DNA of 64,000 nucleotides from the NCBI GenBank assembly GCA_002049455.2, contig KV918948.1, forward strand, positions 1 to 64,000, read 5' to 3'. Positions 1-64,000 of the stretch are shown here, piece after piece. The notes under the pieces are model-generated. The model saw nothing but the letters and a program-made list of their open reading frames with translations, had not been told where the DNA came from and made no database searches. Position 1 is the stretch's first letter, and every line of letters starts with the position of its first letter. The position numbers and the translations under genes were made by a program. The DNA comes from Porphyra umbilicalis (Eukaryota; Rhodophyta; Bangiophyceae; Bangiales; Bangiaceae).

Positions 1-1689
1 GCCGTTCATGGCACAGCGACGACGAAGCGTCGGAGTGGGTCAGACGATTAACCGCCGGCCTTGTCGCAGAAAGTCAGGGCTTCAAGACCCAACCAATGAA
101 CTCCCCAAACATCTTGGTGGTTGCACACCCCCAGTTAAGACTGGCCGTTTGCGGTCTTCTGGCTTTTCCATCAATAGCGTGCTTCTGATTGGTTGATGGG
201 CATTTCGCGCAGGCCTTTCTCGAGCTGTCAGACGACAGAGAGATGACAAGTGGCTCACCTGCCCTGACGGGCGCATGGGGGGTTGCAAGGAGTCAGTTTT
301 CAAGGCTGACTTCCGACGCAGTCCTCCAACGTTTATTCCTGTCCGCTCATTTGGCCTGCTCGACTGCGGTGAGTGCCATCGTTTGCTCACCTGGCATTCC
401 GATGAGTTGGTGGGGGGTGGGGCGGGACCGACGTTGTTGCGTGCACGGCATGGCTGGGGGCCGGGGGTGCACGTCTCCGCAGCTGTTTTCTGGGCATGTC
501 AATGGAGACTGGGAGTGTGGGGGCTGCGCCGCGCGGTTGCGGCGCGGGTGAGGGGTGGCGGCAGCCTCGTGAGTGCTGTGGTGTAGCTGGGATGGGGAAC
601 GGCAAGTCGCCAGCGCGCTGCTCACTAGACCGCAACGACGACGTGCGCCATGCCAAGACATGTGCGATGAGGACATTGGCACCCCCATTGATAGTGCCCT
701 TTTTGTATTCACCGACCGTGGGTGGGACGTGGCCCCTCTCACATCTTTCGATCTGCTCGCGGTAGTTGCTCCCCGCCTCCGCGCCGGACGACCATATTGG
801 GATCGGTCGCATCGCCCTGGCGCTGCAGGCCGCTCGCCCTGTCCCTCGCCCCTTGCCCCGCGCTGAACATCTCGTGCGTGTCCCAATAACGCCTGACCTA
901 TCCTTCGTCTCCTCTTGGAACCTTTGGCACCCTTTTCGTTGTTTTGCACCCGCCCATTGGCTTCGTGGTTCCCCCCTCCCGCCGTTGTTTGTTGCTCTCT
1001 CTTCTCTGAACTTGTTTCCTATCGGATGGTTGACTGCATGCTCTATATCATACATCACTTTCTGTATTCCTGCGCCATCTTTCTTGTTCCGTGTCCTCAG
1101 TCAGTTCCATGTAGTCCCTTCTGCAGCTTTCAGCCCACTCCCCATACAGGTGTTGTACTCCAGTTTAGTCTGGTGCGGCTCCCAAGACGGAACCCGGCTG
1201 CACGTTTTCAAGCATCTGCTTGAGATTTACAAGTGGGGGAATGCGGGGGAGACGCCGAGGTGAGCAGACGGGGTCATTGTGCATCTGGGGCAAGTGGTGG
1301 CACCGCTGCTCTTGTTGTTGTGTGCACTGGGGCAACAGCTCTTTGAGTTACGCGGGGAGGGAGACGGGCGAGACTCACGGGACCGACTACTGGGAGAAGA
1401 TGGGAGGCATACATGGGAGAGACTGTGTGGTGAGGAGGGAGAGAAAACGACTGGGACACAGGCCGGGTGCGTGCGATAGACCGCCATGCGGGACTTGTGG
1501 ACGGGTCATGGTACCGCTGTGCTGTGGTAAAGCAAGCGCTCTCTCATCCCTCGCTGGGAGTCGCTTTGGTTCCCTTTGTGCCTTCTGTTTCTGTTGCCTG
1601 TTACTTGGTCGTTGTCGCCGCCTTCGGCCTTTTCCTTCTGTGTGCGAGACTATTCGTGAGCTTGAATGTCCTTTTCTCTTTTCTATTCC
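1..1689. other. No recognisable gene; transposon flank
   Basis: Several overlapping open frames exist on both strands but none has a protein family signature or a convincing start, and they look like chance frames in GC-rich DNA. The stretch lies downstream of the minus-strand transposase-like gene that ends at 1690. It carries the left copy of an inverted repeat at 119-165 and T-rich stretches around 1040-1100 and 1550-1690. It is probably the flank or non-coding part of the mobile element. Confidence 0.5.
119..165 (+). repeat. Left copy of inverted repeat flanking the transposase
   Basis: The 19-mer TTGCACACCCCCAGTTAAG near position 122 is found again, exactly and inverted, near 5203-5221. 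In both copies it is followed a few bases later by GCGGTCTTCTGG. The pair encloses the KDZ-like ORF at a distance of about 5.1 kb, so it may mark the ends or subterminal repeats of the element. In one frame both copies read HPQLR, so they could instead be two inverted fragments of one coding sequence. Confidence 0.5.
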
Positions 1690-4600
1690 CTACCCAAGCA
1701 TGAGAGCAACCGCAGGATCCAACTCTTCCTCCTCCAATATATCATCTTCTGCTTGTGGCTGCTCCTCGTCACCTGCACCTGCTGTCCCTACCTCTGCCAA
1801 GACTGCCGGCGCAGGTGCAGCATCGTCTGTACTTGCGGCACCGTCACCGGCTCCATTCCCGACTTGCCCATGCGCGGCTGTTTCCGCTGCAAGTCGCGCA
1901 GCCAGCGCCGCCGCGCGCTTGGCCGCGTCCACTAAACGTTTTTTGTACGCGTTAATAGTGATGACGGCATTGGTGGACCTTCCATCCGCCCACGCCTCCA
2001 TTTCAGCTTGCTCCTTGCGTGCGCCGACCGCCGTCTGACGATGGCTGGACTTGTTCACTCGCAGCCGGCCGTCACCGGGCGACTTGGCCTTGCGCGCCCC
2101 GGCGGCGGCCGACTTGCGCGTTTGCCCGTTGCTCAGGCTCCTCTCCGCCAACGGCTGGCGCTCCAGCGCAGCCCGCTGCACCAGCTGGGCGCACGACCCC
2201 AAAAACGAGTCCGCGGTGCACTGTGCTTGCGCTCTGTTAAAAAAAGCGTGCCACGCCTCGAGAGCCTGCTCCGCGTATGACCCCAAAGAGCCGAAACGCC
2301 GCAGGAAGGTGGGGGCGTGGTGGGTGAGAGCATGGAGCTTGGGAGAGACGCTCAACCAGGGAAAGATGACCTGCAAGTCAGGTACGAAACGTTCAAGCGC
2401 CGAGCAGAAGTCCGAAACCTCCCCTGCAGGAATTTCTTCCGCACGGTTGAGAGTACGGGCGACGCCAGCCCACGCCGCCCACGCCGTGCGCAGAGCTGCT
2501 AGTTGCGGCGCCGGGATGAGCCCCTCCAGCGCGTCGCAAACAATGGAGCCGCGCACTGCAATGCGATGGCACTCTCTGCCCGCAAATCCACCACCGTGGT
2601 ACGGCACAGGGCGCACGCGCACGTCTTTCAACAAGGCGGCGCCGATAGCGGCGGCCGCGCGGCGCGCGGCCGGCAGACCACCAGACAGGGCGGCCGCCTC
2701 CACGCCAAGTCGCAACAGGATTGCGGTGACGCCGAGGGTAAGATGTAGAGGAGCCACGACAATCTGACACGGCTCAACGTCAAAAAGTGGTGGGTATTCA
2801 ATGGAGAGGTGCTCTAGGGGTGTGAGGGGGATGAGCAGGTCATCGTTACAGTCCTCCCCCAGCGCTTCAATCGCATACTGCAGTTGTTTGCGGGTGCGGA
2901 GCCTCTTTGGCTTCTGCCGGGCGTCCTGGATATCTCCAAAGGCAGCCAGCGCCTCGACATTGGCATCGCCGCGCCGACCCACCACGAGGCACCATACGCA
3001 CGGCAGTCGGCAAGATGCGCCCTTGTGACCCAGGAAGCAGCTCAGGAACTGCAGGTCACCCGTCAAGAACAGGCGCACGGCACGTAGCGAGCCGTTGACA
3101 GTCACACCGCTTTCCAGCAATGCCTGCACATCACCCATCCATGGGCCAATCATCTCATGGAGATCTGTGTTGGTATCAGACGAGCACGGCATCGTAGATA
3201 GCAGGATGGAGTGGGAGCGTGACATAGGATGCACCTGATTGGGCGTGGTCGCCACAAGCTTAGCGGTGGAGGTCCCACGCCCACCCTTGTCCAACCCCAG
3301 ACAGAGGTGAATGTCTGCCACGTTGTCCGCGTGCTGCTCGTAGGGGAGCTCCGGAGTTGGTAGATACGTGGACGTGTGGGGGACTGGTCGCCCGTCAGGT
3401 CCCCGAACATACCGTTCCCTGAACTGCTCGGACTGAACGAGTTCGTCCAACGTGCACTCGACAGCATCGCGGAGGCTGACGAGGTGGGCCCCGCGAGCGT
3501 CCGTCCACACCTGCCGCCCTGGCTCGGCGGCAGCTGTGCGCATAGCACTACGTATCACCTCCCTGGACGCCAACCCGCTGTCCTTGCCGCCGAGCGCCTT
3601 GCGCAGCTCGCTCCACTTGGTCTGGCTCAATTGGTGCTTAGTCATGAACAGAGCCTGTTCCCGAGGGGACAGGCGCTGCAGACGGCCCGTGGGCACGACT
3701 GACACCCCCTCCTGGCGCTGTGCCGCTCGGAGGATGTCCAAAATCGCTCGTCGCGTCGCGGGCGCGGCCGCGTCAGCAGCGCCGCCCGCTGCCCGCGCGA
3801 CGGCGCTCACACGTCGCCGCATTTGCCGCGCCTGAACGGCCCTTTTGCGCTTGCGTGTAGGTACCGGCTCGTATCGTCTATTGACGCCGTTGCGAAAAGA
3901 GATCGATATGTGGGTGGGGCGTACAGCGCGGAGGTGCTTCGCCATGAGGGCCTCAAACAGCGCCACCTCCGACCTGCTGAGGGTGTCGTACCTCGCCAGC
4001 AGTGTCCCCAGCGCGACTGTTGGAGATGGGTAAGACGACTCAAGAGCAGCCGCCTGTCCTGGCTCGTCGTCCGCTGCGGCCGGTGCCCCATCCCTGGGCG
4101 GTGCAATAGACGAGTCTTGGACGAATGCGGCCACGGCCGACAGCAGGTTCAACCCGACAGCTCCCTCATCGGGCGAGGGGGCGGGGAGGGGCGGCGTGGA
4201 CGCCCATCGGCTCCGGTCAGCTTTCGATCGACACGCGGCACACACTTTGCGCCGCTCGTTAGGCTTTGCCGCGGCCTCATTGGCCGCGTCAGTTCCCGAC
4301 CAGAGCCACGGCATCGCTGCCGGGCTCGGTACGTAGGTAGCGGCACCCATAGCCCCCTCCTTGTGTAGGAGTGACTTGCAATGCTCAAGTACACGAACTG
4401 CTGTCGGCTTGCGCCGGACCGCCGCGACGCAGCCGCTGCACAACCCCAGAAGCACACCACTTGCGTGCACGCCAAAGGGTGGTCTGCGCTTGCTCTTGCG
4501 CAGGGTAGCTGCGACGCTATGGGCGGAGAGCTCGAGGGGGTGGTGCGAGATGCTGGCTAGGTAGGCTTCGGTGGCACTTGAGGGGGAAAGGAAGGCGTGG

Positions 4601-4860
4601 GTGCACCTGTTGCATACAAATGCAAGAGGCTTTCCCGTGGAGGGATTGATGATCTCTTTTACTGATGCAAACAACTCAGCCGAGGCACTGCATAGACACG
4701 TGCGGTGCAGAAAAGCGAAGAAAAAGACGCCCTGGACGTTAGACATGGCCTGTACGACTGTTGGGGCAGCGGTGGTGGCACAACAAGAAAGAAAAAGGGA
4801 CCCCCGGGGTCCACCCGACCGCCGTCGTGTGCCGATCACGCTGATGCACTCAGATCCCAT
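1690..4860 (-). CDS. KDZ-like DDE transposase
   Basis: A single open frame of about 1,050 residues, counted from the first ATG at 4860; another ATG at 4746 is possible. The N-terminal third has Cys-x2-Cys pairs (CNRC, CSGC, CAAC) suggestive of zinc binding. The core shows three blocks typical of cnidarian and algal KDZ-type transposases: GLDKGG near residue 524, LTGDLQFLSC followed by a CxxC motif near 602, and an AEQALEAWH block near 865 preceded by KLHALTHH. These fit an RNase-H-like D-D-E catalytic triad that cuts and joins transposon DNA. The tail is Ala-rich and acidic. The frame is unbroken, unlike many neighbouring genes, so the element may be young. Inverted repeats at 119-165 and 5187-5226 flank it. 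The family is judged by motif memory, not by a search. Confidence 0.72.
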   Translation of the reverse strand: MGSECISVIGTRRRSGGPRGSLFLSCCATTAAPTVVQAMSNVQGVFFFAFLHRTCLCSASAELFASVKEIINPSTGKPLAFVCNRCTHAFLSPSSATEAYLASISHHPLELSAHSVAATLRKSKRRPPFGVHASGVLLGLCSGCVAAVRRKPTAVRVLEHCKSLLHKEGAMGAATYVPSPAAMPWLWSGTDAANEAAAKPNERRKVCAACRSKADRSRWASTPPLPAPSPDEGAVGLNLLSAVAAFVQDSSIAPPRDGAPAAADDEPGQAAALESSYPSPTVALGTLLARYDTLSRSEVALFEALMAKHLRAVRPTHISISFRNGVNRRYEPVPTRKRKRAVQARQMRRRVSAVARAAGGAADAAAPATRRAILDILRAAQRQEGVSVVPTGRLQRLSPREQALFMTKHQLSQTKWSELRKALGGKDSGLASREVIRSAMRTAAAEPGRQVWTDARGAHLVSLRDAVECTLDELVQSEQFRERYVRGPDGRPVPHTSTYLPTPELPYEQHADNVADIHLCLGLDKGGRGTSTAKLVATTPNQVHPMSRSHSILLSTMPCSSDTNTDLHEMIGPWMGDVQALLESGVTVNGSLRAVRLFLTGDLQFLSCFLGHKGASCRLPCVWCLVVGRRGDANVEALAAFGDIQDARQKPKRLRTRKQLQYAIEALGEDCNDDLLIPLTPLEHLSIEYPPLFDVEPCQIVVAPLHLTLGVTAILLRLGVEAAALSGGLPAARRAAAAIGAALLKDVRVRPVPYHGGGFAGRECHRIAVRGSIVCDALEGLIPAPQLAALRTAWAAWAGVARTLNRAEEIPAGEVSDFCSALERFVPDLQVIFPWLSVSPKLHALTHHAPTFLRRFGSLGSYAEQALEAWHAFFNRAQAQCTADSFLGSCAQLVQRAALERQPLAERSLSNGQTRKSAAAGARKAKSPGDGRLRVNKSSHRQTAVGARKEQAEMEAWADGRSTNAVITINAYKKRLVDAAKRAAALAARLAAETAAHGQVGNGAGDGAASTDDAAPAPAVLAEVGTAGAGDEEQPQAEDDILEEEELDPAVALMLG

Positions 4861-5077
4861 CAGCTCACATCGCCTCACTCTACCTCAAAGGTGGGAGTGC
4901 CAACCATACCTCATCAAGGCACTCTCAACCGGCTCCATGCTGTCCTCAATCGGCCGGAAAGACCAAAGAACCACAAAAGAAGTACAGCAGGGGCGAGGGG
5001 GGCAGAGGTGAAGCACTTGTATAGGATAATAGAGCTCCAGCAGGGTTGGGGGGGGGTAGGGCGCGAGTGTACGTCTG

Positions 5078-5383
5078 TCACCGATGCGCTTGGACGACGG
5101 TGGATTGGAAAAGTGAAGCGCCTCCGGGTTGTGCATGCGGAGGGGGTTCACTGTAAATGTTTTCAAGGAAACCATGGAATATTTCATTCCAGAAGACCGC
5201 CCTTAACTGGGGGTGTGCAAGCATCGGCAGCCATCGTGGTCCAATGGATTCGTAATAGAAAGCATCGGGCCCATTGGCGATTACGGCGTCGAATGGCACC
5301 TCATGACCCCATATCAAGTCATAAATCGATGTCACATTATCATAAAGTTCACTAAGCTTTGATAATTTGAAAATTCTGGTCAA
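5078..5383 (-). pseudogene. Short coding fragment of unknown origin
   Basis: An open frame of about 100 residues with natural composition (rich in F, W, Y, N, E, unlike the shadow frames around it), but no ATG at its head. It reads like the middle of a larger protein, with phrases such as IYDLIWGHEVPFDAV and LAHPQLRAVFWNE. The latter lies on the inverted repeat shared with 119-165, where a shorter piece of the same frame appears. It may be a remnant of a captured or older element gene. No family is recognised. Confidence 0.35.
5187..5226 (-). repeat. Right copy of inverted repeat flanking the transposase
   Basis: Reverse complement of the repeat at 119-165, with 19 identical bases plus a shared GCGGTCTTCTGG block. 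See the left copy for interpretation. Confidence 0.5.
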
Positions 5384-7227
5384 GAGTCGCTTGACCTTTC
5401 TTTTCGATCACTCTATTGGCCTACGACATATCTGACAGTGGAACTACTGCCAATAGAATATGCGACACGAGAGATCCAGCCAATTAATGCGCGTCAACTT
5501 GGCTGTAGGTGAACTCTGTAACCTCGCTGTCGGCACTCGACATTCAATTTAATTCCCTGGACTTTAGTCTAGGGTACTTATCAACATGCGCATGGGGTCA
5601 CACACATAACTTTTTTTTTTCTCCAGTGCACGCGCGGGAGTACTTGCGGTTGGCCCCGTGTGCATACCTTTTCGGGTGATACGCAGTGTATCGATCACTG
5701 CTGCGGGTCCTTTGGGCACGGTTCGGTGCGCAACATGCGTCCAGCACTTTCTGTAGCTTTTCTCGTTAATAGCATGTCAGCCGCGGTCATACGGACGCCG
5801 TACGTCGCTTTTCGTAGGATGTCCGGGTCAGTTGCCTCAGAATGAGGGTGGTGCGTTTAGATGCCCGGAAACGTCGATCTGGTCAGAGGCGTCGACTGTA
5901 CTTTGTGGTTAAGTTCAGCGATGGTGCTCCACGGGACAACCAAGGCATATTCTGTTCGAATTTTCAAGCGCTCGCGACCCATCGTCCTGGAGGAGAGGGC
6001 TCCCGGACGGCCGGCGGGAGCTGCCGACGGCCGCACCACCGCTGTCGTCGGGGTCACCACCGCGGCGGCTGCACACGCCCGACACACCCCCCGCGCGCGC
6101 GTCGGTGCGCGACCGCCCGCGACCAACACAGCCGGCGCGCGGTCGGCCGCCGCGCCGACCAGGCGACCAGCCCCACCCACCCCCCCGCGCGCGTGTGCGG
6201 GTGTCCCCGGCGGCGGCCGCACCGCCCGTCGCGCGCGATATGGCATGGTCCGAGGCGCCGCCGCCCCCGCGCCGACGCGGCGGCAGCGTTGACGGCGGCC
6301 CCGTCCGTTGTGGTGCCCCCCCACTCCTCGCCGCCGCCACTGTCTGACGGGGGACGAGCTCCGCCGCCGTTGGGAGCGGGGAAGGGCGCCGGCAGCGCCA
6401 CATCCGCCTCCCCTGCCGCGGCTGCCGCCGCTGTCGCGCCCGCCATCGCCGCGACTGCGACGGGTGGTGGCTGCGACGGCGGCGGCGGCGACGGCGGGCT
6501 GTGGTCCATGGCCCCACCGTCGCCGCTGCCGCCGCTAGCGGGCGTGCGCACCGCCGCCGACGCGCCGGCGGGGGGCGGCGGCGCGGAGTTCGACGGCGGC
6601 CTGCCTGCGGCAGCGGCGGCGGCGCCCAACTGCCGCGGCCGTGGCGACCGGGACGGGTGCGACGGCAGGCCGGCGGCGGTGTGCACGTCTGGAGGTGCGA
6701 GAATATTCTTCTGCTTGTGGCTGGGGGGGAAGGCGCGGCGGTGACGGCGGCGGCGTGGGCGGCGGCGGCGGCGGTGCTTGTTGGCGGTGTCTTGTTTGCC
6801 GAGGATGCGCGGCCGCGCGAGGGGGGTGGTTCGCGTGGGCTGGTCGTCAGCGGCTGCTTCGCACGTTGTAAACAAGTTCAGGGTATTTCCGCGAACGCGT
6901 TTTCAGTTTATCAGACGACAGCACAATTTCAGCATTTCATGGACTGGACTGTTTGGCAGGAGCAGCAAATGAGGGAAACACGTGGCAGCAGGTTGAGACC
7001 GGCGATGTGCGGCCCGGCCCAGGACGAAGACGCTGGTTCGGATGGCGCAGTGGGTCGCGGTCGGCGGTCGCGCTCCCCGCCCCCCCCTCTCTCCTGCGCC
7101 CGATTACGGTCGCGTGCCGCCTCGGGCGCCGCCTCTGTATCGCCGGTAACGTCTTCTCCCCGTCGGTACATCTCCCCGCCCTTGTTTGGGGGTCGATCCG
7201 GCCACACCCCTCTCCCCCTTCGTGACG

Positions 7228-8114
7228 ATGCTTCGCGCCGGGTTGGCCCGCGCCGCCGGCGTCCGCGCCGGCGCGCTCGGTGCACTGCGGCGGGGCTCCC
7301 CCGGCGGCGGCTCTGACGTCCTCCCCTCCCGCCAACCTGCTTCTTCCCCCCCCCGTCCTCCCCTTTTGCGGCCGTTGCAGCGTCTGCGTCGAGCAGCTCC
7401 GTCGCCGCCACCTCCCGCGCGCCGGCCGACACGGTCGTGGCGCCGCCGTCGCCCACCCCCAACCACCGATCTCTCCTCGCCCTGGATGAGAACACGATCG
7501 TGCCGTTTGTGCAGCCAAACGCGTACGTGGCGCCGTCGGCAAGCGTCATTGGCTCAGTCGTCATCAATGACCAGTCGGCGGTCATGAACGGGGCGGTTGT
7601 GCGCGGGGATCTGGCGTACCTCCGCATCGGCGCCTTTACGGTTATCGGTGACAATTGTGTGCTGTCGGCCGACGCGCCGGGGGGTGGGGGGGGCGTCGGC
7701 ACCGTGGACTCGTCGACGCCGCTGTCGGCGGCGGACGCGGTCGCGACTGGCCTCGCCATGGAGCCGGCGCTGTTTGTGGGCGACTATGTGGACGTGGCGC
7801 CCAACTGCGTGCTGACCGGCTGCACGCTGTCGGGGGAGAACGCCATTGGCGCCAACACGGTGATCGGGCCGGGCGCGGTCATTGGCCGCCAGTCGCTTGT
7901 CGAGCCGGGCAGCGTCGTGGAGGGCGGCACGCTCGTGCCCGAGGGGGAGGCCTGGGGGGGGGTACCGGCGGTCAAGCTGCGAGACCTCGACGGGGATGAG
8001 AAGGATGCGTTTGCCAAGAACGCGGCGGAGAATGCAAAGATGGCGGCAAGATACGCGTCCGAGTTCCTCCCGGTCGGAACCGTCTACTGGGAGGCGGAGC
8101 GGATGACTGCCTGA
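7228..8114 (+). CDS. Gamma-carbonic-anhydrase-like protein, probably mitochondrial
   Basis: The C-terminal 220 residues form a left-handed beta-helix of hexapeptide repeats: YVAPSASVIGSV, GAVVRGDL, IGANTVIGPGAVIG. The order and the RGD motif match gamma-carbonic anhydrases, which in plants and algae sit on the membrane arm of mitochondrial complex I. The RGD Arg and Asp are kept. The zinc histidines are not: the usual LVH position reads VLSA, and the VGHSAVLHGC-type block reads VAPNCVLTGC. It is therefore probably a structural, non-catalytic gamma-CAL. A glycine-rich insert lies after VLSA. The ATG at 7228 begins a basic, Ala/Arg-rich leader (MLRAGLARAAGVRAG) that suits a mitochondrial presequence. 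The frame changes between leader and core at or near the C9 run 7346-7354. A short intron is the alternative. Confidence 0.78.
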
Positions 8115-8662
8115 TGCATGGTGGGGGGTGAGGAGCGTCGAGGGCGGGGGGGGAGGGAACACGCCATGGGGACCATGTGGCCGTGGTCTAGAGGAACACG
8201 CGAGACGGTGGCGATCACCTTTGGTCGATGGGCAGGCTCGAGGCCGACCGCCTTTTTTTTGCCAGCCGCATGTGTAATGCCGCGGGGATGGGATGGTGAG
8301 GTTTTTGGACGACGTTTGATGCGTGGATACGCAGCTTGGGGTGCAAAGAACACGACCAGCACGACGGTAGCCGCTTTTCCTGGTGCGCTCGCGCTTGCTC
8401 GCACTCTCGCAGCGTTCTCTCTGGCGTTCTGGGTGCAGCGAGTGTTCCTTACTAACCAAACCGCCGATCAATTTCCTCTCCACTTGGTGTACTTTGTGTG
8501 GTCAAAGCGTGTGGCCACAGACCTCGGCCGCCAAGCACCGCACATTTTGCCGGCGACGTCCGTGGGTCTCTCGGTCACTGGGATCGCCGGCCAGCGTGCC
8601 CCACCCCCCCCCGCTTGCTGCCCCCCTCGCGGTGGTCGGCGCCCTTGGCAGACCCGCCCGTC
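8115..8662. other. Intergenic between two plus-strand genes
   Basis: No gene is recognised. The stretch must hold the 3' end of the gamma-CA-like gene and the promoter of the hydrolase gene. Open frames here lack any family signature. Confidence 0.5.
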
Positions 8663-10176
8663 ATGGCGATAGCCTTCCTCTCCCCGCCGGCGCTGTCGCC
8701 GTCACGGCGATGGGGCTGCCTCGGCCAAGCGGCGGCGCGCCGCAGCGCGAGCGCGCGGCCGCTGCCACCGGCCCTGCGATGGGGTCTGCCGGCGGCCGCC
8801 GCCGCGGCGCCCGGTCGTAATGCGCCCTTTTGCTGCCAGGCGGCGGCCACCCCACCCACCCCCCGCGCATTCTCTTCCCCTGTGGCCCCTTGCGATGCTG
8901 CCGCCACGGCCCCGCGAGCCCGCACCCCCCTCCCCTCCCCGCTGGTCGTACCGCCGCTCTTTCCGCTCGGCGACGCGCGGCCGCCGCCGTCAGCGCCGTC
9001 CCGCCACGTCAAGGTGCCGCTGCGTCGACGGGTCGGCAGCGTCGCCGCCGCCCTGCTGCTCCTCCTGCTGGCGCCCTCCCGGCGGGCGGTCGCGGCGGTG
9101 GCGGCGAGCGGCGCCACCGCCGCCCGCCCCGCCGTCAGCGTGGCGGTGGAGCCCCCCCCCCCACGCGCGTGGCGGTCAAGGGGGGCCGGCTGGCACCTTT
9201 GCGGACGACCGCCCTCCGTGTGGTGCCCGTCAACGGCGACGCGCCGGCAGTGGTGGCCGCCAAGGTCGCGGCACTCGCCGTCACGCTCTTTGTCTTGGCC
9301 TTTGCCCTCATGATTGTCGTCTTTTACGGCATCCAAGACCGGCTCGTGTACAAGCCGTCGCGCGTCTCGCGCGGCACGCCCGCTGACTTTGACATGCCCG
9401 ACTTTGACGACGTGTCCTTTTGCACAATGGACGGGGTGGAGATCAATGGCTGGTTCATCCGGCGGCCGGGCCAGACGTACCGCACCGCCCGCACGCTCGT
9501 CTACTTTCACGGCACGGACAAGAATGCGAGCTTCCGCCTCAAAAAGGCATTTGGCTTTTACGACAAGTGCGCGTGCAACGTGCTCCTGACCTCGTACCGG
9601 GGGTATGGCAGCTCGGGAGGCTCCCCCAATGAGAAGGGCATGTGCCGCGATGCGGATGGGGCGTTTGAGTACCTCCGCGCGCGGACGGACATTGACGGCG
9701 GGCGGGTGTGGGTGTTTGGCGAGAGCCTCGGCGGCGCCGTCTCCCTCCACTTTGTCAAGCGGTACGAGAAGTTTGTCAACGCGCTGGTGCTCGAAAACAC
9801 CTTTACGAGCCTCCTCGACATGATCAACCGGGAGTTCCCCTTCCTCGGCGTCTTCCGCTACCTCTCCCGCAACCAGTGGCGGAGTACGTCGCGCATCCGC
9901 TCCCTGACGCTCCCGATGCTCTTCCTCAGCGGCCAGCGCGACGCGTACATCCCACCAGACATGATGAAGCAGCTGCACACGCTCGCGGAAGCGTCCTCCT
10001 CCTACACGGAGTTTGTGCCCATCCGCGACGGTACGCACAGTCGGACGTGGACCAACAAGAACTACTTCACGTCGGTCGTCGGGTTTATGGAGAAGCTCGA
10101 GACGGAGGGGCTGCTCAAGGCGCTGCCGCTGCCGCGGGAGACGCTCACGGATGGCGGGGATATCCAGTTTGCATAG
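8663..10176 (+). CDS. Bem46/ABHD13-type alpha/beta hydrolase, membrane-anchored
   Basis: Serine hydrolase of the alpha/beta fold. One hydrophobic helix (about 9255-9325) is followed by RLVYKPSR, the usual entry to a Bem46/WAV2/ABHD13 domain. HGTDKNAS forms the oxyanion region, GESLGG the nucleophile elbow with the catalytic Ser, SGQRDAYIPP carries the acid, and DGTHSRTW the His. All three catalytic residues are present. Known members are integral membrane proteins linked to polarity and lipid or thioester hydrolysis; the substrate here is unknown. The ATG at 8663 opens an Ala/Arg/Ser-rich leader with a Leu-rich helix (AALLLLLLAP), possibly an organelle-targeting sequence. Leader and catalytic part are in different frames, and the switch falls at the C11 run 9152-9162. 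Confidence 0.82.
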
Positions 10177-10800
10177 AGGCGGCGCTCGTGGCCGGCGCGC
10201 ATGCTGGACGTCACCGCATGTTTTTTTTTTTTTGCTCTTCTTGGCGTAGCTGATGTCACTTCGCATGGTCCTGTGCATTGTGGGTTCTATTTCTTTGGTT
10301 TCCTTTCTCCCTTCACTCTCTCACTTGTTTGTGTCGTTCGACGGTATGAACAGAACGGGCCATGTGCGCCGGTCGATGGCGCTAACCTTTCTACTCCGAC
10401 CTTGCCGTCCACAAGCGACCACCCGCACGGCCGACGCCGGTACCGACCGCGCGAGGTGACGGTAGCGCGGATGGGCCTCCCCGTACGCATGACGTTGCCG
10501 TGCCGATGACCACCAGGCCGGTGGCAGCGGCACGCCCCACACGCCATGCGGGTGGCGGTTGCGTCGACGGGCGCCAGCTGGCCAACGGCCATGCGACCCC
10601 CGACAATGAAGGCTCTACACGTCAGCGGCGACAGCCACCTCGGTCCTCGGAAGCGACGAATGCACGAGCCACGGCGTGCCGTCGCCCTCCGCCCACCCGC
10701 CCACCCAAGCAGCGCCTGGCTCCCGTTTGATGGGGGAGGCGGCAGCGCGGGCGCCCGCTGGGCACCGCGCCGGCCCCACCCCCCCCCACGTGGGAGAGGG
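10177..10800. other. Convergent intergenic spacer
   Basis: 3' ends of the hydrolase (+) and the TatB-like gene (-) face each other here. A T12 tract near 10219-10231 follows the hydrolase stop. No further gene is seen. Confidence 0.5.
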
Positions 10801-11494
10801 TCAGCCCTCGGGCGCCGTCTGGCGGCCATCCGCACCACCCCCCGGCGACGACACCCCCCCTCGTGGTCGCGCGCCGCGCGCGCCCTCCGCCGCCGCACCC
10901 CCGCCGCCGCCGCCGCCGCCGTCGAGGCCGCCCGACAACGACTCGAGCCGCGCGGCGAGCGCCGCCTCCTCCACCGCCGCCGACACCAAATCCGACCCCC
11001 CCCCCCGTCGGCGCCGTCCAAGGACGGGCGCCACGCCGGCGCGGTCGCCGCCGCCGGGGCGCCCCCACCCCCACCGGCGGTCGGCGGGGTGGCCGCACCC
11101 CCAGGCCGGTGGGCGAGTGCCGGGACGGCCGTGCGTGCGCCGCCCGCCGCCACCGCCGCCGCCGCGGCGCTGGCCACAGGCCGGCGAGGCCCCCCCCCTC
11201 CCTCCCGCGCGGCGCGGCGCCCCCCCCCGCCGCAAACAGGTCGACGCTCAGATCCGACCGCAGCTCCGACGACAAGTCGCGGGCGGTGGCGAGGCCCCGC
11301 CGCCACCCCGCCGCAACGCCGCCGCCGCCGTCGGTGGCGGCGGCGGCGGCCGCCGCCGCCACCTGTGCCCGCCGCAGCGTGCGCGCCACGTGGCCGGCGG
11401 CGGCGCCCGCGGCGCGGGCGTAGACGGGGAGGCTCTTGGGGCCGACCGCGACGGTCGCGACCGCCGCAAAGAAGAGGAACTCTGTGGTTTCCAT
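10801..11494 (-). CDS. TatB-like single-pass protein, probably mitochondrial
   Basis: From the ATG at 11494 the protein starts METTEFLFFAAVATVAVGPK. This is a short N-terminal membrane helix ending in GPKSLP, then an amphipathic Ala/Arg helix (VYARAAGAAAGHVARTLRRA). That is the TatA/TatB/Hcf106 architecture, and it most resembles the mitochondrial TatB-like proteins of plants. Twin-arginine translocases export folded proteins. The middle is Gly/Ala/Pro-rich. Near the C-terminus a normal-looking helix, SDLVSAAVEEAALAARLESL, reads in another frame. To join these parts the frame must change at the C9 run 11220-11228 and again at the C11 run 10996-11006 (plus-strand bases). No TatC is seen here. 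The helix motif is short, so a hydrophobic protein of other origin is possible. Confidence 0.6.
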
Positions 11495-12350
11495 GCGTGC
11501 AAGAGCGCGGGGCGGCAAAGGGGGGGGGGGCGAGGCAAAGGTTGAGCAGGTCAAGGTCGTTGTGCAGTCGGACGCGATGGACAGCCGTGTTCCGTGCCTG
11601 GGCGGCCTGAGGGAAATTCGGTGAAGAACCGACCCCACGTGCCGCCACACAGCCAACCGCGTGGTGCACCACAATCAAAAAACTGCGACCGGGATCTGCT
11701 CCGCACCGGTGCGGAACAGATCCCGGTCGTAGTTTTTTGATTGGCTGCGCAGCGCGGTGGCCCATCCTGTGGTTGTGGTGCCAGGCGCTCCTTCACCAGG
11801 GTGTCCACCCTTATCTTCAACCAAACCAAATCAAATCACATATTTATGTCGAAGGAAACACTTCCAGAAGCACAGACGTTGAATTGAACACATACTTGTT
11901 CAGTCGTGGTGGCCGGCTGTACAGACAATTTCTTCTTGACCGGCCATACACCCCCTTCCAGGAGGCCTTTTCTCATATAAGTCGTTTACAGCCGCGGTAA
12001 ATACCAAATAGAATTCAATGTCAAACGCTTAATTGAATTTACGCTGAAGGTAACGTCTCGTCCGATATTTGGTTGAATCTCGCAACCCTGTCCTCCACCG
12101 GCAGGGGCGGTTCGCTCGCGAGGGTCCCGACCGAGCGCACCGTGCTCACCGTGTGCTTGGCGCCCAGCGAATGTCGGGGCGCCGCTCGTCTGGGCCCCCG
12201 CGGGCTCGAACCCGTCCGTTTGCGTGCACAGCGCGTGCTGGCCGCCCCCGTTGTGCCCTCTGCAGGGGGCAGCTGCCCCCGCGGGTACTGTTCTAGACGC
12301 GGGTGCGGTTGGGCTGTGCACGCCGCACGCGCTCGGTCCGTTTTGCCGGC
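11495..12350. other. Divergent intergenic region with palindrome
   Basis: Lies between the divergently read TatB-like and ankyrin genes and should hold both promoters. It contains the near-palindrome at 11672-11743 and an AT-richer stretch at 11800-12060 with TTGAATTGAA/TTAATTGAATT motifs, probably the body of a small element. No gene is seen. Confidence 0.5.
11672..11743. repeat. 72-bp near-perfect palindrome
   Basis: The sequence from CAATCAAAAAACTGCGACC to its mirror GGTCGTAGTTTTTTGATTG is symmetric about 11707/11708 (CCGCACC|GGTGCGG), with only two mismatched pairs by eye. Outside it the flanks remain loosely complementary. It could fold into a long hairpin and is probably part of a foldback or MITE-type element. 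Confidence 0.75.
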
Positions 12351-14402
12351 ATGCCCGCGCGGAGCCCCTGGTCCCGCGGTGCGCCCGCGACACCCGCCGG
12401 CATGCCCAGCCAAGCCGCCTTTCGCAAGGCGTGTCGGACCGGCGACACGCCCCGAGTCGTGAGCCTCCTCCGCGTCGACGCGTCGCTGGTGACGGCGCGC
12501 CTCAATGCGGCCGGGGAGCGGGCCCTCCACGTGGCCATTGACCAAAACAAGGTGTCCATCGCGGACATCCTCCTCGACGCGGGCGCGCTGGTCGACGCCC
12601 GCCGCGAAGATGGCTACACCCCCCTGTGCGTGGCCGTGTCGGAGGGGCTCGTGAGGGCCGCGCAGCACCTACTCAAGGCTAACGCCAACGCCAATGTGCG
12701 GACGAGGGGCAACGAGACGCCCCTGCTGCTCGCCGCCAAAGCCGGGTGTGACAAGCTGGTGGCGGCGTTGCTCAAGGCGGGCGCGCGCATCGACGACGCG
12801 GGCCCAGAGGGCTACACGCCGCTGCTGGCGGCGGCGGCCGTGTCCAAATCGTTGCGGGTGGAGCGGCTGCTCATTGCCCGCGGCGCCAACGTCAACGCGA
12901 CCCGCTGCGACGGGTGGACCGCGTTGCACTTTGAGGCGCACTCGGGCCGCCAGACGATGGTGCGGGCGCTCGTCCGCGCCGCCGCCACCGTCGACGCGCG
13001 CGCCAGCGACGGGTGGACGCCGCTGATTATGGCGGCGAGCGAAGGCCACCTGCCGGTCGTGCGGGAGCTGCTCGACTGTGGGGCGTCGGCACAGGCGGCG
13101 CGGCATGGGGGCTGCACGAGCCTGTACGTTGCCGCGGAGGACGGCCACGCAGACGTGGTGGCGGCGCTGCTGGCTGCGGGCGCCGACGTGGACGCGCCAA
13201 ACGACTTGGCGTCGACGCCGCTCTCCATTGCCTCCCACAATGGCCACGTGCGCGTCGTGCGGCTGCTGCTCCGGGCCGGGGCGGACCCGGGGGTGGCCCG
13301 CACGGACGGGTGGACGCCCTTGATGCTGGCGGCGTTGCTTGACCACGGGCCCGTGGCGGCAGAGCTGCTCGCCACCCGTCGGGCGGCCATCAACCGCCGG
13401 CTCCCCGTGCTGACCGACGCGGAAAAGGGCGGCGACTGCATTACGGCCTACTCGGCTCTGCACGTGGCGGCGGAGCACCGGGCCAGTGCCGTCCTCAAGC
13501 TGCTCCTCAAGGCCGGCGCGGACCCGGACGGGGGCGTCTCGGGTGGCGACGGCTACACGCCGCTGATGTTGGCAGCGTTGGAGAATAACGTGGTCGCCAT
13601 TGACGCGCTGTTGAGCAGCGGCGCCACCCTACACGCAGTCGTCAGCGGGGGGCACGACGAACGCGACGGGGACGTTGGCAGCGGCGTCGACGGGGCGGCG
13701 GCGGCGGTGGGGGTCACCGCCCTGTCCGCGGCGGCGGGTGCGGGGCACGACGACGCGGTCGCGGCGCTGCTCCGTGACGACATTGGCGGCACGCCCTCGT
13801 GGATCCTGTGGGCCGCCCTCGACGCCGCCCGGGCGGCAAAGCACGTGGACCTGGCGGTGTGGCTACAGGACGTCTCCTCGCGGCTGCCGCCACCGCCGCC
13901 GAGCGGGCGGTCACACGTCGGGGAGGGGTCGACGACGCCGCCGCCGGGGCCGCCGCCCGCCAAGCGCCGGCGGCTTGCCGGCGACGTGCCAGCGGGCGGG
14001 GGTGGCGAGGCGACCCCGTCGGCGGTCGTGGCCTCGCCGCCGCCGTCTTTGGCGGCGGCCCCGTCGCGGATAGCCGCCCCCGTCGACGTCAAGCCCCCGC
14101 CGCTGTCAGCCGGACGCGCCGCTGTGGTCGTGCCCCTCCCCCTGTCGGCGACGCCCGCGCAAGTCGCGTCGGCTTTTATCGACTATGTGTCGGTTGGCAT
14201 GGAGGCCGAGGCGAAGGCGGAACTGGCCGCCGCCGTCACCTCTGCGGCGCTCGATGAGGATGTGTCGGGGGCGTTGGCGGCAGAGGAGAATGTGGACGAG
14301 CTGACCGACCTGCTGCTGAGGACGTACAAGCAGGGCAAGAAGTCGTGGGGGTCTGTGCGGCGGGGGCGCCGGTTTTTTGAGGCCGTCCAACGGCAGCCGT
14401 GA
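12351..14402 (+). CDS. Ankyrin-repeat protein
   Basis: About 680 residues from the ATG at 12351; a second ATG at 12402 also fits. About twelve ankyrin repeats run from roughly residue 40 to 480, recognisable by DGWTPLIMAASEGH, DGYTPLMLAALEN, NGHVRVVRLLLRAGADP and similar. Ankyrin stacks bind other proteins. Repeats 9-11 are interrupted by Gly/Asp/Val-rich loops. After the repeats comes a Pro-rich linker with a basic patch (AKRRRLAG), a possible nuclear signal, and a helical C-terminal domain of about 90 residues (ATPAQVASAFIDYVSVGMEA, then ENVDELTDLLLRTYKQGKKS) that I do not recognise. The frame is intact throughout. Partner and pathway cannot be told. Confidence 0.88.
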   Translation: MPARSPWSRGAPATPAGMPSQAAFRKACRTGDTPRVVSLLRVDASLVTARLNAAGERALHVAIDQNKVSIADILLDAGALVDARREDGYTPLCVAVSEGLVRAAQHLLKANANANVRTRGNETPLLLAAKAGCDKLVAALLKAGARIDDAGPEGYTPLLAAAAVSKSLRVERLLIARGANVNATRCDGWTALHFEAHSGRQTMVRALVRAAATVDARASDGWTPLIMAASEGHLPVVRELLDCGASAQAARHGGCTSLYVAAEDGHADVVAALLAAGADVDAPNDLASTPLSIASHNGHVRVVRLLLRAGADPGVARTDGWTPLMLAALLDHGPVAAELLATRRAAINRRLPVLTDAEKGGDCITAYSALHVAAEHRASAVLKLLLKAGADPDGGVSGGDGYTPLMLAALENNVVAIDALLSSGATLHAVVSGGHDERDGDVGSGVDGAAAAVGVTALSAAAGAGHDDAVAALLRDDIGGTPSWILWAALDAARAAKHVDLAVWLQDVSSRLPPPPPSGRSHVGEGSTTPPPGPPPAKRRRLAGDVPAGGGGEATPSAVVASPPPSLAAAPSRIAAPVDVKPPPLSAGRAAVVVPLPLSATPAQVASAFIDYVSVGMEAEAKAELAAAVTSAALDEDVSGALAAEENVDELTDLLLRTYKQGKKSWGSVRRGRRFFEAVQRQP

Positions 14403-14774
14403 CGGAGGTGCGCGCGGACGCGGGGGCGGGGGGGGAGGCACGCGGCACGGGACGATGGGCGGTCGATGCAACGCCGCCGCGGCTGCTTGCATGTTGTCTT
14501 GCCCGTGGCGTGTTTCGACCGGGGTACTGTGAGCTCAGGCGCCGGTGTGTTGATGCGGGAGTCCTCCGAGGTGTGCCGTGTGCTTGTGCTGTTTATGCTG
14601 CCTTTCAACTCGAGTGCGTTGGGTTGATCGCCACAAGGGCGGTTTATCGTCTCGCGGTGATGTCCACGCCGACGCGCGTGTCCTCACGCCTGTGCCAGTC
14701 CCCCCTTCCCACGCACAGCTCTTCACCAACAAGGGGACGACATCGTGACCTCGCTAACGCGCGCTTCGCCGAGC
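14403..14774. other. Short convergent spacer
   Basis: Between the stops of the ankyrin gene (+) and the GPX-like gene (-). No gene or strong structure is seen. Confidence 0.5.
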
Positions 14775-15628
14775 TCATTCCTCCTCCTCTGGCCCCCAAT
14801 CGTCTTCGGCCCTGGTCATGTCCTCCTCCTCCACAGTCTCAATGACGACAGCCGGTAGCTCGGGCTCAGCCGCCTCGGTTGACTTGGCCTTCTTGGGCGT
14901 CAACAGGGGGGAGCCCGCCCCCTCCTCGCGCTCGACGAGCTCCTTAATCGCCGCCTCCACCGCCTCCTCCCCCTCGGTCAGCCCAAAGCGGGCGACGCAG
15001 ATGCCCTCCCTGCTAAACAGGAAGCTGCCGTGGAAGTTCCACACCACATCTGGGGGCAGCGGGAAGGCGTCGAGGCCCATCCCAAAGAGCGGGTTCTCCT
15101 CAATGTCCCCCTTGGACATCATGTGAAAGCGGACCCCGTACTTGGCCTTGACGTTGGCGGCAATGTCCTCATTGTCCCCCGGCTCCTTTTGGCCGTACCA
15201 GTTGCAGGGGAAGGCCAGGATCTCCAACCCGGCCTTGCCGTACGTGTCGTGCATCTGCACCATGTGCGCGTACTTGGCGTCCGACTCGTCGTCCTCCGAC
15301 GCCACGTTGATCACCCACAGGACTTTGCCCCGCAGGGTCGCCATATCCAGGAGGCCCCAGTGAATGTTCCGAAGCGGCGGCACCTCCCACGCCGTCGGGT
15401 ACAGTTCGGGGGAAGGCGGGAGGCCGCGCCGGAAGCGCGCCGTCGGCGCCGTCCGCACCGGCAGGGGGGGGGCGGGACGGCATCGCATGCGAGGTGGCGG
15501 CGGGCGGACGCGGGTGCAACCGCCACCCGCTGGCCAGTAAAGCGAGACAGCGTGGATGCAACACGACCAGGGGGTGGGGGCGTGGGGGCGTGCCTGGTCG
15601 GCACCGCCGCCGGCACAAAGGCCGCCAT
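14775..15628 (-). CDS. Glutathione-peroxidase-like protein lacking the catalytic Cys
   Basis: The thioredoxin-fold core follows the GPX family closely: LRGKVLWVINVAS, GLEILAFPCNWYG, EPGDNEDI, YGVRFHMMSKGDI and WNFHGSFLFSREG. GPXs reduce peroxides through a Cys or Sec in NVAS-x-C-G. Here that site reads NVASEDDE, with no Cys and no in-frame TGA for Sec. The tetrad Gln (CNQF) is Trp (CNWY). The Trp and Asn of WNF remain, and so does the Cys of FPCN. The protein is thus probably not a classical peroxidase. The ATG at 15628 opens an Ala/Pro/Arg/Ser leader (MAAFVPAAVPTRHAP) that suits a plastid or secretory presequence. It joins the core only through a frame change at the G9 run 15464-15472. The C-terminal 45 residues are acidic and dispensable-looking. 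Confidence 0.83.
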
Positions 15629-15952
15629 GACAACGACGAACAGTCGGCGGGGGGGCAGGCAATCCGACGGTGGCTGGTGGGCGACAAGTAGGCCGTGGAA
15701 TGGTTGTTCAACACCACGCCCAAAACAGGTGGGCAGCAAAAGCACGGAGCTGAGCAGCAGGAGGGAGTCGCAGCGTGCGTGAGGTGGCACAGTGCGGCGG
15801 GCAGCAAAGCAGTGCTCACGAAGCGACGCAGGCGGCAAGTTGCTCACCACGCGTGCTCCTTGATCGAGACAAACCCGAATCTCGCTTCAATTCCTTTTCT
15901 TGATCGCCGCCGTGCCGACGATGCGCCAATCTCGGACAGCAGCTAAACAGCA
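15629..15952. other. Upstream region of the GPX-like gene
   Basis: Holds the likely promoter and 5' leader of the minus-strand GPX-like gene, up to the start of the inverted-repeat element at 15953. No gene is seen. Confidence 0.45.
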
Positions 15953-16705
15953 GGCGCCAGCGCAGTGGGGCTTAGACCGTGTACCTTACAGATCTGCAAA
16001 TCCTCTGCCATGGCGTGTTGCAGACTGCTTGCAGGTCTGGAAAAGTGGCCGAGTGAGCCATAATTTCCTGCAGCAGAGATCTGCGGAGCAGCTCATTGTC
16101 GTGCATTTATGCAAAAAAAAACGGAGGACCGGTGCTTTTCTTTCATGGAAAGCACCGTGACAGTGCGGAGGTCTTGTGCCAAAAAGGTCCAGCGTGTTCC
16201 CCCGTTTTTTTCTGCCCACGAAAAGCCTTTATTGTTTTTGACCTGCAGGAAATCTGCTGGTAAAATGTTGCAGGTCGCTGCCGGACCCCTGTTGCAGCGC
16301 ACAATTTCTTCGCCGGATCTGTGGAAACATGCCACTGGGCTGCACTTGCAGCGCATGTCTTCAGCATCAAGTCTGCTGCAGAATGACGATAACGGCTTCC
16401 CATTGGTGAAAATGAGATAACTCCGCGCCTCCTAGGAGTTATACTAGCGTACAGCAGAAGAACAGCACGAGCTGAGCATCGTCTCAGCATTCGGATGATC
16501 CAGACAAGCAGCGAAAGAGCAGAAAACATGCGTGTTGATCTGCCAGATATCCGTTGAGCCAGCAGGCTGCCAGCACAAAATGGCCCGACATGCAGCCATT
16601 TGGCAGACTGTGGAGATCCTGCAACAGTCTGCAACACGGAATCAGCAGATCCGTAAGGTACACGGTCTAAGCCCCGCTGCGCAGTGGCGCTCGCAGCTGG
16701 CGCCA
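15953..16705. mobile_element. Non-autonomous DNA transposon with long terminal inverted repeats
   Basis: Both ends begin GGCGCCAGC and continue into GGGGCTTAGACCGTGTACC, TTAC and RGATCTGC in inverted orientation (left about 15953-15995, right about 16643-16705). Weaker complementarity continues inward for tens of bases (TGTTGCAGACTG in both). The inside has no coding capacity but repeats CTGCAG and TGCAGA motifs and holds a small hairpin GGTGCTTTTC/GGAAAGCACC near 16130-16153. It is MITE-like. I could not define a target-site duplication. Confidence 0.75.
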
Positions 16706-18251
16706 CGCGTGCCACACCAGTGGGCCCCCAGCGCCAGTCCGCCACAGGAAGAGGAAGATCGCGTGGTGGTCCGTCCATATCAACCAGTAGTCACCTCTGG
16801 AAGAGGTGATCATATGATCCCATTCCTGTGATCATTTGATCCCCGAGGCCGGTAGAATAGACACTAGAAGCTTCGCTAATGACTTCTCGTGGCAGCGCGC
16901 TGCTAGCAGCCTCTCCTTGTGGCCCTCTTGGACACGCCCCTAAGGCGCGATATCGCGTGGGTCCAAGCACAGCCCGCGGCGAGTCGCTCGTGTGCAGGGG
17001 CTCTCTACCACCCCCTCCTCTCCCCCGCAGGGATTCAGTCAGAAGGGGATAGACAGCGAGGTGGGTGTGACCGCACGACGGGTCGTGGCGGCCTGCTACG
17101 CCACACCGCCTCGACCATGCACTGTTTCTGGGGACCACGCAACCGCTTCTGTCGGCATGCCCCCCGCACCCCGCTTGCTCCGTGCTTGGTCGCGACTGTC
17201 CCAACCTCAGCGGCCTGACACCCCCCCCCCCAATCCAGTGCGATCGCACGCATGTTCTATTCTGTCGTGTTGATCGGCTGGCGACCACGCCGCACATCGA
17301 AGAAAGGCGGAACAATACTGCCGGGCGGGTGGCTGTCGACTGACGCCGCCCGGTCGCGCACGATGCAAGTGCGGCAGAGCAGGGGGAGATTAGAAGGTTG
17401 TCGACCGCAGTAGTCGAACGACGTCGGCGCCGTCAAATCGTTGCTGGTGTGCACCGCCATGGCCTCAGCTGCCTGTCCAGGGAGAGTCCCTTGCCGGCAC
17501 ACGAATCGCATTGGGAATCCTACCGGACACCACCTCGGTGCCCCGCCTCTTCCGGCTGTAGTGGAAGAAGCGACGGTTTTGAGCCACCGACCAACCGCAA
17601 CGTCCCGTGTGCGGGCAGCGACCGGCGGCTGCCTTCCTCCTTTCCGGATGCTAGTACCGCCATTGCCTGCGTAAGCTCTTGAGGGCTGGTGGGGCTTTCG
17701 ACGACACTGGCAATCGCTCCGCCACCGTCTTTGTTGCTGTATCATGCATGGCACGTGCCGCCGACCAGAGTGGGTCGCGCCGCGTACTGCGACTGTTGGA
17801 GTGGCCGGCGGCAGCGACGGACACAACGACGTGTGCACGGACCAAGACCGTTGTCGCCAGCCATGCGGATGCGAACCCCACGGGCAGAGCGTTGAGTGCC
17901 CTCATGCCGATGGACTGGAAGCTCAGCACGGGCGGCCGGCGGCGTTTGCATGGCGTGCGAGCGTTCGCCGCAGCGACGGCTGTGAAGTCATTGCGGACAC
18001 GGGCACGCCCGGCCCCGTGGCTATATATACTGCAATGGGGAATGTCTTCTGAGTACGCAGATCGATATGGGCATGTCCAGTCATCGGTGCGGTGCGTGGA
18101 GGGGAGGTGTCCACACCCTAGGGCTTCCTTGGGTTACTGGTGAGCGGCGTCTCGCGCGGCGGTTGTGAAGGCGGTGGTCGCCCGCTCCCCCCGTCTGCAG
18201 AGGTTGCCGCCTCACCACCTTCCCGCCGCCGCTTTGAGCCTTACCTTGGCC
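16706..18251. other. Intergenic; shared 20-mer, no recognised gene
   Basis: Open frames on both strands (for example 17257-17838 minus and 17679-18143 plus) lack family signatures. At 16863-16882 a 20-mer, ACTAGAAGCTTCGCTAATGA, recurs inverted at 63775-63794. Just before it TAGAATAGACACTA recurs at about 21064. These look like remnants of one repeat family. The last few hundred bases should contain the zinc-finger gene promoter. Confidence 0.45.
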
Positions 18252-20993
18252 ATGCAGCCGCAGAGCGGGTACGTACGCAGCAGCAACGCCTGGGGTGGCC
18301 CCGTCATCCCCGTGCCGCTCGACGCCCCCGGCACCCGCCGGGCGCAGCAGATGGTCGTTGCCGCCTACACACGGGAAGACGCGTCGCTGGTCGGCAGTCT
18401 CGTTGACGAGTACGTGGCAGACCGCCCCGAGATTGGGAAGTGGCTCTATGGCGGTGCCGCGGAACGCCCGCCCGTGGCGGGGCTCTCGGACATTGGAGAA
18501 GTGTACCGCGCCGAGTTTGACGGACAGCCCGCGTCCACGCTCGCCCAATCTGGGGAATGCCTCTTGTGGCAAACGTCCCTGCCCCCGTACGTGCTCGGCA
18601 CGGTCCCCGACGCCAAGGCCGGCCACCCGTTTGCCCCAATGGGCGCCGCCGTGTCGGGGATGCCTTTTGCCGATGTGTGTCTGCGACGTCGTTTTGCGGT
18701 CAACCTGGCCGCTGGTGCGTTGGAGCAAGTCGAGGTGGCATTTATGGGTGACGGGCGGGTCATTGCGCACGAACGACGGGTCGTCAAAACGATTGACGGC
18801 CAACACTTCCACGAGGCCGTCCGCTGGTACGCCCACGCGGGGCCCGTCGGCGAGGCACCGCCGCGGGAAGCCCACCTGGCCCAACTGCTGATGCGGTCAT
18901 GGGAGCGGCGAGAGCCATGCATGGCCTGCGACGCAACGGGGGGGCCCGTCCGACAGCCCTGCTTCCACAAGGTCGCCAACGTCCGTGGCTTACCACTCCT
19001 CTCCTGGCGGGAGTGGTGTGCGTCTGCCGGCGCCCTCGGGCTGGCCGGTCGCAACTCGTTTGAGCTACAGCTATATGCGGCGGCAGCGGAGTCGGTGCCC
19101 GATATGACGTCGGCGGCAAGCAATCGAGATGCCGGCAGGTGCCCACAGAAACCGTCCGATTCGGGTGTTACGTTGACGCTTCCGTCCGTCGGCTACCGCT
19201 ACTCCTTCCACAAGACGGATAGTGCGCTGTCCTGCTTCTCTGAATCGATGCGCCGCGTCATCCTCGGAGGGGGGGACCAGCCGTCTGCGGACACGCTGCG
19301 CTTTGGCACCCCCCTCTACCAAACGACTGTTGCGCTCGCGCAGATGGCGCCGAGACCCGCCGAGGGTGACGGGGAGGACAACGAGGCCCGCCGCCGCACC
19401 AAATCCCGGCGTGTGGTGGTTAAATTGAGCAAGGCCATGGCTGAGCTGCCCCCCCGGTTGGGGCCTCATTCGACCGGAGAGGAGCCACCCATGCTGCTGG
19501 GCGCCGCGCCCGAGCCAGTGAACCTCTCTGACGTTGGGGGCAGTGATCGAGCGGGGCGATACTCCCCCGCTGCTCTGTCATCCGACTGGGACACCCTCGT
19601 CGCGTCTATTCTTGGCGACACCAAAGACGACGCCGGCGGCGCCGTGGCTGAAGACACTGGCGTGGTCACCCTCGATGCGAACTTTCGAGCCAAGGCAGCT
19701 CCCAGCGGTGTGCGTCAGGTGAGGATTGCCGCTCCAGCCGCGGCTGCGGCGGCCTGTTGGACACAGGGTGGGCGGATGGGCGACTCGGCGTTTATCGACA
19801 TCTTTGCCGACGACAAGAGCGAGTTTAGATTGGCCGCCTCGAGCTCCCGCCGCGGCGCCGAGACGTCCTCAATGTGGTCACCAAGTCCGTCCGACGACCG
19901 CTGCGGGAGCGAACGACGGCTCCCAGTGACGTCCCCGACGGCGAACGCTGCAGAGATGGTGCACGCCGCCTTTTGCACCGCGGTCGGTAGCACCATGCCT
20001 CCGTCCACGTCTCCCGACGGCAGTACCAAGCCTGAACTGCCGCTCCCCGCCGTTGATCGCGCCATGGAGGAGCTCGTCACGCGAGACCGAAGCGTCATGA
20101 CCCCTGGCTCTGCGTATGGTAGCAGCCCCGCGCCCGAGGCAGTTGCTCCAAGCGGTGCCGAGGATGTTCAGTGGTCATTCGCAGGTGAGGAGAACGCAAC
20201 GGGGAGCGGCAACGATTGGGACAACTCGAGGGCGGGCGTGGTCGTCGGCAGCAGCAGCGTGTGGAGCGAAGATGTGGCGACGGTGCGGCGAGGCGCACTT
20301 GATGCCGCCCCGCCGTCGACTGCAGCGGCTGCGCCAGGCGTCCAGGTGTCTCGCAGCTCTAGCACCGGCTCGACGGTGCCACCGGTCGCCGCCGCCGCCG
20401 CCTATGCACCCACGGCGGCGCCGACTTCCCGCGCGCTGGCCGCCAGCCTTGCCCCCCCCCCCACCCCCGGCCAGACGGCCGCACCGGCGCGGAGGCCCAA
20501 GGTGCATCCGTGCCCTCAGTGCGACGCGTCGTTTGCGTCTCGCTCCGACTTGGTGCGCCACGTGACGACCGTCCACGAGCGCTACCGCCAGTGGCCGTGT
20601 GAGTACCCCGGCTGCACGTTTGTCGCCCTTCAAAAGGGGCACCTGACCACCCACGTGGCCGCCATCCACCACACCGCCCGCCCGTACGTGTGCGAGGAGT
20701 GCGTTACGGTGGGGCGGCAGCCATTCCGGGCCATCACCCGCTCGGCGGTCGAGCGCCACGTGCGGCGGGTGCACCGGGGCATCCGCCCGCACGCGTGCCC
20801 GGGGTGCGGGCAAATGTTTGCGGCGCGCTCCGACATGAGCCGCCACTTCCAGCGACAGCATGGGGCGGCGGGGGGGGGGGGGGAGGGCGGGACGACCACG
20901 GCGGCCACTGAGGCAGTCGGGGCGGGCGGTACGGTGGCAAATGAGGCGGGGGCATTGTCGCCGGCGCAGCGTTCAAGCGATGATGCGACGTGA
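18252..20993 (+). CDS. C2H2 zinc-finger protein with an unrecognised N-terminal domain
   Basis: About 910 residues from the ATG at 18252; the open frame reaches further upstream but without an ATG. Near the C-terminus are four Cys2His2 fingers: HPCPQCDASFASRSDLVRH, WPCEYPGCTFVALQKGHL, a spaced finger (YVCEECVTVG, with 18 residues between Cys and His) and HACPGCGQMFAARSDMSRH. Such arrays bind DNA, so a nuclear transcription factor is likely. The first 270 residues form a compact, well-mixed domain with conserved-looking Trp/Cys/His (MACDATGGPVRQPCFHK) that I do not recognise. The middle 450 residues are Ser/Ala/Pro-rich and disordered. The frame is intact even through poly-C stretches. Confidence 0.85.
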   Translation: MQPQSGYVRSSNAWGGPVIPVPLDAPGTRRAQQMVVAAYTREDASLVGSLVDEYVADRPEIGKWLYGGAAERPPVAGLSDIGEVYRAEFDGQPASTLAQSGECLLWQTSLPPYVLGTVPDAKAGHPFAPMGAAVSGMPFADVCLRRRFAVNLAAGALEQVEVAFMGDGRVIAHERRVVKTIDGQHFHEAVRWYAHAGPVGEAPPREAHLAQLLMRSWERREPCMACDATGGPVRQPCFHKVANVRGLPLLSWREWCASAGALGLAGRNSFELQLYAAAAESVPDMTSAASNRDAGRCPQKPSDSGVTLTLPSVGYRYSFHKTDSALSCFSESMRRVILGGGDQPSADTLRFGTPLYQTTVALAQMAPRPAEGDGEDNEARRRTKSRRVVVKLSKAMAELPPRLGPHSTGEEPPMLLGAAPEPVNLSDVGGSDRAGRYSPAALSSDWDTLVASILGDTKDDAGGAVAEDTGVVTLDANFRAKAAPSGVRQVRIAAPAAAAAACWTQGGRMGDSAFIDIFADDKSEFRLAASSSRRGAETSSMWSPSPSDDRCGSERRLPVTSPTANAAEMVHAAFCTAVGSTMPPSTSPDGSTKPELPLPAVDRAMEELVTRDRSVMTPGSAYGSSPAPEAVAPSGAEDVQWSFAGEENATGSGNDWDNSRAGVVVGSSSVWSEDVATVRRGALDAAPPSTAAAAPGVQVSRSSSTGSTVPPVAAAAAYAPTAAPTSRALAASLAPPPTPGQTAAPARRPKVHPCPQCDASFASRSDLVRHVTTVHERYRQWPCEYPGCTFVALQKGHLTTHVAAIHHTARPYVCEECVTVGRQPFRAITRSAVERHVRRVHRGIRPHACPGCGQMFAARSDMSRHFQRQHGAAGGGGEGGTTTAATEAVGAGGTVANEAGALSPAQRSSDDAT

Positions 20994-22046
20994 GTGTCCC
21001 AGCGGGCGGGCGGTAGGCCCTTTTAGGAGCGGGCGTACGCTATCCCTGGATGTATTACTACCTCTAGAATAGACACTAAATTTAGGCAGGATATATACCG
21101 CGCGAGCACTGAGGCTGTGTCTTGACGGCGCGTGCAAGGCACGTGCGCGTGATTGGGTCCGAATATGGATATATTGCTGAGTGATTGGGTCCGAATATGG
21201 ATATATTGCTGATCCCCCAATTTTGTCCTCATCGGCCAAGACCGGGACTGCTTTGTAAAACAGGCCAACCATTGGTCTATAACAGCAGCAAACAGATGCT
21301 GAGTTCGAATCTACGACGCGCCATTGGCTCTTCAACCGCCAGGTGCAGAATCGAGATTCTTCGTTTTCTTGAGATACTGTATTCTTCCTTTCTCAGTCGT
21401 CTCATGGGGTAAAGTAGCCCAGAGCAGTTTGTTATCGAGAGCAACGAACAGCCTCGGAAAGTAAAATGTTGGCTCTTGCTTGTCCATCCCCGGTCGCCCC
21501 CCCCCCCCCCTCCCCCCGCCCGTGATCGTATGTAGCACCGCCCATTGACTGGCAAGCTGCTCCGTCTGCGGCGGCGGCACTCTGACTGTTCCGCCGGTGC
21601 TCAGGCCGTCGCCGGCAGAGCGACCTTTGCGACAGCCGCCGCTGGCGTCGGCCGCCGCCGACGCCGACCGCCGCCAGCGTCGGCTGCCGCCACCGCCACC
21701 GCCGCCACCGCTCCACCCCTGCCGCGGTGGTGGCGCGACCACCCGCGCCCGCTGGCGAAGCCGCGACAGGCGGTTTTGGCCATTCTGACAAGTACAGCCG
21801 AGTGCCTCGGCCGGATTCCTTGTGCGTCCTGCATGGCTTGTTGTTCCCGCTCGGTGGGTGTCGATAAGAGATAAAAGTAGCGTCGAGATGCCTTCTAGTT
21901 TCTATACAATGGCAACCACGCGACCGACCGACAGGGCGGTAGATGGGTATGTACAAAGCCCCCCCACAACACCACGAGGTCCACACACGCACAGCAGAGC
22001 AAGTGCAATCAGCGGCGACCGACGCGACCAACGTCCTCCGCACGCC
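20994..22046. other. Convergent intergenic region with tandem duplication
   Basis: Between the zinc-finger gene (+) and the NADPH oxidase (-). It carries the 32-bp tandem repeat at 21149-21212, a copy of TAGAATAGACACTA near 21064, and a C12 run at about 21498. No gene is recognised. Confidence 0.5.
21149..21212. repeat. Perfect 32-bp tandem duplication
   Basis: Two adjacent identical 32-base units, each starting GTGATTGGGTCCGAATATGG and ending ATATTGCTGA, at 21149-21180 and 21181-21212. Only two copies are present, so it looks like a recent slippage or an insertion footprint. Confidence 0.9.
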
Positions 22047-24895
22047 TCACAGGAAGTTCTCCTCACGGAACGCAAACCGCACGTTGGAGCCGTACGAGTC
22101 GGCAAAGCGCCCCTTGCCGCTCCGCTGGTAGGCCGTCCGCGCCAGCTTCCACGTCCCGTCGCCCGCCTCCACGTCCGCCTCGGCCTCGCCCGACCCGTCG
22201 AGGCCAATGGCGCCACGGCGGTAGCCGCGCGCGAGACTCAACGCCGTCGCCCGCGCAATGCCCTCTTGGATCGACTTGGACATGGGGTGCGGCCCGCAAA
22301 AGAAGACGCCGACGACGGTGCCCGAGCGGGAGCGCTCCGTGATGCCCGCCATGAGCGCGCCCCAGTCGGGGCGCTGGTACGTCGTCTTGATCGGCACCTC
22401 GTCATAGTCGAGCATCCACGGCTCCACTTCGGGCGCCGCGCGGGTGATGTGGCGGTGGAGGCGCACCGCGCCCGAGCCGGCGCACGGGAGCAGCTCCTCC
22501 ACCAGCCACCCGTCGTCGGCCTGCTTGGGCGCCGTCCACACAAAATCGAGGCTCCGCAGCGAGTGCGACGCTTGCACGTTTTGGGCGAGCGCCAGGCGGC
22601 TGCCGACGACGCGGGTGAGGCGGTAGAGCATGGCTAGGAGCAGCAACGGCCACAGCACCAGCAGGTTAACGGCGGCAAACCAGGTCGCGCCCGAGCCGAC
22701 GCCGCCCAACGCGAGGGCGTCGAGCACCAAGCCCGCCACCAGCAGCGGCAGCAGGAAGAGGGTGTCGACGAGGGAGCCCCGCTGGCGGAAAAAGACGGGC
22801 ACGCCGAGGATGGACATTTCACACGCGAGGGAGACGACCAGCGGCGCCGTGGCGGCGGCGGCGAGCGCCAAATCCGCCGCGACCAACCCCGTGCGGGTGA
22901 ACATGGCCAGCCCCGCCGTCGACGGGGAAAAGCCGCGCATGATGGCGGCGAGGGCGACAATGGTGAAGCGGGCGAGGATCGCCCACAGCAGCGCCAAGTT
23001 GACCGACACGGAGTGGAGGATCTGCAGCGTCGCCACCCGCTTGGTGCGCGCGCGCACAACGTCGGCGGGGAGGGTGCCGCGGCGGTCGCCGCCGGCGGTA
23101 AGTCCCCCAAAAAAGGCGCCGAGGATGGACGTGCGGCGGCCGCCACCGCCGCCGCCGTTGCGCGCCTTGACGACCTCTGCGTCCGCGTCAAAGTTGAGGC
23201 CGATGAGCTGCTGGCCGGCCGTCGAGTTGATAAACGCCGACTGGCGAAGGACGCGGCCGATGCTGTCGGCGCTGCTCGCCAAGTCGGCCTCCTCGTCATC
23301 GTCGAGGCGGCTGCTATCATCGTCATCCTCGTCGTCGTCGTCGTCAAGCGCCCCGCCGCCGACGCCGTCGCCGTCGTCCATGCCCGGCACGGTGACGCCC
23401 TCTGACGTCCCCGGCAGCGTCGACGGGGGCGGGAAGGCGCGGTCGTTGCCCTCCTCGTCGGCAATCGAGTAGAGGCGGTCGAGCTCCGCGACGCGCCGCT
23501 CGAGCACCTCCGAGGTGAAGCTCGACGGCGCGCCCGGCGGCTGCAGCGCCGCCGCCGCCTCCGCGTCGCGCCCGGCGGGCACGCGGGAGCCCGTCGACGA
23601 CAGGTCGTCGGCGACGCTGCCGCCCCCAAAGTCCGACGCCGACGGCGCGCGGGGGGACAGCCGCGCCCGCGCCTGCACCGTCGCCGCCGACGGGCTGTGG
23701 TGCATCCGCCGGTCGGGGGCGGCCGCCGCCGCCGCCGCCGTCGGCGAATGCGGCGACGCGTACGACGGCGGCGGGGCGTCGCGGAAGGAGGGCGGGCGGG
23801 CGGTGAGCCAGTTGTGTGCCGACTTGACGACGCCGCAGAAGGGCGTCGAGCCGACGCCGCCGCCGATGAGCACCACATTTTCAAACTGGCCGACGTGCTG
23901 CGCCGGCGAGCCGTACGGCCCCCGCACGAGCACCTCCACGCGCGTCGCGCCCGTCGACGCAAACATCTTGTGCAGCTGCCCCGTCCAGTCGCCCGACTTT
24001 TTAATGTAAAAGACGAGCTCCGGCTCGTGCGGCGCCGACGCAATGGTGAACGGGTGCCACTGGATGGAGGAGATGGCCGGCACCTTGACCTCCGCGTACT
24101 GCCCCGGCCCGTACGTAAAGGTGCGGGGGAGGCGGAGGCAGAGCATGGCGTCGCCCTTGAGGGCGCCCACGTCGCGCGACACGGACATGCGCACCTCCTT
24201 TTGCTGCGCCCGCCGCATCAGCCGGTCAATGATGTAGACGGCCATGGGCCCCGCCACCCACCGGTACGTGCGGTACACGCCATAGTGGAGGCCGTGGATG
24301 AGCAGCAGGATAAAGCCGAGCGTCGCGCACACCGCGTGGGAGTACCAAAACAGCTCGTAGCGCTTGGAGCGGTTGACCCGCAGCGACGTGCCGTAGAGGA
24401 CGCCAAAGAGGGCGACGAGCATGCTCCCCGTGATGAAGAGCTGCGTGAAGCCATTGTAGCCGGGGCCCCACGGCTTGGACACCACATACACGGGCAGGTG
24501 AAAGGCGACGTGCGTGAGCGACGCGGCGAGAAAGACGCGCCCGACGAGCATGTGGAAGGCGGGCATGGCCTTGTCAAACGGGATGACCATGTTCATCGGC
24601 GTGTTGCGGAGCCACGACATGAGCTTGCGCGCCGAGATGAGGAGGATAAAGGCGGCGTTAAAGTTGACGAGGTTCCCCGCCCCCCGCGCCACGGGCGTCA
24701 AGTTGCGGCGGTAGTGGCCCACCGGCCACAGCCGCCGCTCGGGCGTCGCCGCAAAGAAGAAGAGGATGACATTGGCAACCGCGTACAGGCCGAGGAAGGT
24801 GAGCGCAAAGCCGTTGGCGGAGAGGTACGACTCGATTTTGGAGACCCAGCTCTTGGTCTTTGGGGGGGGGCCCCCGCGCCGCCGCCGCCGCCCAT
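22047..24895 (-). CDS. NADPH oxidase / respiratory-burst oxidase, red-algal type
   Basis: Transfers electrons from NADPH through FAD and two haems across the membrane to make superoxide. The ATG at 24895 precedes a first helix (FALTFLGLYAVANVILFFF). Bis-haem helices follow: a His pair 14 apart in FHMLVGRVFLAASLTH and another in HAVCATLGFILLLIHG. The FAD site is HPFTIASAP. The NADPH site is split between LIGGGVGSTPF and FFCGPHPMSKSIQ, and the protein ends FREENFL as NOX proteins do. Between the two NADPH halves sits an insert of about 400 residues (plus-strand 22550-23790) with an acidic Asp/Ser stretch and four hydrophobic helices. There are no EF hands. The ATG and first helix are linked to the rest only if the G9 run at 24862-24870 is one base longer. 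Confidence 0.9.
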
Positions 24896-26266
24896 GGTGA
24901 CAACGTCGGCCCGCGGCGGGCGGGCGGCCGGCAACGCCGGCGGCTGCGCACGCCCCCCACCACCGTGGCCCTCGACGGCAGCCCGAGCACAGCGCCGGGT
25001 GGGGGCGGGGAGCAGACGGCGCACCCGTGGTCGCTCGCCTTGGCGGTGGGTGGGCGGGCGCGCGTGCGCGTCAACGGTGGGGGCGGTGCGCCGGTCGGGC
25101 GGTGACGCCCGTGACGACGCGGTCGTCGTTGGTGGCGGGATTGGAGGACCGCCGCCCCGCCGACGCGGGCGCTCTTCAACGCCCCCGCCACCCGCCCGTC
25201 AGGGCGGTCGGGGGCGTCCCCCCCCACCCCCCTCACAGGCGCCTCCCCGCGCCGCGTCGCGCCGGCGCGCCCGCCCCAACGCGCCCACAGAGCGATACCC
25301 ACCAAGGCGGCAGCGCGGGGCGCGGGGCGGGGGGAGAAACGGGGCGCGCGCGGGCGCCGCCAAGAACAAAAAAATGTTGGCGGACCGACCCCACCCCCCC
25401 CCCGCGGCGCGCCAGTGGCAACGGCACACGCCGCCGGCCGGGGCGCTTCCCCCCCCCCCCCCCCGCTGCGCCGCGGCGCGCGCGCCACGATCCCGCCGCC
25501 GCCGGCGGCGCGCGTGGGGCGCGCCGACACCCCCCCCGCCAGCGGCGGCGGTCCGCCCGCGGCGCGCGCGGCCGCCACGACGGCACCGACGGGGGCGCCC
25601 CCAAAGGGGGCCACCCCCCGACGCCGTCCGTGCCCGCCCATCCCCACGGCGGCGGCGGCCACCCCCCCCGCGGCACGCCACGATGGCGGCGGCGGGGCGG
25701 CGGCGCTGCCAGAGTGCCGCCCGTCGCGGTCGTGGCGGCGGCGGCGGGGGGGCGGGGGGGCGCGCGGGTGCGCCGCGGCGCCGCCGTCGCCGGCGCCGCC
25801 ACACTGGCGCCGTCGAGCGCCTCCTGGGGTGACGGCGTCCGACGCCGACGCCGTTGCGGCGTCAGGGGTCTGACGGCGTTTCATCCATTGACGGTGCACC
25901 GGGGGCCGACAGGTTCGCGTCAGCGCCCGCGTGGCGCACCGCGGGGCGAGCACGAGGCGGCAAGCCCCGCCATGGCCATGCCCCCCCCCCCCTCCCATAT
26001 GGGAGGGGGGGGGGGGGAGGGCGGCCGGGGCACCCACCAGCCACCTGCACCCCCACCGGCGCGCCGTTCGGCGGGCGGGGATGGACGCACGGGCGCCGGG
26101 GGCGGGGCAGCGTGGCGCCGCCCCGTCGGCCCGCCTGCCACCAACGGGCGGGGGGGGGGTGGGCGGCCAAAGTCCAGACAACCCCCCCCCCTCCCCCCCG
26201 CCGCGCGTCCGCCGGCCGCGCCGCTGACACGAACCGCGTCCCGACACGCCCCCCCCCCCCGCGCAG
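24896..26266. other. Very GC-rich intergenic DNA with many poly-C/G runs
   Basis: Upstream of the NADPH oxidase. Long open frames on both strands are composed almost only of Ala, Arg, Gly and Pro and are expected by chance at this GC content. There are many C or G runs of 8-14 bases, including a C12/G12 inverted pair around CATATG at about 25981-26020. No gene is recognised. It should include the oxidase promoter. Confidence 0.5.
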
Positions 26267-27873
26267 ATCGTCTACTTGGGACTTTTTCCCATCGAAGGCC
26301 CTTTTCCGATGACATCGCGACCCGACAGGAACTGGTCATCGGAAGGGGGTTTCGATGGACATAGATGAGACCTTCGATGAGAACCGTTTCGATGAGAGTG
26401 GTGTCTTCGGCCGATGAGACTGAGAATCCGTGCCGACACATTTACAAGAATTACATAAATCTGCGTGCAGGTATTGCCTGACATCTCATCATATCGGGAC
26501 CTTCGACACGGGCTAGGTCAACATCGCTTTGTCGAGGTCCGGGCACAGCTTCGTGAGGCTGCGTGCGTGAAATGCACATGCACGAGGCTTCGGCCACTTC
26601 GCGTGAGAGGCGGTCTTTCGACATCTTGACTGCACAAACGATGGATTTTTTGGACGCTCGCAGTCCTCCGGGTTGTGCTTCGCGGTGCTCCGCGTGCGGC
26701 GACATCGCGGGTTCTTATGCTTTCCTAGACTAAGTCAAATGCATTGGCGGCACCCGTCCTCGTGAAGAAGATGGTCTCGACGTCGGCGGAACGGATGTCT
26801 CTGAGATTACTGGCGTGGCAAATACATATAAATGGCATACTGAACGGACAGTATCCCTGAGATGCATACACAAGATTATCCAGTTGTCCAATCAGATGGG
26901 TCCCTGCTCGGGCTCTCAAACTGAAGTCACATCGGTTCGATGGGCTCGATGAGAGTCTCGATGACCGTCATCGACCCATACTTCGATGGGTCGATGGCGC
27001 ATCGAAGCCTCGATGAGGCTTCGATGGAGAAAAAGACTCATGTAGACGATCGTCTACATGGGACTTTTTCTCCATCGAAGCCGTAGACGATCGTCTACAT
27101 GGGACTTTTTCTCCATCGAAGCCTCATCGAGGCTTCGATGCGCCATCGACCCATCGAAGTATGGGTCGATGACGGTCATCGAGACTCTCATCGAGCCCAT
27201 CGAACCGATGTGACTTCAGTTTGAGAGCCCGAGCAGGGACCCATCTGATTGGACAACTGGATAATCTTGTGTATGCATCTCAGGGATACTGTCCGTTCAG
27301 TATGCCATTTATATGTATTTGCCACGCCAGTAATCTCAGAGACATCCGTTCCGCCGACGTCGAGACCATCTTCTTCACGAGGACGGGTGCCGCCAATGCA
27401 TTTGACTTAGTCTAGGAAAGCATAAGAACCCGCGATGTCGCCGCACGCGGAGCACCGCGAAGCACAACCCGGAGGACTGCGAGCGTCCAAAAAATCCATC
27501 GTTTGTGCAGTCAAGATGTCGAAAGACCGCCTCTCACGCGAAGTGGCCGAAGCCTCGTGCATGTGCATTTCACGCACGCAGCCTCACGAAGCTGTGCCCG
27601 GACCTCGACAAAGCGATGTTGACCTAGCCCGTGTCGAAGGTCCCGATATGATGAGATGTCAGGCAATACCTGCACGCAGATTTATGTAATTCTTGTAAAT
27701 GTGTCGGCACGGATTCTCAGTCTCATCGGCCGAAGACACCACTCTCATCGAAACGGTTCTCATCGAAGGTCTCATCTATGTCCATCGAAACCCCCTTCCG
27801 ATGACCAGTTCCTGTCGGGTCGCGATGTCATCGGAAAAGGGCCTTCGATGGGAAAAAGTCCCAAGTAGACGAT
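26267..27873. mobile_element. 1,607-bp near-perfect palindromic (foldback) element
   Basis: The segment equals its own reverse complement about a centre at 27070. Arms 26267-27057 and 27083-27873 (791 bp each) are separated by about 25 bp. All arm stretches I compared agree, apart from two mismatched bases near the centre. Symmetry stops exactly at ATCGTCTAC on both sides, and the flanks are unrelated. The outer end motif CGTCTAC-x-TGGGACTTTTTC is found again twice at the centre. Each arm therefore looks like a complete terminal-inverted-repeat element, and the whole like two copies head to head. The inner 200 bp of each arm are packed with CGATG/CATCG words, possibly transposase binding sites. 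Short frames in the arms (64-84 codons) are mirrored but unrecognised. Confidence 0.9.
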
Positions 27874-28579
27874 GTCAGACGCTGGCGGGGCACCACGACG
27901 CGCGAGATCAGGGGGGGGGAGAAATCTGGCGCGGCGGTGGCGGCGCGGGGGGGACGGGGCGCCCGGGCGCGCGCCCGCGGGAGCGCGGCGCCGGCCACGC
28001 CCCCCCCGCCGTGGGGGGCGCGCCGTCCAGACACGGGGCAAGCGCCGCGAGGGGCGGCCACGTCTGGCGCGACGCGGACCGAGGCGGGGGGGCTCACGAG
28101 AGGACGCCACGTACCCCCCGCGCGGGGGATCAGATCCACGGAGGGGACGAGACGGATGGATGACAAGATCCAATGGGCGCTGCGCGCAGTATCCGTCTGT
28201 CACCACTTCTTGACACTTGCACCAGCTCTTCGCAAATCGGGCTTGGGTGGCAAGTCCACAGTGTTTACACATGAAATCGGGTTCCTGGGGATCCTCCGGA
28301 ACCGCCTACGGCGCAGTTACCTTTATTTTTTTTAAATAAAAAAAGCATATCAGCGCGGTCTAAGTCACACCACTGGACTCGTGAGCTCATCAGCTCTCCA
28401 ACAATCCCTTGTGCGCCTCAAGAGGAGCACTCCTGGACGAGAAAAGCGTGATACCCTGGAAAAGAGCAAGAAAAAAGGACATGGCCGGATGGGTGCAATT
28501 CCGCGTCCACAGAGCCCTTTCAGTGATTTCCGAGCAGAGCGTCTGGCTCCCGCCTGCGAGGCACATTCAGAAAATTCCA
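27874..28579. other. Intergenic between two mobile elements
   Basis: GC-rich to about 28140, then AT-richer with an A/T tract (TTTTTTTTAAATAAAAAAAG) near 28323-28346. No gene is recognised. Confidence 0.45.
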
Positions 28580-29295
28580 ATTCCAGGCACGTGCGTGCAA
28601 TACCCTGGCCTTCAGGGCGGTGGCGCGCTCGGCGACGCATTGACACCGGGCACGCCGGCCGGTTCTAGGCCACGGGAGCGCACGGGGACACGTACAGCCA
28701 CGTTGCCGTGGTGGGGGGGGCGTCGGGCGAGGAAAGGGGTGCCGCCTCTGCCACCGCAGCGGCGGCGGCCCGCCGGCGTCGCGCGGCGCCCACGGGCGAG
28801 GCCGTCACTCCGCCGCGCAGCGCACCTGCGCACGGCGGGCAGGGCGGCCGACACGGCGCACGGGCGGGCGGGTGGGACTGATCGCCGCGCTACAAGGCGC
28901 CTGTAACCTCGCCGCTAGATGGCGTCAGAAACCGCCGACGCGCCGCCGCAACAGAAGACGGCGCGCAGACGCGATCACCCGCGGGTCATCGTGGGCGCGT
29001 CAAGCCCCGGATGTCGCTGCGCGCGGTCACCGCACGCAACTCGGGGCGGTGGAGGGGGCACGGGGGCAGGCTCTTTCCGGTCCCAGTGATGCCTGTGGAA
29101 GGACAGTCCTTCTCAGCCACGTAACTCCATTTGTTTTTAGCGTCATCGCGACCCTTCCAACACTGACAGGCCCTCAGATCCCTGAGGACACGAATGCAGG
29201 CTGCCACCTCTGAAACGAAGAGCAAGTCCCTTGATCTAAGTATATGTGTGCATCACTACACTTTGAGAGCACCCTGTCCTAAAGGCCAGGGAATT
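28580..29295 (+). mobile_element. 716-bp repeat element, copy 1
   Basis: Begins ATTCCAGGCACGTGCGTGCA and ends in CCTAAAGGCCAGGGAATT. A second copy of the same length lies inverted at 54829-55544, matching over nearly the whole length with scattered substitutions. The left end contains CCCTGGCCTTCAGGG and the right end the related palindrome CCCTGTCCTAAAGGCCAGGG, so the termini are inverted relatives. No intact coding frame is shared by both copies. It is probably a non-autonomous DNA transposon. Confidence 0.8.
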
Positions 29296-29579
29296 CTCAA
29301 CAGAAAATCTCATCCCAGAACCCGATCGAAGGGCACTCGCGGCGACTACTCTTCTCTCTCCTCGTCCCCCCCGCTATCGGATCCGTCTGAAAAATCACCA
29401 GGACGCTCCTCTAGATGCCCCGCGACGACCTCGGCGGCCGCCATGGAGTTTGTACATCCGGGGCACACTCGAAAACGCCCGCAACCGCACCCACTCCACC
29501 CCTTCCCTCCGCGGTACGTACGTGTGGCGCACACCCTACACCGGTTGGCCACGCGTGCGGCTGCCGCCACGGACTCTTC

Positions 29580-31021
29580 CTACGCCTTCTTGACCCGCTT
29601 GTGAGCCCGAGCGATGGCCCGAGCCGCTTTCACGGCCTGGTCACAGGCCTTATTTTCGGCAATCTCCTTGTTTTGTTCAAGCAGAGCGTCGGGGGCGTGC
29701 AAAACGGCTCGTTGGACCACCGTTGAACCCGTGGATGTCCAATTCTTGGAAGCCTTGGATCTGCTGGTGGCCTCGTGGATGACGTCAGCAGCAGCCGCGC
29801 TTGAAACACCGCGAATGGTGACATCCGTGTGGCCCAGCCCCAGAAATTCCGTCATCTGGGACAGCATGCGCTCTGGGTCAAAGGGCCACAGCCCACAGCG
29901 ACGAAATGCCCCTATGATGACGTTGGGGAGGAAGGCTCGACTCTCGGCGGCGTAGGACACCTCTACAATGGCGTTGCGTGTGCCCCCATCGCCCAGCATC
30001 TTATCAATGACGCCGTGTTGGGCGCCCATCGCTACAAGCCGCTGGAAGACGCCAAAAGGGGCCTCATGCAATGCTTTGGTGATGTGGCTCGTGTTCCGAG
30101 TAAGAAAGAAGAGGTAGACGCCCTTGCCCAATGCCCGTTCGATGACATCCGGATGACGATGGACCCCCAACTGGTCCCCAAAGAGAATCGATGGGATACC
30201 CGGGTTGCGGGTGGCCCACTCGTCAGAGAACTTGGCCATAACCGCCTCGAAGGCCTCGCCTGTAAGATATTCCGTCTCCTTCCAGCAGTAGAACCGCGGC
30301 CAGCACCTCCGGGACGTGCGCGGGGCATCATGGAGGCAAAATTTTACCGGGGCGGTGGATGCCTCGCCAAACTTCGCCTTCAAGACGTAGACGCTCATAA
30401 ACACCGACCCAGACGCCGACACAAACGAGAGCAGGGAAGCCACGGTGGACTCGCGACTTGCCACAGCGTTTGCCTGAGTCTTGTCGCTAGCCTCAACGCG
30501 CTTCACGGCCATTTTCCCGCCGCGGTGGGTGATGCGTGTTTCGTCGTAGTTGAAGACCGCCGACGGGATGAACGAGTGCGTTTCGAGGAACTTTTCCAGC
30601 TCCCCACATAAGACCTTTGCCCCGTAGAGGACCTCGGGGCCCGCCCGCTTGTCAGCGAGGGCCTTACACACACCCTCAGCGAGAGGTGTTGACGATTGCG
30701 CTTGACCCACCGGAACACCCAAGGTTGGGAGACCTCTATGTCCCATCGCCGCTTGATAACGCCGCGTATCTGGGTGTTGTTGACGGGGAAGTTGTTCACA
30801 ATGAAGTCTTGTGCAACACCCACCAGCACTTGCTCATCGCGGTGGGAGAGGCGGGCGTTGCCGTGGGCGCGGGAAGTGTTGTCCCGGGAGCGGTAATACG
30901 AGCTACGAAGGGCCCCGACAGCGATGCCTGTCTGTCCTGAAACCAAGTTCAGGGCATCCTTTAAGGTTCCCCCGTTCTCAAGGGTAGAGAGTACCTGAGC
31001 TACCGCCATCTTAGTGGCCAT
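29580..31021 (-). pseudogene. pogo/Tc1-mariner-type transposase, frame-broken
   Basis: From the ATG at 31021 the first 110 residues carry a CENP-B/Tc5-type helix-turn-helix (SHRDEQVLVGVAQDFIVNNF, then NTQIRGVIKRRWDIEVSQ). The frame then shifts by one near 30680, after RQHLSLR. The other frame continues with KALADKRAGPEV and the catalytic domain: NYDETRI (first Asp), LFGDQLGVHRHPDV (second Asp), and a block TSHITKALHEAPFGVF where pogo-like enzymes normally have QPLD. The third acidic residue is thus not in its usual place. There is no long homopolymer at the break, unlike the breaks in host genes, so a real mutation is more likely here. The Lys-rich C-terminus ends at 29580. The element is probably no longer autonomous. 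Confidence 0.75.
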
Positions 31022-31895
31022 CTTGATGGTGGGGGGGGGGGGAGGTAGGTGGGGGCGACGAAGGAGGCGGCCAGATCGGGTCTTCGCGATGAGATTTTCC
31101 GTTGAGCATTGGAGCTATCTGAATGAGCCTCCGCGTTCGCCGCAGGGATCCGGATGTCGAGTCACTCCGATGCACCCCGGAGCCCCGTAGTGGTTGTACG
31201 GGCCGATTCCTCGGCCAAGGTCGACAAAGAGGTGTGGTCAGCACATGAGAGAGGCTCTGGAGCCCGAGTTTCGTGGTCGCGTTGTACTGTGTAGTAAGTG
31301 TGAGTCCAGGAAACTCAAGGCAATGTCCAGGCAACGGTACAACGCGCGAGTGCGCGGGGAGAGCGGCGAGTGCGTGCGCGGCGGCGTGGGTGGAGGTGGT
31401 GGCGAGGTGCGCGATGCCGCCGCAGCCGTGGGCGGCAGCGGGTTCCGCCACCCACCCGGCAGCCTGTGACTGGCGGTGGGCGGCGGCAGGTGCGACGGAA
31501 GGTTCGGCGGCAGCGGGTGGCAATGTCGCCGCCGTGGCTGCCGCCGTCGCGACAGCGGTCGTGCCGCTGCCACCAGCGACGCGCGCGAGCGCCGTGCCGC
31601 GGCGACGCGACACTTGGCAGAGGCTGTGGCAGTGGCGGTGGTCTGCAGGAGCGCCAGGTGCCGCGGCAGCGCGTGCACACGGGTGATTGGCGCGCCGCGA
31701 CCGCGGCGTCATCGTCGCGCCGTTGCCACGGCACCGGGTGGTGATGGACAGAGACCACTCCTTCCGCACTGCCACCTCCGCGGCGCCGCCGCCGCGTCGC
31801 CGCCGCGGCATCGTATCCGCCGTGCCTCCTCCACTGCCGCCGCTACCGCTGCCGCACTGGTCTTTGTGACGCCGCCCCGCGGCCTCGCCCCCCCG
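31022..31895. other. GC-rich spacer, no recognised gene
   Basis: Upstream of the transposase-like gene. Overlapping frames in both directions at 31370-31870 are Ala/Arg/Pro low complexity. Nothing is supported. Confidence 0.4.
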
Positions 31896-32423
31896 TCACG
31901 ATGGCACAATCCACATGTCACACGGTCGGTCTCGGCGCAGCCAGGCGCGGAGCACCAGGCTCTGTGCGCCAGGCGCAGAGTTCTCCTTGCACCGGGCTTG
32001 CTTCTTCGCGATCGAGTCCAGAACCCGAGGAAGCAGGATCTTGAGCGCCTGCAGAAAGTCGTCCGTCGTGTTTGCGACCGTCTGGGTAGGATCCTCGACC
32101 ATCACCTGCGGCATGCGATTCAGCGAGAAGCTACTCAACCACCGGGGAGTCACGAGGTCCACGACTGCCGACAGCGTGGTGAGCGAGGCGGCGTCAGACG
32201 CCGACAGCAACCCGTGGGAGGACTTCACGGACGCCGTCCAGGATGCGGCCATTGATTGTGATGTCGACGAGGTCGACGCGCGGCTCGGTGACGCAGCCTC
32301 GTCGGCCGCAGGCCCACCGGTCTCCCCCCGGCTCACGTCGGTGGCGGGCGCGGTGGATTCCTCTTGCGACGCGGCGGGCGCCTCGCACTCGCTCGACCGC
32401 ACCTTCTTCGCGGGCGCCCTCAA
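31896..32423 (-). CDS. Unrecognised ORF downstream of the kinase fragment
   Basis: An open frame of about 175 residues without an ATG at its head. The first half is Ser/Ala/Thr-rich and probably disordered. The second half has mixed, protein-like composition (DAASLTTLSAVVDLVTPRWL, TTDDFLQALKILLPRVLDSI). It lies on the same strand as, and just downstream of, the kinase fragment and could be a further exon or another gene. No family is recognised. Confidence 0.3.
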   Translation of the reverse strand: MRAPAKKVRSSECEAPAASQEESTAPATDVSRGETGGPAADEAASPSRASTSSTSQSMAASWTASVKSSHGLLSASDAASLTTLSAVVDLVTPRWLSSFSLNRMPQVMVEDPTQTVANTTDDFLQALKILLPRVLDSIAKKQARCKENSAPGAQSLVLRAWLRRDRPCDMWIVPS

Positions 32424-32571
32424 GTGGTCAAAGCACAGGGTGGCCGACCGCCTAGTACGTACGCCGTGCGTGGCGACGTGTTAGAGGTGCACCACGGGCA
32501 GGCGTCCAGCTGCACACACATCCACTGCTGGCCGACCAAGCCATCGTCCTGGGGCTAACAATTACTCCGCC

Positions 32572-33116
32572 TGCACAAGCCCGTCGATAAAGGTACAGAA
32601 ACGGCTGTAAGCCTGGTTGTCGCCCTCCGGAGTCTCTATCAGCTCCTCATCCACTCACGGACGCGTGCGCTGCCCACCAAAGTCGATCAAAACGAGGTCC
32701 TCTTCACGGGTGATCATGGTGCTGGCCGGCTTGGCGTCGCCCCAGACACGCTTGTGGTCGTACAGATGATTGAGAGCCGACCGCATCTGCACCTTCCACT
32801 TGCGATAGGAAGCAGGACTGGCCGACTTGATGGACGACAGCAACACGCAGTCGATGTAATCAAGGAGAATGCCGCCAACCATCCCTTCCCCGCACCCAAC
32901 CACCCCGTGGAGTTGGATGATGTGACGGTGTTGGGGAAGATTGGCCAGCATATTGACCTCCTGCTGGAACGAGCGCTTCGTGGAGCGATACACCTGCTTG
33001 TAGCACAGCTCGCCGTCTGGATGGACCCGAACCTTGAAGACGTGCTGCGCCAGTCCTTCCAAAAGGATGACATTCTGCTCTTCAATGACCCGCACTTGTT
33101 CGAGCACGCTTGGCAC
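32572..33116 (-). pseudogene. Protein-kinase-like domain with an in-frame TGA
   Basis: Kinase landmarks in order: GELCYKQVYR (ATP-site Lys), QHRHIIQLHGVV, a hinge ILLDYID, VWGDAKPASTMIT (catalytic Asp in a GDxKxxN-like loop, with Asn replaced by Ser/Thr) and VLIDFGGQRT (magnesium loop DFGG). This resembles the expanded kinase-like families of fungi and algae. The frame stops at TGA at 32653-32655. If read through, it continues VDEELIETPEGDNQAYSRFC to a stop at 32572, matching the usual activation-loop sequel where a Trp is expected before VDEE. TGG to TGA is the simplest account. No ATG opens the frame, so the N-terminus is an upstream exon or is lost. Confidence 0.65.
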
Positions 33117-34176
33117 CAGCCAACGACGCCCCCCCGCCTCCTAAGCGCGCAGCCTAGAGGCAGTCAGGACGCCATCTACCGTATTGAGTTGAACCTGGAC
33201 GGGTGAAGCGAGGAAGTAATTGGGTACACACCTTGCCGTCGCAAAGGCATCGTCGTCGGGAGCGAGCGCTCAGAGCGAGACGTTGTCACGGATCAGCTTG
33301 CGGCCGATTTTGCAATTGGAACGGGAATCGGTGGTGCCCAGCATAGCCTGCAGCGCAGCGTTCTCCCTGCAATCGGGGACGGCCTCGTTCCACACGCATG
33401 AAAGCTTGTACTTGACCTTGTCATCATGCTTCAGGACAGCGTTGAACCAAGTCAACTTGCCGCCGGGCTGCGGCTTCATATGGCCGATCTCCATACCGAG
33501 GTATAACAGCAAAGTCCACGCAGCACGGTCGGACGAGAGAGAGGACGCCGGAGTAGAAATAGTGCGCCGCAGCCGCGACGTCAATCCGAGCACGCGAGCC
33601 CGTAGCAGGGGGAGGGGGAACATGCACTGACAGCCCGCGGCAGCAGGGAGGCGCGGGGCGGCGCATGTGCCGGCGTGGGCACAACTGCGTGGCAACGTAG
33701 AGAGTCCTAGACTTGTTTGTGGGTAAGGACAGCTGCCGCCACCGGCAAACTAAGGCGGCCGCTCCGGCGGGCGGCCCGAAGCAGCTGCGTGCGTCGTTCC
33801 TTGACCTCAGGAACCTCTCTGTGGTGGCGTGCCGGTCCAGCCGAAACGGCGGGGACGCAAGTGAGCGGCCAGGAGCTGTCCGGGGCGGATCGCTCGGGTC
33901 AAAATCGAGCTTCTGATGGTGGCTGTCGAGGGCGAAGTCTCCGTGTAGTGACTAGAGTCAGGATTCGCCGTGCGGGACTGTGACGGTTGACTTTGCAGAT
34001 GATGAAATATTCGGTCCGACATTTCGGATGACTTCCTTCTTTTTTCGTACTTTGCTATTGTCGTGTCAGTCGTATAGCTCTGATTGCCACCTCGTCCACG
34101 GGGCATCAACCAGGCGGCGGCGGCACCGTGGACGGGAGGCGCCAGCGCCAGTTCCGAGTGGCAGCGGCTGTAGTCC

Positions 34177-34211
34177 GCTCGTGTGCCCTGTGTCACACAG
34201 GGCACACGAGC
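34177..34211. repeat. 35-bp perfect palindrome
   Basis: GCTCGTGTGCCCTGTGT, one central C, then the exact reverse complement. It borders an AT-richer stretch (34215-34320) with repeated AACCAAACC and TTGAAT words similar to 11800-11890, so it may be one end of a small element. Confidence 0.8.
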
Positions 34212-35012
34212 CAGGGTTGTAAAATCATGTTGAATCTACAGATGGTTCGATGAATCAGGTTGATTTCAAGAAACGAACCAAACCAAACGACAAACGACTT
34301 GGCTGCATTTATGACTAATTGCCCGGGCAGACAGGAGCTTTCGTTGACCACTTCAAATTGATCAGCCAGGTGGTTCGGCGCTGTGCAGCCGCTCTGACTG
34401 CCTCGTTGCCATACCCCCTGCACGTCAGTCGCGCTGAGAGTTCTACTCCCAGACCCTCCTTCATGTTTACTGTTGCCAATCGGCTGTGTAGCACCCTAGG
34501 CGCTGAGTACGTAGATCGATTCATCTGCTGTCAACGTGTGCGTGAATCATAGCCTTTTTGGCTGGAGGATGGATGGGTCGTGGTCGCACCCAGGATTGCG
34601 TGGAGTGCAGCAAGCTGCTTCTCGGACAACGGGGCATCCACTCCCCCTCAACACCCCGTCTACACGTATCGGTGTTTGGTCCTTTCTGTTTGGTCCCCCC
34701 GTCTCCGTTACTGTGCGGAGGCCCAGGCGGTTGGCAACGTCGTCGCCCTCACCAGAAGCCTCTTTGAGAGCCGCTTCCTATGGTCTTGAGTGACATGGTG
34801 AAAATGCAGTCATGCAAACGTATGCATGTTTCAACATGTTTTTGCAAAAAAATCGCCTCGTACAGGTGCTTACGAGGGGTCGTGCAAGGTTGTGTACGAG
34901 CGATTTGGGGGAAAACGAGGCTCGTGGTGGATCCAGCAACGAGGTGGTGCACTGCGCTGTTCGGACGATCCCCACCGCTTTGAGCGTAAGCCACCTGCTG
35001 TACGGGACGCGG

Positions 35013-35075
35013 CACCCCCACATCTGCTCGCGACACCCCCACATCTGCTCGCGACACCCCCACATCTGCTCCCTC
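35013..35075. repeat. Three tandem 21-bp units
   Basis: CACCCCCACATCTGCTCGCGA is repeated twice exactly, and a third time with a changed last few bases. The unit length is a multiple of three but no gene is supported here. Confidence 0.85.
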
Positions 35076-35624
35076 GCGTACACACCCGCCCGCGGCGGGT
35101 CGCCAGACCCACGGCCGCCGCCAACGGCGAAAAAAAACGCCACCCCGCCCACGCCCGCACGGAGCGCAGCCCATCCCCCACCGCAATGCCACCCGCGGCG
35201 AGCAGCGCCCCTCGGGTCACCACAACCCAACCCGCGGCCGCCGACGCGCGCCGCCCCCAAACCGGGGCGGCCGCCGTGCCGCCGACGGCGGCGGGCGGGC
35301 GCCCACCCCGCCCGCACGCAGCGCCTGTCGGCGTCGCCCGCGGCGCCACCGACCGACCGCGGCACGCCGGTAGGGGGGAGACGCAAGCCCCCCCACCGGG
35401 CGACGCGACGGTGGGCGGGCACGGGCGACGGCGACGGACCGGTCGGCCAGCCGACCAACGCCGAAAGCCGCCACACCCGACACCGCCACCGCCACTTGCC
35501 CCCACGCACGCAGGCGGTGGCGGACGAGCTGCCGGCTGCAGCCCCGTCGCGGGCGCTGCCGCCGCGGCCGCCGTCACCGCTCCCAGCAGCCGTCTCGTCC
35601 CCCCCCCCCCCCACGGCAGCCGCC

Positions 35625-36132
35625 TCACTGGCGAAAGCGGCGCTTGAACCGGGACGCAACGAGCATGTCGGTGGCACGCCCCCCCCCCTCCCGCCGCCTC
35701 TCCCCCCCTCCCCCCCCCCCCCCCCCCCCCGCGCGCGCAACGCCGCCACCGCCGCCACGGTGGCGGCAGCCACCCCCCCCCCCCCCCGTCGCCACCTCCT
35801 CCACCCCCCCCGCCGGCAACGCCGCGTCGGGATCGTACGGCACGCGCGCCGCGCGCGCCGCGCGCACGTCGGCGGGGAGCTCGTAGAGCGCCGCCTCCTC
35901 CGCCGCCGCCGCCGCGCGCGCGGCGCGCGCGGCCGCCACCGCCGGCGCCGTTGCGTCGGCGGCAAGGTCCGCGGGCATCCGCGCCGCAATGTACGACTCG
36001 AGGGCGGCCGACGTCACGTCGCCGGCCGCTTCGGCGGCAAAGGCGCGGGAGAGGCCGCCGGCGACGCGGGTGGCAACGCCGCCGCCAGTGGGGGGGGGGG
36101 CGGGGGGTGCGCACCCCCGCCGCCACCGCTGC

Positions 36133-36196
<64 letters not shown>

Positions 36197-36612
36197 GCCG
36201 CTCGACGTGGAAGGTAAGGAAGGGGGGGGGAAACCCGCGCCACCATCCGTGGCGACGGGGAGGGCGGCGCCCGCGGCGCCGACGAGCGTGCCGCCGCGGG
36301 CAACGGCGACGCCGCGCGCCGGTGCTGGCCGCCGCATGGATTGGGCGGTGCGGAGGAGCGCGAGGCGGTCTTGGAGGGAGACGGGGGGGGGGGGGGGGGC
36401 ACCGCCTCGGCGGCGGCGGCGGCGGGGGGGGGGTCGGGGGGGACGCACTGGCCGGCGGCGGCGGGGGTGGGGCGCCGGGCCCCACGTCGCCCGCGGGTGC
36501 CTCCGCCCCTTGACCAGAGGCCACTGCCGCGGGGGTGGGTGGCGCCGCCGCAGTAGCGGCCGCTTCTCCGCCGCTACCGCCGCCATCAGCGGCGGTGGCG
36601 GCCGCCACCGCC

Positions 36613-36645
<33 letters not shown>

Positions 36646-36734
36646 GCGGGCGGTGACGGGGGCGGCGTGGCCTCCTCCGTCGTCGGCCGTCGCGTCCGCC
36701 GCCGCCGTGGTGGACGGCGAGCAATAATCGGCAT
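35625..36734 (-). CDS. C9orf78/TLS1 (HCA59) family splicing factor
   Basis: Recognised from blocks in the right order for this family of spliceosome-associated nuclear proteins. The ATG at 36734 gives MPIIARRPPRRRRTRRP, like the family start MPxxRKxFRRRR. LQDRLALLRTAQSMRRPA matches the LEETREVQNLRKRP helix. SRAFAAEAAGDVTSAALESY matches the FxAETxxRDxDxxMMKYxE block. AALYELPADVR and LPAGGVEEVA match the LYELPExxR and LSGIPEVD blocks. ATDMLVASRFKRRFRQ ends the protein like the family TDDYHYEKFKK terminus. The blocks lie in two frames separated by very long runs (G17 at 36383-36399, others near 36219-36229 and 35775) and by a CCG repeat coding Arg/Gly/Ala stretches. The family's NIExTE segment is not visible. 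Confidence 0.62.
36133..36201. repeat. CCG trinucleotide repeat
   Basis: About 69 bases of nearly pure CCG, inside the C9orf78-like gene. It gives a homopolymeric amino-acid run whichever frame is used. Confidence 0.9.
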
Positions 36735-38233
36735 GGGGGGGAGGTCCCTCGGGGCGGGCGGCGCCATGGTGTCCCTCCGGGCCGCACGGGCACACGGGTC
36801 GACGACGGCGGGCGGGGGGGGGGGCGGGGGGCGGTGGGCACACGGCGTGAAGGAGGGGACGTGAAGCAGAGGCGGAGGCGACGCTGCGCGCGCGCGCCAG
36901 AGGACGCGGTGGCCGCCAGCCACGCGGAATTAGCAGCAGCTTTGGAAACCAGTTTCGGGACTGTCGGCGCCAAAAAGGCATTCCCAGTCCTGCCTTCCCA
37001 CGTGGCGCGGCTCAAAATTTTCAGTCTCGTTGGTTTGTCGCGCCTGCGCTTGCCCGCGGGTGAGAGCTGCCGCGCGCATGTCATGGGTCAGCGTGCCGGC
37101 GCCCACCCCCACCGCCCGTCGCCCGCCATGGCGTTCCCCGTGGCGCTGCGGTTTGGCGCCGCGTGAGCCGCCGCCGCGGTGGGGTGCCCGCCCCCCCCCC
37201 CCCACCCCGTCGACCGGATGCATCGGTGCGGTCCGCTGACAAAGGCGCGCACCGGGAGCGTCGTCTGCGACGCCGCGCCCGCGTACAACGCGCGCGTGCC
37301 GGCGGCCGTTTATTTTTTGGGCGGCGCTCCCCGCGGCGGGCGGGCGGGCGGGCCACCTGACGCCGCCGCGGCCGTGCTTCGTCACCAAGATGGCAGCTGT
37401 CGTGGTGGCGCGGCGACCGTGGCGACGGTCGACGGGCCGCCGCGGTTGGGCGTGGGATGACTCGCCTCTGACAGTCGCGGCGCCGCTGCAAGTGGCGGGG
37501 GGGGGTGTGGAAGGGGGGGGGGGGGGGGGAGGTGAGGGGTCTCGGAGGATTGGCATCACCGGGGGTCGGGCGCCGCCGTTGTGGTTGGGCTTGCTTCGTG
37601 CGCGGGGGGCGTGGGTCAGGTGGCTCTCTGCTGTGGTGGGGGGGAGTCGCCAGACAGCGGCAGCGCGCGTGTGCCGGGCCTTGCGTGGCCGTCGTGCCGG
37701 CCGCGGGACTGCCTAGGCCCCGTCCGCATTGGCGGTGTCGTTGGCCGCGGCAGCTCGCCGCCGTCCGCACCGCGCGCAGGGTGGGGGACCGCGTCGGCGC
37801 CTCTGGGCAGGGGCAGCCGTCTGGTCGGTTGGCGCGGGGGTGGGGGAGGCGTCGGCGAGTGTGCGCTCGCGGCTGACCGTACCGCGGTGCGACTCCATGC
37901 GGTGCGCTGGGCGGGCCTGACTGGCGTTCTCGGCTGGTGGTCGAGAGCGACTGCAGCGGCAACAACGGCGACGGGCAAGGTGGCTAAGCGACTTGCAGCG
38001 TTGGGCTCACCATCTGGTGCGTGTGGCGGGGGCCGAAGCGCAGAGGCGGCGCGTGGCACGCTTGGTGTTGGGTTGGCCAGAGCATGCGGGGCAGCGGCAG
38101 TAGCACGTTCAAGACCGCGGGCGCCTTACCCGTGGCGGGCGCAAGCGTCGCTACTTTCCCTGTTGGTTGCTGACCTTTGCTCTAGGGTGTCGCGCGCAGC
38201 GAGGGGGCGGTCATTGATACGAACGGGGGTGGG
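36735..38233. other. GC-rich divergent intergenic region
   Basis: Between the start of the C9orf78-like gene (-) and the SBBP gene (+), so both promoters should lie here. Long frames are low complexity and lack starts or motifs. A G14 run lies at about 37517-37530. Confidence 0.45.
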
Positions 38234-40416
38234 ATGCGCCGCCGAAGATGGCCCGGCCGCGGCTGCCGCCTGGCTGTCCGGTGGCGGCTGGTGCCGCTGC
38301 TCATGCTGGCATGGGCGCTGAGCGACACGCCGCTACGGCCGCCACGGCGATGCCGACCTCGGGGAGAGGGCGGTTTGTGTTTTCGTGTCGGGGGCGGTGT
38401 GGTCCGCCCAGGCGAAGGCAACCATTGTGCGGGCGGTGATGGCAGAGGTGGCCGCGCGGTGTGGTTTGATGGCGGCTGCCAGGACACGGCTGGCGGCGGC
38501 CGGGAACCAGACGCGCTGCGGGAGCGCTGGCGGTGGCGACCGCTGATGGGGATGGCGGGGGCGCAGAGCCTCCGCCCGACCGCCGAGAACACCTTTGAGG
38601 AGGTCAGCCTGTTTGGCGCCCCGTCTTACGACGAGGCGTCGGGGATTGCCATTGACGCCGCCGGCGACTTTTACGTGACTGGCAAAACCAAGCCCCGGGC
38701 GGGCACGGACAGCGGCACCATTGCGCAGGCGGTCAGCAGCCTCGTCGTCGTCGGCAGCCCAGTGGCGCAGGGCAAGAATGATGTGTGGGCGGCCAAAATC
38801 TCTGCGGCTGCCGAGGTTCGCTGGCTCCGCACGTGGGGCTCCTCGGCAGACGACATCCCCATGGCCATTGTCGTGGACGGGGCCGGCTCGGTGTACGTGG
38901 GCGGCCACACGCGCGGGTACTTGCCGACGCAGGCCGGGCGCAACTTCGGGCAGCTCGACTTTTTCTTGTCCCGCTTGTCGACGCAGACGGGGCAGCTGGC
39001 GTGGACGGTGCAGAATGGGACCATTGGGCGGGACGCCATCTCTGACCTTGTCGCCGTCAATGGGGCCATTGTCGCGACGGGCCAGGTCGGCGCCAAGTTC
39101 ATCACGACGCCCTCGGACGGCAGCGACGTGGTCGTGCTCTCCTACGACCCGAGCGGGCGGCTCAACTGGGCGGTGCAGGAGAGCGTCGGCCTATACTCCA
39201 TCGGCGCCTCCATCGCCGCGTCGCCCGTCGACGGCTCCCTGTACGTTGGCGTCACGGCGTACCGGTCGGCGGCGGGCGACCAGGAGACCAGCGACTACGC
39301 CGTGATCCGCATTGCCGGCGCGACCGGGCGGGTGTTGTGGACAAAGCAGACCACGTCCTTCTCCCAGGTGTTTGTCCAGTCGATTACCGTCGACTCACAG
39401 GGGGCGGCGTACGTGGCCGCGTCGAGCTGGAAGCACGTCTACCAAAACTTCAACTTCTTCCTCCGCAAGTACTCGGCGGCGGGGGACGAGGTGTGGGAGC
39501 GGGACATCACCACGGAGGGCTCGCACGCCGACTACCCGACGGTGGTGCTCCTCTCCTCAGACGAGCGGGAGGTGTACGTGACGGGCTACACGTCTGGCAC
39601 TCTAAAGGGTGCGCTCAGCAACGGCGGAGTCGTCAGCTCTGGGCGGGACGAGCCCGTCGGCCAATTCACGTCGGTGCTCCTCCGCTACGCGACCAACAAT
39701 GGCATCCCCAACGAGCTCTTCCAGACGCTGGCCACGAGCGCCAACGAGTGGATCCAAGTGCGTGCCGCCACCATTGACGCGGACGACAACATTGCGGTGG
39801 CGGGCTACCGCACGACGGCCGCCGCGGACGTGAACGTGATGCTCGGCTCCTTCAAGTTCCGCCCCTCCGAGGCGGTGGTCGATGGGGAGGGCATTGGCAA
39901 TGGGGGCGTCGGCGGCGACGGCTCCCCCGGCGGTGGGGGGGGGGCGCGGGCGGCGGCGACGACGGCGGCGGCGGCGGCGGCGGCGGCACGACCGCGGAGG
40001 GTGGCGGCATCCCCATCAGCGTTGTGGCCGGCGCCGCCGCGGGCGGCCTCGCGCTCATCGTTGTGGTGCTCGTCGGCGTTGCCTACACCCTCCGCACACA
40101 GTCGCGCAAGCGGCGGGCGACGCGCGACTCGGCCGCCGCCGCCGCCGCGGCGGGGCGGCTCTACGGCGCGCCGCCCGTGCCGGGGGCGCGCCCGGCGGCG
40201 GGGGCGGCCGGCGGCTGGCGGCCGCCGCCGCCCGCCGTGCGCCTCCCCCCGTCCGCGGTCGGCGCGGGGGCGGTGCTGCCGCCGGGCGCGCGGCTGCCGG
40301 GCGCGCCGCCCTCCCCACAGGGCCGCCCGCCGGCGGCGCGGCCAGCGTCGCCGCCGGGGGGGGCGCCGCCACGGCCGGCGCACCCGCTGGCGGGCCGGCA
40401 AGCGGGGCCCGCTTGA
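38234..40416 (+). CDS. SBBP-repeat beta-propeller surface protein with one transmembrane helix
   Basis: The ATG at 38234 opens a basic stretch and a hydrophobic core (RLVPLLMLAWALSDT) that suits a signal peptide; an ATG at 38546 is an alternative. About 430 residues of SBBP-type propeller blades follow: ASGIAIDAAGDFYVTGKT, DIPMAIVVDGAGSVYVGGHT, VQSITVDSQGAAYVAASS, REVYVTGYTSGTLKGA, RAATIDADDNIAVAGYR. A Gly/Ala linker leads to SVVAGAAAGGLALIVVVLVG, a membrane helix, then a basic RTQSRKRR stop-transfer and a Pro/Ala-rich cytoplasmic tail. The helix and tail lie in a different frame from the propeller, switching at the G10 run 39935-39944. SBBP repeats are commonest in bacteria, so old transfer is possible. 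The ligand is unknown. Confidence 0.8.
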
Positions 40417-40873
40417 CGCGCGGCGAGCCACGGGGCGGCGTCTGGGTGCGGCGGCGCCCCCCTGCATCTCGGCCACGCCCCGTCGTTGCGGGTGGGTAGG
40501 GTGGGTGCCCCCACACTCTTGGTGCGTCGCGAGTCGGATGGCCCCCCTGATCACCGTCCCTTTCTCTCTATTGCCTAACACTTACCCAGCACACACACTT
40601 ACAGAAGCCTCGTGCAAAAGGGAAAGCCCCCCGTCGCCCCGTCCGACTCGATGCTGCACCGCCGAGCCGTCACAGTCAGAGCCATGCGTTGGCCACCACC
40701 CCCTGCACACGTGCACACGGCACGTGCTGCGGGGGGCTCGAGTGGGCGCCTCGGCCACGGAGGCGGACGCCACCGCCGTCGTCGTGCATGCACCCGGCGA
40801 GCCGTCACGGCGGCGCCACGGGGTGGGGCTGTGGTTGCGCAGCGTGCGCGGCTGGGACCCCCCCGCGGCGCCC
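40417..40873. other. Convergent spacer
   Basis: Between the stops of the SBBP gene (+) and the C2-domain gene (-). No gene is recognised. Confidence 0.5.
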
Positions 40874-42852
40874 TCAAATGATGCCGTGCAGCTTGATGGC
40901 CTCCTTGGCGGCGGCCACGACCGGCCCCTGAAAGTCGACGACCTCCACCGCCATGTCGGGAAAGTTGCGGCGGAGGACCTCCCGCAACAGGGGCAGCCGC
41001 GCCTTGTCGGGCGCGTACGTGCCGCTGCCATTGTCCATCACCAGCGTCGGCGGGGGGGGGGCGCCGCCGCCCGCCGGCCCCCCCCCCCCCCCCCCCCCTG
41101 CCGGGACGTGCGGATGTGGAATTCCCCCGAGTAGACCACCTCCGCCGCCGCATTCGAGTGCACCGCGTGCTTGCTCCGCACGTCGGCCCAAAAGCTGGCG
41201 CCCGTTTCCGAAAAGCGGAGGCGGGCGCCGCCCGCGCGGTCCCCCGCGAGCAGCACGTAGGTGAAGAAGCGGGATTTGCCGCCGCGCACCCCGTGGTGGG
41301 TGAGCGCGAAAAATTCGGCGGCGGACGCGGCCGCGCCGGTGAGGCCCGCAAAGGCGCGGCGGAGGGACGAGACGAGGCCGTCGTCGAGGGCGAGGCCGCC
41401 CCCACACAACCGCGCGTGCTGCGCGCGGATGAGGCTCCGCGCCATGAGCGCCTGCGGGCCCGCCGCGAAAATTTGCTGCGCCGGCCGGTACGACCGGTTC
41501 CACGCGCACCGCGCGTCGCCAAAGACGGACGCCACCGAGTGCACTTGGAGGGTGTAGGTGGGGAAGGACGCCGCCACCTTGGTCAACAGCGACGCGTTGT
41601 ACACTTGGAAGGGGATGGGGATGGGGAGGCTCGGGGGGTCGCCCCCGGGGGGGGCGCCCGCCCCCCCCCCCGCCCCGCCGGCCGGCGGCGGCCCAATGGC
41701 AATGGCCACCTCCCCGCTGCGCTCGGGCGTGAGCGCGTGCCACGCGGCGGTGTAGCCGGCGGCGAGGAGCGCGTCGGAGAGCAGCGGCGTGTCCGCGTGG
41801 TGCGCCGTAAACGCTTCGGCGAAAAAGTGGGGGCGGTGCTCGTCGACGCCCCCCGAGGACGCGGGGGGGGGCTTGGTCGGCACCCCGTGCACGCGGCCGC
41901 CCGAGGCGGAGCGCGCCGACCGGAGGGGGCCGCCCTCCTCTTTGGGCACCCCGAGGAGGAGGTGGTCCGACGCCAGCCCCAACACCTTGCCCGTGACGCC
42001 CGCGAGGGAGGCGGAGAGGCCCCGCCGTGACGCCTTGGCGGCGGGCGCCCCGGCGGGCAGCTGGGAAGACGAGGCGTCCGCGGCACAGGGCGTCGCCCGC
42101 GTTGACGCGCCGCTCAACGCCGCGCCCCAGATCGCGCTCGGCGCGTGTGGCGGCGGCGGGTAGGTGGCGGCGTGGTGCGCGGCGGGGGGGGCGCCGCCAA
42201 ACCACCCGCCTCCAACGTTTGGGGGGGCTTGGGGGGCGGGGGGTACACGGGCCGCCCGTACGCGTCGAGCGCCGCGGCGCCAGACGGCGGATGCGTGCCC
42301 AGTGGCGGGTGCGGCGGCGGCTGCCGGCCATACGCGTCGAGCGCGCCGGGACCGGGCGGCGGATAGGCGCCCGGCGTTGGGTACAGCGGCAGTGCCCGCC
42401 CGTACGCATCTGGCGGCGGCGGCGGCGGCGGCTGCGCGTGCCCCGCCCCCGTGTGCCCCGTGTGCCCCCCCCCCCCCCCCCACCGGGGGCCCCGCCGCCG
42501 CCCGGCCGGTCCGCCCCCCCCCCCCCCCCCACGACACCAGGGGCAGGGGGATGAGTTTGGCGACGGGGATGGCCACCTCCCCCAGCAGCTCATCCCGCTT
42601 GCCAATGTCCTCGTCGTACACCTGCACGTGGAGGGTGTCGGCCTCCCCCGCGGTGAGCGTAAAGGAAAAGTCGTGGTTCCACAACGGATTCCGCGTGTTG
42701 GTCGCCACCCGCGTGCGCTGCTTTTGGCCGCCCTCGGCCAACCACACCTCCGCGTACGGGTCCGACTCGCCCGTCGTCCAGTCGGCGCGCCGGAGGTGAC
42801 GGCCACGCAACAAGCGTAGGCGCAGGGGGAACTGCCGCAGCGGCTGCGTCAT
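40874..42852 (-). CDS. C2-domain protein with Pro/Tyr repeats and a conserved C-terminal domain
   Basis: The ATG at 42852 starts an N-terminal C2 domain: LRLRLLRGRHL, DWTTGESDPYAEVWL, TNTRNPLWNHDFSF, VQVYDEDIGKRDELLGEV. It has the Asp residues of a calcium-dependent membrane-binding C2. A Pro/Tyr-rich linker has three DAYGR units in another frame (about 42240-42440). A globular part follows (HFFAEAFTAHHADTPLLSDA, EFFALTHHGVRGGKSRFFTY). The last 55 residues, in a third frame, contain VMDNGSGTYAPDK and RRNFPDMAVEVVDFQ, a C-terminal domain I recall from fungal C2 proteins. Frame changes coincide with poly-C runs near 42471-42482 and 42522-42531, and with the C21/G10 cluster 41052-41098. A role in membrane or lipid binding is likely; the rest is unknown. 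Confidence 0.75.
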
Positions 42853-45394
42853 GCTGCTGCCGGGGGGGGGGGGGGGCGCCGGCGGGCCAGAGGGAGGGGC
42901 TTGGGGGAAAGGGGGGGGGGTACACACCGGCAGCCGTGGAAGGAGCCCAATCGCGGTGCACTCGTCCGCCGCTCGACGACAATGAGGTGTGGAGGAAGGC
43001 GCCGCCTCAAGTCAAACGATGCGGCTTCCCCCCGTCGTTGAAAAAGAATCCAGCAGGCGGGGGCGACAATGAGGGAGGTTGCGGAGTAGCAAACCGGCTG
43101 GTACAGCCCAACACCAACCGGGTGGACGCGAGGCCCACGCGCCAAACGACCGCGGGAGGGTGGCAAGGGACGGGGTGGATGCAACCAACGGCCGTGCCCC
43201 GCGCGGGCCAAGCCCCACGGCACCCACACGCGAGCGGGACGACGGGATGGCAGGCGGCAGAGAGGACGCGTTGCGGACACAGGGAGGCCAGCAAGGGCAC
43301 GGCTGGACGCCCTCCGCCGCCAGTACCGCCAACCAGACAGCGTGTTGAGGGCGGTGGCGAGCGACAGACCCGGCAGGCGGCGCTTCTGCAGCGCACGAGG
43401 CGCGCACGTCCAGCGCACAGGAGCTCCCTCAAAGCATGAAACGGCCCCAGGCCATCACGCGCGTACGTATGTCCGAGGTGCACTGTCACGCCCCGTCAAC
43501 GGCTTCTGGCGCCAACCGCCCCGACTTAAGATACATACAGCAATGCAGCCCGACGCATCAGAGATGGAGTACAGAAATTAAGACACGTTCGCGAATATAC
43601 CCTGGCCCGAACTGGCTTGGCTATTTGACACGCAAACAGTAAATACACTGGGCCCTTGTCGAAGAAGCACACCTGCCACCTGGTCGAGGACACCAGATAA
43701 ATGAGCCATCCGGCCGCCACTCCCGCAGTATGTCAATCAGCCACCATCCTCGCCGCCCCACGCATCGCGCCCAGTGGCGCAGTCACACCCGTCACGTCGC
43801 GCGCCTCGCAACGTCCTGCTTTCGAGCGTTCGACTGCATAGAAACGCCCTCAGAGACATCTGAGACCGCCGCTCTGAAAGTACCATCGAGATTACTCGAT
43901 GCCACACCGTAGGCGGGCCCCGTAGACCGTGCACCCCGCCTCACGACCCTTTCCATCCAGCTTCTTGCGCTATGAACACTGTCACGAACCATACGCGCGA
44001 GCAAGACCTCTCCATGGCGTCCAACTTGGTACGAGGCATCAAACCACGTGTACCAACGTTCCTAGTGCAAAGATATGATGACGAAGCTTTCGAGGGCTGC
44101 AGAGGGAGCGAAAGGATGTGTTTTTCGGTCTCAACCAGTACTCCCGCAACGTGCACTAGCTCTCAAAGAAATTAAAAACGGTCTGCACCACGTTGGTAGA
44201 TACCCTGACCTAAAGGTCAGGGAACTGTACGAATTTCTAGCGTGGCAAAGGTAAGCACAAAGGGGCCGAACGACACGTCGGCAAGCTGCCGGGTCGCTGA
44301 CGGTATGTTGCGACGGGCTGCTGGCATCCCTCCAGCGCCATCATGCCTATAATGGGAAGAAGACGTTGACGTCCCCCATGGACGCAGCAACTCACCAAAA
44401 CGGTAGCACGCCGATCCATGCATTGCTTTCTACTGAAAAGCTTTGTAGCCGGGCCGGGCACCAACCCGGCTGCTCGACTTCGCTCTCCGTGGACCACAGC
44501 ACCGTGTCGCGATGACAGCAGCAGCGGCCACTGCCTTACTGCCACGAAAGACTGGGGGAGCCTGTTGACAAACAAGGGTGGAGGCCGATTTGGAACTCTT
44601 TTTCAACTGCTGGAGTGCGGGATTTTTGGGAGAACGGCTGTAATGCATTGAAAAAGAGGAAGAAAATCATACGAGCGGGGTGTGCGTCGTTGTGTCACTC
44701 TCATGGGAGAAACAAACAGAAGAGGTGCTGTTTGTTTTTTCCATGTGCCGTTTCAGGTATGAGCGCGTCACAATCATAGCTGTTCGTAATTTTAAAAATC
44801 CAAATGACACATCATTCGACGCACCCCCGGTACACTGCTGGACCGACGTAGAGTGACTGCCAGGGCGTGCCAAGGTCGCCGCAGCGACGCCGCGGTGTTA
44901 CCTCTCAGGAGGGACGACGTGTGAGTGTCGGCTCGAGCTGGTAAGGGCTTGCAGTCTCCTCATCGACGTGTGTGCCACCGGCTCTTTGTGACAGAGGACC
45001 ACAGAGGCTGACGCTGTGTGACCGAGGCGCAGCTCGTTCAAACACTGTGGACGAGGAGCCAATCCGGAGCTCATGCAACGAGAAGCCGTCCGTCTAGACG
45101 GACGGACGGATGGTTTTGTCAGCCCATATGAAAACGAGACGTCTCGTTTTCATATGGGCTGACAAAACCGTCCATTAATGCACTGCAGCACCTCGACCAC
45201 GGCTACCGATGGGGCAGCGCGTACAATCCACGCTGCATATGCTTTGTCCTTCTCCAATGTGTTGAGTCCCTCGTTGGTGCGGAGTCCCGGCGCTCAAGCA
45301 CACGCTGCATGCGGCATGCCGCAGCACGACATAGAAAGAAATCAATTACATGCTACATGCCCACCGAACGCTTCCGTCCGAGACTCAGCACCAC
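42853..45394. other. Long gene-poor stretch with repeats
   Basis: No gene is recognised. GC falls after about 43500. It contains the palindromic motif TACCCTGACCTAAAGGTCAG at about 44202-44223, related to termini at 29271 and 54829, and the 58-bp palindrome at 45112-45169. Frames such as 44237-44575 minus have no family signature. Confidence 0.5.
45112..45169. repeat. 58-bp perfect palindrome without spacer
   Basis: GGTTTTGTCAGCCCATATGA continues to GAGAC|GTCTC at 45140/45141 and then mirrors exactly. The pairing stops at 45111/45170. Such a structure is a perfect snap-back hairpin and probably a tiny foldback element or a fused pair of inverted ends. Confidence 0.92.
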
Positions 45395-46978
45395 TCACGC
45401 GACCGACGGCATGACCACGTCCACACTAACATACGGGAAGAACTCCTTGTCAGACATGATGCCGGGCACCATCACGCCTTCGGCGTCACCGCCGCCGCCG
45501 CCACGCCCCCCCGCAAGGTGCGCGTACATCTCGCCCAGCTGCTTCCTCACGCGGGACACGCCCTTGGAGCCGGCCGGGAACACCGCCGTGACGTCAAAGT
45601 CCACCGGCAGGCCGTAGCGCAACACGCTCTCCACGTACACGCGGAGGACCTTGAGGTGGAGCGCCACCATAAACGCCTCGGCGTAGGCGGTTGACGTCCA
45701 CGCGCCAAACGCGGCGGCGGAGGACGTTGCCTCGGCCTCCACCCGGCTGGCCTCCTCCGCCGCGTCGTCCGCGGCCGTCGGGGTAAACTCGTACTCCCGC
45801 ACAGTGTACCGGCGGTCGCGGCAGCCCATCTTGAACGCCTCCACACCCGCCCTGAAGAGTGTCACCGCGTACATGGCGTGGTCGCCGTCCGTGACCACCG
45901 GGATGGCCGAGCGGGGGACGACGCCCATGAACTTGGACGGCTCCACGGCGGGGGCGTCGGCCGACGCTGGTGGGGGCACGCACAAATTCTCATACTCACC
46001 GAGAAACTCGTCGGTGGAGAAGCGCGGGACGACCACAAAGACGGTCGTCAGGTGCTCCGAGTCGGGCGCCATCACGTGCTCCCGCGTGACGATGCCAGCG
46101 AGGGAGCGGGAGAGCAGGTTGCCCCCAGTGCGTCGCGCAACCGCCGTTACTGCTTGCTTGGCGGCCGTGTAGTCGGTCAGCCGCACCTTCAGGCCCGCCT
46201 CCAGGCGTGACGACGACTCAATGAGCGCGGCACGCACCGAATCCAGTGTGTCGGAGGAGGTGAACTTGGCCTCATCCCAGCGGAAGGACCGCACGTACGT
46301 GGCCGCGGGGACACCCTCAATCAAGGGCGTGTAGGACTGCAGACAGCCAGATCCGACACAGAGCAACAGGGTCATAGGGGCAAGCAACACAGCACGAAGC
46401 AAAATCACAGAACGCAGAGACAGCGTCAGTATGCGTGCAAAGCGACAGTGAAACAAAGAGTCGAGCAATAGCCGCTTCCGCCATCCCCCACAAGCATGAG
46501 ACTATCCAAGCAGTACAACGGAAAGCTTCTGTTGCCGCAGCACTACAAAACCCAAAACACCACACCAGGGACGGTGGCGGCCAAGACATGCAAATACCCC
46601 CACGGCCAGCAAAAAATCATTCCCGCCTCCACCCTATGCACTGCGCCCTCCGACTCTCTGTCCCCTCTCCCACTCAGCAACGGTCCCACGTACCTCATCC
46701 TCCTGCAGCTCCCGCGCCTGCCGCAGCAGCCGGTCGACGACGCCGTCGACGGTCTTCTCGTCACGCGCGAGCGCGTCCGACGCGGCAATCAGGCTGTCGA
46801 GCGTCCCGACACGCAGCATCGGGAGGTGCATGCGAAACACCTGCGCCCACACCCCACCGCCGGTCGCGAGCACCTCCTTGAGCGCCTCGTACGAGGAGGT
46901 CGCCGCGGCGCCCGTCGACAGGGTGGCTGGCGGTCGCCGGTTGGGCGCCGCCACCAGCCACACGACGGCCGGCGCCAT
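45395..46978 (-). CDS. VMA5: V-type proton ATPase subunit C
   Basis: Subunit C clamps the V1 and V0 sectors of the proton pump of vacuoles and endomembranes. Two exons are read: 46978-46694 (95 codons, MAPAVVWLVAAPN to LLRQARELQEDE) and 46336-45395 (SYTPLIEGVPAATYVRSFRW onward). The 357-bp intron starts GTACGT and ends CTGCAG, phase 0, and both sides match the family. Conserved blocks are LRVGTLDSLIAASDALA, FRWDEAKF, LLSRSLAGIV, DSEHLTTVFVVVPR, AVTLFRAGVEAFK and VYVESVLRYGLP. The encoded 408 residues are a little longer than the usual 380-390. The frame is intact. It is transcribed away from DPH1 from a shared 491-bp spacer. Confidence 0.93.
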
Positions 46979-47469
46979 GCCGCCGCTTGCAACGGCACGG
47001 GCGGCGTCGGTCGCGACGGGGAGCGGCAAAGGCAGACGTCGGCCGCCGCACCGTCAGTGTCGCGTGCGGCACCGCGGCACCACCGCCGCGATCGGATGTC
47101 GCGCAAGGCGGAGCGGTGCCGTAGCCGCCCGCCCACCTGCCGAGCAGGTGCCTGTACCGCGGTGGCTGGAAAGTCCAACCCCCAATGGCGGCAGCTCGAT
47201 GCGCCCACAACTCTTTTGGGGAAAAGTTCGAATTGCCGAAACCCCGTCCATTTGTAGTGGATCCCTGCGGACAAATTGGGCCTGGCCCGGAGGGTTCACG
47301 TCGGCTCCGACGCTGCCTCGTCGCGACTTTGACGCCACCGCCGTCGTCCCTACCAGCTGTGACGCGTCGCCTGGCGACTGACGCACCGACCGCATCGGCC
47401 ATAGCGCGGCGTGCTTCCCCCGTCTGTTCACGGTCTTCCTCGACTGGTCGTCTCTCTTATTCGTTAACA
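46979..47469. promoter_or_regulatory. Divergent promoter region, V-ATPase C / DPH1
   Basis: 491 bp between two start codons on opposite strands. No clear TATA box is seen. It is GC-rich towards the V-ATPase side and T/C-rich just before the DPH1 ATG. The role is inferred from position only. Confidence 0.5.
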
Positions 47470-47704
47470 ATGCCTCCAGTTCGAGTCGGCCGCTATGCTG
47501 GCTCGCGTGGCCGCGGCGGGCGGGCGGCCGACGCCTGCGGCTGCCCGTGTGGCGCAGCCGCCGCCGCCGCCGCCGCCACCTACCCCGCTTCCGCCGACGC
47601 TGGGTGTGAATCCTCTGCGCCTGTCAGAGTGAGCTCTGCTGGCTACGGCTGTTGTCCGCCGCCTGCAGCCGGCATGACTGGGGCCGCCCCAGCGGCCTCC
47701 CCCG

Positions 47705-47736
<32 letters not shown>

Positions 47737-49081
47737 GCCGACACCGCCACCGCCGTCGCCACTCCGCCCACCGACCTGGTGCCGTCGGCAGCCGCAACAA
47801 CGTCGTCTACCCCCCCCCCCCCCCCCCCACCCTACGCGCCGGCGGCGTACCGGCCGACATTGCCGATGACCCCGACTTGGCGGTGGCCATGGAGGCACTC
47901 CCCGCCAACTACTCGTTTGAGGTGCCCAAAACGGTGTGGCGCATCCGCCGCGCCGGCGCGTCGGTCGTTGCCCTCCAAATGCCCGAAGGCCTCCTCCGCT
48001 ACGCCGGCGTCCTCGGCGACATCCTCCGCGCGCACGCGGGCGTCGCGGACGTCCTCGTCCTCGGCGACGTCACCTACGGCGCGTGCTGCGTCGACGACCT
48101 CACCGCCGCCTCGCTCGGCGCCGACTTTTTGGTGCACTATGGCCACTCGTGCCTCGTGCCCGTCACCGCGTGCGTCGTGCCCGCGCTGTACGTGTTTGTG
48201 CACATTGCGTTTGACGCGTCGCACCTGCTCGCATGCCTCCGCGACACCTTTCCGCCGACGGCGCGGCTGGCGCTAACCGCCACCATCCAGTTTGTCGACA
48301 CGTTACACGCGGTCGGCCCCGCGCTGCGGGCCGCCTTCCCCGCGTCCCCGCCGCTGACGCCGCAGGCCAAGCCGCTGTCGCCCGGGGAGCTCCTCGGCTG
48401 CACCGCCCCGACGCTCGACGGCGACGCCGTCGACGCACTCGTGTACGTCGGCGACGGGCGGTTCCACTTGGAGGCGGCCATGATTGCCAACCCGGGCCTC
48501 CGCGCCCTCCGCTACGACCCGTACGCCAAAACGTGGACGGAGGAGGGGTACGACCACGGCCGCATGCGCACGGCACGCCGCCGCGCGATTGCCGACGCGG
48601 CGCCCGCCGACCGCTGGGGCGTGGTGCTCGGCACCCTCGGGCGGCAGGGCTCCCCCGCCATCCTCCGTCGGCTGACCGACGCGCTCGCCGCCGCCGGGCG
48701 GGCGGCGGTGGTGGTGCTCCTCGCGGAGCTGTCGTTGCCCAAACTCCGCCGCCTCACCGCCGGCGGCGGCGTGCAAGCGTGGGTGCAAGTCGCCTGCCCG
48801 CGCCTGTCGATCGACTGGGGGGAGGGCTTTGCGTCGTTGGGCGTGCCCCTGCTGACGCCCTACGAGGCGTACGTGGCGCTCGGCGTGGTGCCGTGGCGGG
48901 ACGTGTACCCAATGGACTACTACGCCAAGGGGGGGGGGTGTGGGCCAACTACCACGTCGACCCGGCGGTGGCGGCGGCGGAGGAGGCGGCGCGGGCGGCG
49001 CGTCGCGCCGCGCGGGCGGCGGCGCGCAAGGGGCGGGGGGGGGCGGGGGGGGGGGGGGGCGCCGCAGCTGACGGTGTCTGA
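47470..49081 (+). CDS. DPH1: Diphthamide biosynthesis protein DPH1
   Basis: DPH1 with DPH2 is the radical-SAM-like iron-sulfur enzyme that adds the 3-amino-3-carboxypropyl group to a histidine of elongation factor 2, the first step of diphthamide synthesis. The core is plain: VPKTVWRIRRAGASVVALQM, VTYGACCVDDL, DFLVHYGHSCLVP, LRYDPYAKTWTEE, LGTLGRQGSP and VACPRLSIDWGEGF. The three cluster Cys (ACCVDD, HSCL, ACPRL) are present. The ATG at 47470 starts a long Ala/Pro/Thr-rich leader not found in most DPH1 proteins. The frame changes twice: at the C19 run 47810-47828 between leader and core, and at the G10 run 48929-48938, after which YYAKGGG continues as VWANYHVDPA in another frame, then an Ala/Arg tail. 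Confidence 0.92.
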
Positions 49082-50461
49082 CGTGGCTGGGCAGCCGACG
49101 GGGGCCAACGCGACGCCGTCGACGTGATGGCGTTGTGGCTCGACGCGTCCACGCGCGCGTCCACGTGCTCGTCTTGCGGGGCGTGGGGCGGTGCGGCGGC
49201 CGCCGCGGCCGCCGCCCGACGCCGCCACGCGGCCCGCCCACCCGACCGCCGTCGGGCGTCGGGCGGCGGCACGGGCGCGGCGGACCCCGCGCGCCTCGGC
49301 GGTGAGCGGCGGCTGGGCGCGCGGCGCGTGGGAGCGGCGCGCGCCCCGCCGGCACTGCCGCTGGCTGCGCGACGACACGGGGCGCGCGGCGGTCCGCGTC
49401 GCGCCCCGCCCCAGTGCCGGCACGTGCCCCCGGCGGGGGGCGCCGCCGGGGGTGCCGCGCGCGCGGCCCCCCCACGTCGGCCGCGCCGCGGGCGCGCGCG
49501 GCGGCGGCGGCGCGCGGGCGGCGGCAGCGCGCCCCCGCGTGGCGACCGGGCGCCGCGCCCGAGTGGCAGCCGACCGCGTGGCGGGCGGGCGCCGCCGTGC
49601 GCCATGCGAGCGCGGCTTGCGCGTCGACGAGCGTCGGTCCCCCCGCGCGCCGGCGTGGGTGGTCCGTGCGCGGCGCCGCGCCGCAGCGTCGGCGCTTTTT
49701 TTTTTTTTTTTGCGTGGCGATGCGGCACGCGGGCCTCTTGGCATGCGCGCGGTTGGGGGGACGGTGGTCGCACCGCGGTGCGGCGGGGGCACGCCGGCCG
49801 CGGGGGACCGCGGGGGGGGGTGTGGGGATGATGGGTGCGGCGCGGCGTGGGGGCGGACCGCGATCGAGGCGGCTGGCGACGGCGTTTTCCGCCCATAAAA
49901 GGTTGGTGCGCGTTTCCCAGACAGACACGGCGGGCGGCTGGGCGGCGTGCCAATTGTTGGCTGTGCTGCCGAATTCTCCCGCCGCGCCTCTGGCTGGCGC
50001 CGGCCGTTTGGTGGGTGGCCGCCCGCCGGTGCTCGCTCGCAGGCGCGCGGCACGCGCGCCGCGTCTGCCCCGTGGCGCGCGCGCCGCGGTGGCCGCCGCC
50101 GTCCCCCGCCCCTGGGGGTGCGTCGCGCGCCAGTCGCTGCGGCGCGGCGGTGTCGCGATGCTGTCGGCTCGTGTCATTGGCCGACCGCCAGCGACGCGTC
50201 ATGGGAGCCCCTGCGGTACGTCGGTAGTGAGGCGGCGGCGGGCGGGTGGGGCGGTGCGCCCCGGCGGCGAAAGGGGCATGGGACGACCGTTACTCGCTCT
50301 CTGCTTGTGCTGCTTCCGCCCTGTCGTCGTGGCTCTCGATTGGCAGAGGGAGCGTGCCTGTCTTGTCTTTCGACGCTAACGGTATCGCTTGCACGCTGTT
50401 GTCTGGGGACGTGCGCGGCATGTATCTTCTTTGCTACTTGGCCCCCTTCGACCTTGTCGCT
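49082..50461. other. GC-rich convergent intergenic region
   Basis: Between the ends of DPH1 (+) and the large membrane protein (-). Very long frames on both strands here are Arg/Ala/Pro/Gly low complexity, with a T17 tract near 49696-49712. They are not supported as genes. Confidence 0.5.
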
Positions 50462-53400
50462 TCACACGTCCTCCCCCCTCCGCGAAACCTTCTTACCATA
50501 GACAGGCCCGGCGGAGGCCGACCGGTTCTCCCCGCTGCCGGCGGCGTCGGACCCGCGGTGCACGCGTTGATCACTGCCGTTACTGCCCTGTTGCGCCCCC
50601 GCCCGACGCGCACCCACGCCGTCCTGCAGGGACGCGACGAGCTTGCCCGTCAGCGCCACGCTGGCAAAGGCGTTGCGCACGCCCACTGCCGTGTCGCTCG
50701 CGCGGCTTGTGCCGCTCCCTCGTCGGTCCTCGGCGTCCGTAACGTGAAGGAGTCGGCGGTACAAGGCCGCCTCGGTTGCCGACGTTGACAACAAAATGGT
50801 GGTGAAGGTGCTCGCCGCATGGACGCGAGGCATGACCCACTCGTCCTTCTTGCGCTCCTCCATCGCATTCCTCAACATTTCGAGGTGGTTGGTGCTCGCG
50901 GGCGGCCGCCGTGGGCGCTCGATGATGGTGGCGGTGGTCGTCACCACCGCCGCCTCGATGGGCTCCCACACTCCGGCGTACGCGTCCAAGGCGAGGCGCA
51001 TCGACGGGTAGAAGCCGATGAGTGGCAGCCGCAGCACGACATTTTCCGGCATGCCATCTCGTTGGCACGCCGACGCCAGCACCCTGTGCCACTGGCGGTG
51101 CCACCGCTGGAGCATCTCGTCCAGCCGCATCGGCTCTTCGGAGTTGGGCGCGAAGACGGCGGAAATCTCCGCAGGCACGACCGTCAGCTTGTCGGCTGTG
51201 CGCTCGTTTAAAGTTTCCAGCAGACGTTCAGGTAAGGTCGGGTAGAGCTTTTCACCTTCAAAGCACCAGTCGTGCTCACCGTGCCCCTTCGCCGGCTCCG
51301 CCAACTTGAGTCGCAACTGCCCGGTTGCCCGGTGGATGTCACGCAGTACCCGCTCGAGCCGCGTGTCAATGTCTCTGCTGCGACTGGCTTGCTCTTCCGC
51401 CGACTGCGAGCGGTGAGGGCCCATCGCCAGGTACACGCCATCCAACTCCTCGATGCCCAGGTCGGATGCCACCATCCATGGCAGCAAACCAAGCGCGGAG
51501 AAGTGCTGCAAGGTGTTGGCGAGGAGCTGCCACGCCGGCGGCTGCTGCTCGTTTTTGTCGGCAGCCGCACTGGCACGCGTTTGCTGCTGCTCGTCCACGC
51601 GTTGGTTCGACGGCGGTGTCGGGGTGCTGCCGCCGGTTGTGGCGCGAGATGCGTGGTAGATCATGGTGCCGTATTCGTCCGCCGTTGAAGCAGTGGGGAT
51701 GGCGGCGCCCGTTGCGTCACGTACGTTGTCGTCCCAGCTGACCGACGCCATCGGTTTTGGGGATGTCCGTGCCCTCCCGTGTGCCCCGTCATCTTGTTCA
51801 GCGATCCCTTGCTTCTTCGACGACAGCCGTGCTCGTGACCACCAGTACCCTTTTTGCAGGATGAACGCGTCGCCTGGGTGTCGAGTTGTCAGCAGCTTCA
51901 GCCCGTAGAATAGATCCACCGCCAGCTTCATCTCATCTTCACCGAGCTCGGTGTGTGCTTGTTGGTGGCCTTTTTGCTGCTGTGACTGACCGTTCGTGCT
52001 GTGTCCCCAGTGCCGACACCGCTCGACGCTAGCCCGCTCTTGTTCCGCCGGTACGTTGGCAGAGTGATTGTCGTCTTTGGCGGCCGCCTCGACGCGAGCT
52101 TGCTCCTCCGCACTGGACACGCTCCGTGAGAGGACCGCGGTGAGAAGCAGGCCGCGCAGCGTGTTAGCGCATAGCGCCACCCGCGCCACATAGGAGGCGC
52201 TCCGTGACGGGTCGAGGATGAGCGACGGGACGGGGGCGTGAAGCATGATACGCTTGAAGGGAGCTTGCAACATTTTCTCCAGGCCATCTTGCTTGGGGCT
52301 CAAGTAGAAGGCATCGTCAAGGATGCGGGAGACAAGCCGAAGACGCTCGTCGACAACGCCGAGCAGCTGCCTGCAGAACGCTTCGGCCGAGAGCGAGCGA
52401 TCGAGCAGGATGGAGAGGGAGAGGCCGACGGTGGGCGCGAGCGGCGGGAAGTAGTCGCCGCTGTTGACGTTTCTGCTGTTCTTCGGGTCTGTGCCGTTGA
52501 CCACAAAGAGTGGCTTGCCGCGCAGCCCCTCCGTGGCTAACTGCTCGTCCAAGGCCACGACGTGTTTGTCCTCAAAGTGTCCGTGCAGCACCAGCGCCAG
52601 GATGCACCGGTGATGCACCTCCCGGAAAAAGCAACGCACCCAGCAGCCCGCGGGCACGGACCGGTCCGTGCGTTCAGCGACGCCGCCCAACCAGCGCGAC
52701 AGGTGGTGGGACTGGAACCGCTTTGCGAAGAACCGGGACAAAAACTTGAGGACGGACGTCACCTTCTCAAAGCCAAGCCACTGCCGAATCCTTCCCCGCA
52801 TAAAGAGCCACCCGGCCGCGTCCATGAGGCACCCAACGAGCATCACCAGCCCCAGCGACCCCCACACGTACTCGGTCCGCTGCAGCACGCGCCGGGCGAC
52901 ATCATTCATGATCTCGTACTGTCTCACGGCTTGCTCCGCTTGCTCGTGCTTGCCGACCGACATGGGATCGCTGGAGTAGGGGCTGTCCCACAGATCCCAA
53001 TGGTCCCGATCATTACTCTTCGACGGGTTGAGTAGGGTGCATTTGCGTGTTGCGACAAGGCAGGCAAAACACGCCAACATGCGCAGGACGGAGCTGACGG
53101 TGATAGCCGTGTCGAGCACCGTCGCCGCCAGCAGCCCGTTGAACTCGAGGCTCCCCTTCAATTTGGCTCGGACCAACACAATAAGCTCCCAGGTGGCCAG
53201 CCCGATGACCGCGAACCGCGTACTCGAGTCAATGGCGAGGAGCGCACAAAAAGAGGTCCAGCCCGGCGCCTTGCGGGCGCTCGTCTCCACCACTGACGCG
53301 AAGATGCGGAGGGAGATAGCCGCGATGATAACCGGTGACAGCAGATGGGCAAGGACTCTTGCTGCCTCGCTCTCGTTGCGCAGAGCGGCTACGTCGGACT

Positions 53401-53605
53401 CCAGCCGCTGCTGCACTCCACAAATGTTCGCCGAGGTACACTTGGCCGTCTGCCGCGCAACATGCTCCGCGTCCACATGGATGCGCCGCACAACCGGTAC
53501 CTCTGCACGACCGTCGGGGAGAAGGAGATGACCCGCACCTGGCATGCAGTCCAGTAGCAAAATAAACAGGAGAAGCGCTACGGGCCGGCAAACAAGCCCC
53601 ATCAT
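50462..53605 (-). CDS. Large membrane protein of unknown family
   Basis: One intact frame of about 1,047 residues from paired ATGs at 53605/53602; the frame is open upstream but without an ATG. The start GLVCRPVALLLFILLLDCM is a good signal peptide. About four hydrophobic segments follow within the first 280 residues (VLAHLLSPVIIAAISLRIFA; RFAVIGLATWELIVLV; LLAATVLDTAITVSSVLRML; VWGSLGLVMLVGCLMDAAGW). A soluble region of some 750 residues follows with natural composition, helical stretches, a Gln/His-rich segment in its middle and a low-complexity C-terminus. I see no catalytic motif and recognise no family. It has few poly-C/G runs and no frame break, so it is the best candidate here for an undescribed lineage-specific gene. 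Confidence 0.8.
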   Translation of the reverse strand: MMGLVCRPVALLLFILLLDCMPGAGHLLLPDGRAEVPVVRRIHVDAEHVARQTAKCTSANICGVQQRLESDVAALRNESEAARVLAHLLSPVIIAAISLRIFASVVETSARKAPGWTSFCALLAIDSSTRFAVIGLATWELIVLVRAKLKGSLEFNGLLAATVLDTAITVSSVLRMLACFACLVATRKCTLLNPSKSNDRDHWDLWDSPYSSDPMSVGKHEQAEQAVRQYEIMNDVARRVLQRTEYVWGSLGLVMLVGCLMDAAGWLFMRGRIRQWLGFEKVTSVLKFLSRFFAKRFQSHHLSRWLGGVAERTDRSVPAGCWVRCFFREVHHRCILALVLHGHFEDKHVVALDEQLATEGLRGKPLFVVNGTDPKNSRNVNSGDYFPPLAPTVGLSLSILLDRSLSAEAFCRQLLGVVDERLRLVSRILDDAFYLSPKQDGLEKMLQAPFKRIMLHAPVPSLILDPSRSASYVARVALCANTLRGLLLTAVLSRSVSSAEEQARVEAAAKDDNHSANVPAEQERASVERCRHWGHSTNGQSQQQKGHQQAHTELGEDEMKLAVDLFYGLKLLTTRHPGDAFILQKGYWWSRARLSSKKQGIAEQDDGAHGRARTSPKPMASVSWDDNVRDATGAAIPTASTADEYGTMIYHASRATTGGSTPTPPSNQRVDEQQQTRASAAADKNEQQPPAWQLLANTLQHFSALGLLPWMVASDLGIEELDGVYLAMGPHRSQSAEEQASRSRDIDTRLERVLRDIHRATGQLRLKLAEPAKGHGEHDWCFEGEKLYPTLPERLLETLNERTADKLTVVPAEISAVFAPNSEEPMRLDEMLQRWHRQWHRVLASACQRDGMPENVVLRLPLIGFYPSMRLALDAYAGVWEPIEAAVVTTTATIIERPRRPPASTNHLEMLRNAMEERKKDEWVMPRVHAASTFTTILLSTSATEAALYRRLLHVTDAEDRRGSGTSRASDTAVGVRNAFASVALTGKLVASLQDGVGARRAGAQQGSNGSDQRVHRGSDAAGSGENRSASAGPVYGKKVSRRGEDV

Positions 53606-54828
53606 GCAGGCAGGGTGTGCTGCAAAGCTCGCTGCTGCGCAGTTGGACGAGATGGTCAAGGGCTCGAGTGGTTGCCTTTTTTCCACGGTGCCTAGGCACA
53701 CCACTCGAAGAAGCAATGGTACATGGCTCCCTCTATAGAAGCAACATCAACCTCGGTGCCAGCGGTGATACTCCTTTTCTGCGCTGGTGCTGACTCGATG
53801 CCACTCCCGAGACACTTGCCGTGGACCTGTCGCGATGTCCAATCGGTTTTCACAATTTCCTGTTCCTGGACTGGCCTCAATGTCAATCCAGGCTGGCTAA
53901 CGCCCCCCGGGAGCAACGCGGAAGCCCGCAGGACCATCCCACTGCCTACGCACATGAAAAAATCGCGACGCGGGACCACAGGCCACGGTTCTCGGTCGTG
54001 TCGCCCAGCATGCTCTCGCAGGCAGCCAGTCAGCACGGTCGCGTGTCGGGCGCCAGCCGCCCGACTGCAGCATTGTTGCTTTCCATGGTCAAGCCACTGC
54101 CAGCCACGATTTTCCAAGGCCAAGAGTGCACGGTGCTGGCACCCCGCGGCGTTGGACACCGCAACGATTCCTCCACCTTGTCCCCAGTTTCCTATTGCTC
54201 TGAGGTGTGCCATCGAGGCTCAGCCTTGTGTTGAAAAGGAACCGCCCAGCGCATAGCCACCCGAGGCTCTCTCAGCACGCAGGCCTCACGAGTAAACGCT
54301 GGAGGAGCCTTGTGGGGCCCAGTCCTCGCTGGCGTGGGCGACACGGTCATCGCCCCTACCCGTCGACGTGTCTTCGTCCAAGTGGCGCGCGACGCCGAAA
54401 CGATGACGGAGCAATGTCGGTCATGCACCGACAGAGACGCCCTGATGGGGCGTGATGCCACCAGAAGGGACGTGAAACGAGGAAACGTTGGAGGATGCTG
54501 CACGGAGGCTGGTGACCGGGATCGGTCGCAGCTGTCCAAGAGGGCCCCCGCCTCTGAGGAGCCGCAGCGACGCCACCTCGGGACCCCTATCGCGATCAGG
54601 GGCTCTTTGCTCCTCGGTCAAAATACGCCCAGCCGCCAATTGGGTGATAGCAAGTATTTCCTGGCCCCAAGAGCGCGCGCGCGTGTTGCAGAGGTGTGAT
54701 TAAATCAAAAGTGGGCCCGATTTTTTTGTGATTTAAATCACCCCTCGATTTTAAACCGTATGGGGCGATTTTTATTGATTTAATCAACACCCACCGATTT
54801 TTATCAGGACCGATGATTTATACTCAAA
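53606..54828. other. Upstream region of the membrane protein gene; no other gene
   Basis: Holds the likely promoter of the minus-strand gene. A frame at 53723-54256 plus has no family signature. The last 130 bases are AT-rich with GATTTAAATC/ATTGATTTAATCA words. Confidence 0.45.
54730..54786 (+). repeat. AT-rich direct repeat, left copy
   Basis: Starts GATTTAAATCA and ends CGATTTTTATTGATTTAATC. A shorter relative in the same orientation lies at 56045-56085. The pair brackets the second copy of the 716-bp element. Confidence 0.6.
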
Positions 54829-55544
54829 TTCCCTGGCCTTTAGGACAGGGTGCTCTCAAAGTGTAGTGATGCACACATATACTTAGAGAATGGGACTTCA
54901 TCTCCGTTTCAGAGGTGGCAGTCTGCATTCGTGTCCTCAGGGATCTGAGGGCGTGTCAGCGTTGGAAGGGTCGCGATGACGCTAAAAAGCGAATAGAGTT
55001 ACGTGGCTGAGAAGGACTCTCCTGCCACAAGGGCCACAGGGCCCGGACGGCGTCTGCCCCTCTGCCCCCCCCCACCGCCCCGAGTTGCGCACGGCAACCG
55101 CGCGCAGCGACTTCCGAGGTTCGACGCGCCCACGATAACCCGCGGGTGATCGTGCCTGCGCGCCGTCTTCTGTTGCGGCGGCGCGTCGGCGGTTGCTGAA
55201 GCCACCTAGCGGCGCGGTTGGATGCGCCCCATCGCGCGGCGATCAGTCCCACCCGCCTGCCCGTGCGCCGTGTCGGCCTCCCTGCCCGCCGTGCGCAGGT
55301 GCGCTGCGCGGCGGAGTGACGCCCCTTCTGTGGGCGTCGCGCGACGCCGGCGGACCGCCGCCGCTGCTGAGGCGGCGGCGGCATCCCTTTCCCCGCCCCA
55401 CATTCTCCCCGCCACGGCAGCGTGGCTGTACGTGCCCCCGTGCGCGCTCGCGGCTATGGAGCCGACCGGCATGCCCGGTGTCGATGCGTCGCCGAGCGCG
55501 CCACCGCCCTGAAGGCCAGGGTATTGCACGCACGTGCCTGGAAT
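54829..55544 (-). mobile_element. 716-bp repeat element, copy 2 (inverted)
   Basis: Same length as, and reverse orientation to, the copy at 28580-29295. It matches end to end by eye, including the termini AATTCCCTGGCCTTTAGG and GTATTGCACGCACGTGCCTG. Substitutions are scattered and many lie at CG sites. Outside 54829 and 55544 the two loci differ, which defines the element. Confidence 0.8.
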
Positions 55545-56044
55545 CAAATACTTTAAGTAGCAGGTAAGTGGGATCAAGGTCTCCTCAGGGCCGATTTTTG
55601 GTACCTGTCGAAGCTGAAGACAACCGAGAGTGCAACGAGAAGACACAAGATCGGGTCTGATGGCCTCAATCGACAAACAAGCACGAGAGATATGGACAGC
55701 GCCAACAACACCCCAGCTGTACATGAGCAGACTGCGGAGCCGTATCTCGGACCGCACGTCTGGCAAGAATGAACTCTGGGCACCTGACTTCAAGCACGCC
55801 TGAAGGGGACGGACATGGAGAACAGGCCCGGAGTGGCACTGTATGCTTCGGGTGGCAAAATGGTGCCTTTCTCTGACACCCGAGAAGTTCCCGGAGCTGT
55901 GAAGATGTTGCCGGATGGAAACGGGGAACAAGGCCATCACGACGAAGCGCACTTGATGTCGCCTAAACTAATGTAGCACCCGTTTGGTACCTCCAAATTC
56001 AATGTTTTAATAAAAGAAGGGGGGCTATATGAAAGAGGTCAAGG

Positions 56045-56085
56045 GATTTAAATCATACAGGGCTCGATTTCTATTGATTTAATCA
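56045..56085 (+). repeat. AT-rich direct repeat, right copy
   Basis: GATTTAAATCA and CGATTTCTATTGATTTAATC, related to 54730-54786. Confidence 0.6.
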
Positions 56086-57637
56086 TTAAAATCAGCTTGA
56101 TCTAAATCACATTGAAATCACTTAACATCTCTGGCGTGTTGTCACCGCGAGGGAGGTCCGTTGGTTTTTTTTGGCTGTGAGTAGCATAGCGCACAGGCAT
56201 GCTACTAGAATTCATCTCCACAGGCATTGGTCGCGCCATCTCTAAGGACCGCTACACTACGCGCTGGGAGCCCAACAGAGGCCCTTTTCCTTTTTTTTTT
56301 GCGAGTGTCCGATTAACGCGTGCCTGGGCGCCACTAAAAGACAATCCCAAGGTGGCATCTTGCATATCGGCGTTCGAAGCCTACAGTACCGGGAGGTTGC
56401 CCAATGACTGACCGGGTGCCGAAAGACTGATCTGGCTGTAAGCAGCCGATTGCAGCTCCCTGAGCCACCTTTCTGCCTGCTTGTGACCAAGTCAACGGAA
56501 AGAAGGGGCAGAAAGCTAGAGTCTGCGCCGTCCAGACGACTGAGTGAAGCAGGCCTGGCATCTAGGGCTGAGCATAGGCCAAGCAGCCCTACGGGAAAGG
56601 CGCAGCCTATCGAGTCAAAAGGAGCCGCCTGATGAGTCAGATTCTTTCCACTTCCCAGCCTGCGCCAGGAGCGCAGCGAACCCGCCCTCGCACAGCCTTA
56701 GTGACTTACAGCCGTGGAATCTCTCTACCCACAGCGGCTGCTGGACCGTCCGACTGACACTCTGACGCGCTCGCGCCGCGCCGTTCCGCTTGGTTGCGTT
56801 AGGTGGACGAGACGCCGCGTGGCAGGGGTGCGCCCTCTTGAAACAGTTGTCGTCGGCCGCCTCTCGCACTCGCCTGCTTCGCACTCGTCTGCTACGCAGC
56901 CGCCGCTGTTCTCTGTTACCGCGCCGCCTTCTGCCGCCGTGCGCTCCCCTCGCCCTCCCCTCCCCCCCGATATCACCCGTCGCCGTCGTCTTTCCCCCCC
57001 ATCACCACTCCCCCCGCCTTGACCACCGTAAGGCGCGCCCCTCCCGCACCGCGACCCCCCCCTGCCGCAACCCCCCCCCGCCTTCACCGCCCGCCTCCGT
57101 CACTTGAGCATCTATTCTCGGTGGCCCCCGTTGCCACCATCCCGACTGGTAAGTCCCCGCGACTGTATCGCCTCCTTTTGTTGGCATGTTGCATCTCTCT
57201 CGGTGCCTCGGGTGTGATTCCGGTGGGGTGTGGGGGACGTATTACTCGCGGATGATTCTCTGGTGGACGGGGGAGGGGAACACTGTCCTGTGCACTGTGC
57301 AGAGGTCAACCTTAGAGGAGGTCCTGACGGTATGAGCTTGTTCTTTTCTTGCGCTGCTGGTCATCCTCTTCGTGTATCTGGCGTGTTGCTTTGCTATTTC
57401 TCTTCTCTTGCGTTCTGTTTTGTCTTTCCTTCGCTGCTCTCTCATGCGTTCCGCCCGGCTCGTTCCCCGACACAAAGGAGCAGGTGTGGCTTGTCGGTGG
57501 CGGGGCCTGTCTTGTGAGTGTGGTTGAGGTTGGTCGTGACACGGCACTACGCAGATCGCTCCGTGGCACTACGTAAGTAAACAAATGCTAGTATTGATTA
57601 GTCAGCGAGCGTTAATATCTGTGATACTGCCCTGACC

Positions 57638-57690
57638 TGGTCCTGAGGACCAATCAAAAGCGCGGGTGGTCTGGTCCTGAGGACCAATCA
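57638..57690. repeat. Tandem 34-bp repeat with inner palindrome
   Basis: TGGTCCTGAGGACCAATCA occurs at 57638-57656 and 57672-57690. GGTCCTGAGGACC is itself palindromic. Just downstream, ATTGAGTCA and GACTCATC words repeat to about 57785. Confidence 0.8.
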
Positions 57691-59490
57691 GAAGCCAGGG
57701 TAGTCCCATTCCTGAAGCCTCTGGTGAATCACTATTGAGTCAAGAAGACTCATCTATTGAGTCAGGAAAACTCATCGATGAGTCGCTGTGGCCTGGGCAT
57801 TGAGTGATGGGGCCTCACTATCCAGGCGAATATTTCCCGTAGGGCAGGGGCACATTCCGATCCTGTGTGAAGGTACGAGATGATTTGCCTGAAGGACCAA
57901 GAAACTGCACGTCCTTCACTATGCATCATCGGGTGGCAATCCCACCAGGGGAGTGGCAACTGGAGTCGATATCGAGTCCCTGGAGCCTGGCGAATTGTGC
58001 CTTTGTCCAGGAGAGGTCTTCTTTGACAATGGAGGGTTTCTGTGCACCCTCAGTGGCCCCCAAAAAAAGGAAGACACCAGCTTTTTGTCGATGGGCGGTG
58101 GAGGGGGGGGGGGAGGCGGGCGGTGTGGGGCCGGTAGACGGACTACTGAAAGAAAAGCATCCACTCAAGATACCTTTTACAAGCGCAGCGAGCCGCCTGC
58201 CACTTTGTGGTGTTTTTTTTTGTAGCAGGAAGGCCACCACGCGCTACGATGGGCGCAACCCTGCAGGCTGGATGGCTTCCAGTCGGATGAGGTTGGGCAG
58301 GAGACCCAAAGATGATGATCCGCACAAGGAAATGTGCCCTGACGGGGTCAGAAACGGGTGCTTACAGATCAGGTGTTGGGCACCGATCCGCCCGATATCG
58401 GGCCTATAGGAGAGACACAATGCCGCAATAAAAGAAAAAAACACAGAGGTCAGGCAACGTTTTCATCAACAGAGCATATTCTGCTACACCATCAGTTTGA
58501 TAAAAATATATCTCTTGCCCTATGGTTCCTCCACGCTCTATTTCTCTGTGTTTGTTTGTTCTTAAAAGGTCAGATGGTCGGCAACCTCCCAGTACTGTAC
58601 GTGTATGACTCTGATCTCACCTTCGTTCCATGGGTACGCGGCGATCGTGTAGACAGCGACTGCGCTAGAGAGCTGCGGCACAAGGGTACGAAGCCAACGC
58701 GTGCGCCCAGACCCTCCCTTCAGTCACGTCAGCACAGCACAAGCTCGCGTGCCCCTCTCCACGGGGCTTGCGATAAAAAAAAAAACCGCACCCATTGTAG
58801 CCCGTCCACGCGCGACGGCGTCGACCATAACGCGGCGCCGCCAGCCCCACGGCCACGCCGGCCGCCCCTGCCGTCACGACGGTGGCCACCGCCACGGGGT
58901 GCGCCCGGCGGGAGCACACGGGCAGCACTGCCCACAGCCGCGGCGGCCGCCGCAACCGGCACGCCGCCGCGCGGGCCACGCGCCCGCCGCCGCCGCAGCG
59001 CCCCCGCCGCGGGCCACCGCCGGGCCGCGCGACGGGCGGCCGCCCCACCGACGGGGGCGACGACCGGAACCGCGTCCGCCGCGTCGCGGCGGTGGCGGCA
59101 CACGCCGCCTTGGGGCATCGGCACGGCGCGAGCAGCGGCGTTGGCGGGACCACCACCCGCGCGGTGGCGGCGGCGGTGGTGGCGGCGACGGCCGCGCCGC
59201 GCGCGTCTGTCGGCAGGCGCCTCTGGGGGTGCGCGCCCCGCACAGGGCGCCGGTCGCCACGGCGGTGGACGCGATCAGCGCCGCCCGGTAGCGGCCCACG
59301 GCGAGTGCGCAGCGACCGCGACCGCCGCTGCGGCCGCCGCTGTCGCCTCGCCCGCCGCCGCTGCCGCTGCCGCCCCCGCCGTCGGTCGGGTGGCGCAAGG
59401 CCGGCGGCGGCGCCCTGGCCACGTCGGCCACCCGCCGCGGCGGCGTGGGCGGCGCCCGCCGCGCGCCGGCGGCCGCGACGGCCGGCCCCG

Positions 59491-60856
59491 CCCTACGGGA
59501 AAAAATTCCTGGATATCCAGCCACCTTGAACAGCACCGATCTGACACTCACAGGAGAAATATTTCCGTCTGTAGGCTCCAAGTTGACCCGCCGTATTCCG
59601 GTCGCGGGGGCCCTCCCGTCGTCAAGGATCCAGGAAAAAAGCTCGATCTGATGGCACTTTGGTTGGCTCACAACGCTCCTCACTTCACTGTAAGCATACA
59701 CCTGATTGGTTCTCAGTGTCCTCTGACACTGTTGCTTATATTAGTTGATTTGAATGGTATTTATTAGTGCTGCCATGTGAACCTACAGTCAAGTGCAATC
59801 GAGCAAGTGGAAATTAACATGAGCCGGTGAAGCGAGCGGCACAAACGCCCCGAGCCCCCGCCCGCTTCCCCCCACTGCAAAGAAAAGGCAAGGCACAAGA
59901 AGAGCAGACAGATGTAGACAGAAAAAGTACAGGAACATACGGTAAACACCATAGCACAGAATGAGGTGCAGAAACAGAGCCAAGAGCAGAGCGGCGTGTA
60001 CAGGTCAGTGGCCAGTTCAGACAAAACAACCCGGCAGTCGGACACTCCCCACTTACTCACCCCTCCGACGGAGAGAGATCTGGGTGGTCGTGAAGCGGGT
60101 GGTCGTCACGGCGGCGTCCAAATGGGCCAATCCGACGGGAGAGGTTGCGGGGGTGGCGTCCGGCTGTACGCCGATAGTGCGGACGCGGCGCAGCGAGAGA
60201 TGCCCCCGTCCCCTGTCTCCATCCCCTCTCCTCTTCCACCTCCCTCGTACTCCTCCCGCGCCTCTCTCCCGTCCCCCCCTCCCGTCCCCCCAAACATATC
60301 CAGCTCAAAGGTTGGCAAAAAAAAATCACAGCAAGTCGTCTCACATGCGTCCACATACCTTCACATAGGGCACGCTCCAAGGAAGCAAGGGGGGGGGGAT
60401 ACGTGCCTGGGACAACGGCAAGGACGGGGACAACAGGTGTGCGCGAGGGGGGAAGGGGACGACCAAGATCCGTTGCAACGCCGCCGAAGCAGCCGATCTG
60501 GTTAAACGACGGAGGGGCGGGCGGCACACATCAGGAATGGGCGTCTGGGGGGGGGAAAGCTGCCCAAGCGCCAGCGATCTGGGCCACACACTGCGGCGCG
60601 GAAGATCGCCTCACGTGCAGCGCGCGTCGGGCGACAGACCGCCCGAGAACCTGGATTTTCTGACCAGCTGCAATTGTGGGGGCTCGCTCAGGTGGCTTGG
60701 AATGATGCTTGCTGTTTGGCCCGCTCCTGCGAGCCGCTGGATCAGTCGAACGGCCTCTGTTTCCGACCGAAATGGACTTCAAGGCCACCGGATCCGGCTT
60801 TTTCCGGGATCCCGGGGCCAAAAAAGCTGGATATCCAGCAAATTTTTCCCGTAGGG
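59491..60856. mobile_element. 1.37-kb DNA element with 31-bp terminal inverted repeats
   Basis: Left end CCCTACGGGAAAAAATTCCT then GGATATCCAGC (59491-59521); right end, inverted, CCCTACGGGAAAAATTTGCT then GGATATCCAGC (60856-60826). The body has clearly lower GC than the flanks. Frames inside show no transposase motif, so the element is probably non-autonomous. A third, solitary terminus lies near 57832. The target duplication is unclear because the flanks are GC-rich. Confidence 0.75.
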
Positions 60857-61663
60857 CCGCGTCGGCGCCTTTGCGCCCGCAGCGGCGCCGCCGCCCCGGC
60901 CGTTGCCGACGACCCGCCGCCACCGCCGACCGCCACCGCCACGCGGGCGGCGCCCCGCGGGCTCCCGCCGACCACCGCCGCCACGACGGCGGCGGTCGCC
61001 ACGCGGCGGGTGGCCGCACGCCGTCGGCCCGCCGGCCGCCGCTGCGGCAGGGGCGGGGCGGCCGCACCGGCGGGCGGCGGGGCACACCCCGATGCGGGGC
61101 GGGCGTCCCCCGCCGCCGACGCAGCGGCGGGATGCCCCTCTTGTCTCGCCACTGCCGGAAGGAGGGGGGGGGGGGGCGGCAGCCGACACGCCGCAGCTTG
61201 CAGGTCGTAAAAGGGCGGCCAGCGGGCATTGCGCGACTGTGAGCGCATCGGCGCGGCGGCGCCCCGACACGGGCTCTGGCAGAGAGCGCCAGCGCTCCGC
61301 CGCGCCAACCGCAAACGGCCGCGCCGGCGCCGCCGCAGACGCCGTGCGCGTGACGCGGCGGGCACGGTTGCAGACGGCCGGTCGACAAGGGGAGGGGGGG
61401 GGGGGGGGGGGGACGCGAGCGGCGCGTGGCGGGAGGGGCCAACCGCCGCCGCGCGGCACGGCGCCGTCGGCGGCGGCCGGTGGGGGACGGGGGGGCGCGG
61501 GTGGGGCGTCGGCGCCAGCGGCGCCGCCGCCGCCGCGCCGCGACGCCCCGGCGGGGCGCCCGTGTCAGCGGCGGCAGCGGCGGCGGGTGCGGCGGCGGCG
61601 GCCCGACGCGCCGGCAGGGCCGCCGCGGCGCCGCCGTGCGCGCGCCGGGGAGCGGGCCGGGGC

Positions 61664-61665
<2 letters not shown>

Positions 61666-61726
<61 letters not shown>
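61666..61726. repeat. GGC trinucleotide repeat, about 20 units
   Basis: An uninterrupted run of GGC. Such runs form strong structures and vary in length. It lies outside any gene I can support. Confidence 0.92.
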
Positions 61727-61728
<2 letters not shown>

Positions 61729-62450
61729 GCTGCGGCGGCCCGGCACCGCGGCAGGAGGGCGCCGGCGCCGCCGTGTGCGCGCCCGCCGGCGGCGCCGACG
61801 CGGTGGCGGGGCGACGGGGTGTGCGGGCGCGGCGACGCGCGGCGCGCGGCGGGGGGCGAGCGGCGGCGTCGGCGCCGCGGGGAGGGGGTGGGGGGGCTGG
61901 TGGGGGGGGGACCGCTGGGGCCGCCGCCCGCTGCGGGGGTGGCCCGCCTGCCTGGCGGTGGACTCAAAGCGGCGAGGCCACTGCAGGTTGTCCCTGCGGC
62001 TACCACCCAAAGGTCGTCGCCGCCGGCGTTTGATGCGCCGTCTGCTGCCGCTTTGCCATGGACGTTGTGGGAGGCGCGTGGCGCGGGGTGTCTCGCGGAT
62101 GTGCGCGGCGCCCAGATTCGTCGCCACGCCCGCCCTCGCGGCGCCGTTTTTGTGCCGGTGCACCCCGCTTTTTGGCGGGCTGACCCGTCATCCGCTGCTC
62201 CCCGACCCGCGGCGCGCGCCGCCGTTTGTCCCCCACCCCCGCGCGCCGCGACGCGCCGGCCGGCGCCCCCGTCTGCCTCCATCGCGTGGCGGCCCGTGTG
62301 CGTGGCGTCTGCTTGCCGCCGGTGCGTGCGTGCGGGAGGTGCGGGGATTGGGGCGGGGAGGGGATGTGGCGGGTATTGTGGGGGAGGGCGAGCCGCTGGG
62401 AGACTTGGACTGGCCGACACCCCAACCCGCCGCGCACACACCGACCACAG

Positions 62451-62469
62451 CACACACACACACACACAC
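62451..62469. repeat. CA microsatellite
   Basis: About nine CA units in an otherwise GC-rich stretch about 150 bp upstream of the last gene. Confidence 0.85.
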
Positions 62470-62614
62470 CACACGCGCACCACCGGCAGCCGCCGTGCTC
62501 CCCACCCTCACCCATTTGTCTACCACCCTGACGCCACCCGATTTCTGTCGTCGCTCCCGACCCCGCTCCGCGTCTCCCCGCGCTCCCGCGTGTCACCCCC
62601 CCCCCGTCGGCACC

Positions 62615-63781
62615 ATGAGCCCCACCGGTTCTGACTCGGACACGGGCGCCGTGCACATCCGCACGGACAAGCTGGTCACCACGTCCCCCCCGTGGCCATC
62701 TCGACCACCGACGCGGGCCACACGGCCAAGCGCCAAGAAGCGGCCGCGCTGCTGGCGCTGTGGTCGACGCTCGTCCCGACCAAAGGCGCCGTGCGGTCCG
62801 TGCTGTCCGACCCCGCCGGCGACCTGTTCCCCGCCGTGCGGGCGGTGAGCGTCCCCCCCCCCGTTCCTGGCCTTCTTCGGCGCCCTCTTTTGAGTGCGTG
62901 CTTGGTCTGACGGGGGTGCTGGTGGGCGTCGGCGGCGCCTTTTTTGAACCTCCACCACCGCGGCGTGCCGGTGGCCATTCTCGGAACGCAGACGGTCATG
63001 AGCTGGTACGTATTTCTTTTGGACCTGTTCCTGCTGCCGGCGTACCGGGCGCGCTTCCTCGACGCGCCGCTCGTGCAGTTTTGGTCGGTCGGCGCGAGCC
63101 GCGCCTCCCTCGCCACGGCCATCCTGACGTCGGCGGCGCTGTGTTTGGCGCTGCAGGGTCGGCCGTTTACGTTTGGGGTGCGGCTGCTCGACCACCACGC
63201 GCCCGCCGGTGATGCGTCGGAGACGCACGGGTCGCGGGCGGCGGGGCGGGGGGTGGTTTGGAACGCCACCATGGTGCTCGGGGGGGCGTCGACGGCGGCC
63301 GCAGGGGGGCTCCTGCGCGGCGCCGGCGCGGGGGCGGGGCGCGTGGCGGCGGGGCTGCTTGTCGCGCCGCCGCACGTCGGCGTGTTCCCGCTGCTGACGC
63401 TGGTGACGGGGCTGTCGATGGCCGCGGCGGGGGTGGTGGGGGTAGCCGCGTCGTGGCGGTCGGCGCTGGTGGCGCCATTCCTGGCAGCGTCCGCCGCCAA
63501 CTATGGGCTGATGTACCTCTACTGCACGGTGGTGCAGGTGGGGCCTGGTGCTGCTGACGGCGCTGATGGGGCCGATGTTTGCGGTGGCCGCGCGCAAGGC
63601 GCGGGCCGACGCGGCGGCGGCAAGGGTGGCGGCGGCCGTGAGGGTGGTGGCGGCGGTGCGTGTGGAAGGGGGCGAGAATGTCAACGTGGGGGCGTCGGTG
63701 GGGCGGTGCGGGGTATCGGCGGGCATAGGTGGGGGCACGGGCGGGCGCCGGTTAGGACGCGGAGTGTACCGACCTCATTAG
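62615..63781 (+). pseudogene. Multi-pass membrane protein, several frame breaks
   Basis: The ATG at 62615 gives MSPTGSDSDTGAVHIRTDKL. The frame changes at the C7 run 62685-62691 (then AISTTDAGHTAKRQEAAALL), at the C10 run 62853-62862 (FLAFFGALF), near 62886, near the T6 run 62940-62945 (then NLHHRGVPVAILGTQTVMSW) and near 63537 (then GLVLLTALMGPMFAVAARKA). Read through these, it is a hydrophobic protein with about six membrane helices, including MSWYVFLLDLFLLP, GVFPLLTLVTGLSMAAAGVV and YGLMYLYCTVVQ. I do not recognise the family. Some breaks lie at short runs, so real decay or introns (GTGAGC at 62846 is donor-like) are possible besides consensus errors. Confidence 0.5.
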
Positions 63782-63794
63782 CGAAGCTTCTAGT
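63775..63794 (-). repeat. 20-mer shared with 16863-16882
   Basis: TCATTAGCGAAGCTTCTAGT is the exact reverse complement of the 20-mer at 16863-16882, some 47 kb away. It overlaps the stop of the preceding gene. Beyond it, to 64000, no gene is seen. Confidence 0.8.
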
Positions 63795-64000
63795 AGGGAT
63801 CCATTCGCGTTCTCAACGCTCAGGCAGCCACGTTGCATAAAATTGATGGCCCTGGTCTGCTTGATGGTCACCCTCTAGGCCATGTGATTGGATGGTCCCA
63901 TCTGTACGCCCAATCACGCGTATCCACGTTTCAGCATTCGATGGCCTACGATCGCTCTTGTCCAGAAGGATTACACATGCGAGCGATTACAGCTTCCTCC

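Follow-up and report, generated by a model that had tools for sequence, protein, structure and literature searches.

The reading-frame changes found in the window, a 64,000-nucleotide stretch of Porphyra umbilicalis DNA (contig C188, positions 1-64000, of a genome assembly of 83,822,817 bases in 665 contigs), are very likely errors of the assembled sequence, in which G and C runs of about nine bases or more appear to be under-counted by one base often enough to matter. True long runs would be rendered one base too short in the consensus, and all codons downstream would then fall out of frame; the underlying genes are probably intact. This explanation is preferred because the sign is near-uniformly one base short, because the changes lie mainly at long runs while testable short runs are spared, and because the one case without any run lies near a contig end. 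It is further supported by under-counting by one being a published signature of long-read error. The reads would be expected to show the extra base, and the assembly was presumably made from long reads without full correction. The phenomenon is most likely an ordinary assembly artefact and not a real biological feature.

The runs and joints read in the window are listed below, where a step of -1 denotes one base short, read on the gene strand.

7346..7354, + strand: C9 between a targeting-like N-terminus (ATG 7228) and a gamma-CA-like body (ORF 7317-8111); step -1, weak, from a three-frame reading
7686..7962, + strand: G8 (7686) and G9 (7954) within the gamma-CA-like gene; both in frame in the coding test
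9152..9162, + strand: C11 in an alpha/beta-hydrolase gene, 5' of its Pfam match; step -1, coding signal on both sides
10996..11228, - strand: C11 (10996) and C9 (11190/11220) in a TatB/Hcf106-like gene; two -1 steps by eye (11228-11190 and 11006-10996), weak
15464..15472, - strand: G9 between a transit-peptide-like N-terminus and a GPX body; step -1, weak
24862..24870, - strand: G9 after a start codon (ACCATGG context) and before an NADPH-oxidase body; step -1, weak, by eye
36090..36230, - strand: runs G11 and G9, C9orf78-like gene; net -1 by eye, though short flanks leave the sign ambiguous
39935..39944, + strand: G10 between an SBBP ORF and a Gly-rich linker with a hydrophobic helix; step -1, coding signal
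41052..41098, - strand: G10 and C21 in a C2-domain gene; net step -1, coding signal
41647..41871, - strand: G8 (41647), C11 (41661) and G9 (41863) in the C2-domain gene; in frame in the coding test
47979..48908, + strand: complete Diphthamide_syn domain (DPH1), single frame
48929..48938, + strand: G10 immediately past the DPH1 domain; step -1, coding signal and by eye

All ten net junctions placed by eye (7346, 9152, 11190/11220, 10996, 15464, 24862, 36090/36222, 39935, 41052/41078 and 48929) are steps of -1. They were read with the claim known, i.e. not blind, and the N-terminal ones are based on a start codon and targeting-like composition, without homology. A first-pass annotation of this DNA had placed frame switches at such runs in almost every conserved gene. 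The runs are present at the positions it gave, and coding signal on both sides of the frame change bears out the switches at C11 9152, G10 39935, the G10/C21 cluster at 41052-41098 and G10 48929; the six further junctions are weaker readings by eye, resting on start codons, targeting-like N-termini or apparent resemblance to known proteins. The names TatB/Hcf106-like and C9orf78-like likewise denote an apparent resemblance. That annotation mentioned neither the uniform sign nor the in-frame runs (G8 7686, G9 7954, G8 41647 with C11 41661, and G9 41863). Four of the ten junctions lie at runs of nine, and in the formal test described below the runs of nine are in frame where testable (7954 and 41863). 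The cluster at 36090 contains a GGC repeat, and in the coding test its short flanks suggest a different sign. Elsewhere in the C9orf78-like gene, the tract 35679-35811 (runs of 8, 15, 21 and 10) gives a net change of zero by eye. Across C19 47810, G17 36383, C17 42465, C17 42514 and G15 42862 the coding signal gave no clear frame call. No G or C run of at least 8 occurs in the ankyrin, V-ATPase C or 1,094-codon ORFs, and the zinc-finger ORF has two.

The statement that almost every conserved gene is hit proved too strong, as each Pfam match in the window (Hexapep, Hydrolase_4, GSHPx, Ferric_reduct, FAD_binding_8, SBBP, C2 and Diphthamide_syn, several of them partial) occupies one frame. None of the best matched stretches includes a shifting run; these runs fall in N-terminal extensions, linkers and tails. 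In the gamma-CA-like gene the Hexapep match is confined to the body and the coding signal upstream of C9 7346 is weak; the Hydrolase_4 match falls at 9493-9813; the GSHPx match starts at profile position 14 in a single frame; and every Pfam match of the NADPH-oxidase gene lies downstream of G9 24862 in a single ORF. The homology said to continue across each switch is unconfirmed for most genes, and a Pfam search with the TatB-like and C9orf78-like pieces gave no match. For DPH1, the sole PF01866 match found in the genome, the domain is covered from 1 to 301 of 302 and comparison with PDB sequences supports its single frame, with the alignments stopping before G10 48929. An apparent continuity across that run (YPMDYYAK before, WANYH after) supports the junction; the run lies outside the testable clusters of the formal test.

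For the formal test, the window and contig C1 served to train a codon model, which then assigned a frame to the 150 nt on either side of every run cluster in 17 sequences, clusters at sequence ends being skipped; window ORFs were among the training seeds, so that model and test are not independent. Six of the 17 sequences (L042-L047) were chosen for a known frame break. The unselected set comprised the window, C1:200001-400000, eight chaperonin loci and one run locus. Two settings were applied, with runs of at least 8 joined within 100 nt or runs of at least 6 joined within 40 nt. Under the first setting 138 of 152 clusters were not testable. Over all 17 sequences the frame was unchanged at runs of 8 (3/3) and 9 (2/2) and changed in 3/5 clusters at 10-12 and 2/4 at 13 or more, every change being one base short; in unselected sequence, 4/4 were unchanged at 8-9 and 3/5 changed at 10 or more. 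The second setting, again in unselected sequence, gave changes in 3/4 clusters of at least 10 against 0/17 at 6-9 (0/13 at 6-7 and 0/4 at 8-9), which upholds the earlier view that consensus error at homopolymers is the best account.

For comparison, random positions away from runs in the window and C1 changed frame in 81 of 3740 cases (44 of one sign, 37 of the other), against 3/5 testable unselected clusters of at least 10, placing the frame changes at homopolymers; the corresponding Fisher p of 1e-4 is too small, since the random positions overlap. The rate of change rises with run length, albeit in small numbers and with four by-eye junctions at runs of nine. The deletion bias is seen in the formal test (3/3 in unselected sequence), by eye in the window (10/10) and in other genes (6/7, see below). 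All three formal changes in unselected sequence fall within the window; C1 and the chaperonin loci gave none, with one testable cluster of at least 10, which was in frame. Among the six selected loci, 2/4 clusters of at least 10 changed, both one base short, and the four at 6-7 included one change of each sign (both in L043, where a run of 6 has a -1 and a run of 7 has a +1). Looser settings added opposite-sign changes, two at 10-12 and one at 8. Runs of at least 10 were also found in frame (C11 41661, C20/C21 in L029, C9+C14 in L043 and G11 in L044).

Outside the window, five places where a domain is split by a short interval were fetched together with contig C137, giving seven junctions altogether.

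C275, P5C dehydrogenase: G12, 49688-49699; -1, homology on both sides
C339, Aurora-like kinase: G10, 17877-17886; -1, with a G9 about 120 nt on in frame
C375, first step: tract of G17, G10, G9 and G13; -1
C375, second step: -1 over 221 nt; a G14/G9 cluster is in frame by the formal test, intron possible
C137: -1 across an interval of 146 nt; no run above G8, intron possible
C165: -1 at a place without any run, some 250 nt from the end of the contig
C3, kinase: G10, opposite sign

Six of the seven are one base short, as are three of the four at runs of at least 10. Searched apart, the two pieces of the C275 gene match 3v9j_A at 352-419 and 425-461; the gap between them is 14 nt at the end of the G12, where five residues require 15 nt. 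Of the C339 pieces, one matches residues 56-96 of the Aurora kinase 3w2c_A and the other residues 106-153; the 9 residues between them have 29 nt, which include the G10. These comparisons show that real genes are cut at a G10 and a G12 run, and the protein alignment across joints that the first-pass annotation proposed as a check succeeds here, outside the window, whereas for DPH1 the alignments end before the G10. C165 shifts where there is no slippery run and C137 has at most a G8; other causes may be at work there. It should be noted that several observations count against consensus error: the unselected changes are few (n = 3), the sign at C3 is opposite, some runs of at least 10 are in frame, and the junctions at C137 and C165 and the second C375 step lie away from long runs.

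The strongest rival, though an improbable one, is that the runs are hypermutable and the strain truly carries the indels, be they somatic, allelic or recent pseudogenes. G and C runs are indeed abundant. The window holds 75 of at least 8 and 42 of at least 10, against means of 7.4 and 0.8 in 12 first-order simulations, and for the 200 kb of C1:200001-400000 the counts are 84 (13.8 simulated) and 25 (0.8 simulated); chance as the source of the runs is thereby ruled out. Runs are denser in the window (GC 66.8%) than in the C1 sample (62.5%), and density, which ranges between 2.6 and 21.7 per 10 kb, is higher where local GC is higher. The data are best explained by a genome in which long G and C runs are truly numerous but seldom fall within conserved domains. 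Repeated copies offer a further comparison. Two inverted copies on C1, 99.8% identical, differ by two substitutions and two gaps, each gap being one C within a C7 run; in this pair, genuine mutation is a possible cause. Further repeats differ by one base at runs of C7 and C9, which fits error and mutation alike. The two copies of a kinase gene on C33 and C323 (93.9% identity across 3.1 kb) contain no long run and hence provide no test. Against real indels, gains as well as losses would be expected on general grounds, whereas all ten window junctions look like a single loss, and DPH1, with no second PF01866 match found, would be C-terminally damaged.

A second rival, which we consider very unlikely, holds that the run lengths are true and that the proteins are made by slippage, through either -1 ribosomal frameshifting or a polymerase adding one base within G/C runs. 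Slippage by -1 gives the same sign as consensus under-counting, and it would fit the nearly constant sign, the predominance of homopolymer sites and the conserved sequence that persists on both sides at C275 and C339. Conversely, it would have to operate in many genes and, in the TatB-like gene, twice; the C165 shift has no run and lies near a contig end, and other runs of at least 10 are in frame. Were the run lengths true, this alga would rely on frameshifting for gene expression to a most unusual extent.

Introns probably account for much of the domain splitting seen elsewhere in the genome. The 13 matches to PF00118 come from 9 genes, five of them single-frame and four split by 154-224 nt; the four chaperonin intervals that were read begin with GT and end with AG. 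One of the nine genes, a groEL-type chaperonin, lies on the 185,000-base contig C665, where the 4.5 kb read have 32% GC. Two C665 ORFs look by eye like ycf65 and hisS, and the contig is accordingly described as plastid-like, of a red-algal type. For PF00069, 125 of the 277 candidates were scored, and the matches number at least 144. Across four families, 51 pairs of consecutive partial matches were found, 35 of them lying 100-330 nt apart, in many cases around kinase position 125. Frame changes occur in 27 of the 51: five have intervals of at most 94 nt (four of the five one base short), and the 22 with longer intervals, five of which were read, divide 12 to 10 by sign, as introns predict. Most split conserved domains elsewhere in the genome thus look to be split by introns, while a few look to break directly at G tracts. 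That short introns containing the runs mimic the frame changes is the least probable account of all and is ruled out as a general cause, since, for all that an intron may explain the 146 nt at C137 and the 221 nt of the second C375 step, the frames meet directly at C275 (14 nt), C339 (29 nt), DPH1 and SBBP, with no GT..AG segment between them and no space for such an intron.

Long G/C runs will truncate or split the gene models built on this assembly, and it is mostly targeting peptides, linkers and tails that will be lost. Localisation, membrane topology and gene-loss calls made from the assembly need corresponding care.

The genome resembles other nuclear genomes of the Bangiales (Pyropia, Porphyra, Bangia) in being GC-rich, with 62.5% and 66.8% in the two samples; PMC7423979 gives 64-68% GC for Bangiales and an enrichment of codons with G or C in third position. 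Programmed -1 frameshifting and transcriptional slippage share the sign and the mostly homopolymer sites but differ in that here many unrelated genes are involved and runs of similar length are also in frame. Long-read consensus error is the closest parallel. According to PMC12007338, deletion errors in long-read assemblies are strongly tied to homopolymers and are blamed on conservative length estimates, and the Polypolish report (PMC8812927) names homopolymer-length errors as the commonest residual errors. Assemblies of relatives are described as PacBio with Quiver (PMC7423979) or with Arrow and Pilon (PMC8752119). Homopolymer sites, deletion bias and gene splitting are common to the errors described in PMC12007338 and to the present case, which differs in its long G/C tracts of 9-21 and in its setting, a GC-rich eukaryote.

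Searching the whole Porphyra umbilicalis assembly with the diphthamide synthesis profile PF01866 returned a single locus, the DPH1 gene of the window, and a second (DPH2-like) match was absent from the whole genome at E <= 0.001. The kinesin motor, in the same whole-genome scope, gave matches on at least eight contigs. In the kinesin gene of L043, a locus selected for having a frame break, two frame changes of opposite sign were observed at C375:37871 and 38008, at runs of 6 and 7. The kinase genes of the assembly are split near profile position 125 in many of their kinase domains, and this is apparently a recurrent intron position. A kinase domain match on contig C2 (229646-230554) contains one in-frame TAG.

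Contig C1 carries a 1.7 kb duplicate in inverted orientation (297896-299573 and 300678-302353, 99.8%), the alignment of its copies having just two gaps, each being a single-C difference in a run of seven C. Within the window, a near-perfect inverted repeat of 1.6 kb was found at 26267-27873 (98.6% over its whole length, with arms at 99.7% over 791 bases); it is either a palindrome present in the genome or a fold-back introduced during assembly. The window also holds a dispersed repeat of approximately 715 bases, the copies at 28579-29293 and 54829-55544 being 88% alike. More copies of this repeat are present on C1, and self-matches on the same contig revealed a 6.6 kb tandem array (321992-328635) with a unit of about 116 bases.
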